A stretch of 64,000 bases of DNA from Ptiloglossa arizonensis (lineage: Eukaryota > Arthropoda > Insecta > Hymenoptera > Colletidae). The notes under the pieces were generated by a model. That model saw only the letters and a list, made by a program, of their open reading frames with translations. It was not told the DNA's origin and made no database searches. The stretch lies in contig NW_027478712.1 in assembly GCF_051014685.1 (NCBI RefSeq), positions 186,001 to 250,000 of the forward strand. The letters run 5' to 3'. The translations under genes were made by a program, and so were the position numbers. This document shows, one piece after another, positions 1 to 64,000 of this stretch (within the stretch, counting starts at the first letter, position 1; each line of letters starts with the position of its first letter).

Positions 1-28
1 GCGAGATATGGGAGTATGAAATTAAGGA

Positions 29-44
29 ATGGTTGAGAAACCAT
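29..44. repeat. Dyad in the monomer (example): 6-bp stem, GAGA loop
   Basis: ATGGTT-GAGA-AACCAT is a perfect 6-bp inverted repeat around GAGA, which in RNA would be a GNRA tetraloop. It recurs in many monomers. Variants with GAGG in the loop keep the stem; variants reading ATGCTT or ATGATT break one pair. This entry is a representative copy. Confidence 0.8.
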
Positions 45-525
45 CAAAATTTTCGCAAGTCTGATACTCGAAACCAATAACTACAAAGGCCTAGGAGAAA
101 AATACTCATACCTTTGTAATCGGGCGGGTTCCACTTTCAGATGCAACAGGAATTTCTCGAGTTCGTCAATCCGTTCACGAGATATGGGAGTTTGAAGTTA
201 AGGAATGGTTGAGAAACCATCGAAATTTTCGCAATTCTGATGCTAGAAACGAATAACTGGAATGGCCTAGGGGAAAAGTACACACACCATTCTGATCGGG
301 CGAGTCTCTACTTTCAGATGCAACAGGAATTTCTCGAGTTCGTCAATCCGTTCGGGAGATATCGGAGTTTGAAGTTAAGGAATGGTTGGGAAACCCTCAA
401 AATTTTCGCAAGTCTGATACTCGAAACCAATAATTACAAAGGCCTAGGGGAAAAACAACATATCTTTCTAATCGGGCGAGTTTCTAATTTCAGATGCAAC
501 AGGAATTTCTCGAGTTCGTCAATCC

Positions 526-542
526 GTTCGCGAGATATGGGA
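526..542 (+). promoter_or_regulatory. CENP-B-box-like motif, 8/9 (representative monomer)
   Basis: The sequence GTTCGCGAGATATGGGA matches the vertebrate CENP-B box core NTTCGNNNNANNCGGGN at TTCG, the central A, and GGG, with one mismatch (T for C at the start of CGGG). Most monomers in the window carry this 8/9 form. Common monomer variants in this stretch (TTCGTGAGA, GAGACATGGG, GAGAAATGGG) mostly alter positions that are N in the box. A few monomers lose a core base (for example TTCAC or GAGGTATGG). Binding by a CENP-B-like protein is inference. Confidence 0.5.
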
Positions 543-3500
543 GCTTGACGTTAAGGAATGGTTGAGAAACTATCAAAATTTTCGCAAGTCTGTTACCCGA
601 AACCAATAATTACAAAGGCCTAGGTGAAAAACACACATATCTTTGTAATCGGACGAGTTTCTACTTTAAGATGCAACAGGAATTTCTCGAGTTCGTCAAT
701 CCGTTCGCGAGAAATGGGAGAATGAAGTTAAGGAATGCTTGAGAAACCATCAAAATTTTCGGTGGTCTGATACTCGAAACCAATAACTGGAATGGCCTAG
801 GGGAAAAGTACACACACCATTGTAATCGGGCGAGTTCCTACTTTTAGATGCAACAGGAATTTCTCGAGTTGGTCAATCAGTTCGCGAGATATGGGAGTTT
901 GAAGTTAAGGAATGGTTGAGGAACCATCAAAATTTTCGCAAGTCTGATACTCGAAACCAATAACTACCAAGGCCTAGGGGAAAAATACACATACCTTTGT
1001 AATCGGGCCGGTTTCCACTCTCAGATGCAACAGGAATTTCTCGAGTTCGTCAATCCGTTCGCGAGATATGGGAGTTTGAAGTTAAGGAATGGTTGAGAAA
1101 CCATCAACATTTTCGCAAGTCTGATACTCGAAACCAATAACTGGAATGGCCTAGGGGAAAAGTACACACACCATTGTAATCGGGCATGTTTCTACTGTCA
1201 GATGCAACAGGAATTTCTCGAGTTCGTCAATCCGTTCGCGAGATATGGGAGTTTGAAGTTAAGGAATGGTTGAGAAACCATCAACATTTTCGCAAGTCTG
1301 ATACTCGAAACCAATCACTGGAATGGCCTAGGGGAAAAGTACACACACCATTGTAATCGGGCATGTTTCTACTGTCAGATGCAACAGGAATTTCTCGAGT
1401 TCGTCAATCCGTTCGCGAGATATGGGGGTTTGAATTTAAGGAATGGTTGAGGAACGATCAAAATTTTCGCAAGTCTGATACTCGAAACCAATAACTACAA
1501 AGGCCTAGGGGAAAATGCACATACTTTTGTAATCGGGCGAGTTTCCACTTTCAGATGCAACAGGAATTTCTCGAGTTCGTCATTCCGTTCGCGAGATATG
1601 GGAGTTTGAAGTTAAGGAATGCTTGAGAAACCGTCAAAATTTTCGCAATTCTGATGCTAGAAACGAATAACTGGAATGGCCTAGGGGAAAAGTACACACA
1701 CCATTCTAATCGGGCGAGTCTCTACTTTCAGATGCAACAGGAATTTCTCGAGTTCGTCAATCAGTTCGCGAGATATGGGAGTTTGAAGTTAAGGAATGGT
1801 TGAGGAACCATCAAAATTTTCGCAAGTCTGATACACGAAACCAATAACTACCAAGACCTAGGGGAAAAATACACATACCTTTGTAATCGGGCCGGTTTCC
1901 ACTCTCAGATGCAACAGGAATTTCTCGAGTTCGTCAATCCGTTCGCGAGATATGGGAGTTTGAAATTAAGGAATGGTTGAGGAACCATCAATATTTTCGC
2001 AAGTCTGATACTCGAAACCAATAACTACCAAGGCCTAGGGGAAAAATACACATACCTTTGTAATCGGGCCGGTTTCCGCTCTCAGATGCAACAGGAATTT
2101 CTCGAGTTCGTCAATCCGTTCGCGAGATATGGGAGTTTGAAGTTAAGGAATGGTTGAGAAACCATCAACATTTTCGCAAGTCTGATACTCGAAACCAATA
2201 ACTGCAATGGCCTTGGGGAAAAGTACACACACCTTTGTAATCGGGCGAGTTCCTACTTTTAGATGCAACAGGAATTTCTCGAGTTCGTCAATCCGTTCGC
2301 GAGAAATGGGAGAATCAAGTTAAGGAATGCTTGAGAAACCATCAATTATTTTCGGTGGTCTGATACTCGAAACCAATAACTGGAATGGCCTAGGGGAAAA
2401 GTGCACACACCATTGTAATCGGGCGAGTTTCTGCTTTCAGATGCAATAGGAATTTCTCGAGTGCGTCGTTCCGTTCGCGAGATATGGAAGTTTGAAGTTA
2501 AGGAATGATTGAGAAACCATCAAAATTTTCGCAAGTCTGATACTCGAAACCAATAACTACAAAGGCCTTGGGGAAAAATACACGTACCGTTGTAATCGGG
2601 CGAGTTTCTGCTTTCAGATGCAATAGGAAATTCTCGAGTTCGTCATTCCGTTCGCGAGATATGGGAGTTTGAAGTTAAGGAATGGTTGAGAAACCATCAC
2701 AATTTTCGCAATTCTGATACTCGAAACCAGTAACTACCATGGCCTAGGGCAAAAATACACATACCGTTGTAATCGGGCGAGTTTCTGCTTTCAGATGCAA
2801 TAGGAAATTCTCGAGTTCGTCAATCCGTTCGCGAGATATGGAAGTTTGAAGTTAAGGAATGATTGAGAAACCATCAAAATTTTCGCAAGTCTGATACACG
2901 AAACCAATAACTGGAATATCCTAGGGGAAAAGTGCACACACCATTGTATTCGTGCGAGTTTCTACTTTCAGATGCAACAGGAATTTCTCGAGTTCGTCAT
3001 TCCGTTCGCGAGATATGGGAGTTTGAAGTTCAGGAATGGTTGAGAAACCATCAAAATTGTCGCAAGTCTGATAATCGAAACCAATAGCTGGAATTGCCTA
3101 GGGGAAAGTACACACACGCTTGTAATCGTGCGAGTTTCTGCTTTCAGATGCAACAGGAATTTCCCGAGTTCGTCAATCCGTTCGCGAGATATGGGAGTTT
3201 GAAGTTAAGGAATGGTTGAGGAACGATCAAAATTTTCGCAAGTCTGATACTCGAAATCAATGACTACAAAGGCCTAGGGGAAAATGCACATACCTTTGTA
3301 ATCGGGCGAGTTTCCACTTTCAGATGCAACAGGAATTTCTCGAGTTCGTCATTCCGTTCGCGAGATATGGGAGTTTGAAGTTAAGGAATGGTTGAGAAAC
3401 CATCGAAATTTTCGCAATTCTGATGCTAGAAACGAATAACTGGAATGGCCTAGGGGAAAAGTACACACACCATTCTAATCGGGCGAGTCTCTACTTTCAG

Positions 3501-5304
3501 ATGCAACAGGAATTTCTCGAGTTCGTCAATCCGTTCGCGAGATATGGGAGTTTGAAGTTAAGGAATGGTCGGGAAACCCTCAAAATTTTCGCAAGTCTGA
3601 TACTCGAAACCAATTACTACTTAGGACTAGGGGAAAAACACACATACCTTTGTAATCGGGCGAGTTTCCACTTTCAGATGCAACAGGAATTTCTCGAGTT
3701 CGTCATTCCGTTCGCGAGATATGGGAGTTTGAAGTTCAGGAATGGTTGAGAAACCATCAAAATTTTCGCAAGTCTGATAATCGAAACCAATAGCTGGAAT
3801 GGCCTAGGGGAAAGTACACACACGCTTGTAATCGTGCGAGTTTCTGCTTTCAGATGCAACAGGAATTTCTCGAGTTCGTCAATCCGTTCGCGAGATATGG
3901 GAGTTTGAAGTTAAGGAATGGTTGAGGAACGATCAAAATTTTCGCAAGTCTGATACTCGAAACCAATGACTACAAAGGCCTAGGGGAAAATGCACATACC
4001 TTTGTAATCGGGCGAGTTTCCACTTTCAGATGCAACAGGAATTTCTCGAGTTCGTCATTCCGTTCGCGAGATATGGGAGTTTGAAGTTAAAGAATGCTTG
4101 AGAAACCGTCAAAATTTTCGCTGGTCTGATACTCGAAACCAATAACTGGAATGACCTAGGGGAAAAGTACAAACACCATTGTAATCGGGCGAGTTTCTAC
4201 TTTCAGATGCAACAGGAATTTCTCGAGTTCGTTAATCCGTTCGCGAGATATGGGAGTTTGAATTTAAGGAATGGTTGAGGAACCATCAAAATTTTCGCAA
4301 GTCTGATACTCGAAACCAATAACCACAAAGGCCTAGGGGAAAATGTAGGTACCATTGTTATCGGGCGAGTTTCCACTTTCAGATGCAACAGGAATTTCTC
4401 GAGTTCGTCATTCCGTTCGCGAGATATGGGAGTTTGAAGTTAAGGAATGGTTGAGAAACCATCAACGTTTTCGCAAATCTGATACTCGAAACCAATAACT
4501 GGAATGGCCTAGGGGAAAAGTACACACACCATTGTAATCGGGCATGTCTCTACTTTCAGATCCAACAGGAATTTCTCGAGTTCGTCAATCCGTTCGCGAG
4601 AAATGGGAGAATGAATTTAAGGAATGCTGGAGAAACCATCAACATTTTCGCAAATCTGATACTCGAAACCAATAACTGGAATGGCCTAGGGGAAAAGTAC
4701 ACACACCATTGTAATCGGGCGAGTTTCTACTTCTAGATACAACAGGAATTTCTCGAGTTCGTCAATCCGTTCGCGAGATATGGGAGTTTGAAATTAAGGA
4801 ATGGTTGAGGAACCATCAATATTTTCGCAAGTCTGATACTCGAAACCAATAACTACCAAGGCCTAGGGGAAAAATACACATACCTTTGTAATCGGGCCGG
4901 TTTCCGCTCTCAGATGCAACAGGAATTTCTCGAGTCCGTCAATCCGTTCGCGAGATATGGGAGTTTGAAGTTAAGGAATGGTTGAGAAACCATCAACATT
5001 TTCGCAAGTCTGATACTCGAAACCAATAACTGCAATGGCCTTGGGGAAAAGTACACACACCTTTGTAATCGGGCGAGTTCCTACTTTTAGATGCAACAGG
5101 AATTTCTCGAGTTCGTCAATCCGTTCGCGAGAAATGGGAGAATCAAGTTAAGGAATGCTTGAGAAACCATCAATTATTTTCGGTGGTCTGATACTCGAAA
5201 CCAATAACTGGAATGGCCTAGGGGAAAAATACACGTACCGTTGTAATCGGGCGAGTTTCTGCTTTCAGATGCAATAGGAAATTCTCGAGTTCGTCAATCC
5301 GTTC

Positions 5305-5324
5305 GCGAGATATGGCGAGATATG
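5305..5324. repeat. 10-bp microduplication inside a monomer
   Basis: GCGAGATATG occurs twice in direct tandem (5305-5314 and 5315-5324), lengthening one monomer. It falls within the CENP-B-box-like motif and changes the spacing there. Confidence 0.9.
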
Positions 5325-8157
5325 GGAGTTTGAAGTTAAGGAATGGTTGAGAAACCATCACAATTTTCGCAATTCTGATACTCGAAACCAGTAACTACCA
5401 TGGCCTAGGGCAAAAATACACATACCGTTGTAATCGGGCGAGTTTCTGCTTTCAGATGCAATAGGAAATTCTCGAGTTCGTCAATCCGTTCGCGAGATAT
5501 GGAAGTTTGAAGTTAAGGAATGATTGAGAAACATCAAAATTTTCGCAAGTCTGATACACGAAACCAATAACTGGAATTTCCTAGGGGAAAAGTGCACACA
5601 CCATTGTATTCGTGCGAGTTTCTACTTTCAGATGCAACAGGAATTTCTCGAGTTCGTCATTCCGTTCGCGAGATATGGGAGTTTGAAGTTCAGGAATGGT
5701 TGAGAAACCATCAAAATTTCGCAAGTCTGATAATCGAAACAATAGCTGGAATGGCCTAGGGAAAGTACACACACGCTTGTAATCGTGCGAGTTTCTGCTT
5801 TCAGATGCAACAGGAATTTCTCGAGTTCGTCAATCCGTTCGCGAGATATGGGAGTTTGAAGTTAAGGAATGGTTGAGGAACGATCAAAATTTTCGCAAGT
5901 CTGATACTCGAAACCAATGACTACAAAGGCCTAGGTGAAAATGCACATACCTTTGTAATCGGGCGAGTTTCCACTTTCAGATGCAACAGGAATTTCTCGA
6001 GTTCGTCATTCCGTTCGCGAGATATGGGAGTTTGAAGTTAAAGAATGCTTGAGAAACCGTCAAAATTTTCGCTGGTCTGATACTCGAAACCAATAACTGG
6101 AATGACCTAGGGGAAAAGTACAAACACCATTGTAATCGGGCGAGTTTCTACTTTCAGATGCAACAGGATTTCTCGAGTTCGTTAATCCGTTCGCGAGATA
6201 TGGGAGTTTGAATTTAAGGAATGGTTGAGGAACGATCAAAATTTTCGCAAGTCTGATACTCGAAACCAATAACTACAACGGCCTAGGGGAAAATGCACAT
6301 ACCTTTGTAATCGGGCGAGTTTCCACTTCAGATGCAACAGGAATTTCTCGAGTTCGTCATTCCGTTCGCGAGATATGGGAGTTTGTAATTAAGGAATGGT
6401 TGAGAAACCATCGAAATTTTCGCAAGTCTGATACTCGAAACCAATAACTACAAAGGCCTAGGGGAAAAATACACATACCTTTGTAATCGGGCGAGTTTCC
6501 ACTTTCAGATGCAACAGGAATTTCTCGAGTTCGTCAATCCGTTCACGAGATATGGGAGTTTGAAGTTAAGGAATGGTTGAGAAACCATCGAAATTTTCGC
6601 AATTCTGATGCTAGAAACGAATAACTGGAATGGCCTAGGGGAAAAGTACACACACCATTCTAATCGGGCGAGTCTCTACTTTCAGATGCAACAGGAATTT
6701 CTCGAGTTCGTCAATCCGTTCGCGAGATATGGGAGGTTGAAGTTAAGGAATGGTTGAGAAACCATCAACATTTTCGCAAGTCTGATGCTCGAAACAATAA
6801 CTGCAATGGCCTTGGGGAAAAGTACACACACCTTTGTAATCGGGCGAGTTCCTACTTTTAGATGCAACAGGAATTTCTCGAGTTCGTCAATCCGTTCGCG
6901 AGATATGGGAGTTTGAAGTTCAGGAATGGTTGAGAAACCATCAAAATTTTCGCAAGTCTGATAATCGAAACCAATAGCTGGAATGGCCTAGGGAAAGTAC
7001 ACACACGCTTGTAATCGTGCGAGTTTCTGCTTTCAGATGCAACAGGAATTTCTCGAGTTCGTCAATCCGTTCGCGAGATATGGGAGTTTGAAGTTAAGGA
7101 ATGGTTGAGGAACGATCAAAATTTTCGCAAGTCTGATACTCGAAACCAATGACTACAAAGGCCTAGGGGAAAATGCACATACCTTTGTAATCGGGCGAGT
7201 TTCCACTTTCAGATGCAACAGGAATTTCTCGAGTTCGTCATTCCGTTCGCGAGATATGGGAGTTTGAAGTTAAAGAATGCTTGAGAAACCGTCAAAATTT
7301 TCGCTGGTCTGATACTCGAAACCAATAACTGGAATGACCTAGGGAAAAGTACAAACACCATTGTAATCGGGCGAGTTCTACTTTCAGATGCAACAGGAAT
7401 TTCTCGAGTTCGTTAATCGTTCGCGAGATATGGGAGTTTGAATTTAAGGAATGGTTGAGGAACGATCAAAATTTTCGCAAGTCTGATACTCGAAACCAAT
7501 AACTACAACGGCCTAGGGGAAAATGCACATACCTTTGTAATCGGGCGAGTTTCCACTTTCAGATGCAACAGGAATTTCTCGAGTTCGTCATTCCGTTCGC
7601 GAGATATGGGAGTTTGTAATTAAGGAATGGTTGAGAAACCATCGAAATTTTCGCAAGTCTGATACTCGAAACCAATAACTACAAAGGCCTAGGGGAAAAA
7701 TACACATACCTTTGTAATCGGGCGAGTTTCCACTTTCAGATGCAACAGGAATTTCTCGAGTTCGTCAATCCGTTCACGAGATATGGGAGTTTGAAGTTAA
7801 GGAATGGTTGAGAAACCATCGAAATTTTCGCAATTCTGATGCTAGAAACGAATAACTGGAATGGCCTAGGGGAAAAGTACACACACCATTCTAATCGGGC
7901 GAGTCTCTACTTTCAGATGCAACAGGAATTTCTCGAGTTCGTCAATCCGTTCGCGAGATATGGGAGGTTGAAGTTAAGGAATGGTTGAGAAACCATCAAC
8001 ATTTTCGCAAGTCTGATACTCGAAACCAATAACTGCAATGGCCTTGGGGAAAAGTACACACACCTTTGTAATCGGGCGAGTTCCTACTTTTAGATGCAAC
8101 AGGAATTTCTCGAGTTCGTCAATCCGTTCGCGAGAAATGGGAGAATCAAGTTAAGGA

Positions 8158-11100
8158 ATGCTTGAGAAACCATCAATTATTTTCGGTGGTCTGATACTCG
8201 AAACCAATAACTGGAATGGCCTAGGGGAAAAGTGCACCCACCATTGTAATCGGGCGAGTTTCTGCTTTCAGATGCAACAGGAATTTCTCGAGTGCGTCGT
8301 TCCGTTCGCGAGATATGGAAGTTTGAAGTTAAGGAATGATTGAGAAACCATCAAAATTTTCGCAAGTCTGATACTCGAAACCAATAACTACAAAGGCCTT
8401 GGGGAAAAATACTCGTACCGTTGTAATCGGGCGAGTTTCTGCTTTCAGATGCGATAGGAAATTCTCGAGTTCGTCAATCCGTTCGCGAGATATGGGAGTT
8501 TGAAGTTAAGGAATGGTTGAGAAACCATCACAATTTTCGCAATTCTGATACTCGAAACCAGTAACTACCATGGCCTAGGGCAAAAATACACATACCGTTG
8601 TAATCGGGCGAGTTTCTGCTTTCAGATGCAATAGGAAATTCTCGAGTTCGTCAATCCGTTCGCGAGATATGGAAGTTTGAAGTTAAGGAATGATTGAGAA
8701 ACCATCAAAATTTTCGCAAGTCTGATACACGAAACCAATAACTGGAATTTCCTAGGGGAAAAGTGCACACACCATTGTATTCGTGCGAGTTTCTACTTTC
8801 AGATGCAACAGGAATTTCTCGAGTTCGTCATTCCGTTCGCGAGATATGGGAGTTTGAAGTTCAGGAATGGTTGAGAAACCATCAAAATTTTCGCAAGTCT
8901 GATAATCGAAACCAATAGCTGGAATGGCCTAGGGGAAAGTACACACACGCTTGTAATCGTGCGAGTTTCTGCTTTCAGATGCAACAGGAATTTCTCGAGT
9001 TCGTCAATCCGTTCGCGAGATATGGGAGTTTGAAGTTAAGGAATGGTTGAGGAACGATCAAAATTTTCGCAAGTCTGATACCCGAAATCAATGACTACAA
9101 AGGCCTAGGGGAAAAATACACATACCTTTGTAATCGGGCGAGTTTCCACTTTCAGATGCAACAGGAATTTCTCGAGTTCGTCAATCCGTTCACGAGATAT
9201 GGGAGTTTGAAGTTAAGGAATGGTTGAGAAACCATCGAAATTTTCGCAATTCTGATGCTAGAAACGAATAACTGGAATGGCCTAGGGGAAAAGTACACAC
9301 ACCATTCTAATCGGGCGAGTCTCTACTTTCAGATGCAACAGGAATTTCTCGAGTTCGTCAATCCGTTCGCGAGATATGGGAGTTTGAAGTTAAGGAATGG
9401 TCGGGAAACCCTCAAAATTTTCGCAAGTCTGATACTCGAAACCAATTACTACTTAGGCCTAGGGGAAAAACACACATACCTTTGTAATCGGGCGAGTTTC
9501 CACTTTCAGATGCAACAGGAATTTCTCGAGTTCGTCATTCCGTTCGCGAGATATGGGAGTTTGAAGTTCAGGAATGGTTGAGAAACCATCAAAATTTTCG
9601 CAAGTCTGATAATCGAAACCAATAGCTGGAATGGCCTAGGGGAAAGTACACACACGCTTGTAATCGTGCGAGTTTCTGCTTTCAGATGCAACAGGAATTT
9701 CTCGAGTTCGTCAATCCGTTCGCGAGATATGGGAGTTTGAAGTTAAGGAATGGTTGAGGAACGATCAAAATTTTCGCAAGTCTGATACTCGAAACCAATA
9801 ACTACAACGGCCTAGGGGAAAATGCACATACCTTTGTATTCGGGCGAGTTTCCACTTCCAGATGCTACAGGAATTTCTCGAGTTCGTCAATCCGTTCACG
9901 AGATATGGGAGTTTGAAGTTAAGGAATGGTTGAGAAACCATCGAAATTTTCGCAATTCTGATGCTAGAAACGAATAACTGGAATGGCCTAGGGGAAAAGT
10001 ACACACACCATTCTAATCGGGCGAGTCTCTACTTTCAGATGCAACAGGAATTTCTCGAGTTCGTCAATCCGTTCGCGAGATATGGGAGGTTGAAGTTAAG
10101 GAATGGTTGAGAAACCATCAACATTTTCGCAAGTCTGATACTCGAAACCAATAACTGCAATGGCCTTGGGGAAAAGTACACACACCTTTGTAATCGGGCG
10201 AGTTCCTACTTTTAGATGCAACAGGAATTTCTCGAGTTCGTCAATCCGTTCGCGAGAAATGGGAGAATCAAGTTAAGGAATGCTTGAGAAACCATCAATT
10301 ATTTTCGGTGGTCTGATACTCGAAACCAATAACTGGAATGGCCTAGGGGAAAAGTGCACCCACCATTGTAATCGGGCGAGTTTCTGCTTTCAGATGCAAC
10401 AGGAATTTCTCGAGTGCGTCGTTCCGTTCGCGAGATATGGAAGTTTGAAGTTAAGGAATGATTGAGAAACCATCAAAATTTTCGCAAGTCTGATACTCGA
10501 AACCAATAACTACAAAGGCCTTGGGGAAAAATACTCGTACCGTTGTAATCGGGCGAGTTTCTGCTTTCAGATGCGATAGGAAATTCTCGAGTTCGTCAAT
10601 CCGTTCGCGAGATATGGGAGTTTGAAGTTAAGGAATGGTTGAGAAACCATCACAATTTTCGCAATTCTGATACTCGAAACCAGTAACTACCATGGCCTAG
10701 GGCAAAAATACACATACCGTTGTAATCGGGCGAGTTTCTGCTTTCAGATGCAATAGGAAATTCTCGAGTTCGTCAATCCGTTCGCGAGATATGGAAGTTT
10801 GAAGTTAAGGAATGATTGAGAAACCATCAAAATTTTCGCAAGTCTGATACACGAAACCAATAACTGGAATTTCCTAGGGGAAAAGTGCACACACCATTGT
10901 ATTCGTGCGTGTTTCTACTTTCAGATGCAACAGGAATTTCTCGAGTTCGTCATTCCGTTCGCGAGATATGGGAGTTTGAAGTTCAGGAATGGTTGAGAAA
11001 CCATCAAAATTTTCGCAAGTCTGATAATCGAAACCAATAGCTGGAATGGCCTAGGGGAAAGTACACACACGCTTGTAATCGTGCGAGTTTCTGCTTTCAG

Positions 11101-14100
11101 ATGCAACAGGAATTTCTCGAGTTCGTCAATCCGTTCGCGAGATATGGGAGTTTGAAGTTAAGGAATGGTTGAGGAACGATCAAAATTTTCGCAAGTCTGA
11201 TACCCGAAATCAATGACTACAAAGGCCTAGGGGAAAAATACACATACCTTTGTAATCGGGCGAGTTTCCACTTTCAGATGCAACAGGAATTTCTCGAGTT
11301 CGTCAATCCGTTCACGAGATATGGGAGTTTGAAGTTAAGGAATGGTTGAGAAACCATCGAAATTTTCGCAATTCTGATGCTAGAAACGAATAACTGGAAT
11401 GGCCTAGGGGAAAAGTACACACACCATTCTAATCGGGCGAGTCTCTACTTTCAGATGCAACAGGAATTTCTCGAGTTCGTCAATCCGTTCGCGAGATATG
11501 GGAGTTTGAAGTTAAGGAATGGTCGGGAAACCCTCAAAATTTTCGCAAGTCTGATACTCGAAACCAATTACTACTTAGGCCTAGGGGAAAAACACACATA
11601 CCTTTGTAATCGGGCGAGTTTCCACTTTCAGATGCAACAGGAATTTCTCGAGTTCGTCATTCCGTTCGCGAGATATGGGAGTTTGAAGTTCAGGAATGGT
11701 TGAGAAACCATCAAAATTTTCGCAAGTCTGATAATCGAAACCAATAGCTGGAATGGCCTAGGGGAAAGTACACACACGCTTGTAATCGTGCGAGTTTCTG
11801 CTTTCAGATGCAACAGGAATTTCTCGAGTTCGTCAATCCGTTCGCGAGATATGGGAGTTTGAAGTTAAGGAATGGTTGAGGAACGATCAAAATTTTCGCA
11901 AGTCTGATACTCGAAACCAATAACTACAACGGCCTAGGGGAAAAGTACACACACCATTGTAATCGGGCGAGTTTCTACTTCTAGATGCAACAGGAATTTC
12001 TCGAGTTCGTCAATCCGTTCGCGAGATATGGGAGTTTGAAATTAAGGAATGGTTGAGGAACCATCAATATTTTCGCAAGTCTGATACTCGAAACCAATAA
12101 CTACCAAGGCCTAGGGGAAAAATACACATACCTTTGTAATCGGGCCGGTTTCCGCTCTCAGATGCAACAGGAATTTCTCGAGTCCGTCAATCCGTTCGCG
12201 AGATATGGGAGTTTGAAGTTAAGGAATGGTTGAGAAACCATCAACATTTTCGCAAGTCTGATACTCGAAACCAATAACTGCAATGGCCTTGGGGAAAAGT
12301 ACACACACCTTTGTAATCGGGCGAGTTCCTACTTTTAGATGCAACAGGAATTTCTCGAGTTCGTCAATCCGTTCGCGAGAAATGGGAGAATCAAGTTAAG
12401 GAATGCTTGAGAAACCATCAATTATTTTCGGTGGTCTGATACTCGAAACCAATAACTGGAATGGCCTAGGGGAAAAGTGCACCCACCATTGTAATCGGGC
12501 GAGTTTCTGCTTTCAGATGCAACAGGAATTTCTCGAGTGCGTCGTTCCGTTCGCGAGATATGGAAGTTTGAAGTTAAGGAATGATTGAGAAACCATCAAA
12601 ATTTTCGCAAGTCTGATACTCGAAACCAATAACTACAAAGGCCTTGGGGAAAAATACTCGTACCGTTGTAATCGGGCGAGTTTCTGCTTTCAGATGCGAT
12701 AGGAAATTCTCGAGTTCGTCAATCCGTTCGCGAGATATGGGAGTTTGAAGTTAAGGAATGGTTGAGAAACCATCACAATTTTCGCAATTCTGATACTCGA
12801 AACCAGTAACTACCATGGCCTAGGGCAAAAATACACATACCGTTGTAATCGGGCGAGTTTCTGCTTTCAGATGCAATAGGAAATTCTCGAGTTCGTCAAT
12901 CCGTTCGCGAGATATGGAAGTTTGAAGTTAAGGAATGATTGAGAAACCATCAAAATTTTCGCAAGTCTGATACACGAAACCAATAACTGGAATTTCCTAG
13001 GGGAAAAGTGCACACACCATTGTATTCGTGCGTGTTTCTACTTTCAGATGCAACAGGAATTTCTCGAGTTCGTCATTCCGTTCGCGAGATATGGGAGTTT
13101 GAAGTTCAGGAATGGTTGAGAAACCATCAAAATTTTCGCAAGTCTGATAATCGAAACCAATAGCTGGAATGGCCTAGGGGAAAGTACACACACGCTTGTA
13201 ATCGTGCGAGTTTCTGCTTTCAGATGCAACAGGAATTTCTCGAGTTCGTCAATCCGTTCGCGAGATATGGGAGTTTGAAGTTAAGGAATGGTTGAGGAAC
13301 GATCAAAATTTTCGCAAGTCTGATACCCGAAATCAATGACTACAAAGGCCTAGGGGAAAAATACACATACCTTTGTAATCGGGCGAGTTTCCACTTTCAG
13401 ATGCAACAGGAATTTCTCGAGTTCGTCAATCCGTTCACGAGATATGGGAGTTTGAAGTTAAGGAATGGTTGAGAAACCAACGAAATTTTCGCAATTCTGA
13501 TGCTAGAAACGAATAACTGGAATGGCCTAGGGGAAAAGTACACACACCATTCTAATCGGGCGAGTCTCTACTTTCAGATGCAACAGGAATTTCTCGAGTT
13601 CGTCAATCCGTTCGCGAGATATGGGAGTTTGAAGTTAAGGAATGGTCGGGAAACCCTCAAAATTTTCGCAAGTCTGATACTCGAAACCAATTACTACTTA
13701 GGCCTAGGGGAAAAACACACATACCTTTGTAATCGGGCGAGTTTCCACTTTCAGATGCAACAGGAATTTCTCGAGTTCGTCATTCCGTTCGCGAGATATG
13801 GGAGTTTGAAGTTCAGGAATGGTTGAGAAACCATCAAAATTTTCGCAAGTCTGATAATCGAAACCAATAGCTGGAATGGCCTAGGGGAAAGTACACACAC
13901 GCTTGTAATCGTGCGAGTTTCTGCTTTCAGATGCAACAGGAATTTCTCGAGTTCGTCAATCCGTTCGCGAGATATGGGAGTTTGAAATTAAGGAATGGTT
14001 GAGGAACCATCAATATTTTCGCAAGTCTGATTTTCGAAACCAATAACTACCAAGGCCTAGGGGAAAAATACACATACCTTTGTAATCGGGCCGGTTTCCG

Positions 14101-17100
14101 CTCTCAGATGCAACAGGAATTTCTCGAGTCCGTCAATCCGTTCGCGAGATATGGGAGTTTGAAGTTAAGGAATGGTTGAGAAACCATCAACATTTTCGCA
14201 AGTCTGATACTCGAAACCAATAACTGCAATGGCCTTGGGGAAAAGTACACACACCTTTGTAATCGGGCGAGTTCCTACTTTTAGATGCAACAGGAATTTC
14301 TCGAGTTCGTCAATCCGTTCGCGAGAAATGGGAGAATCAAGTTAAGGAATGCTTGAGAAACCATCAATTATTTTCGGTGGTCTGATACTCGAAACCAATA
14401 ACTGGAATGGCCTAGGGGAAAAGTGCACCCACCATTGTAATCGGGCGAGTTTCTGCTTTCAGATGCAACAGGAATTTCTCGAGTGCGTCGTTCCGTTCGC
14501 GAGATATGGAAGTTTGAAGTTAAGGAATGATTGAGAAACCATCAAAATTTTCGCAAGTCTGATACTCGAAACCAATAACTACAAAGGCCTTGGGGAAAAA
14601 TACTCGTACCGTTGTAATCGGGCGAGTTTCTGCTTTCAGATGCGATAGGAAATTCTCGAGTTCGTCAATCCGTTCGCGAGATATGGGAGTTTGAAGTTAA
14701 GGAATGGTTGAGAAACCATCACAATTTTCGCAATTCTGATACTCGAAACCAGTAACTACCATGGCCTAGGGCAAAAATACACATACCGTTGTAATCGGGC
14801 GAGTTTCTGCTTTCAGATGCAATAGGAAATTCTCGAGTTCGTCAATCCGTTCGCGAGATATGGAAGTTTGAAGTTAAGGAATGATTGAGAAACCATCAAA
14901 ATTTTCGCAAGTCTGATACACGAAACCAATAACTGGAATTTCCTAGGGGAAAAGTGCACACACCATTGTATTCGTGCGTGTTTCTACTTTCAGATGCAAC
15001 AGGAATTTCTCGAGTTCGTCATTCCGTTCGCGAGATATGGGAGTTTGAAGTTCAGGAATGGTTGAGAAACCATCAAAATTTTCGCAAGTCTGATAATCGA
15101 AACCAATAGCTGGAATGGCCTAGGGGAAAGTACACACACGCTTGTAATCGTGCGAGTTTCTGCTTTCAGATGCAACAGGAATTTCTCGAGTTCGTCAATC
15201 CGTTCGCGAGATATGGGAGTTTGAAGTTAAGGAATGGTTGAGGAACGATCAAAATTTTCGCAAGTCTGATACCCGAAATCAATGACTACAAAGGCCTAGG
15301 GGAAAAATACACATACCTTTGTAATCGGGCGAGTTTCCACTTTCAGATGCAACAGGAATTTCTCGAGTTCGTCAATCCGTTCACGAGATATGGGAGTTTG
15401 AAGTTAAGGAATGGTTGAGAAACCATCGAAATTTTCGCAATTCTGATGCTAGAAACGAATAACTGGAATGGCCTAGGGGAAAAGTACACACACCATTCTA
15501 ATCGGGCGAGTCTCTACTTTCAGATGCAACAGGAATTTCTCGAGTTCGTCAATCCGTTCGCGAGATATGGGAGTTTGAAGTTAAGGAATGGTCGGGAAAC
15601 CCTCAAAATTTTCGCAAGTCTGATACTCGAAACCAATTACTACTTAGGCCTAGGGGAAAAACACACATACCTTTGTAATCGGGCGAGTTTCCACTTTCAG
15701 ATGCAACAGGAATTTCTCGAGTTCGTCATTCCGTTCGCGAGATATGGGAGTTTGAAGTTCAGGAATGGTTGAGAAACCATCAAAATTTTCGCAAGTCTGA
15801 TAATCGAAACCAATAGCTGGAATGGCCTAGGGGAAAGTACACACACGCTTGTAATCGTGCGAGTTTCTGCTTTCAGATGCAACAGGAATTTCTCGAGTTC
15901 GTCAATCCGTTCGCGAGATATGGGAGTTTGAAATTAAGGAATGGTTGAGGAACCATCAATATTTTCGCAAGTCTGATTTTCGAAACCAATAACTACCAAG
16001 GCCTAGGGGAAAAATACACATACCTTTGTAATCGGGCCGGTTTCCGCTCTCAGATGCAACAGGAATTTCTCGAGTTCGTCAATCCGTTCGCGAGATATGG
16101 GAGTTTGAAGTTAAGGAATGGTTGAGAAACCATCAACATTTTCGCAAGTCTGATACTCGAAACCAATAACTGCAATGGCCTTGGGGAAAAGTACACACAC
16201 CTTTGTAATCGGGCGAGTTCCTACTTTTAGATGCAACAGGAATTTCTCGAGTTCGTCAATCCGTTCGCGAGAAATGGGAGAATCAAGTTAAGGAATGCTT
16301 GAGAAACCATCAATTATTTTCGGTGGTCTGATACTCGAAACCAATAACTACAAAGGCCTTGGGGAAAAATACACGTACCGTTGTAATCGGGCGAGTTTCT
16401 GCTTTCAGATGCAATAGGAAATTCTCGAGTTCGTCAATCCGTTCGCGAGATATGGGAGTTTGAAGTTAAGGAATGGTTGAGAAACCATCACAATTTTCGC
16501 AATTCTGATACTCGAAACCAGTAACTACCATGGCCTAGGGCAAAAATACACATACCGTTGTAATCGGGCGAGTTTCTGCTTTCAGATGCAATAGGAAATT
16601 CTCGAGTTCGTCAATCCGTTCGCGAGATATGGAAGTTTGAAGTTAAGGAATGATTGAGAAACCATCAAAATTTTCGCAAGTCTGATACACGAAACCAATA
16701 ACTGGAATTTCCTAGGGGAAAAGTGCACACACCATTGTATTCGTGCGAGTTTCTACTTTCAGATGCAACAGGAATTTCTCGAGTTCGTCATTCCGTTCGC
16801 GAGATATGGGAGTTTGAAGTTCAGGAATGGTTGAGAAACCATCAAAATTTTCGCAAGTCTGATAATCGAAACCAATAGCTGGAATGGCCTAGGGGAAAGT
16901 ACACACACGCTTGTAATCGTGCGAGTTTCTGCTTTCAGATGCAACAGGAATTTCTCGAGTTCGTCAATCCGTTCGCGAGATATGGGAGTTTGAAGTTAAG
17001 GAATGGTTGAGGAACGATCAAAATTTTCGCAAGTCTGATACCCGAAATCAATGACTACAAAGGCCTAGGGGAAAATGCACATACCTTTGTAATCGGGCGA

Positions 17101-18592
17101 GTTTCCACTTTCAGATGCAACAGGAATTTCTCGAGTTCGTCATTCCGTTCGCGAGATATGGGAGTTTGTAATTAAGGAATGGTTGAGAAACCATCGAAAT
17201 TTTCGCAAGTCTGATACTCGAAACCAATAACTACAAAGGCCTAGGGGAAAAATACACATACCTTTGTAATCGGGCGAGTTTCCAGTTTCAGATGCAACAG
17301 GAATTTCTCGAGTTCGTCAATCCGTTCACGAGATATGGGAGTTTGAAGTTAAGGAATGGTTGAGAAACCATCGAAATTTTCGCAATTCTGATGCTAGAAA
17401 CGAATAACTGGAATGGCCTAGGGGAAAAGTACACACACCATTCTAATCGGGCGAGTCTCTACTTTCAGATGCAACAGGAATTTCTCGAGTTCGTCAATCC
17501 GTTCACGAGATATGGGAGTTTGAAGTTAAGGAATGGTTGAGGAACGATCAAAATTTTCGCAAGTCTGATACTCGAAACCAATGACTACAAAGGCCTAGGG
17601 GAAAATGCACATACCTTTGTAATCGGGCGAGTTTCCACTTTCAGATGCAACAGGAATTTCTCGAGTTCGTCATTCCGTTCGCGAGATATGGGAGTTTGAA
17701 GTTAAAGAATGCTTGAGAAACCGTCAAAATTTTCGCTGGTCTGATACTCGAAACCAATAACTGGAATGACCTAGGGGAAAAGTACAAACACCATTGTAAT
17801 CGGGCGAGTTTCTACTTTCAGATGCAACAGGAATTTCTCGAGTTCGTTAATCCGTTCGCGAGATATGGGAGTTTGAATTTAAGGAATGGTTGAGGAACGA
17901 TCAAAATTTTCGCAAGTCTGATACTCGAAACCAATAACTACAACGGCCTAGGGGAAAATGCACATACCTTTGTAATCGGGCGAGTTTCCACTTTCAGATG
18001 CAACAGGAATTTCTCGAGTTCGTCATTCCGTTCGCGAGATATGGGAGTTTGTAATTAAGGAATGGTTGAGAAACCATCGAAATTTTCGCAAGTCTGATAC
18101 TCGAAACCAATAACTACAAAGGCCTAGGGGAAAAATACACATACCTTTGTAATCGGGCGAGTTTCCACTTTCAGATGCAACAGGAATTTCTCGAGTTCGT
18201 CAATCCGTTCACGAGATATGGGAGTTTGAAGTTAAGGAATGGTTGAGAAACCATCGAAATTTTCGCAATTCTGATGCTAGAAACGAATAACTGGAATGGC
18301 CTAGGGGAAAAGTACACACACCATTCTAATCGGGCGAGTCTCTACTTTCAGATGCAACAGGAATTTCTCGAGTTCGTCAATCCGTTCGCGAGATATGGGA
18401 GGTTGAAGTTAAGGAATGGTTGAGAAACCATCAACATTTTCGCAAGTCTGATACTCGAAACCAATAACTGCAATGGCCTTGGGGAAAAGTACACACACCT
18501 TTGTAATCGGGCGAGTTCCTACTTTTAGATGCAACAGGAATTTCTCGAGTTCGTCAATCCGTTCGCGAGAAATGGGAGAATCAAGTTAAGGA
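8158..18592. repeat. Higher-order repeat block, 11-13 monomers per unit
   Basis: The marker monomer with TTATTTTCGGTGG recurs with its local ATG at 8158, 10280, 12403, 14349, 16295 and 18593. The intervals are 2122, 2123, 1946, 1946 and 2298 bp, or 12, 12, 11, 11 and 13 monomers. Corresponding monomers in different units are almost identical (for example the shared variant GTGCACCCACC in the units at 8158, 10280, 12403 and 14349), while neighbouring monomers within a unit differ much more. This is the defining pattern of an HOR. The last about 500 bp of the first two units differ in monomer type although unit length is the same. The unit at 16295 lacks the marker monomer's usual following segment. 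Unequal exchange or gene conversion is the usual explanation. Confidence 0.9.
16585..16588. other. Empty paralogous target site for element A (example)
   Basis: The 70 bp before this GATG match the left flank of element A, and the following CAATAGGAAATTC...GATACACGAAACC matches its right flank. The site is one of several uninterrupted copies of the same HOR position. Confidence 0.82.
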
Positions 18593-21500
18593 ATGCTTGA
18601 GAAACCATCAATTATTTTCGGTGGTCTGATACTCGAAATCAATAACTGGAATGGCCTAGGGGAAAAGTGCACACACCATTGTAATCGTGCGAGTTTCTGC
18701 TTTCAGATGCAACAGGAATTTCTCGAGTGCGTCGTTCCGTTCGCGAGATATGGAAGTTTGAAGTTAAGGAATGATTGAGAAACCATCAAAATTTTCGCAA
18801 GTCTGATACTCGAAACCAATAACTACAAAGGCCTTGGGGAAAAATACTCGTACCGTTGTAATCGGGCGAGTTTCTGCTTTCAGATGCGATAGGAAATTCT
18901 CGAGTTCGTCAATCCGTTCGCGAGATATGGGAGTTTGAAGTTAAGGAATGGTTGAGAAACCATCACAATTTTCGCAATTCTGATACTCGAAACCAGTAAC
19001 TACCATGGCCTAGGGCAAAAATACACATACCGTTGTAATCGGGCGAGTTTCTGCTTTCAGATGCAATAGGAAATTCTCGAGTTCGTCAATCCGTTCGCGA
19101 GATATGGAAGTTTGAAGTTAAGGAATGATTGAGAAACCATCAAAATTTTCGCAAGTCTGATACACGAAACCAATAACTGGAATTTCCTAGGGGAAAAGTG
19201 CACACACCATTGTATTCGTGCGAGTTTCTACTTTCAGATGCAACAGGAATTTCTCGAGTTCGTCATTCCGTTCGCGAGATATGGGAGTTTGAAGTTCAGG
19301 AATGGTTGAGAAACCATCAAAATTTTCGCAAGTCTGATAATCGAAACCAATAGCTGGAATGGCCTAGGGGAAAGTACACACACGCTTGTAATCGTGCGAG
19401 TTTCTGCTTTCAGATGCAACAGGAATTTCTCGAGTTCGTCAATCCGTTCGCGAGATATGGGAGTTTGAAGTTAAGGAATGGTTGAGGAACGATCAAAATT
19501 TTCGCAAGTCTGATACCCGAAATCAATGACTACAAAGGCCTAGGGGAAAAATACACATACCTTTGTAATCGGGCGAGTTTCCACTTTCAGATGCAACAGG
19601 AATTTCTCGAGTTCGTCAATCCGTTCACGAGATATGGGAGTTTGAAGTTAAGGAATGGTTGAGAAACCATCGAAATTTTCGCAATTCTGATGCTAGAAAC
19701 GAATAACTGGAATGGCCTAGGGGAAAAGTACACACACCATTCTAATCGGGCGAGTCTCTACTTTCAGATGCAACAGGAATTTCTCGAGTTCGTCAATCCG
19801 TTCGCGAGATATGGGAGTTTGAAGTTAAGGAATGGTCGGGAAACCCTCAAAATTTTCGCAAGTCTGATACTCGAAACCAATTACTACTTAGGCCTAGGGG
19901 AAAAACACACATACCTTTGTAATCGGGCGAGTTTCCACTTTCAGATGCAACAGGAATTTCTCGAGTTCGTCATTCCGTTCGCGAGATATGGGAGTTTGAA
20001 GTTCAGGAATGGTTGAGAAACCATCAAAATTTTCGCAAGTCTGATAATCGAAACCAATAGCTGGAATGGCCTAGGGGAAAGTACACACACGCTTGTAATC
20101 GTGCGAGTTTCTGCTTTCAGATGCAACAGGAATTTCTCGAGTTCGTCAATCCGTTCGCGAGATATGGGAGTTTGAAGTTAAGGAATGGTTGAGGAACGAT
20201 CAAAATTTTCGCAAGTCTGATACTCGAAACCAATAACTACAACGGCCTAGGGGAAAATGCACATACCTTTGTATTCGGGCGAGTTTCCACTTCCAGATGC
20301 TACAGGAATTTCTCGAGTTCGTCATTCCGTTCGCGAGATATGGGAGTTTGTAATTAAGGAATGGTTGAGAAACCATCGAAATTTTCGCAAGTCTGATACT
20401 CGAAACCAATAACTACAAAGGCCTAGGGGAAAAATACACATACCTTTGTAATCGGGCGAGTTTCCACTTTCAGATGCAACAGGAATTTCTCGAGTTCGTC
20501 ATTCCGTTCGCGAGATATGGGAGTTTGAAGTTCAGGAATGGTTGAGAAACCATCAAAATATTCGCAAGTCTGATAATCGGAACCATAGCTGGAATGGCCT
20601 AGGGGAAAAGTACACACACGCTTGTAATCGTGCGAGCTTCTGCTTTCAGATGCAACAGGAATTTCTCGAGTTCGTCAATCCGTTCGCGAGATATGGGAGT
20701 TTGAAGTTAAGGAATGCTTGAGAAACCATCAAAATTTTTGCAAGTCTGATCCTCGAAAACAATAACTACAAAGGCCTTGGGGAAAAATACACGTACCGTT
20801 GTAATCGGGCGAGTTTCTGCTTTCAGATGCAATACGAAGTTCTCGAGTTCGTCAATCCGTTCGCGAAATATGGGAGTTTGAAGTTAAGGAATGGTTGAGA
20901 AACCATCACAATTTTCGCAATTCTGATACTCGAAACCAGTAACTACCATGGCCTAGGGCAAAAATACACATACCGTTGTAATCGGGCGAGTTTCTGCTTT
21001 CAGATGCAATAGGAAATTCTCGAGTTCGTCAATCCGTTCGCGAGGTATGGAAGTTTGAAGTTAAGGAATGATTGAGAAACCATCAAAATTTTCGCAAGTC
21101 TGATACACGAAACCAATAACTGGAATTTCCTAGGGGAAAAGTGCACACACCATTGTATTCGTGCGAGTTTCTACTTTCAGATGCAACAGGAATTTCTCGA
21201 GTTCGTCATTCCGTTCGCGAGATATGGGAGTTTGAAGTTCAGGAATGGTTGAGAAACCATCAAAATATTCGCAAGTCTGATAATCGGAACCATAGCTGGA
21301 ATGGCCTAGGGGAAAAGTACACACACGCTTGTAATCGTGCGAGTTTCTGCTTTCAGATGCAACAGGAATTTCTCGAGTTCGTCAATCCGTTCGCGAGATA
21401 TGGGAGTTTGAAGTTAAGGAATGCTTGAGAAACCATCAAAATTTTTGCAAGTCTGATCCTCGAAACCAATAACTACAGAGGCTTAGGGGAAAAATTTACA

Positions 21501-24319
21501 TACCTTTGTAATCGGGCGAGTTTCCACTTTCAGATGCAACAGGAATTTCTCGAGTTCGTCATTCCGTTCGCGAGACATGGGAGTTTGAAGTTGAGGAATG
21601 GTTGAGAAACCATCAAAATTTTCGCAAGTCTGATACTCGAAACCAATAACTACAAAGGCCTAGGGGAAAAATGCACATACCTTTGTAATCGGCCGAGTTT
21701 CCACTTTCAGATGCAGCAGGAATTTCTCGAGTTCGTCATTCCGTTCGCGAGATATGGGAGTTTGAAGTTAAGGAATGCTTGAGAAAGCATCAAAATTTTC
21801 GCTGGTCTGATACTCGAAACCAATAACTGGAATGACCTAGGGGAAAAGTGCACACACCATTGTAATCTGGCGAGTTTCTGCTTTCAGATGCAACAGGAAT
21901 TTCTCGAGTTCGTCAATCCGTTCGCGAGATATGGAAGTTTGAAGTTAAGGAATGATTGAGAAACCATCAAAATTTTCGCAAGTCTGATACACGAAACCAA
22001 TAACTGGAATTTCCTAGGGGAAAAGTGCACACACCATTGTATTCGTGCGAGTTTCTACTTTCAGATGCAACAGGAATTTCTCGAGTTCGTCATTCCGTTC
22101 GCGAGATATGGGAGTTTGAAGTTCAGGAATGGTTTAGAAACCATCAAAATTTTCGCAAGTCTGATAATCGAAACCAATAGCTGGAATGGCCTAGGGGAAA
22201 GTATACACACGCTTGTAATCGTGCGAGTTTCTGCTTTCAGATGCAACAGGAATTTCTCGAGTTCGTCAATCCGTTCGCGAGATATGGGAGTTTGAAGTTA
22301 AGGAATGGTTGAGGAACGATCAAAATTTTCGCAAGTCTGATACCCGAAATCAATGACTACAAAGGCCTATGGGAAAATGCACATACCTTTGTAATCGGGC
22401 GAGTTTCCACTTTCAGATGCAACAGGAATTTCTCGAGTTCGTCATTCCGTTCGCGAGATATGGGAGTTTGAAGTTAAGGAATGCTTGAGAAACCATCAAA
22501 ATTTTCGCTGGTCTGATACTCGAAACCAATAACTGGAATGACCTAGGGAAAAGTACACACACCATTGTAATCGGGCGAGTTTCTACTTTCACATGCAACA
22601 GGAATTTCTCGAGTTCGTCAATCCGTTCGCGAGATATGTAAGTGTGAAGTTAAGGAATGGTTGAGAAACCATCAAAATTTTCGAAAGTCTGATACTCGAA
22701 AGCAATAACTACAAAGGCCTAGCGGAAAAATGCACATACCTTTGTAATCGGGCGAGTTTCCACTTTCAGATGCAACAGGAATTTCTCGAGTTCGTCAATC
22801 CGTTCGCGAGATATGGGAGTTTGAAGTTAAGGAATGGTTGAGAAACCCTCAAAATTTTCGCAAGTCTGATACTCGAAACCAGTAACTACCATGGCCTAGG
22901 GCAAAAATACACATACCGTTGTAATCGGGCGAGTTTCTGCTTTCAGATGCAATAGGAAATTCTCGAGTTCGTCAATCCGTTCGCGAGATATGGAAGTTTG
23001 AAGTTAAGGAATGATTGAGAAACCATCAAAATTTTCGCAAGTCTGATACACGAAACGAATAACTGGAATTTCCTAGGGGAAAAGTGCACACACCATTGTA
23101 TTCGTGCGAGTTTCTACTTTCAGATGCAACAGGAATTTCTCGAGTTCGTCATTCCGTTCGCGAGATATGGGAGTTTGAAGTTCAGGAATGGTTTAGAAAC
23201 CATCAAAATTTTCGCAAGTCTGATAATCGAAACCAATAGCTGGAATGGCCTAGGGGAAAGTATACACACGCTTGTAATCGTGCGAGTTTCTGCTTTCAGA
23301 TGCAACAGGAATTTCTCGAGTTCGTCAATCCGTTCGCGAGATATGGGAGTTTGAAGTTAAGGAATGGTTGAGGAACGATCAAAATTTTCGCAAGTCTGAT
23401 ACCCGAAATCAATGACTACAAAGGCCTATGGGAAAATGCACATACCTTTGTAATCGGGCGAGTTTCCACTTTCAGATGCAACAGGAATTTCTCGAGTTCG
23501 TCATTCCGTTCGCGAGATATGGGAGTTTGTAATTAAGGAATGGTTGAGAAACCATCGAAATTTTCGCAAGTCTGATACTCGAAACCAATAACTACAAAGG
23601 CCTAGGGGAAAAATACACATACCTTTGTAATCGGGCGAGTTTCCACTTTCAGATGCAACAGGAATTTCTCGAGTTCGTCAATCCGTTCACGAGATATGGG
23701 AGTTTGAAGTTAAGGAATGGTTGAGAAACCATCGAAATTTTCGCAATTCTGATGCTAGAAACGAATAACTGGAATGGCCTAGGGGAAAAGTACACACACC
23801 ATTCTAATCGGGCGAGTCTCTACTTTCAGATGCAACAGGAATTTCTCGAGTTCGTCAATCCGTTCGCGAGATATGGGAGTTTGAAGTTAAGGAATGGTCG
23901 GGAAACCCTCAAAATTTTCGCAAGTCTGATACTCGAAACCAATTACTACTTAGGCCTAGGGGAAAAACACACATACCTTTGTAATCGGGCGAGTTTCCAC
24001 TTTCAGATGCAACAGGAATTTCTCGAGTTCGTCATTCCGTTCGCGAGATATGGGAGTTTGAAGTTCAGGAATGGTTGAGAAACCATCAAAATTTTCGCAA
24101 GTCTGATACTCGAAACCAATAACTACAAAGGCCTAGGGGAAAAATACACATACCTTTGTAATCGGGCGAGTCTCTACTTTCAGATGCAACAGGAATTTCT
24201 CGAGTTCGTCAATCCGTTCGCGAGATATGGGAGTTTGAAGTTAAGGAATGGTTGAGAATCCATCAACATTTTCGCAAGTCTGATACTCGAAACCAATAAC
24301 TGGAATGGCCTAGGGGAAA

Positions 24320-24335
24320 GTGTGTACCACACACC
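24320..24335. repeat. Small inverted duplication in one monomer
   Basis: Where other monomers read GTACACACACC, this one reads GTGTGTAC followed by CACACACC. The first 8 bases are the reverse complement of GTACACAC, so a short stretch has been copied in inverted orientation. Template switching during replication or repair would produce this. Confidence 0.7.
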
Positions 24336-27300
24336 ATTGTAATCGGGCATGTTTCTACTTTCAGATCCAACTGGAATTTCTCGAGTTCGTCAATCCGTTC
24401 GCGAGAAATGGGAGAATCAAGTTATGGAATGCTTGAGAAACCATCAATTATTTTCGGTGGTCTGATACTCGAAACCAATAACTGGAATGGCCTAGGGGAA
24501 AAGTGCACACACCATTGTAATCGGGCGAGTTTCTGCTTTCAGATGCAACAGGAATTTCTCGAGTGCGTCATTCCGTTCGCGAGATATGGGAGTTTGAAGT
24601 TCAGGAAGGGTTGAGAAACCATCAAAATATTCGCAAGTCTGATAATCGGAACCATAGCTGGAATGGCCTAGGGGAAAAGTACACACAAGCTTGTAATCGT
24701 GCGAGCTTCTGCTTTCAGATGCAACAGGAATTTCTCGAGTTCGTCAATCCGTTCGCGAGATATGGGAGTTTGAAGTTAAGGAATGCTTGAGAAACCATCA
24801 AAATTTTTGCAAGTCTGATCCTCGAAAACAATAACTACAAAGGCCTTGGGGAAAAATACACGTACCGTTGTAATCGGGCGAGTTTCTGCTTTCAGATGCA
24901 ATACGAAGTTCTCGAGTTCGTCAATCCGTTCGCGAAATATGGGAGTTTGAAGTTAAGGAATGGTTGAGAAACCATCCCAATTTTCGCAATTCTGATACTC
25001 GAAACCAGTAACTACCATGGCCTAGGGCAAAAATACACATACCGTTGTAATCGGGCGAGTTTCTGCTTTCAGATGCAATAGGAAATTCTCGAGTTCGTCA
25101 ATCCGTTCGCGAGGTATGGAAGTTTGAAGTTAAGGAATGATTGAGAAACCATCAAAATTTTCGCAAGTCTGATACACGAAACCAATAACTGGAATTTCCT
25201 AGGGGAAAAGTGCACACACCATTGTATTCGTGCGAGTTTCTACTTTCAGATGCAACAGGAATTTCTCGAGTTCGTCATTCCGTTCGCGAGATATGGGAGT
25301 TTGAAGTTCAGGAATGGTTGAGAAACCATCAAAATATTCGCAAGTCTGATAATCGGAACCATTGCTGGAATGGCCTAGGGGAAAAGTACACACACGCTTG
25401 TAATCGTGCGAGTTTCTGCTTTCAGATGCAACAGGAATTTCTCGAGTTCGTCAATCCGTTCGCGAGATATGGGAGTTTGAAGTTAAGGAATGCTTGAGAA
25501 ACCATCAAAATTTTTGCAAGTCTGATCCTCGAAACCAATAACTACAGAGGCTTAGGGGAAAAATTTACATACCTTTGTAATCGGGCGAGTTTCCACTTTC
25601 AGATGCAACAGGAATTTCTCGAGTTCGTCATTCCGTTCGCGAGACATGGGAGTTTGAAGTTGAGGAATGGTTGAGAAACCATCAAAATTTTCGCAAGTCT
25701 GATACTCGAAACCAATAACTACAAAGGCCTAGGGGAAAAATGCACATACCTTTGTAATCGGGCGAGTTTCCACTTTCAGATGCAACAGGAATTTCTCGAG
25801 TTCGTCAATCCGTTCGCGAGATATGGGAGTTTGAAGTTAAGGAATGCTTGAGAAACCATCAAAATTTTCGCTGGTCTGATACTCGAAACCAATAACTGGA
25901 ATGACCTAGGGAAAAGTACACACACCATTGTAATCGGGCGAGTTTCTACTTTCACATGCAACAGGAATTTCTCGAGTTCGTCAATCCGTTCGCGAGATAT
26001 GTAAGTGTGAAGTTAAGGAATGGTTGAGAAACCATCAAAATTTTCGAAAGTCTGATACTCGAAAGCAATAACTACAAAGGCCTAGGGGAAAAATGCACAT
26101 ACCTTTGTAATCGGGCGAGTTTCCACTTTCAGATGCAACAGGAATTTCTCGAGTTCGTCAATCCGTTCGCGAGATATGGGAGTTTGAAGTTAAGGAATGG
26201 TTGAGAAACCCTCAAAATTTTCGCAAGTCTGATACTCGAAACCAATAACTACAAAGGCCTAGGGGAAAAATACACATACCGTTGTAATCGGGCGAGTTTC
26301 TACTTTCACATGCAACAGGAATTTCTCGAGTTCGTCATTCCGTTCGCGAGATATGGGAGTTTGAAGTTAAGGAATGCTTGAGAAACCATCAAAATTTTCG
26401 AAAGTCTGATACTCCAAACCAATAACTACAAAGGCCTAGGGGAAAAATGCACATACGCTTGTAATCGGGCGAGTTTCCACTTTCAGATGCAACAGGAATT
26501 TCTCGAGTTCGTCATTCCGTTCGCGAGATATGGGAGTTTGAAGTTAAGGAATGCTTGAGAAACCATCAAAATTTTCGCTGGTCTGATACTCGAAACCAAT
26601 AACTGGAATGACCTAGGGAAAAGTACACACACCATTGTAATCGGGCGAGTTTCTACTTTCAGATGCAACAGGAATTTCTCGAGTTCGTCAATCCGTTCGC
26701 GAGATATGGGAGTTTGAATTTAAGGAATGGTTGAGGAACGATCAAAATTTTCGCAAGTCTGATACTCGAAACCAATAACTACAAAGGCCTAGGGGAAAAT
26801 GCACATACCTTTGTAATCGGGCGAGCTTCCACTTTCAGATGCAACAGGAATTTCTCGAGTTCGTCATTCCGTTCGCGAGATATGGGAGTTTGAAGTTAAG
26901 GAATGGTTGAGAATCCATCAACATTTTCGCAAGTCTGATACTCGAAACCAATAACTGGAATGGCCTAGGGGAAAGGTACACACACCATTGTAATCGGGCA
27001 TGTTTCTAGTTTCAGATCCAACTGGAATTTCTCGAGTTCGTCAATCCGTTCTCGAGAAATGGGAGAATCAAGTTAAGGAATGCTTGAGAAACCATCAATT
27101 ATTTTCGGTGGTCTGATACTCGAAACCAATAACTGGAATGGCCTAGGGGAAAAGTGCACACACCATTGTAATCGGGCGAGTTTCTGCTTTCAGATGACAC
27201 AGGAATTTCTCGAGTGCGTCGTTCCGTTCGCGAGATATGGAAGTTTGAAGTTAAGGAATGATTGAGAAACCATCAAAATTTTCGCAAGTCTGATACTCGA

Positions 27301-27546
27301 AACCAATAACTACAAAGGCCTTGGGGAAAAATACACGTACCGTTGTAATCGGGCGAGTTTCTGCTTTCAGATGCAATAGGAAATTCTCGAGTTCGTCAAT
27401 CCGTTCGCGAGATATGGGAGTTTGAACTTAAGGAATGGTTGAGAAACCATCACAATTTTCGCAATTCTGATACTCGAAACCAGTAACTACCATGGCCTAG
27501 GGCAAAAATACACATACCGTTGTAATCGGGCGAGTTTCTGCTTTCA

Positions 27547-27550
27547 GATG
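27547..27550. repeat. Target-site duplication of element A, left (GATG)
   Basis: GATG precedes the 5' LTR and is repeated at 31450-31453. Removing the element and one GATG restores a normal monomer (CTTTCAGATGCAATAGG). Confidence 0.93.
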
Positions 27551-27874
27551 TGTAGTATCGGAGTTTCGGCGTCCGCTTAGGCTTGCTTCGAGCGTAGGCC
27601 TAAACAAGATAACGTGCGCGGTTGGACTCGAGTTGAAGTAAACATTTAGCGCCGATCGGCTCGCTAGCTTTCCTGGAAGGCACGAGTATCCTTTACAAAG
27701 GGTCTTGTGCGACGACCGAGCGTGAGAATGCATGGGGATGAAAGGAAATACATGTGGTTCGGAGAAAGTGAAGAGTGTTTAGAAAAGACGGGTGATTGGG
27801 ATGGCCGAGCGTGGCCGAATGTCTGAAGTGAGAGAGACTGAGGATTGGAATGAAAGAGAATGAATGGGAATGAC

Positions 27875-27880
27875 TATATA
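27875..27880 (+). promoter_or_regulatory. TATA-like box in element A LTR
   Basis: TATATA followed by a GC-rich GAGCGCGAG stretch lies near the middle of the LTR, where a U3 promoter is expected. An identical copy is at 31109-31114. The call rests on motif and position only. Confidence 0.45.
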
Positions 27881-27900
27881 GAGCGCGAGAAGAACGTAGG

Positions 27901-27950
27901 GACACAGTATGACGCAGTATGATACAGTATGATATAGTATGACAAAGTAT
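27901..27950. repeat. Five 10-bp tandem repeats in element A LTR
   Basis: Units GACACAGTAT, GACGCAGTAT, GATACAGTAT, GATATAGTAT and GACAAAGTAT share GA..(C/T/A)AGTAT at an exact 10-bp period, about one helical turn. They begin about 20 bp after the TATA-like box. The 3' LTR copy is at 31135-31184. Confidence 0.9.
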
Positions 27951-28133
27951 GACGACGAGAGTATGTCCGAAGAGTGTGTCGCGGACGGTATGACTAAAAA
28001 GACGATAAGACGAGACAACTAAAAGACGTATCCAGCGAAACTAACCACTGACACTACATCTAACACTATCATCATTCTAATATATAATATTATTAAATAT
28101 ACTTTAATATACCACATCAGAGCAATAGTTATT

Positions 28134-28152
28134 TGGGGGCTCGCACGGGGAT
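28134..28152 (+). other. Degenerate primer-binding-site copy inside the LTR
   Basis: TGGGGGCTCGCACGGGGAT closely resembles the real primer-binding site TGGGGGCTCGTCCGGGAT found 86 bp further on, and it is likewise preceded by ATT. The 3' LTR has the same copy at 31368-31386, so it belongs to the LTR proper. Confidence 0.8.
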
Positions 28153-28165
28153 AAATCATTCAAAA

Positions 28166-28186
28166 GGATCTCTCCTCCAGAGATCC
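28166..28186. repeat. Perfect hairpin near the LTR end
   Basis: GGATCTCT and AGAGATCC form an 8-bp stem around the 5-base loop CCTCC, within the probable R/U5 part. The 3' LTR copy is at 31400-31420. The role is unknown; a structured 5' leader or packaging element is possible. Confidence 0.75.
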
Positions 28187-28219
28187 AAGTGATAAGAGGA
28201 GAGAACGAAACAACAATTT

Positions 28220-28237
28220 TGGGGGCTCGTCCGGGAT
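28220..28237 (+). other. Primer-binding site, tRNA-Pro type (element A)
   Basis: TGGGGGCTCGTCCGGGAT is the 18-base sequence complementary to the 3' end of tRNA-Pro, as used by murine leukaemia virus and some retrotransposons. It lies 4 bases after the 5' LTR. Its last two bases are the first two of the ORF's first ATG. Confidence 0.9.
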
Positions 28238-30875
28238 GAATCAGACAGGTGCCGTTATGCAGGATAGTTTAGACGTAGTTCAGTGTGAAGGTGAAACGAC
28301 GAGAGTTACAAGGATGAGCGGCAAGACACGACGAAAAAGTGCCAGTGGTGAAAATATGTGTGACAATTCTGAAGTTGCTAAAATGAAGTTGGTAGAACTT
28401 CGAGCAGAATTGAAAAGACGAAAATTAAGAATCACTGGAAATAAAGACGAATTACGACGACGCTTGCAAGCTGCCTTGACGCTAGAAGAAGAAAGTGAAG
28501 ACGAAGATACGAGTGATCGTGACGAGGACGACGATGAAGAAGATGATGTGGTCAGAGTTGAAGAAGACGTTGACGACGGTGATAATGGAAGATCAGGACG
28601 TAATACACGCGGAAGGAGGAGACAGGTAAAATATGTACCTAGTTTTAAAGATGTTGAAGAGTCGCTGACAACGTTCAGCGGGGACGACAAGCGAAACATT
28701 AAACTTTGGATCAGCGATTTTGAGGAAACTGCCGATGTGTGTAAATGGACTGACGTTCAAATGATAATATACGCCAAAAGACTTTTAAGAGGTCCGGCAA
28801 AGCTGTTTGTTAATTACGAGAAATGTGGCCGAAGCTGGAAATGTTTGAAGACTGCTTTGAAATTGGAATTTGGTTATAAAGGCAGTAGCTACCAAATACA
28901 ACAAGAGCTGACGCAAAGAAGGAAGCGTAACGACGAATCGTATCAAGAATACATCTATCAGATGCTTGACATAGCCTCTCAAGCAGACATGGAGACTGAT
29001 GCTGTGATACGATACATAATCGACGGAATTCAAGACGAAGAGTATAACAAAGTCGTGTTGTACGGAGCCAGGAGCATTGGAGAGCTGAAGAAGAAATTCA
29101 TAATCTACGAGGAAATGAAGAACAGCATTAGGACGAAGACGAAGCGCGTGGAAGATAAAGTGCAGAAACCAGTGCGTGCTGTAAATGCGGAGACGGAGCG
29201 CATGGATGATGAAGTGCAGAGACCAGTGCGTGTTGTAAATGCGAAGACGAAGCGATGTTTTAGTTGTGGATTGCCAAATCATGTGAGTGCGAATTGTCCA
29301 ATGAAGGACAAAGGGGTAAAATGTTTCAAGTGCAACGAACACGGGCACGTTGCATCGAAGTGCTCGCAAAAGTTGAATGTGGAAAAGGAAGTTTGTAGTG
29401 TCGCACAGCTTCCTCGAGGAGAACTACACGAAAAGGTAAAGACAACGAAGCATGACTTAGTAACATTGATCGATACAAATAGCGATTTGTCTTTGATGCG
29501 GACGAATGAATGTGTGAAAATAGGCGCGGTTCGCGAAGTTTACAAAATAGATGTGCCGTATACCAAAGATTTTTCGAGTAGAAGTACTGTAGAAAATCCT
29601 GAGAGCGTATTGAATGCCGCGAATAAGTTTGAATTATCCATTGACTGGGACAAAGGTCAGTTTGTGCAATCAAAGATCGAGTACGTAGGGCGCATGGTTA
29701 AGAATGATAGTGTGCGTCCGTCGGAACAGAAAACTGATGTCGTTGTGAGATTCTCGAAATCAGAGAGTGTTGAAGCCGTTAAAAATATTCTGGGTTCGAT
29801 TAGTTGTTTTAGAATGTTTGTAAACCAGTACGCGATTATTCCAAGACCGTTAAAGAATTTATTACAGACGAACGTTAAATTAGAATTTGGTTTTAAAGGG
29901 GAACAAGCGCCGGTGCATTTGAGAATGGTATCGTCAAATGGGCCTGTGCCGGAGATTTGTAATGTATACGCCGATACGAAATCGAATAGAGATGCGTGCA
30001 TGTGTGTGAACAAGGGTGAGCGGAGTGTGACCACACGACTGCGCGCAGTGCAGCAAAAAGACATTGGACTAAAGAACATTGCCGAATTGGTGTGCCAAGG
30101 CAAAACGAATGATTGTTATGTGAAGGACGATTTATTGTTTGAAGTGACCAGTGAGCATAGGTTGATGAAACAGGACGCCTTCGTGAAGTGCACGTGGCCT
30201 TATGCCACGAAGACGACGAACGCCGCCAAAATTCTCAGTAGGCTGAGAAAAAGATCGATTGCATTTGGAAACCCGAGGAGGATCATTACGGATTATGGTA
30301 TTGTGAAAGCTAAAGGGCAGGTATCGCGGATTAACTTTATACCTCGGTTGACGAATTTGTTTGCGCCAAAACCGCGCGAATGGTGCAGGTACCTGGAGTG
30401 GGCCCAGCGATGTTTTAACGCTACGCCGTGTAGGAACTCAGGTAGGCTGCCGATTCAATTGCTGCTCGGAACGCACGTGAAGTTCAAAAGCGACCCGACG
30501 ACCAGGGAAACAATTAAAAATGAATGGATAGCCGTAGTTAAAAAAGATCGAGACAAATTCAGACGACGAACAAAAGAAAACATGCAGAAGGTGCAGCAGA
30601 CGTCCAGACGGAATTACGACGCAAAGACGAAGAGGGCGAAACGTTACGAGGAAGACGACCTCGTAGCTATCCGCAGGACACAGTTCGAACCAGGGATCAA
30701 TGACCTCAGTAATAGTGACTCAAGTGTGAGTGACTGCGAAAGCGTAAGACATCTGAGGGCAGATGTCAAAGCAGGATGGCCGAGTGTAGTATCGGATTTT
30801 CGGCGTCCGCTTAGGCTTGCTTCGAGCGTAGGCCTAAACAAGATAACGTGCGCGGTTGGACTCGAGTTGAAGTAA
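28236..30875 (+). CDS. SAP-Gag with degenerate protease/RT/integrase remnants (element A ORF)
   Basis: The 879-codon ORF would encode the element's structural protein followed by a collapsed Pol. Seen in order: SAP domain about residues 46-80; acidic tract 84-114; basic patch 120-131; Gag core about 135-300; two 18-residue repeats 301-336; CCHC knuckles at C341-C344-H349-C354 and C363-C366-H371-C376; a protease remnant with DTNS at 413-416 where DTGS is expected; an RT thumb-like segment about 464-550 with no YxDD palm; scraps of RNase H and linker; integrase pieces about 646-820 with one catalytic-type Asp (686) in a shortened core and Ser (697) where the catalytic Glu is expected; and a last 30 codons read from the 3' LTR. 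The tail is out of frame with element B's equivalent tail, showing an indel before the LTR. Gag functions look plausible; enzymatic Pol functions do not. The first ATG overlaps the primer-binding site, and Met8 (28257) or Met27 (28314) are alternative starts. Confidence 0.85.
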   Translation: MNQTGAVMQDSLDVVQCEGETTRVTRMSGKTRRKSASGENMCDNSEVAKMKLVELRAELKRRKLRITGNKDELRRRLQAALTLEEESEDEDTSDRDEDDDEEDDVVRVEEDVDDGDNGRSGRNTRGRRRQVKYVPSFKDVEESLTTFSGDDKRNIKLWISDFEETADVCKWTDVQMIIYAKRLLRGPAKLFVNYEKCGRSWKCLKTALKLEFGYKGSSYQIQQELTQRRKRNDESYQEYIYQMLDIASQADMETDAVIRYIIDGIQDEEYNKVVLYGARSIGELKKKFIIYEEMKNSIRTKTKRVEDKVQKPVRAVNAETERMDDEVQRPVRVVNAKTKRCFSCGLPNHVSANCPMKDKGVKCFKCNEHGHVASKCSQKLNVEKEVCSVAQLPRGELHEKVKTTKHDLVTLIDTNSDLSLMRTNECVKIGAVREVYKIDVPYTKDFSSRSTVENPESVLNAANKFELSIDWDKGQFVQSKIEYVGRMVKNDSVRPSEQKTDVVVRFSKSESVEAVKNILGSISCFRMFVNQYAIIPRPLKNLLQTNVKLEFGFKGEQAPVHLRMVSSNGPVPEICNVYADTKSNRDACMCVNKGERSVTTRLRAVQQKDIGLKNIAELVCQGKTNDCYVKDDLLFEVTSEHRLMKQDAFVKCTWPYATKTTNAAKILSRLRKRSIAFGNPRRIITDYGIVKAKGQVSRINFIPRLTNLFAPKPREWCRYLEWAQRCFNATPCRNSGRLPIQLLLGTHVKFKSDPTTRETIKNEWIAVVKKDRDKFRRRTKENMQKVQQTSRRNYDAKTKRAKRYEEDDLVAIRRTQFEPGINDLSNSDSSVSDCESVRHLRADVKAGWPSVVSDFRRPLRLASSVGLNKITCAVGLELK
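28371..28475 (+). other. SAP domain coding segment in element A
   Basis: Residues 46-80 show the SAP helix-turn-helix pattern: a first helix with LVELRAELKRR, a short hydrophobic turn with KLRITG, then NKDELRRRL. SAP domains are about 35 residues and bind DNA, often AT-rich scaffold-attachment DNA. The spacing of conserved Leu, the Gly and the K-x-E-L motif all fit. An acidic tract follows immediately. Confidence 0.85.
29136..29243 (+). repeat. 54-bp tandem duplication in Gag
   Basis: Residues 301-318 and 319-336 are two diverged copies of an 18-residue unit sharing VQ-x-PVR-x-VNA, just before the zinc knuckles. The duplication preserves the frame. Confidence 0.85.
29256..29363 (+). other. 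Two CCHC zinc knuckles (nucleocapsid) in element A
   Basis: Two CX2CX4HX4C motifs at residues 341-354 and 363-376 are separated by eight residues. This is the usual nucleic-acid-binding nucleocapsid end of Gag, and all eight zinc ligands are present. Confidence 0.95.
29457..29525 (+). other. Aspartic protease remnant, altered active site
   Basis: Residues 408-430 hold the LIDTNSDLSLM segment. The catalytic Asp is present, but Gly of the D-T/S-G triad is Asn, and the remainder of the roughly 100-residue fold is not recognisable before RT-like sequence begins. Confidence 0.7.
29625..29885 (+). other. Reverse transcriptase C-terminal (thumb) remnant
   Basis: Residues about 464-550 align in pattern with the end of Ty3/Gypsy RT: the I-E-Y-x-G-x-x-V segment, RPS-x-x-K-T, a conserved VK-x-ILG...CFR-F block, and a PL-x-x-LL segment. 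Fingers and palm, including the YxDD catalytic loop, are absent. Confidence 0.8.
29886..30170 (+). other. Degenerate RNase H and linker region
   Basis: Residues about 551-645 contain FGFKGEQA (RT/RNase H junction-like), a short VYADTKSN stretch reminiscent of the RNase H start, then a QQKD...LKNI linker of the kind seen before integrase. The intervening catalytic RNase H fold and the HHCC zinc domain are not present. Confidence 0.5.
30171..30695 (+). other. Integrase remnant, catalytic core broken
   Basis: Residues about 646-820 include an integrase core stretch (DAFVKCTW...FGNPRRIITDYG), then KGQVSRIN only about 10 residues later where the intact family has about 35 between the second Asp and the Glu. 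Ser stands at the catalytic Glu position. The following PREWCRYLEWAQ..FN and LVAIRRTQ segments are well conserved. The GPY/F motif itself, present in element B, is missing here. Confidence 0.75.
30772..30784 (+). other. Pre-3'-LTR conserved segment (plus-strand primer region), element A
   Basis: GCAGGATGGCCGA (30771-30783, followed by G) directly precedes the 3' LTR and recurs in element B in the same place. It sits where a polypurine tract is expected but is interrupted by pyrimidines. The role as plus-strand primer is inferred from position. Confidence 0.5.
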
Positions 30876-31449
30876 ACATTTAGCGCCGATCGGCTCGCTA
30901 GCTTTCCTGGAAGGCACGAGTATCCTTTACAAAGGGTCTTGTGCGACGACCGAGCGTGAGAATGCATGGGGATGAAAGGAAATACATGTGGTTCGGAGAA
31001 AGTGAAGAGTGTTTAGAAAAGACGGGTGATTGGGATGGCCGAGCGTGGCCGAATGTCTGAAGTGAGAGAGACTGAGGATTGGAATGAAAGAGAATGAATG
31101 GGAATGACTATATAGAGCGCGAGAAGAACGTAGGGACACAGTATGACGCAGTATGATACAGTATGATATAGTATGACAAAGTATGACGACGAGAGTATGT
31201 CCGAAGAGTGTGTCGCGGACGGTATGACTAAAAAGACGATAAGACGAGACAACTAAAAGACGTATCCAGCGAAACTAACCACTGACACTACATCTAACAC
31301 TATCATCATTCTAATATATAATATTATTAAATATACTTTAATATACCACATCAGAGCAATAGTTATTTGGGGGCTCGCACGGGGATAAATCATTCAAAAG
31401 GATCTCTCCTCCAGAGATCCAAGTGATAAGAGGAGAGAACGAAACAACA
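30785..31449 (+). repeat. Element A 3' LTR
   Basis: This is a direct repeat of 27551-28215. The element A ORF runs 91 bases into it before stopping at 30875. It ends GAAACAACA and is followed at once by the GATG target duplication. Confidence 0.95.
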
Positions 31450-31453
31450 GATG
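31450..31453. repeat. Target-site duplication of element A, right (GATG)
   Basis: This matches 27547-27550. The monomer resumes as CAATAGGAAATTC. Confidence 0.93.
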
Positions 31454-34400
31454 CAATAGGAAATTCTCGAGTTCGTCAATCCGTTCGCGAGATATGGAAG
31501 TTTGAAGTTAAGGAATGATTGAGAAACCATCAAAATTTTCGCAAGTCTGATACACGAAACCAATAACTGGAATTTCCTAGGGGAAAAGTGCACACACCAT
31601 TGTAATCGGGCGAGTTTCCAATTTCAGATGGAACAGGAATTTCTCGAGTTCGTCAATCCGTTCGCGAGATATGGGAGTTTGAAGTTAAGGAATGGTTGAG
31701 AAACCCTCAAAATTTTCGCAAGTCTGATACTCGAAACCAATAACTACAAAGGCCTAGGGGAAAAATACACATACCGTTGTAATCGGGCGAGTTTCTACTT
31801 TCACATGCAACAGGAATTTCTCGAGTTCGTCATTCCGTTCGCGAGATATGGGAGTTTGAAGTTAAGGAATGCTTGAGAAACCATCAAAATTTTCGCAAGT
31901 CTGATACCCGAAAGCAATAACTACAAAGGCCTAGGGGAAAAATGAACATACCGTTGTAATCGGGCGAGTTTCCAATTTCAGATGCAACAGGAATTTCTCG
32001 AGTTCGTCAATCCGTTCGCGAGATATGGGAGTTTGAGGTTAAGGAATGGTTGAGGAACCATCAAAATTTTCGCAAGTCTGATACTCGAAACCAATAACTA
32101 CAAAGGCCTAGGGGAAAAATACACATACCTTTGTAATCGGGCGAGTTTCACTTTCAGATGCAACAGGAATTTCTCGAGTTCGTCAATCCGTTCGCGAGAA
32201 ATGGAAGAATCAAGTTAAGGAATGCTTGAGAAACCATCAATTATTTTCGGTGGTCTGATACTCGAAACCAATAACTACAAAGGCCTTGGGGAAAAATACA
32301 CGTACCGTTGTAATCGGGCGAGTTTCTGCTTTCAGATGCAATAGGAAATTCTCGAGTTCGTCAATCCGTTCGCGAGATATGGGAGTTTGAAATTAAGGAA
32401 TGGTTGAGGAACCATCAAAATTTTCGCACGTCTGATACTCGAAACCAATAACTACAAAGGCCTAGGGGAAAAATGCACATACCTTTGTAATCGGGCGAGT
32501 TTCTGCTTTCAGATGCAACAGGAATTTCTCGAGTTCGTCATTCCGTTCGCGAGACATGGGAGTTTGAAGTTAAGGAATGGTTGAGAAACCATCAAAATTT
32601 TCGCAATTCTGATACTCGAAACCAATAACTGGAATGGCCTAGGGGAAAAGTACACACAAGCTTGTAATCGTGCGAGTTTCTGCTTTCAGATGCAACAGGA
32701 ATTTCTCGAGTTCGTCAATCCGTTCGCGAGATATGGGAGTTTGAAGTTAAGGAATGCTTGAGAAACCATCAAAATTTTCGCAAGTCTGATACTCGATACC
32801 AATAACTACAAAGGCTTAGGGGAAAAATGCACATACCTTTTTAATCGGGCGAGTTTCCACTTTCAGATGCAACAGGAATTTCTCGAGTTCGTCATTCCGT
32901 TCGCGAGACATGGGAGTTTGAAGCTAAGGAATGCTTGAGAAACCATCAAAATTTTCGCTGGTCTGAAACTCGAAACCAATAACTGGAATGACCTAGGGGA
33001 AAAGTACACACACCATTGTAATCATGCGAGTTTCTACTTTCAGATGCAACAGGAATTTCTCGAGTTCGTCATTCCGTTCGCGAGATATGGGAGTTTGAAG
33101 TTAAGGAATGCTTGAGAAACCATCAAAATTTTCGCAAGTCTGATACCCGAAAGCAATAACTACAAAGGACTAGGGGAAAAATGCACATACCTTTGTAATC
33201 GGGCGAGTTTCCAATTTCAGATGCAACAGGAATTTCTCGAGTTCGTCAATCCGTTCGCGAGATATGGGAGTTTGAAATTAAGGAATGGTTGAGGAACCAT
33301 CAAAATTTTCGCAAGTCTGATACTCGAAATCAATAACTACAAAGGCCTAGGGGAAAAATGCACATACCTTTGTAATCGGGCGAGTTTCTGCTTTCAGATG
33401 CAGCAGGAATTTCTCGAGTTCGTCATTCCGTTCGCGAGATATGGGAGTTACAAGTTATTGAATGCTTGAGAAACCATCAAAATTTTCGCAAGTCTGATAC
33501 TCGAAACCAATAACTACTATGGCCTAGGGCACAAATGCACATACCGTTGAAATCGGGCGAGTTTCTGCTTTCAGATTCAACAGGAATTTCTCGAGTTCGT
33601 TAATCCGTTCGTGAGATATGGGAGTTTGAAATTAAGGATAGGTTGAGAAACCATCAAAATTTTCGCAAGTGTGAAACTCGAAACCAATAACTACAAAGGC
33701 CTAGGGGAAAAATGCACATACCTTTGTAATCGGGCGAGTTTCCACTTTCAGATGCAACAGGAATTTCTCGAGTTCGTCAATCCGTTCGCGAGATATGGGA
33801 GTTACAAGTTATTGAATGCTTGAGAAACCATCAAAATTTTCGCAAGTCTGATACTCGAAACCAATAACAACTATGGCCTAGGGCAAAAATGCACACACCA
33901 TTGTATTCATGCGAGTTTCCACTTTCAGATGCAACAGGAATTTCTCGAGTTCGTCATTCCGTTCGCGAGACATGGGAGTTTGAAGTTAAGGAATGGTTGA
34001 GAAACCATCAAAATTTTCGCAATTCTGATACTCGAAACCAATAACTGGAATGGCCTAGGGGAAAAGTACACACACGCTTGTAATCGTGCGAGTTTCTGCT
34101 TTCAGAAGCAACAGGAATTTCTCGAGTGCGTCATTCCGTTCGCGAGATATGGAAGATTGAAGTTAAGGAATGATTGAGAAACCATCAAAATTTTCGCGTC
34201 TGATACTCGAAACCAATAACTACAAAGGCCTAGGGGAAAAATGCACATACCTTTGTAATCGGGCGAGTTTCCACTTTCAGATGCAACAGGAATTTCTCGA
34301 GTTCGTCAATCCGTTCGCGAGAAATGGGAGTTTGAAGTTAAGGAATGCTTGAGAAACCATCAAAATTTTCGCAAGTCTGATACCCGAAAGCAATAACTAC

Positions 34401-35839
34401 AAAGGCCTAGGGGAAAAATGCACATACCTTTGTAATCGGGCGAGTTTCCAATTTCAGATGCAACAGGAATTTCTCGAGTTCGTCAATCCGTTCGCGAGAT
34501 ATGGGAGTTTGAAATTAAGGAATGATTGAGGAACCATCAAAATTTTCGCAAGTCTGATACTCGAAACCAATAACTACAAAGGCCTAGGGGAAAAATGCAC
34601 ATACCTTTGTAATCGTGCGAGTTTCTGCTTTCAGAAGCAACAGGAATTTCTCGAGTTCGTCAATCCGTTCGCGAGATATGGGAGTTTGAAGTTAAGGAAT
34701 GCTTGAGAAACCATCAAAATTTTCGCAAGTCTGATACTCGAAAACAATAGCTACAAAGGCTTAGGGGAAAAATGCACATACCTTTGTAATCAGGCGAGTT
34801 TCCCCTTTCAGGTGCAACAGGAATTTCTTGAGTTCGTCATTCCGTTCGCGAGACATGGGAGTTTGAAGCTAAGGAATGCTTGAGAAACCATCAAAATTTT
34901 CGCTGGTCTGAAACTCGAAACCAATAACTGGAATGACCTAGGGGAAAAGTACACACACCATTGTATTCATGCGAGTTTCTACTTTCAGATGCAACAGGAA
35001 TTTCTCGAGTTCGTCAATCCGTTCGCGAGATATGGGAGTTTGAAGTTAAGGAATGCTTGAGAAACCATCAAAATTTTCGCGTCTGATACTCGAAACCAAT
35101 AACTACAAAGGCCTAGGGGAAAAATGCACATACCTTTGTAATCGGGCGAGTTTCCACTTTCAGATGCAACAGGAATTTCTCGAGTTCGTCAATCCGTTCG
35201 CGAGATATGGGAGTTTGAAGTTAAGGAATGCTTGAGAAACCATCAAAATTTTCGCAAGTCTGATACCCGAAAGCAATAACTACAAAGGCCTAGGGGAAAA
35301 ATGCACATACCGTTGAAATCGGGCGAGTTTCTGCTTTCAGATGCAACAGGAATTTCTCGAGTTCGTTAATCCGTTCGTGAGATATGGGAGTTACAAGTTA
35401 TTGAATGCTTGAGAAACCATCAAAATTTTCGCAAGTCTGATACTCGAAACCAATAACTACTATGGCCTAGGGCAAAAATGCACATACCGTTGAAATCGGG
35501 CGAGTTTCTGCTTTCAGATGCAACAGGAATTTCTCGAGTTCGTTAATCCGTTCGTGAGATATGGGAGTTTGATATTAAGGATAGGTTGAGAAACCATCAA
35601 AATTTTCGCAAGTCTGAAACTCGAAACCAATAACTACAAAGGCCTAGGGGAAAAATGCACATACCTTTGTAATCGGGCGAGTTTCCACTTTCAGATGCAA
35701 CAGGAATTTCTCGAGTGCGTCATTCCGTTCGCGAGATATGGAAGTTTGAAGTTAAGGAATGATTGAGAAACCATCAAAATTTTCGCAAATCTGATACTCG
35801 AAACCAATAACTACTATGGCCTAGGGCAAAAATGAACAT

Positions 35840-38800
35840 ACCTTTGTAATCGGGCGAGTTTCCACTTTCAGATGCAACAGGAATTTCTCGAGTTCGTCAT
35901 TCCGTTCGCGAGACATGGGCGTTTGAAGTTAAGGAATGCTTGAGAAACCATCAAAATTTTCGCTGGTCTGAAACTCGAAACCAATAACTGGAATGACCTA
36001 GGAGAAAAGTACACACACCATTGTAATCATGCGAGTTTCTACTTTCAGATGCAACAGGAATTTCTCGAGTTCGTCATTCCGTTCGCGAGATATGGGAGTT
36101 TGAAGTTAAGGAATGGTTGAGAAACCATCAAAATTTTCGCAAGTCTGATTCTCGAAACCAATAACTACAAAGGCATAGGGGAAAAATGCACATACCATTG
36201 TAATCGGGCGAGTTTCCACTTTCAGATGCAACAGGAATTTCTCGAGTTCGTCAATCCGTTCGCGAGATATGGGAGTTACAAGTTATTGAATGCTTGAGAA
36301 ACCATCAAAATTTTCGCAAGTCTGATACTCGAAACCAATAACTACTATGGCCTAGGGCACAAATGCACATACCGTTGAAATCGGGCGAGTTTCTGCTTTC
36401 AGATTCAACAGGAATTTCTCGAGTTCGTTAATCCGTTCGTGAGATATGGGAGTTTGAAATTAAGGATAGGTTGAGAAACCATCAAAATTTTCGCAAGTCT
36501 GAAACTCGAAACCAATAACTACAAAGGCCTAGGGGAAAAATGCACATACCTTTGTAATCGGGCGAGTTTCCACTTTCAGATGCAACAGGAATTTCTCGAG
36601 TGCGTCATTCCGTTCGCGAGATATGGAAGTTTGAAGTTAAGGAATGATTGAGAAACCATCAAAATTTTCGCAAATCTGATACTCGAAACCAATAACTACT
36701 ATGGCCTAGGGCAAAAATGAACATACCTTTGTAATCGGGCGAGTTTCCACTTTCAGATGCAACAGGAATTTCTCGAGTTCGTCATTCCGTTCGCGAGACA
36801 TGGGAGTTTGAAGCTAAGGAATGCTTGAGAAACCATCAAAATTTTCGCTGGTCTGAAACTCGAAACCAATAACTGGAATGACCTAGGGGAAAAGTACACA
36901 CACCATTGTAATCATGCGAGTTTCTACTTTCAGATGCAACAGGAATTTCTCGAGTTCGTCATTCCGTTCGCGAGATATGGGAGTTTGAAGTTAAGGAATG
37001 GTTGAGAAACCATCAAAATTTTCGCAAGTCTGATTCTCGAAACCAATAACTACAAAGGCATAGGGGAAAAATGCACATACCATTGTAATCGGGCGAGTTT
37101 CCACTTTCAGATGCAACAGGAATTTCTCGAGTTCGTCAATCCGTTCGCGAGATATGGGAGTTACAAGTTATTGAATGCTTGAGAAACCATCAAAATTTTC
37201 GCAAGTCTGATACTCGAAACCAATAACAACTATGGCCTAGGGCAAAAATGCACATACCTTTGTAATCGGGCGAGTTTCCACTTTCAGATGCAACAGGAAT
37301 TTCTCGAGTTCGTCATTCCGTTCGCGAGACATGGGAGTTTGAAGTTAAGGAATGGTTGAGAAACCATCAAAATTTTCGCAATTCTGATACTCGAAACCAA
37401 TAACTGGAATGGCCTAGGGGAAAAGTACACACACGCTTGTAATCGTGCGAGTTTCTGCTTTCAGAAGCAACAGGAATTTCTCGAGTTCGTCAATCCGTTC
37501 GCGAGATATGGGAGTTTGAAGTTAAGGAATGCTTGAGAAACCATCAAAATTTTCGCAAGTCTGATACTCGAAACCAATAACTACAAAGGCTTAGGGGAAA
37601 AATGCACATACCTTTGTAATCAGGCGAGTTTCCACTTTCAGGTGCAACAGGAATTTCTCGAGTTCGTCATTCCGTTCGCGAGACATGGGAGTTTGAAGCT
37701 AAGGAATGCTTGAGAAACCATCAAAATTTTCGCTGGTCTGAAACTCGAAACCAATAACTGGAATGACCTAGGGGAAAAGTACACACACCATTGTATTCAT
37801 GCGAGTTTCTACTTTCAGATGCAACAGGAATTTCTCGAGTTCGTTGTTCCGTTCGCGAGATATGGGAGTTTGAAGTTAAGGAATGCTTGAGAAACCATCA
37901 AAATTTTCGCTGGTCTGATACTCGAAACCAATAACTGGAATGACCAAGGGGAAAAGTGCACACACCATTGTAATCGGGCGAGTTTCTGCTTTCAGATGCA
38001 ACAGGAATTTCTCGAGTGCGTCATTCCGTTCGCGAGATATGGAAGATTGAAGTTAAGGAATGATTGAGAAACCATCAAAATTTTCGCGTCTGATACTCGA
38101 AACCAATAACTACAAAGGCCTAGGGGAAAAATGCACATACCTTTGTAATCGGGCGAGTTTCCACTTTCAGATGCAACAGGAATTTCTCGAGTTCGTCAAT
38201 CCGTTCGCGAGATATGGGAGTTTGAAGTTAAGGAATGCTTGAGAAACCACAAAATTTTCGCAAGTCTGATACCCGAAAGCAATAACTACAAAGGCCTAGG
38301 GGAAAAATGCACATACCTTTGTAATCGTGCGAGTTTCTGCTTTCAGATGCAACAGGAATTTCTCGAGTTCGTTAATCCGTTCGTGAGATATGGGAGTTAC
38401 AAGTTATTGAATGCTTGAGAAACCATCAAAATTTTCGCAAGTCTGATACTCGAAACCAATAACTACTATGGCCTAGGGCAAAAATGCACATACCGTTGAA
38501 ATCGGGCGAGTTTCTGCTTTCAGATGCAACAGGAATTTCTCGAGTTCGTTAATCCGTTCGTGAGATATGGGAGTTTGAAATTAAGGATAGGTTGAGAAAC
38601 CATCAAAATTTTCGCAAGTCTGAAACTCGAAACCAATAACTACAAAGGCCTAGGGGAAAAATGCACATACCTTTGTAATCGGGCGAGTTTCCACTTTCAG
38701 ATGCAACAGGAATTTCTCGAGTGCGTCATTCCGTTCGCGAGATATGGAAGTTTGAAGTTAAGGAATGATTGAGAAACCATCAAAATTTTCGCAAATCTGA

Positions 38801-40259
38801 TACTCGAAACCAATAACTACTATGGCCTAGGGCAAAAATGAACATACCTTTGTAATCGGGCGAGTTTCCACTTTCAGATGCAACAGGAATTTCTCGAGTT
38901 CGTCATTCCGTTCGCGAGACATGGGCGTTTGAAGTTAAGGAATGCTTGAGAAACCATCAAAATTTTCGCTGTTCTGAAACTCGAAACCAATAACTGGAAT
39001 GACCTAGGAGAAAAGTACACACACCATTGTAATCATGCGAGTTTCTACTTTCAGATGCAACAGGAATTTCTCGAGTTCGTCATTCCGTTCGCGAGATATG
39101 GGAGTTTGAAGTTAAGGAATGGTTGAGAAACCATCAAAATTTTCGCAAGTTTGATTCTCGAAACCAATAACTACAAAGGCATAGGGGAAAAATGCACATA
39201 CCATTGTAATCGGGCGAGTTTCCACTTTCAGATGCAACAGGAATTTCTCGAGTTCGTCAATCCGTTCGCGAGATATGGGAGTTACAAGTTATTGAATGCT
39301 TGAGAAACCATCAAAATTTTCGCAAGTCTGATACTCGAAACCAATAACTACTATGGCCTAGGGCACAAATGCACATACCGTTGAAATCGGGCGAGTTTCT
39401 GCTTTCAGATTCAACAGGAATTTCTCGAGTTCGTTAATCCGTTCGTGAGATATGGGAGTTTGAAATTAAGGATAGGTTGAGAAACCATCAAAATTTGCGC
39501 AAGTCTGAAACTCGAAACCAATAACTACAAAGGCCTAGGGGAAAAATGCACATACCTTTGTAATCGGGCGAGTTTCCACTTTCAGATGCAACAGGAATTT
39601 CTCGAGTGCGTCATTCCGTTCGCGAGATATGGAAGTTTGAAGTTAAGGAATGATTGAGAAACCATCAAAATTTTCGCAAGTCTGATACTCGAAACCAATA
39701 ACTACTATGGCCTAGGGCAAAAATGAACATACCTTTGTAATCGGGCGAGTTTCCACTTTCAGATGCAACAGGAATTTCTCGAGTTCGTCATTCCGTTCGC
39801 GAGACATGGGAGTTTGAAGCTAAGGAATGCTTGAGAAACCATCAAAATTTTCGCTGGTCTGAAACTCGAAACCAATAACTGGAATGACCTAGGGGAAAAG
39901 TACACACACCATTGTATTCATGCGAGTTTCTACTTTCAGATGCAACAGGAATTTCTCGAGTTCGTTGTTCCGTTCGCGAGATATGGGAGTTTGAAGTTAA
40001 GGAATGCTTGAGAAACCATCAAAATTTTCGCTGGTCTGATACTCGAAACCAATAACTGGAATGACCAAGGGGAAAAGTGCACACACCATTGTAATCGGGC
40101 GAGTTTCTGCTTTCAGATGCAACAGGAATTTCTCGAGTGCGTCATTCCGTTCGCGAGATATGGAAGATTGAAGTTAAGGAATGATTGAGAAACCATCAAA
40201 ACTTTCGCGTCTGATACTCGAAACCAATAACTACAAAGGCCTAGGGGAAAAATGCACAT
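35840..40259. repeat. 25-monomer HOR unit, copy 1 (4420 bp)
   Basis: This segment recurs 4420 bp downstream with very few differences; I noted GTGAGATATGG near 36437 against GTGTGATATGG near 40858. Rare variants such as CTGTTCTGAAAC (38970 and 43390) and GCAAGTTTGATTC (39147 and 43567) appear in both. Its two halves (starting points 38060 and 40181, 2121 bp apart) are a more diverged 12-monomer echo. Borders are approximate. Confidence 0.85.
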
Positions 40260-43200
40260 ACCTTTGTAATCGGGCGAGTTTCCACTTTCAGATGCAACAG
40301 GAATTTCTCGAGTTCGTCATTCCGTTCGCGAGACATGGGCGTTTGAAGTTAAGGAATGCTTGAGAAACCATCAAAATTTTCGCTGGTCTGAAACTCGAAA
40401 CCAATAACTGGAATGACCTAGGAGAAAAGTACACACACCATTGTAATCATGCGAGTTTCTACTTTCAGATGCAACAGGAATTTCTCGAGTTCGTCATTCC
40501 GTTCGCGAGATATGGGAGTTTGAAGTTAAGGAATGGTTGAGAAACCATCAAAATTTTCGCAAGTCTGATTCTCGAAACCAATAACTACAAAGGCATAGGG
40601 GAAAAATGCACATACCATTGTAATCGGGCGAGTTTCCACTTTCAGATGCAACAGGAATTTCTCGAGTTCGTCAATCCGTTCGCGAGATATGGGAGTTACA
40701 AGTTATTGAATGCTTGAGAAACCATCAAAATTTTCGCAAGTCTGATACTCGAAACCAATAACTACTATGGCCTAGGGCACAAATGCACATACCGTTGAAA
40801 TCGGGCGAGTTTCTGCTTTCAGATTCAACAGGAATTTCTCGAGTTCGTTAATCCGTTCGTGTGATATGGGAGTTTGAAATTAAGGATAGGTTGAGAAACC
40901 ATCAAAATTTTCGCAAGTCTGAAACTCGAAACCAATAACTACAAAGGCCTAGGGGAAAAATGCACATACCTTTGTAATCGGGCGAGTTTCCACTTTCAGA
41001 TGCAACAGGAATTTCTCGAGTGCGTCATTCCGTTCGCGAGATATGGAAGTTTGAAGTTAAGGAATGATTGAGAAACCATCAAAATTTTCGCAAATCTGAT
41101 ACTCGAAACCAATAACTACTATGGCCTAGGGCAAAAATGAACATACCTTTGTAATCGGGCGAGTTTCCACTTTCAGATGCAACAGGAATTTCTCGAGTTC
41201 GTCATTCCGTTCGCGAGACATGGGAGTTTGAAGCTAAGGAATGCTTGAGAAACCATCAAAATTTTCGCTGGTCTGAAACTCGAAACCAATAACTGGAATG
41301 ACCTAGGGGAAAAGTACACACACCATTGTAATCATGCGAGTTTCTACTTTCAGATGCAACAGGAATTTCTCGAGTTCGTCATTCCGTTCGCGAGATATGG
41401 GAGTTTGAAGTTAAGGAATGGTTGAGAAACCATCAAAATTTTCGCAAGTCTGATTCTCGAAACCAATAACTACAAAGGCATAGGGGAAAAATGCACATAC
41501 CATTGTAATCGGGCGAGTTTCCACTTTCAGATGCAACAGGAATTTCTCGAGTTCGTCAATCCGTTCGCGAGATATGGGAGTTACAAGTTATTGAATGCTT
41601 GAGAAACCATCAAAATTTTCGCAAGTCTGATACTCGAAACCAATAACAACTATGGCCTAGGGCAAAAATGCACATACCTTTGTAATCGGGCGAGTTTCCA
41701 CTTTCAGATGCAACAGGAATTTCTCGAGTTCGTCATTCCGTTCGCGAGACATGGGAGTTTGAAGTTAAGGAATGGTTGAGAAACCATCAAAATTTTCGCA
41801 ATTCTGATACTCGAAACCAATAACTGGAATGGCCTAGGGGAAAAGTACACACACGCTTGTAATCGTGCGAGTTTCTGCTTTCAGAAGCAACAGGAATTTC
41901 TCGAGTTCGTCAATCCGTTCGCGAGATATGGGAGTTTGAAGTTAAGGAATGCTTGAGAAACCATCAAAATTTTCGCAAGTCTGATACTCGAAACCAATAA
42001 CTACAAAGGCTTAGGGGAAAAATGCACATACCTTTGTAATCAGGCGAGTTTCCACTTTCAGGTGCAACAGGAATTTCTCGAGTTCGTCATTCCGTTCGCG
42101 AGACATGGGAGTTTGAAGCTAAGGAATGCTTGAGAAACCATCAAAATTTTCGCTGGTCTGAAACTCGAAACCAATAACTGGAATGACCTAGGGGAAAAGT
42201 ACACACACCATTGTATTCATGCGAGTTTCTACTTTCAGATGCAACAGGAATTTCTCGAGTTCGTTGTTCCGTTCGCGAGATATGGGAGTTTGAAGTTAAG
42301 GAATGCTTGAGAAACCATCAAAATTTTCGCTGGTCTGATACTCGAAACCAATAACTGGAATGACCAAGGGGAAAAGTGCACACACCATTGTAATCGGGCG
42401 AGTTTCTGCTTTCAGATGCAACAGGAATTTCTCGAGTGCGTCATTCCGTTCGCGAGATATGGAAGATTGAAGTTAAGGAATGATTGAGAAACCATCAAAA
42501 TTTTCGCGTCTGATACTCGAAACCAATAACTACAAAGGCCTAGGGGAAAAATGCACATACCTTTGTAATCGGGCGAGTTTCCACTTTCAGATGCAACAGG
42601 AATTTCTCGAGTTCGTCAATCCGTTCGCGAGATATGGGAGTTTGAAGTTAAGGAATGCTTGAGAAACCACAAAATTTTCGCAAGTCTGATACCCGAAAGC
42701 AATAACTACAAAGGCCTAGGGGAAAAATGCACATACCTTTGTAATCGTGCGAGTTTCTGCTTTCAGATGCAACAGGAATTTCTCGAGTTCGTTAATCCGT
42801 TCGTGAGATATGGGAGTTACAAGTTATTGAATGCTTGAGAAACCATCAAAATTTTCGCAAGTCTGATACTCGAAACCAATAACTACTATGGCCTAGGGCA
42901 AAAATGCACATACCGTTGAAATCGGGCGAGTTTCTGCTTTCAGATGCAACAGGAATTTCTCGAGTTCGTTAATCCGTTCGTGAGATATGGGAGTTTGAAA
43001 TTAAGGATAGGTTGAGAAACCATCAAAATTTTCGCAAGTCTGAAACTCGAAACCAATAACTACAAAGGCCTAGGGGAAAAATGCACATACCTTTGTAATC
43101 GGGCGAGTTTCCACTTTCAGATGCAACAGGAATTTCTCGAGTGCGTCATTCCGTTCGCGAGATATGGAAGTTTGAAGTTAAGGAATGATTGAGAAACCAT

Positions 43201-44738
43201 CAAAATTTTCGCAAATCTGATACTCGAAACCAATAACTACTATGGCCTAGGGCAAAAATGAACATACCTTTGTAATCGGGCGAGTTTCCACTTTCAGATG
43301 CAACAGGAATTTCTCGAGTTCGTCATTCCGTTCGCGAGACATGGGCGTTTGAAGTTAAGGAATGCTTGAGAAACCATCAAAATTTTCGCTGTTCTGAAAC
43401 TCGAAACCAATAACTGGAATGACCTAGGAGAAAAGTACACACACCATTGTAATCATGCGAGTTTCTACTTTCAGATGCAACAGGAATTTCTCGAGTTCGT
43501 CATTCCGTTCGCGAGATATGGGAGTTTGAAGTTAAGGAATGGTTGAGAAACCATCAAAATTTTCGCAAGTTTGATTCTCGAAACCAATAACTACAAAGGC
43601 ATAGGGGAAAAATGCACATACCATTGTAATCGGGCGAGTTTCCACTTTCAGATGCAACAGGAATTTCTCGAGTTCGTCAATCCGTTCGCGAGATATGGGA
43701 GTTACAAGTTATTGAATGCTTGAGAAACCATCAAAATTTTCGCAAGTCTGATACTCGAAACCAATAACTACTATGGCCTAGGGCACAAATGCACATACCG
43801 TTGAAATCGGGCGAGTTTCTGCTTTCAGATTCAACAGGAATTTCTCGAGTTCGTTAATCCGTTCGTGAGATATGGGAGTTTGAAATTAAGGATAGGTTGA
43901 GAAACCATCAAAATTTGCGCAAGTCTGAAACTCGAAACCAATAACTACAAAGGCCTAGGGGAAAAATGCACATACCTTTGTAATCGGGCGAGTTTCCACT
44001 TTCAGATGCAACAGGAATTTCTCGAGTGCGTCATTCCGTTCGCGAGATATGGAAGTTTGAAGTTAAGGAATGATTGAGAAACCATCAAAATTTTCGCAAG
44101 TCTGATACTCGAAACCAATAACTACTATGGCCTAGGGCAAAAATGAACATACCTTTGTAATCGGGCGAGTTTCCACTTTCAGATGCAACAGGAATTTCTC
44201 GAGTTCGTCATTCCGTTCGCGAGACATGGGAGTTTGAAGCTAAGGAATGCTTGAGAAACCATCAAAATTTTCGCTGGTCTGAAACTCGAAACCAATAACT
44301 GGAATGACCTAGGGGAAAAGTACACACACCATTGTATTCATGCGAGTTTCTACTTTCAGATGCAACAGGAATTTCTCGAGTTCGTTGTTCCGTTCGCGAG
44401 ATATGGGAGTTTGAAGTTAAGGAATGCTTGAGAAACCATCAAAATTTTCGCTGGTCTGATACTCGAAACCAATAACTGGAATGACCAAGGGGAAAAGTGC
44501 ACACACCATTGTAATCGGGCGAGTTTCTGCTTTCAGATGCAACAGGAATTTCTCGAGTGCGTCATTCCGTTCGCGAGATATGGAAGATTGAAGTTAAGGA
44601 ATGATTGAGAAACCATCAAAACTTTCGCGTCTGATACTCGAAACCAATAACTACAAAGGCCTAGGGGAAAAATGCACATACCTTTGTAATCGGGCGAGTT
44701 TCCACTTTCAGATGCAACAGGAATTTCTCGAGTTCGTC
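40260..44738. repeat. 25-monomer HOR unit, copy 2
   Basis: This is a near-perfect tandem copy of the preceding 4420-bp unit. Identity breaks at about 44738, where GTCAATCCG replaces GTCATTCCG. Confidence 0.85.
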
Positions 44739-45379
44739 AATCCGTTCGCGAGATATGGGAGTTTGAAGTTAAGGAATGCTTGAGAAACCACAAAATTTTC
44801 GCAAGTCTGATACCCGAAAGCAATAACTACAAAGGCCTAGGGGAAAAATGCACATACCTTTGTAATCGTGCGAGTTTCTGCTTTCAGAAGCAACAGGAAT
44901 TTCTCGAGTTCGTCAATCCGTTCGCGAGATATGGGAGTTTGAAGTTAAGGAATGCTTGAGAAACCATCAAAATTTTCGCAAGTCTGATACTCGAAACCAA
45001 TAACTACAAAGGCTTAGGGGAAAAATGCACATACCTTTGTAATCAGGCGAGTTTCCCCTTTCAGGTGCAACAGGAATTTCTTGAGTTCGTCATTCCGTTC
45101 GCGAGACATGGGAGTTTGAAGCTAAGGAATGCTTGAGAAACCATCAAAATTTTCGCTGGTCTGAAACTCGAAACCAATAACTGGAATGACCTAGGGGAAA
45201 AGTACACACACCATTGTATTCATGCGAGTTTCTACTTTCAGATGCAACAGGAATTTCTCGAGTTCGTCGTTCCGTTCGCGAGATATGGGAGTTTGAAGTT
45301 AAGGAATGCTTGAGAAACCATCAAAATTTTCGCTGGTCTGATACTCGAAACCAATAACTGGAATGACCAAGGGGAAAAG

Positions 45380-46483
45380 TGCACATACCGTTGAAATCGG
45401 GCGAGTTTCTGCTTTCAGATGCAACAGGAATTTCTCGAGTTCGTTAATCCGTTCGTGAGATATGGGAGTTTGAAATTAAGGATAGGTTGAGAAACCATCA
45501 AAATTTTCGCAAGTCTGAAACTCGAAACCAATAACTACAAAGGCCTAGGGGAAAAATGCACATACCTTTGTAATCGGGCGAGTTTCCACTTTCAGATGCA
45601 ACAGGAATTTCTCGAGTGCGTCATTCCGTTCGCGAGATATGGAAGTTTGAAGTTAAGGAATGATTGAGAAACCATCAAAATTTTCGCAAATCTGATACTC
45701 GAAACCAATAACTACTATGGCCTAGGGCAAAAATGAACATACCTTTGTAATCGGGCGAGTTTCCACTTTCAGATGCAACAGGAATTTCTCGAGTTCGTCA
45801 TTCCGTTCGCGAGACATGGGCGTTTGAAGCTAAGGAATGCTTGAGAAACCATCAAAATTTTCGCTGGTCTGAAACTCGAAACCAATAACTGGAATGACCT
45901 AGGAGAAAAGTACACACACCATTGTAATCATGCGAGTTTCTACTTTCAGATGCAACAGGAATTTCTCGAGTTCGTCATTCCGTTCGCGAGATATGGGAGT
46001 TTGAAGTTAAGGAATGGTTGAGAAAACATCAAAATTTTCGCAAGTCTGATTCTCGAAACCAATAACTACAAAGGCATAGGGGAAAAATGCACATACCATT
46101 GTAATCGGGCGAGTTTCCACTTTCAGATGCAACAGGAATTTCTCGAGTTCGTCAATCCGTTCGCGAGATATGGGAGTTACAAGTTATTGAATGCTTGAGA
46201 CACCATCAAAATTTTCGCAAGTCTGATACTCGAAACCAATAACTACTATGGCCTAGGGCAAAAATGCACATACCGTTGAAATCGGGCGAGTTTCTGCTTT
46301 CTGATGCAACAGGAATTTCTCGAGTTCGTCAATCCGTTCGCGAGATATGGGTGTTTTAAGTTAAGGAATGGTTGAGAAACCTTCAAAATTTTCGCTGGTC
46401 TGATACTCGAAACCAATAACTGGAATGGCCTAGGGGAAAAATACACATACCGCTGTAATCGGGCGAGTTTCTGCTGTCAGATG
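45380..46483. repeat. Block duplicated at ~52067-53170, left of element B
   Basis: This block matches 52067-53170 (offset 6687 including element B, 5300 bp or 30 monomers without it). The match continues after element B from 47871 to about 48147 against 53171 to about 53447. A further related copy lies near 55400-55730. Confidence 0.85.
46480..46483. repeat. Target-site duplication of element B, left (GATG)
   Basis: GATG before the 5' LTR is repeated at 47867-47870. It is the same four monomer bases as in element A. Confidence 0.95.
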
Positions 46484-46847
46484 TGTAGGGACGAGTTTTG
46501 CGCGAGCGAAATACCGAAGTTTTTTCGATTGAGCGAGCGACTGTTTCGGTGGGTCGACGGGTCATTGGAAGCCGGTGCGAAAGACAAAGGCGGTGTGTTG
46601 TATTCTAACCAGCGACCGATACGGACGTGAGTCGACCGGTATCGAGTAAAAGTTTTTAAAAGGAGTTTTTGAGAAAACGTGTGTGTGTTCCGCGGTGCGA
46701 GCGGGTGTGACTTTTCCTTTTTCTTGTACGCGTCGTGACCTTGCGCAGACCCTATATTTCCTTCTGTAATCTACAGGGAATATATTATTATAGTAGAGGC
46801 ATAAATATAAATCTTCTAAATAGAATAAATAAATTTGCATTCCTACA
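46484..46847 (+). repeat. Element B 5' LTR
   Basis: The 364-bp direct repeat has its partner at 47503-47866 (offset 1019), and I find no differences. AATAAA at 46824-46829 near its 3' end could be a polyadenylation signal, and TATATTT lies at 46753-46759. Apart from the TGTAG start and CA end it does not resemble element A's LTR. Confidence 0.96.
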
Positions 46848-46852
46848 AATTT

Positions 46853-46870
46853 TGGGGGCTCGTCCGGGAT
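46853..46870 (+). other. Primer-binding site, tRNA-Pro type (element B)
   Basis: This is the same 18 bases TGGGGGCTCGTCCGGGAT as element A, five bases after the 5' LTR. Confidence 0.92.
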
Positions 46871-47039
46871 CGCGCGAGGCATCACGAAATTTGGCGTCGA
46901 AAACAGGGAAAATTAATTATAAAATTATAAAGTAGTTTTTGTGCGTTTCGAGAACATTCAGCGGACGTTTGCGAGTGTGTCGGGCGGCCGAAAAAAAAAA
47001 AAACAAAGAGTAGTGCGCGCGTCGTAAAGAAAGAAAGCG
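46871..47039 (+). other. Element B leader
   Basis: The 169 bp between the primer-binding site and the ATG are non-coding. They include an A-rich run (13 A's from about 46990) and purine-rich sequence just before the start codon. A packaging signal would be expected here, but none can be identified by eye. Confidence 0.6.
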
Positions 47040-47507
47040 ATGAAAGATTTGAATAAGTATACGGTCGCGTCGTTAAAAGAACTCTTAGCGACGCACGGTC
47101 TATTGACCATGGGCACGAAAGCCGAACTCGTGGCGCGAGTGCAAGAAGCCGATCCAGAGGGAACGTGGCTGATAGATGAGTGTACCGATGCAGGGGGTGA
47201 CATTGGAGCCTCGTATGCGGGTAGAGCTTACCGCGAGGGCGAACTGGTTGCTATTAAACGAACGCAGAGAGGACCTGGTCTTAAAGTATCGCATAAATAT
47301 TTTGGACCATACGAGGTCATTCGTACTCTCCGTAACCAGCGATATCAGGTGCGTAAAGTTGGCACCGGAGAGGGACCTCAAGAGACTTCAACCGCAGTCG
47401 AATATATGAAGTTGTGGACTGACAGCACAGATGACGAATTTTCGGACGAAGACGACGAAGTCGGCGACATTCGAGGGCGAATGTCAACGCAGGATGGCCG
47501 ATTGTAG
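47040..47507 (+). CDS. SAP domain fused to integrase C-terminal GPY/F domain (element B ORF)
   Basis: The 155-residue protein has a SAP domain at about residues 5-38 (VASLKELLATHGL, MGTKAELVARV), a linker of about 25 residues, an integrase C-terminal domain at about 64-108 (ELVAIKRTQRGPGLK, then KYFGPYEV and a QVRKVG strand), and a tail with the acidic stretch TDSTDDEFSDEDDEV at 127-141. ELVAIKRTQ..PG corresponds to LVAIRRTQFEPG at residues 808-820 of element A, so both ORFs derive from the same family; the SAP end is the Gag start and the GPY/F end is the Pol end. Everything between was lost in frame. The stop codon TAG is formed by the first bases of the 3' LTR. GPY/F domains contribute to integrase multimerisation and DNA binding. 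The product could be a two-part DNA-binding protein, but translation is unproven. Confidence 0.8.
   Translation: MKDLNKYTVASLKELLATHGLLTMGTKAELVARVQEADPEGTWLIDECTDAGGDIGASYAGRAYREGELVAIKRTQRGPGLKVSHKYFGPYEVIRTLRNQRYQVRKVGTGEGPQETSTAVEYMKLWTDSTDDEFSDEDDEVGDIRGRMSTQDGRL
47052..47153 (+). other. SAP domain coding segment in element B
   Basis: Residues 5-38 follow the SAP pattern: helix with conserved Leu, G-L-x-x-x-G turn, K-x-E-L and a second helix. It is clearly diverged from element A's SAP at residue level, so the two share a fold rather than a recent copy. Confidence 0.85.
47229..47363 (+). other. GPY/F domain coding segment in element B
   Basis: Residues 64-108 contain the F-GPY core at 88-91 with the expected upstream GELVAIKR strand and downstream R-Y-Q-V-R-K strand. 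The GPY/F module is typical of the integrase C-terminus of Ty3/Gypsy elements and gammaretroviruses. Confidence 0.85.
47490..47502 (+). other. Pre-3'-LTR conserved segment, element B
   Basis: GCAGGATGGCCGA followed by T directly precedes the 3' LTR, matching the segment before element A's 3' LTR. Here it also encodes residues QDGR at the end of the ORF. Confidence 0.55.
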
Positions 47508-47866
47508 GGACGAGTTTTGCGCGAGCGAAATACCGAAGTTTTTTCGATTGAGCGAGCGACTGTTTCGGTGGGTCGACGGGTCATTGGAAGCCGGTGCGAA
47601 AGACAAAGGCGGTGTGTTGTATTCTAACCAGCGACCGATACGGACGTGAGTCGACCGGTATCGAGTAAAAGTTTTTAAAAGGAGTTTTTGAGAAAACGTG
47701 TGTGTGTTCCGCGGTGCGAGCGGGTGTGACTTTTCCTTTTTCTTGTACGCGTCGTGACCTTGCGCAGACCCTATATTTCCTTCTGTAATCTACAGGGAAT
47801 ATATTATTATAGTAGAGGCATAAATATAAATCTTCTAAATAGAATAAATAAATTTGCATTCCTACA
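47503..47866 (+). repeat. Element B 3' LTR
   Basis: This is identical by eye to 46484-46847. It supplies the ORF's stop codon at 47505-47507. AATAAA is at 47843-47848. Confidence 0.96.
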
Positions 47867-47870
47867 GATG
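47867..47870. repeat. Target-site duplication of element B, right (GATG)
   Basis: This matches 46480-46483; the monomer resumes as CAACAGGAATTTC. Confidence 0.95.
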
Positions 47871-50800
47871 CAACAGGAATTTCTCGAGTTCGTCAATCCG
47901 TTCGCGAGATATGGGAGTTTGAAGTTAAGGAATGCTTGAGAAACCATCATAATTATCGCAAGTCTGATACTCGAAACCAATAACTACAAAGGTCTTTGGG
48001 AAAAATACACATGCCGTTGTAATCGGGCGAGTTTCTGCTTTCAGATGCAACAGGAGTTTCTCGAGTTCGTCAATCCGTTCGCGAGATATGGGAGTTTGAA
48101 GTTAAGGAATGCTTGAGAAACCATCAAAATTTTCGCAAGTCTGATACTCGAATCCAATAACAACTATGGCCTAGGGCAAAAATGCACATACCTTTGTAAT
48201 CGGGCGAGTTTCCACTTTCAGATGCAACAGGAATTTCTCGAGTTCGTCATTCCGTTCGCGAGACATGGGAGTTTGAAGTTAAGGAATGGTTGAGAAACCA
48301 TCAAAATTTTCGCAATTCTGATACTCGAAACCAATAACTGGAATGGCCTAGGGGAAAAGTACACACACGCTTGTAATCGTGCGAGTTTCTGCTTTCAGAA
48401 GCAACAGGAATTTCTCGAGTTCGTCAATCCGTTCGCGAGATATGGGAGTTTGAAGTTAAGGAATGCTTGAGAAACCATCAAAATTTTCGCAAGTCTGATA
48501 CTCGAAACCAATAACTACAAAGGCTTAGGGGAAAAATGCACATACCTTTGTAATCAGGCGAGTTTCCACTTTCAGGTGCAACAGGAATTTCTCGAGTTCG
48601 TCATTCCGTTCGCGAGACATGGGAGTTTGAAGCTAAGGAATGCTTGAGAAACCATCAAAATTTTCGCTGGTCTGAACCTCGAAACCAATAACTGGAATGA
48701 CCTAGGGGAAAAGTACACACACCATTGTATTCATGCGAGTTTCTACTTTCAGATGCAACAGGAATTTCTCGAGTTCGTCGTTCCGTTCGCGAGATATGGT
48801 AGTTTGAATTTAAGGAATGCTTGAGAAACCATCAAAATTTTCGCTGGTCTGATACTCGAAACCAATAACTGGAATGACCAAGGGGAAAAGTGCACACACC
48901 ATTGTAATCGGGCGAGTTTCTGCTTTCAGATGCAACAGGAATTTCTCGAGTGCGTCATTCCGTTCGCGAGATATGGAAGATTGAAGTTAAGGAATGATTG
49001 AGAAACCATCAAAATTTTCGCGTCTGATACTCGAAACCAATAACTACAAAGGCCTAGGGGAAAAATGCACATACCTTTGTAATCGGGCGAGTTTCCACTT
49101 TCAGATGCAACAGGAATTTCTCGAGTTCGTCAATCCTTTCGCGAGATATGGGAGTTTGAAATTAAGGAATGATTGAGGAACCATCAAAATTTTCGCAAGT
49201 CTGATACTCGAAACCAATAACTACAAAGGCCTAGGGGAGAAATGCACATACCTTTGTAATCGTGCGAGTTTCTGCTTTCAGAAGCAACAGGAATTTCTCG
49301 AGTTCGTCAATCCGTTCGCGAGATATGGGAGTTTGAAGTTAAGGAATGCTTGAGAAACCATCAAAATTTTCGCAAGTCTGATACTCGAAACCAATAACTA
49401 CAAAGGCTTAGGGGAAAAATGCACATACCTTTGTAATCAGGCGAGTTTCCCCTTTCAGGTGCAACAGGAATTTCTTGAGTTCGTCATTCCGTTCGCGAGA
49501 CATGGGAGTTTGAAGCTAAGGAATGCTTGAGAAACCATCAAAATTTTCGCTGGTCTGAAACTCGAAACCAATAACTGGAATGACCTAGGGGAAAAGTACA
49601 CACACCATTGTATTCATGCGAGTTTCTACTTTCAGATGCAACAGGAATTTCTCGACTTCGTTGTTCCGTTCGCGAGATATGGGAGTTTGAAGTTAAGGAA
49701 TGCTTGAGAAACCATCAAAATTTTCGCTGGTCTGATACTCGAAACCAATAACTGGAATGACCAAGGGGAAAAGTGCACACACCATTGTAATCGGGCGAGT
49801 TTCTGCTTTCAGATGCAACAGGAATTTCTCGAGTGCCTCATTCCGTTCGCGAGATATGGAAGATTGAAGTTAAGGAATGATTGAGAAACCATCAAAATTT
49901 TCGCGTCTGATACCCGAAAGCAATAACTACAAAGGCCTGGGGGAAAAATGCACATACCTTTGTAATCGGGCGAGTTTCCAATTTCAGATGCAACAGGAAT
50001 TTCTCGAGTTCGTCAATCCGTTCGCGAGATATGGGAGTTTGAAATTAAGGAATGGTTGAGGAACCATCAAAATTTTCGCAAGTCTGATACTCGAAACCAA
50101 TAACTACAAAGGCCTAGGGGAAAAATGCACATACCATTGTAATCGGGCGAGTTTCCACTTTCAGATGCAACAGGAATTTCTCGAGTTCGTCATTCCGTTC
50201 GCGAGATATGGGAGTTTGAAGTTAAGGAATGGTTGAGAAACCATCAAAATTTTCGCAAGTCTGATTCTCGAAACCAATAACTACAAAGGCATAGGGGAAA
50301 AATGCACATACCATTGTAATCGGGCGAGTTTCCACTTTCAGATGCAACAGGAATTTCTCGAGTTCGTCGTTCCGTTCGCGAGATATGGGAGTTTGAAGTT
50401 AAGGAATGCTTGAGAAACCATCAAAATTTTCGCTGGTCTGATACTCGAAACCAATAACTGGAATGACCAAGGGGAAAGTGCACACACCATTGTAATCGGG
50501 CGAGTTTCTGCTTTCAGATGCAACAGGAATTTCTCGAGTTCGTTGTTCCGTTCGCGAGATATGGGAGTTTGAAGTTAAGGAATGCTTGAGAAACCATCAA
50601 AATTTTCGCTGGTCTGATACTCGAAACCAATAACTGGAATGACCAAGGGGAAAAGTGCACACACCATTGTAATCGGGCGAGTTTCTGCTTTCAGATGCAA
50701 CAGGAATTTCTCGAGTGCGTCATTCCGTTCGCGAGATATGGAAGATTGAAGTTAAGGAATGATTGAGAAACCATCAAAACTTTCGCGTCTGATACTCGAA

Positions 50801-53166
50801 ACCAATAACTACAAAGGCCTAGGGGAAAAATGCACATACCTTTGTAATCGGGCGAGTTTCCACTTTCAGATGCAACAGGAATTTCTCGAGTTCGTCAATC
50901 CGTTCGCGAGATATGGGAGTTTGAAGTTAAGGAATGCTTGAGAAACCACAAAATTTTCGCAAGTCTGATACCCGAAAGCAATAACTACAAAGGCCTAGGG
51001 GAAAAATGCACATACCTTTGTAATCGTGCGAGTTTCTGCTTTCAGAAGCAACAGGAATTTCTCGAGTTCGTCAATCCGTTCGCGAGATATGGGAGTTTGA
51101 AGTTAAGGAATGCTTGAGAAACCATCAAAATTTTCGCAAGTCTGATACTCGAAACCAATAACTACAAAGGCTTAGGGGAAAAATGCACATACCTTTGTAA
51201 TCAGGCGAGTTTCCCCTTTCAGGTGCAACAGGAATTTCTTGAGTTCGTCATTCCGTTCGCGAGACATGGGAGTTTGAAGCTAAGGAATGCTTGAGAAACC
51301 ATCAAAATTTTCGCTGGTCTGAAACTCGAAACCAATAACTGGAATGACCTAGGGGAAAAGTACACACACCATTGTATTCATGCGAGTTTCTACTTTCAGA
51401 TGCAACAGGAATTTCTCGAGTTCGTCGTTCCGTTCGCGAGATATGGGAGTTTGAAGTTAAGGAATGCTTGAGAAACCATCAAAATTTTCGCTGGTCTGAT
51501 ACTCGAAACCAATAACTGGAATGACCAAGGGGAAAAGTGCACACACCATTGTAATCGGACGAGTTTCTGCTTTCAGATGCAACAGGAATTTCTCGAGTGC
51601 GTCATTCCGTTCGCGAGATATGGAAGATTGAAGTTAAGGAATGATTGAGAAACCATCAAAATTTTCGCGTCTGATACTCGAAACCAATAACTACAAAGGC
51701 CTAGGGGAAAAATGCACATACCTTTGTAATCGGGCGAGTTTCCACTTTCAGATGCAACAGGAATTTCTCGAGTTCGTCAATCCGTTCGCGAGATATGGGA
51801 GTTTGAAGTTAAGGAATGCTTGAGAAACCATCAAAATTTTCGCAAGTCTGATACCCGAAAGCAATAACTACAAAGGCCTAGGGGAAAAATGCACATACCG
51901 TTGAAATCGGGCGAGTTTCTGCTTTCAAATGCAACAGGAATTTCTCGAGTTCGTTAATCCGTTCGTGAGATATGGGAGTTACAAGTTATTGAATGCTTGA
52001 GAAACCATCAAAATTTTCGCAAGTCTGATACTCGAAACCAATAACTACTATGGCCTAGGGCAAAAATGCACATACCGTTGAAATCGGGCGAGTTTCTGCT
52101 TTCAGATGCAACAGGAATTTCTCGAGTTCGTTAATCCGTTCGTGAGATATGGGAGTTTGAAATTAAGGATAGGTTGAGAAACCATCAAAATTTTCGCAAG
52201 TCTGAAACTCGAAACCAATAACTACAAAGGCCTAGGGGAAAAATGCACATACCTTTGTAATCGGGCGAGTTTCCACTTTCAGATGCAACAGGAATTTCTC
52301 GAGTGCGTCATTCCGTTCGCGAGATATGGAAGTTTGAAGTTAAGGAATGATTGAGAAACCATCAAAATTTTCGCAAATCTGATACTCGAAACCAATAACT
52401 ACTATGGCCTAGGGCAAAAATGAACATACCTTTGTAATCGGGCGAGTTTCCACTTTCAGATGCAACAGGAATTTCTCGAGTTCGTCATTCCGTTCGCGAG
52501 ACATGGGCGTTTGAAGCTAAGGAATGCTTGAGAAACCATCAAAATTTTCGCTGGTCTGAAACTCGAAACCAATAACTGGAATGACCTAGGAGAAAAGTAC
52601 ACACACCATTGTAATCATGCGAGTTTCTACTTTCAGATGCAACAGGAATTTCTCGAGTTCGTCATTCCGTTCGCGAGATATGGGAGTTTGAAGTTAAGGA
52701 ATGGTTGAGAAAACATCAAAATTTTCGCAAGTCTGATTCTCGAAACCAATAACTACAAAGGCATAGGGGAAAAATGCACATACCATTGTAATCGGGCGAG
52801 TTTCCACTTTCAGATGCAACAGGAATTTCTCGAGTTCGTCAATCCGTTCGCGAGATATGGGAGTTACAAGTTATTGAATGCTTGAGACACCATCAAAATT
52901 TTCGCAAGTCTGATACTCGAAACCAATAACTACTATGGCCTAGGGCAAAAATGCACATACCGTTGAAATCGGGCGAGTTTCTGCTTTCTGATGCAACAGG
53001 AATTTCTCGAGTTCGTCAATCCGTTCGCGAGATATGGGTGTTTTAAGTTAAGGAATGGTTGAGAAACCTTCAAAATTTTCGCTGGTCTGATACTCGAAAC
53101 CAATAACTGGAATGGCCTAGGGGAAAAATACACATACCGCTGTAATCGGGCGAGTTTCTGCTGTCA

Positions 53167-53170
53167 GATG
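53167..53170. other. Empty paralogous target site for element B
   Basis: The sequence around this GATG matches both flanks of element B (CTGCTGTCA on the left, CAACAGGAATTTCTCGAG on the right, then the rare CATAATTATCGC variant), but with one GATG and no insertion. A second, slightly more diverged empty copy is at 55645-55648. Confidence 0.88.
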
Positions 53171-56100
53171 CAACAGGAATTTCTCGAGTTCGTCAATCCG
53201 TTCGCGAGATATGGGAGTTTGAAGTTAAGGAATGCTTGAGAAACCATCATAATTATCGCAAGTCTGATACTCGAAACCAATAACTACAAAGGCCTTTGGG
53301 AAAAATACACATGCCGTTGTAATCGGGCGAGTTTCTGCTTTCAGATGCAACAGGAGTTTCTCGAGTTCGTCAATCCGTTCGCGAGATATGGGAGTTTGAA
53401 GTTAAGGAATGCTTGAGAAACCATCAAAATTTTCGCAAGTCTGATACTCGAAACCAATAACTACAAAGGCTTAGGGGAAAAATGCACATACCTTTGTAAT
53501 CAGGCGAGTTTCCACTTTCAGGTGCAACAGGAATTTCTCGAGTTCGTCATTCCGTTCGCGAGACATGGGAGTTTGAAGCTAAGGAATGCTTGAGAAACCA
53601 TCAAAATTTTCGCTGGTCTGAACCTCGAAACCAATAACTGGAATGACCTAGGGGAAAAGTACACACACCATTGTATTCATGCGAGTTTCTACTTTCAGAT
53701 GCAACAGGAATTTCTCGAGTTCGTCGTTCCGTTCGCGAGATATGGGAGTTTGAATTTAAGGAATGCTTGAGAAACCATCAAAATTTTCGCTGGTCTGATA
53801 CTCGAAACCAATAACTGGAATGACCAAGGGGAAAAGTGCACACACCATTGTAATCGGGCGAGTTTCTGCTTTCAGATGCAACAGGAATTTCTCGAGTGCG
53901 TCATTCCGTTCGCGAGATATGGAAGATTGAAGTTAAGGAATGCTTGAGAAACCATCAAAATTTTCGCAAGTCTGATACTCGAATCCAATAACAACTATGG
54001 CCTAGGGCAAAAATGCACATACCTTTGTAATCGGGCGAGTTTCCACTTTCAGATGCAACAGGAAATTCTCGAGTTCGTCATTCCGTTCGCGAGACATGGG
54101 AGTTTGAAGTTAAGGAATGGTTGAGAAACCATCAAAATTTTCGCAATTCTGATACTCGAAACCAATAACTGGAATGGCCTAGGGGAAAAGTACACACACG
54201 CTTGTAATCGTGCGAGTTTCTGCTTTCAGAAGCAACAGGAATTTCTCGAGTTCGTCAATCCGTTCGCGAGATATGGGAGTTTGAAATTAAGGAATGGTTG
54301 AGGAACCATCAAAATTTTCGCAAGTCTGATACTCGAAACCAATAACTACAAAGGCCTAGGGGAAAAATGCACATACCTTTGTAATCGGGCGAGTTTCTGC
54401 TTTCAGATGCAGCAGGAATTTGTCGAGTTCGTCATTCCGTTCGCGAGATATGGGAGTTTGAAGTTAAGGAATGCTTGAGAAACCATCAAAATTTTCGCAG
54501 ATCTGATACTCGAAACCAATAACTGGAATGACCTAGGGGAAAAGTGCACTCACCATAATAATCGGGCGGGTTTCTGCTTTCAGATGCAACAGGAATTTCT
54601 CGAGTTCGTTAATCCGTTCGTGAGATATGGGAGTTTGAAATTAAGGATAGGTTGAGAAACCATCAAAATTTTCGCAAGTCTGAAACTCGAAACCAATAAC
54701 TACAAAGGCCTAGGGGAAAAATGCACATACCTTTGTAATCGGGCGAGTTTCCACTTTCAGATGCAACAGGAATTTCTCGAGTGCGTCATTCCGTTCGCGA
54801 GATATGGAAGTTTGAAGTTAAGGAATGATTGAGAAACCATCAAAATTTTCGCAAGTCTGATACTCGAAACCAATAACTACTATGGCCTAGGGCAAAAATG
54901 AACATACCTTTGTAATCGGGCGAGTTTCCACTTTCAGATGCAACAGGAATTTCTCGAGTTCGTCATTCCGTTCGCGAGACATGGGAGTTTGAAGCTAAGG
55001 AATGCTTGAGAAACCATCAAAATTTTCGCAGGTCTGAAACTCGAAACCAATAACTGGAATGACCTAGGGGAAAAGTAAACACACCATTGTAATCATGCGA
55101 GTTTCTACTTTCAGATGCAACAGGAATTTCTCGAGTTCGTCATTCCGTTCGCGAGATATGGGAGTTTGAAGTTAAGGAATGGTTGAGAATCCATCAAAAT
55201 TTTCGCAAGTCTGATTCTCGAAACCAATAACTACAAAGGCATAGGGGAAAAATGCACATACCATTGTAATCGGGCGAGTTTCCACTTTCAGATGCAACAG
55301 GAATTTCTCGAGTTCGTCAATCCGTTCGCGAGATATGGGAGTTACAAGTTATTGAATGCTTGAGAAACCATCAAAATTTTCGCAAGTCTGATACTCGAAA
55401 CCAATAACTACTATGGCCTAGGGCAAAAATGCACATACCGTTGAAATCGGGCGAGTTTCTGCTTTCTGATGCAACAGGAATTTCTCGAGTTCGTCAATCC
55501 GTTCGCGAGATATGGGTGTTTTAAGTTAAGGAATGGTTGAGAAACCTTCAAAATTTTCGCTGGTCTGATACTCGAAACCAATAACTGGAATGGCCTAGGG
55601 GAAAAATACACATACCGCTGTAATCGGGCGAGTTTCTGCTGTCAGATGCAACAGGAATTTCTCGAGTTCGTCAATCCGTTCGCGAGAAATGGGAGTTTGA
55701 AGTTAAGGAATGCTTGAGAAACCATCATAATTATCGCAAGTCTGATACTCGAAACCAATAACTACAAAGGCCTAGGGGAAAAGTACACACACCATTGTAT
55801 TCGTGCGAGTTTCTGCTTTCAGATGCAACAGGAATTTCTCGAGTTCGTCATTCCGTTCGCGAGATATGGGAGTTTGAAGTTAAGGAATGGTTGAGGAACC
55901 ATCAAAATTTTCGCAAGTCTGATACACGAAACCAATAACTACAAAGGCATAGGGGAAAAATGCACATACCTTTGTAATTGGGAGAGTTTCTACTTTCAGA
56001 TGCAACAGGAATTTCTCGAGTTCGTCATTCCGTTCGCGAGATATGGGAGTTTGAAGTTAAGGAATGGTTGAGAAACCATCAAAATTTTCGCAAGTCTGAT

Positions 56101-58685
56101 ACTCGAAACCAATAACCACAAAGGCATAGGGGAAAAATGCACATACCTTTGTAATCGGGCGAGTTTCTGCTTTCAGATGCAACAGGAATTTCTCGAGTTC
56201 GTCATTCCGTTCGCGAGATATGGGAGTTAGATATTATTGAATGCTTGAGAAACCATCAAAATTTTCGCAAGTCTGATACTCGAAACCAACAACTACTATG
56301 GCCTAGGGCAAAAATCACGTACCGCTGAAATCGGGCGAGTTTCTGCTATCAGATGCAACAGGAATTTCTCGAGTTCGTCAATCCGTTCGCGAGATATGGA
56401 AGTGTGAAAATAAGGAATGGTTGAGAAACCATCAAAATTTTCGCAAGTCTGATACTCGAAACCAATAACTTCAAATGCCTAGGGGAAAAATACACATACC
56501 GTTGTAATCGGGCGACTTTCTACTTTCACATGCAACAGGAATTTCTCGAGTTAGTCAATCCGTTCGCGAGATATGGGAGTTTGAAGTTAAGGAATGGTTG
56601 AGAAACCATCAAAATTTTCGCAAGTCTGATACTCGAAACCAATAACTACAAAGGCATAGGGGAAAAATGCACATACCTTTGTAATCGGGCGAGTTTCCAC
56701 TTTCAGATGCAACAGGAATTTCTCGAGTTCGTCATTCCGTTCGCGAGATATGGGAGTTTGAAGTTAAGGAATGGTTGAGAAACCATCAAAATTTTCGCAA
56801 GTCTGATACTCGAAACCAATAACTACAAAGGCATAGGGGAAAAATGCACATACCTTTGTAATTGGGAGAGTTTCTACTTTCAGATGCAACAGGAATTTCT
56901 CGAGTTCGTCAATCCGTTCGCGAGATATGGGTGTTTTAATTTAAGGAATGGTTGAGAAACCTTCAAAATTTTCGCTGGTCTGATACTCGAAACCAATAAC
57001 TGGAATGGCTTAGGGCAAAAATACACATACCGTTGTAATCGGGCGAGTTTCTGCTTTCAGATGCAATAGGAATTTCTCGAGTTGGTCAATCCGTTCGCGA
57101 GATATGGGAGTTTGAAGTTAAGGAATGATTGAGAAAGCATCAAAATTTTCGCAAGTCTGATACACGAAACCAATAACTGGAATATCCTAGGGGAAAAGTG
57201 CACACACCATTGTATTCGTGCGAGTTTCTACTTTCAGATGCAACAGGAATTTCTCGAGTTCGTCATTCCGTTCGCGAGATATGGGAGTTTGAAGTTAAGG
57301 AATGGTTGAGAAACCATCAAAATTTTCGCAAGTCTGATACTCGAAACCAATAACTACAAAGGCATAGGGGAAAAATGCACATACCTTTGTAATTGGGAGA
57401 GTTTCTACTTTCAGATGCAACAGGAATTTCTCGAGTTCGTCAATCCGTTCGCGAGATATGGGAGTTTGAAGTTAAAGAATGATTGAGAAAACATCAAAAT
57501 TTTCGCAAGTCTGATAATCGAAACCAATAGCTGGAACGGTCTAGGGGAAAAGTACACACACCGTTGTAATCGGGCGAGTTTCTACTTTCACATGCAACAG
57601 GAATTTCTCGAGTTCGTCATTCCGTTCGCGAGATATGGGAGTTTGAAGTTAAGGAATGCTTGAGAAACCATCAAAATTTTCGCAAGTCTGATACTCGAAA
57701 CCAATAACTACTATGGCCTAGGGCAAAAATGCACGTGCCGTTGAAATCGGGCGAGTTTCTGCTTTCAGATGCAACAGGAATTTCTCGAGTTAGTCAATCC
57801 GTTCGCGAGATATGGGAGTTTGAAGTTAAGGAATGGTTGAGAAACCATCAAAATTTTCGCAAGTCTGATACTCGAAACCAATAACTACAAAGGCATAGGG
57901 GAAAAATGCACATACCTTTGTAATCGGGCGAGTTTCCACTTTCAGATGCAACAGGAATTTCTCGAGTTCGTCATTCCGTTCGCGAGATATGGGAGTTTGA
58001 AGTTAGGGAATGGTTGAGAAACCATCAAAATTTTCGCAATTCTGATGCTAGAAACCAATAACTACAATGGCCTAGGGGAAAAATACTCATACCGTTGTCA
58101 TCGGGCGAGATTCTACTTTCACATGCAACAGGAATTTCTCGAGTTCGTCAATCCGTTCGGGAGATATGGAAGTGTGAAGTTCAGGAATGGTTGAGAAACC
58201 ATCAAAATTTTCGCAAGTCTGATAATCGAAACCAATAGCTGGAATGGTCTAGGGGAAAAGTACATACACCGTTGTAATCGAGCGAGTTTCTACTTTCACA
58301 TGCAACAGGAATTTCTCGAGTTCGTCATTCCGTTCGCGAGATATGGGAGTTTTAAGTTAAGGAATGGTTGAGGAACCATCACAATTTTCGCAAGTCTGAT
58401 ACTCGAAACCAATAACTACTGTGGCCTAGGGCAAAAATGCACATACCGTTGAAATCAGGCGAGTTTCTGCTTTCAGATGCAACAGGAATTTCTCGAGTTA
58501 GTCAATCCGTTCGCGAGATATGGGAGTTTTAAGTTAAGGAATGGTTGAGGAACCATCACAATTTTCGCAAGTCTGATACTCGAAACCAATAACTACTGTG
58601 GCCTAGGGCAAAAATGCACACACCGTTGAAATCGGGCGAGTTTCTGCTTTCAGATGCAACAGGAATTTCTCGAGTTCGTCAATCC

Positions 58686-58702
58686 GTTCGCGAGATACGG
58701 GA
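58686..58702 (+). promoter_or_regulatory. CENP-B-box core, perfect 9/9 match
   Basis: GTTCGCGAGATACGGGA fits NTTCGNNNNANNCGGGN at all nine fixed positions. It differs from the usual monomer by TGGG to CGGG, that is CpG in place of TpG. It lies in the diverged right part of the array. Confidence 0.6.
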
Positions 58703-58862
58703 GTTTGAAATTATGGAATGGTTGAGAAACCTTCAAAATTTTCGCTGGTCTGATACTCGAAACCAATAACTACTATGGCCTAGGGCAAAAATGCACATAC
58801 CGTTGAAATCGGGCGAGTTTCTGCTTTCAGATGCAACAGGAATTTCTCGAGTTCGTCAATCC

Positions 58863-58879
58863 GTTCGCGAGATACGGGA
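58863..58879 (+). promoter_or_regulatory. CENP-B-box core, perfect 9/9 match
   Basis: This is the same 17 bases as the copy exactly 177 bp upstream, in the adjacent and nearly identical monomer. Confidence 0.6.
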
Positions 58880-61693
58880 GTTTGAAATTATGGAATGGTT
58901 GAGAAACCTTCAAAATTTTCGCTGGTCTGATACTCGAAACCAATAACTGGAATGGCCTAGGTCAAAAATACACATTCCGTTGTAATCGGGCGTGTTTCTG
59001 CTTTCAGATGCAATAGGAACTTCTCGAGTTCGTCAATCCGTTCGCGAAATATGGTAGTTTGAAGTTAGGGAATGGTTGAGAAACCGTCAAAGTTTTCGCA
59101 AGTCTGATACTCGAAACCAATAACTACAATGGCCTAGGGGAAAAATACACATACCGTTGTAATGGGGCGAGTTTCTGCTGTCAGATGCAACAGGAATTTC
59201 TCGAGTTCGTCAATCCGTTCACGAGATATGGGAGTTTGAAGTTAAGGAATGCTTGAGAAACCATCAAAATTATCGCAAGTCTGATACTCGAAACCAATAT
59301 CTACAAAGGCCTTGGGGAAAAATACACGTACCGTTGTAATCGGGCGAGTTTCTGCTTTCAGATGCAATAGGAAATTATCGAGTTCGTCAATCCGTTCGCG
59401 AGATATGGGAGTTTGAAGTTAAGGAATGGTTAAGAAACCATCAAAGTTTTCGCTGGTCTGATACTCGAAACCAATAACTGGAACGGCCTAGGGGAAAAGT
59501 ACACGTACCATTGTAATCGGGCGAGTTTCTACTTTCAGATGCAAAAGGAATTTCTCGAGTTCGTCTATCCGTTCGCGAGAAATGGGAGTTTGAAGTTAAG
59601 GAATGGTTGAGAAACCATCAAAATTTTCGCAAGTCTGATACTCGAAACCAATAACTACAATTGCCTAGGGCAAGAATACACATACCGTTGTAATCGGGCG
59701 AGTTTCTACTTTCAGATGCGACAGGAATTTCTGGAGTTCGTCAATCCGTTCGCGGGGTATGGGAGTTTGAAGTTAAGGAATGGTTAAGAAACCATCAAAG
59801 TTTTCGCTGGTCTGATACTCGAAACCAATAACTGGAACGGCCTAGGGGAAAAGTACACGTACCATTGTAATCGGGCGAGTTTCTACTATCAGATGCAAAA
59901 GGAATTTCTCGAGTTCGTCTATCCGTTCGCGAGAAATGGGAGTTTGAAGTTAAGGAATGGTTGAGAAACCATCAAAATTTTCGCAAGTGTGATACTCGAA
60001 ACCAATAACTACAATGGCCTAGGGGGGAAATACACATACCTTTGTAATCGGACGAGTTTCTGCTTCCAGATGCAATCGGAAATTCTCGAGTTCGTCAATC
60101 CGTTCGCGAGATATGGAAGTGTGAAGTTAAGGAATGCATGAGAAACCATCAAAATTTTCGCAAGTCTGATACTCCAAACCAATAACTGGAATGGCCTAGG
60201 GGAAAAGTACACATACCATTGTAACTGGGCGAGTTTCTGCTGTCAGATGCAATAGGAAATTCTCGAGTTCGTCAATCCGTTCGCGAGATATAGAAGTTTG
60301 AAGTTAAGGAATGCATGAGAAACCATTAAAATTTTCGCTGGTCTGATACTCGAAACCAACAACTACTATGGCCTAGGGCAAAAATACACATACGGTTGTA
60401 ATAGGGCGAGTGTCTGCATTCAGATGCAATAGGAAACTCTCGAGTTCGTCAATCCGTTCGCGAGACATGGAAGTTTGAAGTTAAGGAATGCTTGAGAAAC
60501 CATCAAAATTTTCGCTGGTCTGATACTCGAAACCAACAACTGGAATGGCGTAGGGGAAAAGTACACACACCGTTGTAATCGGGCGCGTTTCTGCTTTCAG
60601 ATGCAATAGGAAATTCTCGAGTTCCTCAATCCGTTCGCGAGATATGGAAGTGTGAAAATAAGGAATGGTTGAGAAACCATCAAAATTTTCGCAAGTATGA
60701 TACTCGATACCAATAACTACAAAGGCCTAGGGGAAAGATACACATACCGTTGTAATCGGGCGACTTTCTATCTTCACATGCAACCGGAATTTCTCGAGTT
60801 CGTCAATCCGTTCGCGGGTTATGGAAGTTTGAAGTTAAGGAATGCATGAGAAACCATCAAAATTTTCGCAAGTATGATACTCGAAACCAATAACTACAAA
60901 GGCCTAGGGGAAAGATACACATACCGTTGAAATCGGGCGACTTTCTACTTTCACATGCAACAAGAATTTCTCGAGTTCGTCAATCCGTTCGCGAGATATG
61001 GAAGTTTCAAGTTAAGGAGTGCATGAGAAACCATCAAAATTTTCGCTGGTCTGATACTCGAAACCAACAACTACTATGGCCTAGGGCAAAAATACACATA
61101 CCGTTGTAATCGGGCGAGTGTCTGCATTCAGATGCAATAGGAAACTCTCGAGTTCGTCAATCCGTTCGCGAGATATGGAAGTTTGAAGTTAAGGAATGCT
61201 TGAGAAACCATCAAAATTTTCGCTGGTCTGATACTCGAAACCAACAACTGGAATGGCCTAGGGGAAAAGTACACACACCGTTGTAATCGGGCGAGTTTCT
61301 GCTTTCAGGTGCAATAGGAAATTCTCGAGTTCGTCAATCCGTTCGCGAGATATGGAAGTGTGAAAATAAGGAATGGTTGAGAAACCATCAAAATTTTCGC
61401 AAGTCTGATACTCGGAACCAATAACTTCAAAGGCCTAGGGTTAAAATACACATACCGTTGTAATCGGGCGACTTTCTACTTCACATGCAACCGGAATTTC
61501 TCGAGTTCGTCAATCCGTTCGCGGGATATGGGAATTTGAAGTTAAGGAATGGTTGAGAAACCATCAAAATTTTCGCAAGTCTGATACTCGAAACAAACAA
61601 CTACAAAGGCCTAGGTGGAAAACACACATATCTTTGTAATCGGGCGAGTTTCTACTTTCAGATGCAACAGGAATTTCTCGAGTTCGTCAATCC

Positions 61694-61710
61694 GTTCGCG
61701 AGATACGGGA
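61694..61710 (+). promoter_or_regulatory. CENP-B-box core, perfect 9/9 match
   Basis: GTTCGCGAGATACGGGA again, in an otherwise different monomer type from the 58.7-kb pair, so it is probably not just a local duplicate of it. Confidence 0.6.
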
Positions 61711-63462
61711 GTTTGAAGTTAAGGAATGGTTGAGAAACCATCAAAATTTTCGCAAGTCTGATACTCGAAACCAATAACTACAAATGCCTAGGGTAAAAAT
61801 ACACATACCGTTGTAATCGGGCGAGTTTCTACTTTCAGATGCAACAGGAATTTCTCGAGTTCGTCAATCCGTTCGCGAGATATGGGAGTTTGAAGTTAAG
61901 GAATGGTTGAGAAACCATCAAAATTTTCGCAAGTGTGATACTCGAAACCAATAACTACAATGGCCTAGGGGGGAAATACACATACCTTTGTAATCGGACG
62001 AGTTTCTGCTTCCAGATGCAATCGGAAATTCTCGAGTTCGTCGATCCGTTCACGAGATATGGAAGTGTGAAGTTAAGGAATGCATGAGAAACCATCAAAA
62101 TTTTCGCAAGTCTGATACACCAAACCAATAACTGGAATGGCCTAGGGGAAAAGTACACATACCGTTGAAATCGGGCGACTTTCTAATTTCACATGCAACA
62201 GGAATTTCTCGAGTTCGTCAATCCGTTCGCGAGATATGGGAGTTTGAAGTTAAGGAATGGTTGAGAAATCATCAAAATTTCGCAAGTCTGATACTCGAAT
62301 CCAATAACTACAATGGCCTAGGGGAAAAATACACATACCGTTGTAATCGGGCGAGTTTCTACTTTCAGATGTAACAGGAATTTCTCGAGTTCGTCAATCC
62401 GTTCGCGGGATATGTGAATTTGAAGTTAAGTAATGGTTGAGAAATCATCAAAATTTTCGCAAGTCCGATTCGCGAATCCAATAACTACAATGGCCTAGGG
62501 CAAAAATACACATACCGTTGTAATCGGGCGAGTTTCTACTTTCAGATGCAACAGGAATTTCTCGAGTTCGTCAATCCGTTCACGAGGTATGGGAGTTTGA
62601 AGTTAAGGAATGGTTGAGAAACCATCAAAATTTTCGCAAGTCTGATACTCGAAACAAACAACTACAAAGGCCTAGGGGGAAAACACACATATCTTTGTAA
62701 TCGGGCGAGTTTCTTCTTTCAGATGCAACAGGAATTTCTCGAGTTCGTCAATCCGTTCGCGAGATATGGGAGTTTGAAGTTAAGGAATGGTTGAGAAACC
62801 ATAAAAATTTTCGCTGGTCTGATACTCGAAACCAATAACTGGAATGGCCTAGGGGAAAAGTACACGTACCATTGTAATCGGGCGACTTTCTACTTTCACA
62901 TGCAACAGGAATTTCTCGTGTTCGTCAATCCGTTCGCGGGATATGGAAGTTTGAAGTTAAGTAATGCATTAGAAACCATCAAAATTTTCGCTGGTCTGAT
63001 ACCCGAAACCAACAACTACTATTGCCTAGGGCAAAAATACACATACCGTTGTAATCGAGCGAGTTTCTGCATTCAGATGCAATAGGAAATTCTCGAGTTC
63101 GTCAATCCTTTCGCGAGATATGGAAGTCTGAAGTTAAGGAATGCTTGAGAAACCATCAAAATTTTCGGTGGTCTGATACTCGAAACCAACAACTACAAAG
63201 GCCTAGGGGGAAAGCACACATATCTTTGTAATCGCGCGAGTTTCTGCTTTCAGATGCAATAGGAAATTCGCGAGTTCGTCAATCCGTTCGCGAGATATGG
63301 GAGTTGGAAGTTAAGGAATGGTTGAGAAACCATCAAAATTTTCGCAAGTCTGATACTCGAAACCAATAACTACAATGGCCTAGGGGAAAAATGCACATAC
63401 CGTTGTAATCGGGCGACTTTCTACTTTCACATGCAACAGGAATTTCTCGAGTTCGTCAATCC

Positions 63463-63479
63463 GTTCGCGGGATACGGGT
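63463..63479 (+). promoter_or_regulatory. CENP-B-box core, perfect 9/9 match, variant spacer
   Basis: GTTCGCGGGATACGGGT matches all nine fixed positions. It differs from the other perfect copies only at N positions. Confidence 0.6.
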
Positions 63480-64000
63480 GTTTGAAGTTAAGGAATGGTT
63501 GAGAAACCATCAAAATTTTCGCGGTCTGATACTCGAAACCAATAACTGGAATGGCCTAGGGGAAAAGTACGCGTACCATTGTAATCGGGCGAGTTTCTAC
63601 TTTCAGATGCAACAGGAATTTCTCGAGTTCGTCAATCCGTTCGCGAGAAATGGGAGTTTGAAGTTAAGGAATGCTTGAGAAACCATCAAAATTTTCGCTG
63701 GTCTGATACTCGAACCCAACAACTACAAAGGCCTAGGGGGAAAGCACACATATCTTTGTAATCGGGCGAGTTTCTGCTGTCAGATGCAATAGGAAATTCT
63801 CGAGTTCGTCAATCCGTTCGCGAGATATGGAAGTTTGAAGTTAAGGAATGCATTAGAAACCATCAAAATTTTCGCTGGTCTGATACCCGAAACCAACAAC
63901 TACTATTGCCTAGGGCAAAAATACACATACCGTTGTAATCGAGCGAGTTTCTGCATTCAGATGCAATAGGAAATTCTCGAGTTCGTCAATCCGTTCGCGA

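What the first reader, a model, noticed from the sequence alone, without database searches (positions are those of the whole stretch)
27547..47870. Two related LTR elements inserted at the identical nucleotide of the satellite monomer, same orientation, same GATG duplication
Element A (27551-31449) and element B (46484-47866) are different insertions with unrelated LTR bodies, yet both split the monomer after CAGATG, both duplicate GATG and both read in the monomer's direction. If insertion were random in a 177-bp monomer and in orientation, a second hit matching the first has a chance of about 1 in 354. This suggests a retrotransposon family with real target-site selection inside a satellite. 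Most targeted LTR elements select chromatin states or tRNA-gene flanks rather than one base of a satellite.
Basis: partly seen in the sequence, partly recalled or inferred. Interest (0 to 1): 0.88.

Follow-up and report, generated by a model that had tools for sequence, protein, structure and literature searches.

The report
Retrotransposon hot spots within satellite DNA
In an insect-like genome, two related retrotransposon families have inserted six separate times, in both directions, at one base of a 177-base satellite repeat and four times at a second base, probably because their integrase prefers a short AT-rich palindrome that only a few places in each repeat offer and likely because the repeat's packaging exposes two of them.

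Summary
Elements A (27551-31449) and B (46484-47866) both follow CAGATG of the 177-bp monomer, both duplicate GATG, and their flanks are no more alike than random array positions, so they are separate insertions. A genome-wide check changes the reading. Of 13 satellite insertions of the two families, taken from lists blind to phase, 6 are at GATG (4 plus, 2 minus), 4 at a second site 28 bp upstream (GTTG/ATTG, 2 plus, 2 minus) and 3 elsewhere. Orientation is not fixed. The families are not satellite-specific: 13 of 51 junction rows lie in a satellite estimated at 17-31% of the assembly. The 38 rows outside it define a palindromic target, W-N-A-[N-W-W-N]-T-N-W. Both hot spots are among 12 of 177 phases that fit it. 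But the motif alone (3-6 flanking bases) predicts 0.4-5% of hits at GATG, against 6 of 13 seen (4 of 11 without the window), while its best site (phase 85) was hit once. I infer integrase preference plus phased chromatin; the chromatin part is untested. Array duplication is excluded for A versus B. Interpretation partly supported.

The parts
1..27550 (+). 177-bp satellite array, left part (monomer read as CAGATGCAACAGG...)
   Evidence: Tandem Repeats Finder; cyclic alignment of about 332 monomers, mean 93.7% identity to consensus
27547..27550 (+). GATG target-site duplication, left copy, element A
27551..31449 (+). Element A: internally deleted Ty3/gypsy-type LTR retrotransposon, 3,899 bp
27551..28215 (+). 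Element A 5' LTR (665 bp, TGTAG...ACA)
28220..28237 (+). Element A primer-binding site TGGGGGCTCGTCCGGGAT (proline tRNA type, from memory)
28236..30875 (+). Element A open frame, 879 aa: SAP domain, Gag part and zinc knuckles, then pieces of pol joined in frame; runs into the 3' LTR
   Evidence: aligns to full-length relatives P0002, P0005, P0006 in three separate blocks
30748..30767 (+). 8-bp stem hairpin GACATCTG-AGGG-CAGATGTC before the 3' LTR of element A
30772..30784 (+). Conserved CAGGATGGCCGAG directly before the 3' LTR, in place of a polypurine tract
30785..31449 (+). Element A 3' LTR
31450..31453 (+). GATG target-site duplication, right copy, element A
31450..46483 (+). 177-bp satellite array, middle part
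46480..46483 (+). GATG target-site duplication, left copy, element B
46484..47866 (+). Element B: short deletion derivative of a related family, 1,383 bp
46484..46847 (+). Element B 5' LTR (364 bp)
46853..46870 (+). Element B primer-binding site, identical to that of A
47040..47507 (+). Element B open frame, 155 aa: SAP domain joined to the C-terminal tail of integrase/pol
   Evidence: its tail reads the same as the end of the open integrase frame of the C191 copy
47466..47485 (+). 8-bp stem hairpin GACATTCG-AGGG-CGAATGTC before the 3' LTR of element B (covaries with that of A)
47490..47502 (+). Conserved CAGGATGGCCGAT directly before the 3' LTR of element B
47503..47866 (+). Element B 3' LTR
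47867..47870 (+). GATG target-site duplication, right copy, element B
47867..64000 (+). 177-bp satellite array, right part

Best explanation
Two related Ty3/gypsy-type retrotransposon families have inserted six times, in both orientations, at one base of a 177-bp satellite monomer and four times at a second base, probably because their integrase prefers a short AT-rich palindrome that only a few monomer positions offer and likely because the array's phased chromatin exposes two of those positions. Shown: the shared sites, target duplications and orientations, the unlike flanks of the insertions, and the target motif W-N-A-[N-W-W-N]-T-N-W from copies outside the satellite. Inferred: that one integrase type, supplied by long copies, moves the deleted copies A and B; that the motif reflects the integrase; and that nucleosome phasing adds the excess that the motif does not explain. 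The families integrate outside the satellite too. They hit the satellite about as often as its estimated size predicts, and the near-identical monomers turn an ordinary short preference into base-exact repetition.
For: Thirteen A/B insertions in the satellite, judged independent by family, orientation, element length and flanks, and all found in lists blind to phase: phase 2 (GATG) 6, phase 151 (GTTG/ATTG) 4, and one each at phases 49, 61 and 85. Both hot spots are used in both orientations and by both families. Outside the satellite 38 of 38 junction rows have WW at the centre of the 4-bp duplication; W stands 3 bp outside it on 57 of 60 sides (p 2e-6 against the local AT content), and A just outside it on 39 of 60. 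Both hot spots are among the 12 of 177 consensus phases that pass the combined rule. Two of the three other hits lie in variant monomers whose change makes a TA-centred site (GTAG at phase 49, ATAT at phase 85), which supports sequence choice. The motif model with 3-6 flanking bases ranks phase 85 first, 151 third to fifth and 2 tenth. Extra factor: GATG use exceeds the motif prediction, also without the two window copies (4 of 11, P 3e-5 to 1.3e-3 for predicted shares of 1.8-4.8%). Satellite share: A 7 of 26 rows, A and B together 13 of 51, against an estimated 16.5-31% of the assembly. The long B copy at C191 sits at the same GATG and has an open integrase frame with no chromodomain hit.
Against: The motif model (3-6 flanking bases, all settings tried) puts 12-45% of hits at phase 85, which was hit once, and only 0.4-5% at GATG; with no or two flanking bases GATG falls to rank 61 or 33. 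So the motif alone fails, and the chromatin step is an inference without data. Of four satellite insertions of two other LTR families found without regard to phase, each read on one side only, two (copia) fall at phases 149 and 160, near the hot spots, and two (an unclassified family) at about 56 and 98, outside; a simple exposed-linker model is not established. A crude rotational nucleosome score does not single out one dyad. Young B copies (LTR at least 99% identical) may favour the satellite: 6 of 10, P 0.055 at a 31% share and 0.002 at 16.5%.
Confidence: 0.55

Rival explanations
1. Motif only: the integrase reads DNA sequence or bendability, chromatin plays no part, and my 38-row matrix is too crude to rank GATG correctly.
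For: Both hot spots pass the 12-of-177 rule, and hits in variant monomers track new TA-centred sites. In Drosophila, target motifs of LTR families are palindromes that reach up to 3 bp beyond the duplication (PMC3276498, section 12 read in full).
Against: Under the matrices tried (flank 3-6) GATG gets 0.4-5% of predicted hits; P(at least 6 of 13) is 1e-11 to 2e-5. Even with equal weight on the 12 eligible phases a maximum of 6 or more has P 0.004.
Confidence: 0.27
2. Dedicated satellite targeting: a family whose integrase is guided to this satellite and to one base of it.
For: Young B copies 6 of 10 in the satellite; 10 of 13 satellite hits on two bases.
Against: 38 of 51 junction rows lie outside the satellite. 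A: 7 of 26, about the satellite's estimated genome share. No chromodomain hit in the C191 integrase piece or in two full-length relatives. Both orientations are used, and so is a second site.
Confidence: 0.08
3. Survival bias: insertions occur at many phases, but array turnover or selection keeps those at certain phases.
For: Of the older B copies (LTR under 94% identical) whose junction was read, 0 of 15 are in the satellite, so satellite insertions may be lost with time.
Against: The window copies are young (LTR differences 0 of 364 and 1 of 665) and the other young copies have LTRs close to theirs, leaving little time for phase-dependent loss. I know of no reason why loss should depend on phase.
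Confidence: 0.06
4. One insertion copied by array duplication, with later exchange of the element.
For: Segmental copies do exist elsewhere (C94/C136 and C24/C56 share flanks and were counted once each).
Against: LTRs of A and B are unrelated. Flanks of A and B over 5 monomers each side are 0.900 identical against 0.902 for random array pairs. The other GATG copies differ in orientation, length or flanking monomers.
Confidence: 0.01

Closest known systems
Palindromic target-site motifs of Drosophila melanogaster Ty3/gypsy families (412, gypsy and Idefix clades; PMC3276498)
   Same: AT-rich core motif spanning the duplication (ATAT or TATA) and palindromic motifs reaching up to 3 bp beyond it (passages; section 12 read in full).
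   Different: Here the motif W-N-A-[NWWN]-T-N-W was measured in another lineage, and in a satellite the hits collapse onto two bases more than the motif predicts.
Tal1 of Arabidopsis lyrata, integrating into centromeric satellite through CENH3 chromatin
   Same: LTR element landing in a centromeric satellite (passage read in the meeting report PMC12859917; the primary paper is not held).
   Different: Tal1 is targeted to centromere chromatin as a region. The families here are mostly outside the satellite; what stands out is the base-exact phase. Whether this satellite is centromeric is unknown.
Nested plant LTR retrotransposons with palindrome and nucleosome preference (PMC6911290)
   Same: Target choice depends weakly on palindromes and on predicted nucleosome position (abstract, sections 8 and 9 read).
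   Different: Statistical trends over many sites, not repeated use of one base in a tandem repeat.
SAP-domain Ty3/gypsy elements of bees and beetles (for example P0002, annotated in Anthophora plagiata; P0004, Agrilus planipennis)
   Same: SAP and Gag parts with 46-47% identity to element A's first 430 residues; P0002 has gypsy-order pol.
   Different: The window copies are internally deleted; insertion sites of those relatives were not examined.

Membership tests
Ty3/gypsy LTR retrotransposon | Two LTRs with TG...CA ends and a short target duplication | tested here: met
   TGTAG...ACA, 665 and 364 bp, GATG both sides
Ty3/gypsy LTR retrotransposon | Primer-binding site after the 5' LTR | tested here: met
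   TGGGGGCTCGTCCGGGAT in A and B; its tRNA was not searched for
Ty3/gypsy LTR retrotransposon | Polypurine tract before the 3' LTR | tested here: not met
   In A and B the 3' LTR is preceded by CAGGATGGCCGA[N]; the pattern recurs at 43 places, which were found with that very pattern, so this shows recurrence, not universality
Ty3/gypsy LTR retrotransposon | Gag with zinc knuckle | tested here: met
   A: zf-CCHC E 1.3e-7; Gag model itself just below its cut-off (23.0 of 24.1 bits); absent from the deleted copy B
Ty3/gypsy LTR retrotransposon | pol order protease-RT-RNaseH-integrase | tested here: met
   Met in full-length relatives P0002 and P0046. A keeps pieces in that order; B keeps only the integrase tail
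Satellite-targeted (centrophilic) LTR family | Insertions strongly enriched in the satellite over its genomic share | tested here: not met
   A 7 of 26 rows against an estimated 16.5-31%. Young B 6 of 10 is suggestive only
Satellite-targeted (centrophilic) LTR family | Chromodomain in integrase (CRM/chromovirus type) | tested here: not met
   Pfam scan of the C191 integrase piece and of P0046, P0002: no chromodomain
LTR family with palindromic target motif | Symmetric base preference in and around the duplication at sites outside the satellite | tested here: met
   WW centre 38 of 38, W at 3 bp outside 57 of 60 sides

The most novel reading that the evidence does not exclude
The satellite is a natural base-resolution integration assay: its phased nucleosomes leave about 30 bp per 177-bp monomer open, and integrases of unrelated LTR superfamilies strike fixed bases at the two edges of that gap (phases 151 and 2, 28 bp apart), so retrotransposon insertions record nucleosome phasing on heterochromatic repeats.
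Probability: 0.25. Interest if true: 0.68.

Novelty: new variant of a known kind. Interest (0 to 1): 0.46.

Why it matters
If the chromatin part holds, hundreds of thousands of near-identical monomers let one separate what an integrase reads in DNA from what chromatin permits, at single-base resolution in a natural genome. Even without it, the case warns that two base-identical insertions in a satellite need not mean a dedicated targeting system. Practical use: repeat annotators can expect recurrent junctions in satellites and should not merge them as duplicates.

Tried and rejected
Rejected: array duplication for A versus B, fixed orientation, satellite-only family, 'unrelated' elements (their internal ends are related).

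Led nowhere: scans of viral contigs for relatives of the A and B proteins and of bacterial/archaeal and viral contigs for the satellite found nothing; Rfam had no match in 27400-48000; the rotational nucleosome score was indecisive; Pfam and PDB had no match for the copia fragment. A search at the GATG site for any element beginning with TG gave 87 places: 4 were already known, 38 were read (36 monomer variants, 2 insertions of other LTR families) and 45 were not read. Those two insertions were found by position, so they are not counted as evidence of preference.

Rows left out of the motif: junctions where the LTR edge was not found in the stretch (L057, L071, L074, L110, L116, L117), right ends of L052, L054, L055, the single third-family copy L050, and segmental duplicates. 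Two rows kept (A on C4, L108 and L109) share a left flank and may be one event. C239 and C475 have only the left junction read, C4:121867 only the right (its left junction carries a small deletion). The genome searches score only the best candidates: 40 of 653 for LTR A, 40 of 148 for LTR B, 40 of 769 for the copia family, 40 of 126 for the other family; of the last two lists 20 stretches each were read. favours one site and one orientation by design.

Paper searches: ten, seen as listings; passages or sections of PMC3276498, PMC6911290, PMC12859917 and PMC12933667 (passages) were read. None showed a report of recurrent base-identical LTR insertion in a satellite monomer; the library is open-access only, so this is weak.
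Full report
What is there. The window is part of contig C342 of a 998.7-Mb assembly. It is a 177-bp satellite array, about 332 monomers with mean 93.7% identity to consensus, interrupted twice. Element A (27551-31449) has 665-bp LTRs with one difference; element B (46484-47866) has identical 364-bp LTRs. Both sit after CAGATG with GATG repeated on both sides. Flanks of A and B over five monomers each side are 0.900 identical, the mean of random array pairs being 0.902, so they are not copies of one insertion event.

What the elements are. A codes for an 879-aa open frame with a SAP domain (E 3e-8), zinc knuckles and a Gag match just below Pfam's cut-off, followed by pol remnants; it aligns to full-length relatives in three separate blocks, in order (Gag and start of protease, part of RT/RNase H, part of integrase, domains). 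B keeps only a SAP domain joined to the integrase tail. The LTRs are unrelated, but the primer-binding region is identical over 22 bases and the end of the internal part is 31 of 36 alike, with an 8-bp hairpin whose stem covaries between A and B. Named relatives include a Ty3-type Gag-Pol polyprotein of a bee and proteins of beetles, ants and other insects, so the host is probably an insect; it is not named. Paired LTR hits show long B copies of about 5.27 kb; one at C191, at the same GATG, has an open integrase frame in the 1.2 kb read. I infer that such copies supply the integrase for A and B.

Genome-wide test. Lists made without regard to phase (LTR A, 40 of 653 candidates scored; 3'-LTR motif, 43 places; LTR B, 40 of 148; A 5'-LTR end with primer-binding site, 35 places), read with loci and short junction stretches, gave 51 usable junction rows: 38 outside the satellite and 13 in it. 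In the satellite, by phase of the target duplication: GATG, phase 2: A plus (window), B plus (window), B plus (C191), B plus (C4:121867), B minus (C94/C136, counted once), A minus (C239). GTTG or ATTG, phase 151: A minus (C475), A minus (C402), B plus (C360), A plus (C37 solo LTR). Others: A plus GTAG (C24/C56, counted once, phase 49), A plus TAAG (C68 solo LTR, phase 61), B plus ATAT (C202, phase 85). In 10 of 13 the duplication was read on both sides; C239 and C475 have only the left, C4 only the right. Orientation is 9 plus, 4 minus (two-sided P 0.27).

The target motif. In the 38 rows outside the satellite the central two bases of the duplication are always A or T (38 of 38). Three bases outside it, A or T stands on 57 of 60 sides (p 2e-6 against a local AT content of 0.70), and A just outside it on 39 of 60. 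Of 177 consensus phases, 62 have the WW centre, 22 also the outer W on both sides, and 12 also the A before or T after the duplication; both hot spots are among the 12. Of 22 outside rows read on both sides, 20 pass the 22-phase rule and 18 the 12-phase rule. Such palindromic motifs reaching up to 3 bp beyond the duplication were found for the Drosophila LTR families studied in PMC3276498 (section 12). Two of the three hits at other phases are in variant monomers whose change creates a TA centre; the third (TAAG, phase 61) is among the 22 but not the 12.

What the motif does not explain. A matrix from the 38 rows, run over the real monomers with 3-6 flanking bases, gives phase 85 the top or second share (12-45%), phase 151 2-11% and phase 2 0.4-5%, over all subsets and backgrounds tried; with no or two flanking bases phase 2 falls to rank 61 or 33. 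Observed: 1, 4 and 6 of 13. Leaving out the two window copies that prompted the question, 4 of 11 at phase 2 has P 3e-5 to 1.3e-3, and 8 of 11 at the two sites P 2e-8 to 1.5e-5, for predicted phase-2 shares of 1.8-4.8%. So something besides the local motif is likely. The two sites lie 28 bp apart, close to the linker expected for a 177-bp repeat (177 minus 147, from general knowledge), which suggests phased nucleosomes; no chromatin data are available here.

Other LTR families. A position-keyed search found a copia element (C18; copia by its relatives) and an unclassified LTR family (C12) with 5-bp AGATG duplications at the same place. Read without regard to phase, 20 stretches per family and one side only, the copia family has two further satellite events (phases 149 and 160; each seen in two copies with the same flank, counted once) and the other family two (about 56 and 98). 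The former fit an exposed segment, the latter do not.

Is it satellite targeting? An exact satellite 20-mer occurs 932,696 times, about 165 Mb if once per monomer; scaled by its frequency in the window (177 of 332) about 310 Mb. A has 7 of 26 rows in the satellite, A and B together 13 of 51, about the satellite's share. Young B copies (LTR at least 99%) are 6 of 10, older ones that were read 0 of 15; the first may hint at a preference, the second at loss of old copies.

Verdict. The claim of one orientation and of a satellite-dedicated family is not borne out. I read it as an ordinary short integrase preference made visible by a tandem repeat, plus a likely chromatin contribution that can be tested directly.

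Noticed in passing
whole assembly; window 1-64000: The 177-bp satellite is enormous: 932,696 exact copies of one 20-mer, roughly 17-31% of the 998.7-Mb assembly by extrapolation.
   Followed up: partly
30748-30784 and 47466-47502: Instead of a polypurine tract the 3' LTRs are preceded by a covarying hairpin and CAGGATGGCCGA[N]; a third family (L050) has a further stem variant. This could be an unusual plus-strand priming signal.
   Followed up: partly
28236-30875: Element A keeps one 879-aa open frame across internal deletions of pol, as if the deleted protein were still under constraint or the deletions were recent.
   Followed up: no
47040-47507; L128: Element B is a SAP domain fused to the integrase tail (155 aa). 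A second B deletion class has LTR starts 2,967-2,970 bp apart in five places (C5, C8, C10, C202, C360).
   Followed up: partly
L130 1-7520 (C342:166001-173520): The satellite array begins near C342:173.5 kb; the DNA to its left has no open frame of 150 aa or more.
   Followed up: no
C18:229955-234579 and C12:770659-775299: A copia element and an unclassified LTR element carry 5-bp AGATG duplications at the same monomer place as A and B.
   Followed up: partly
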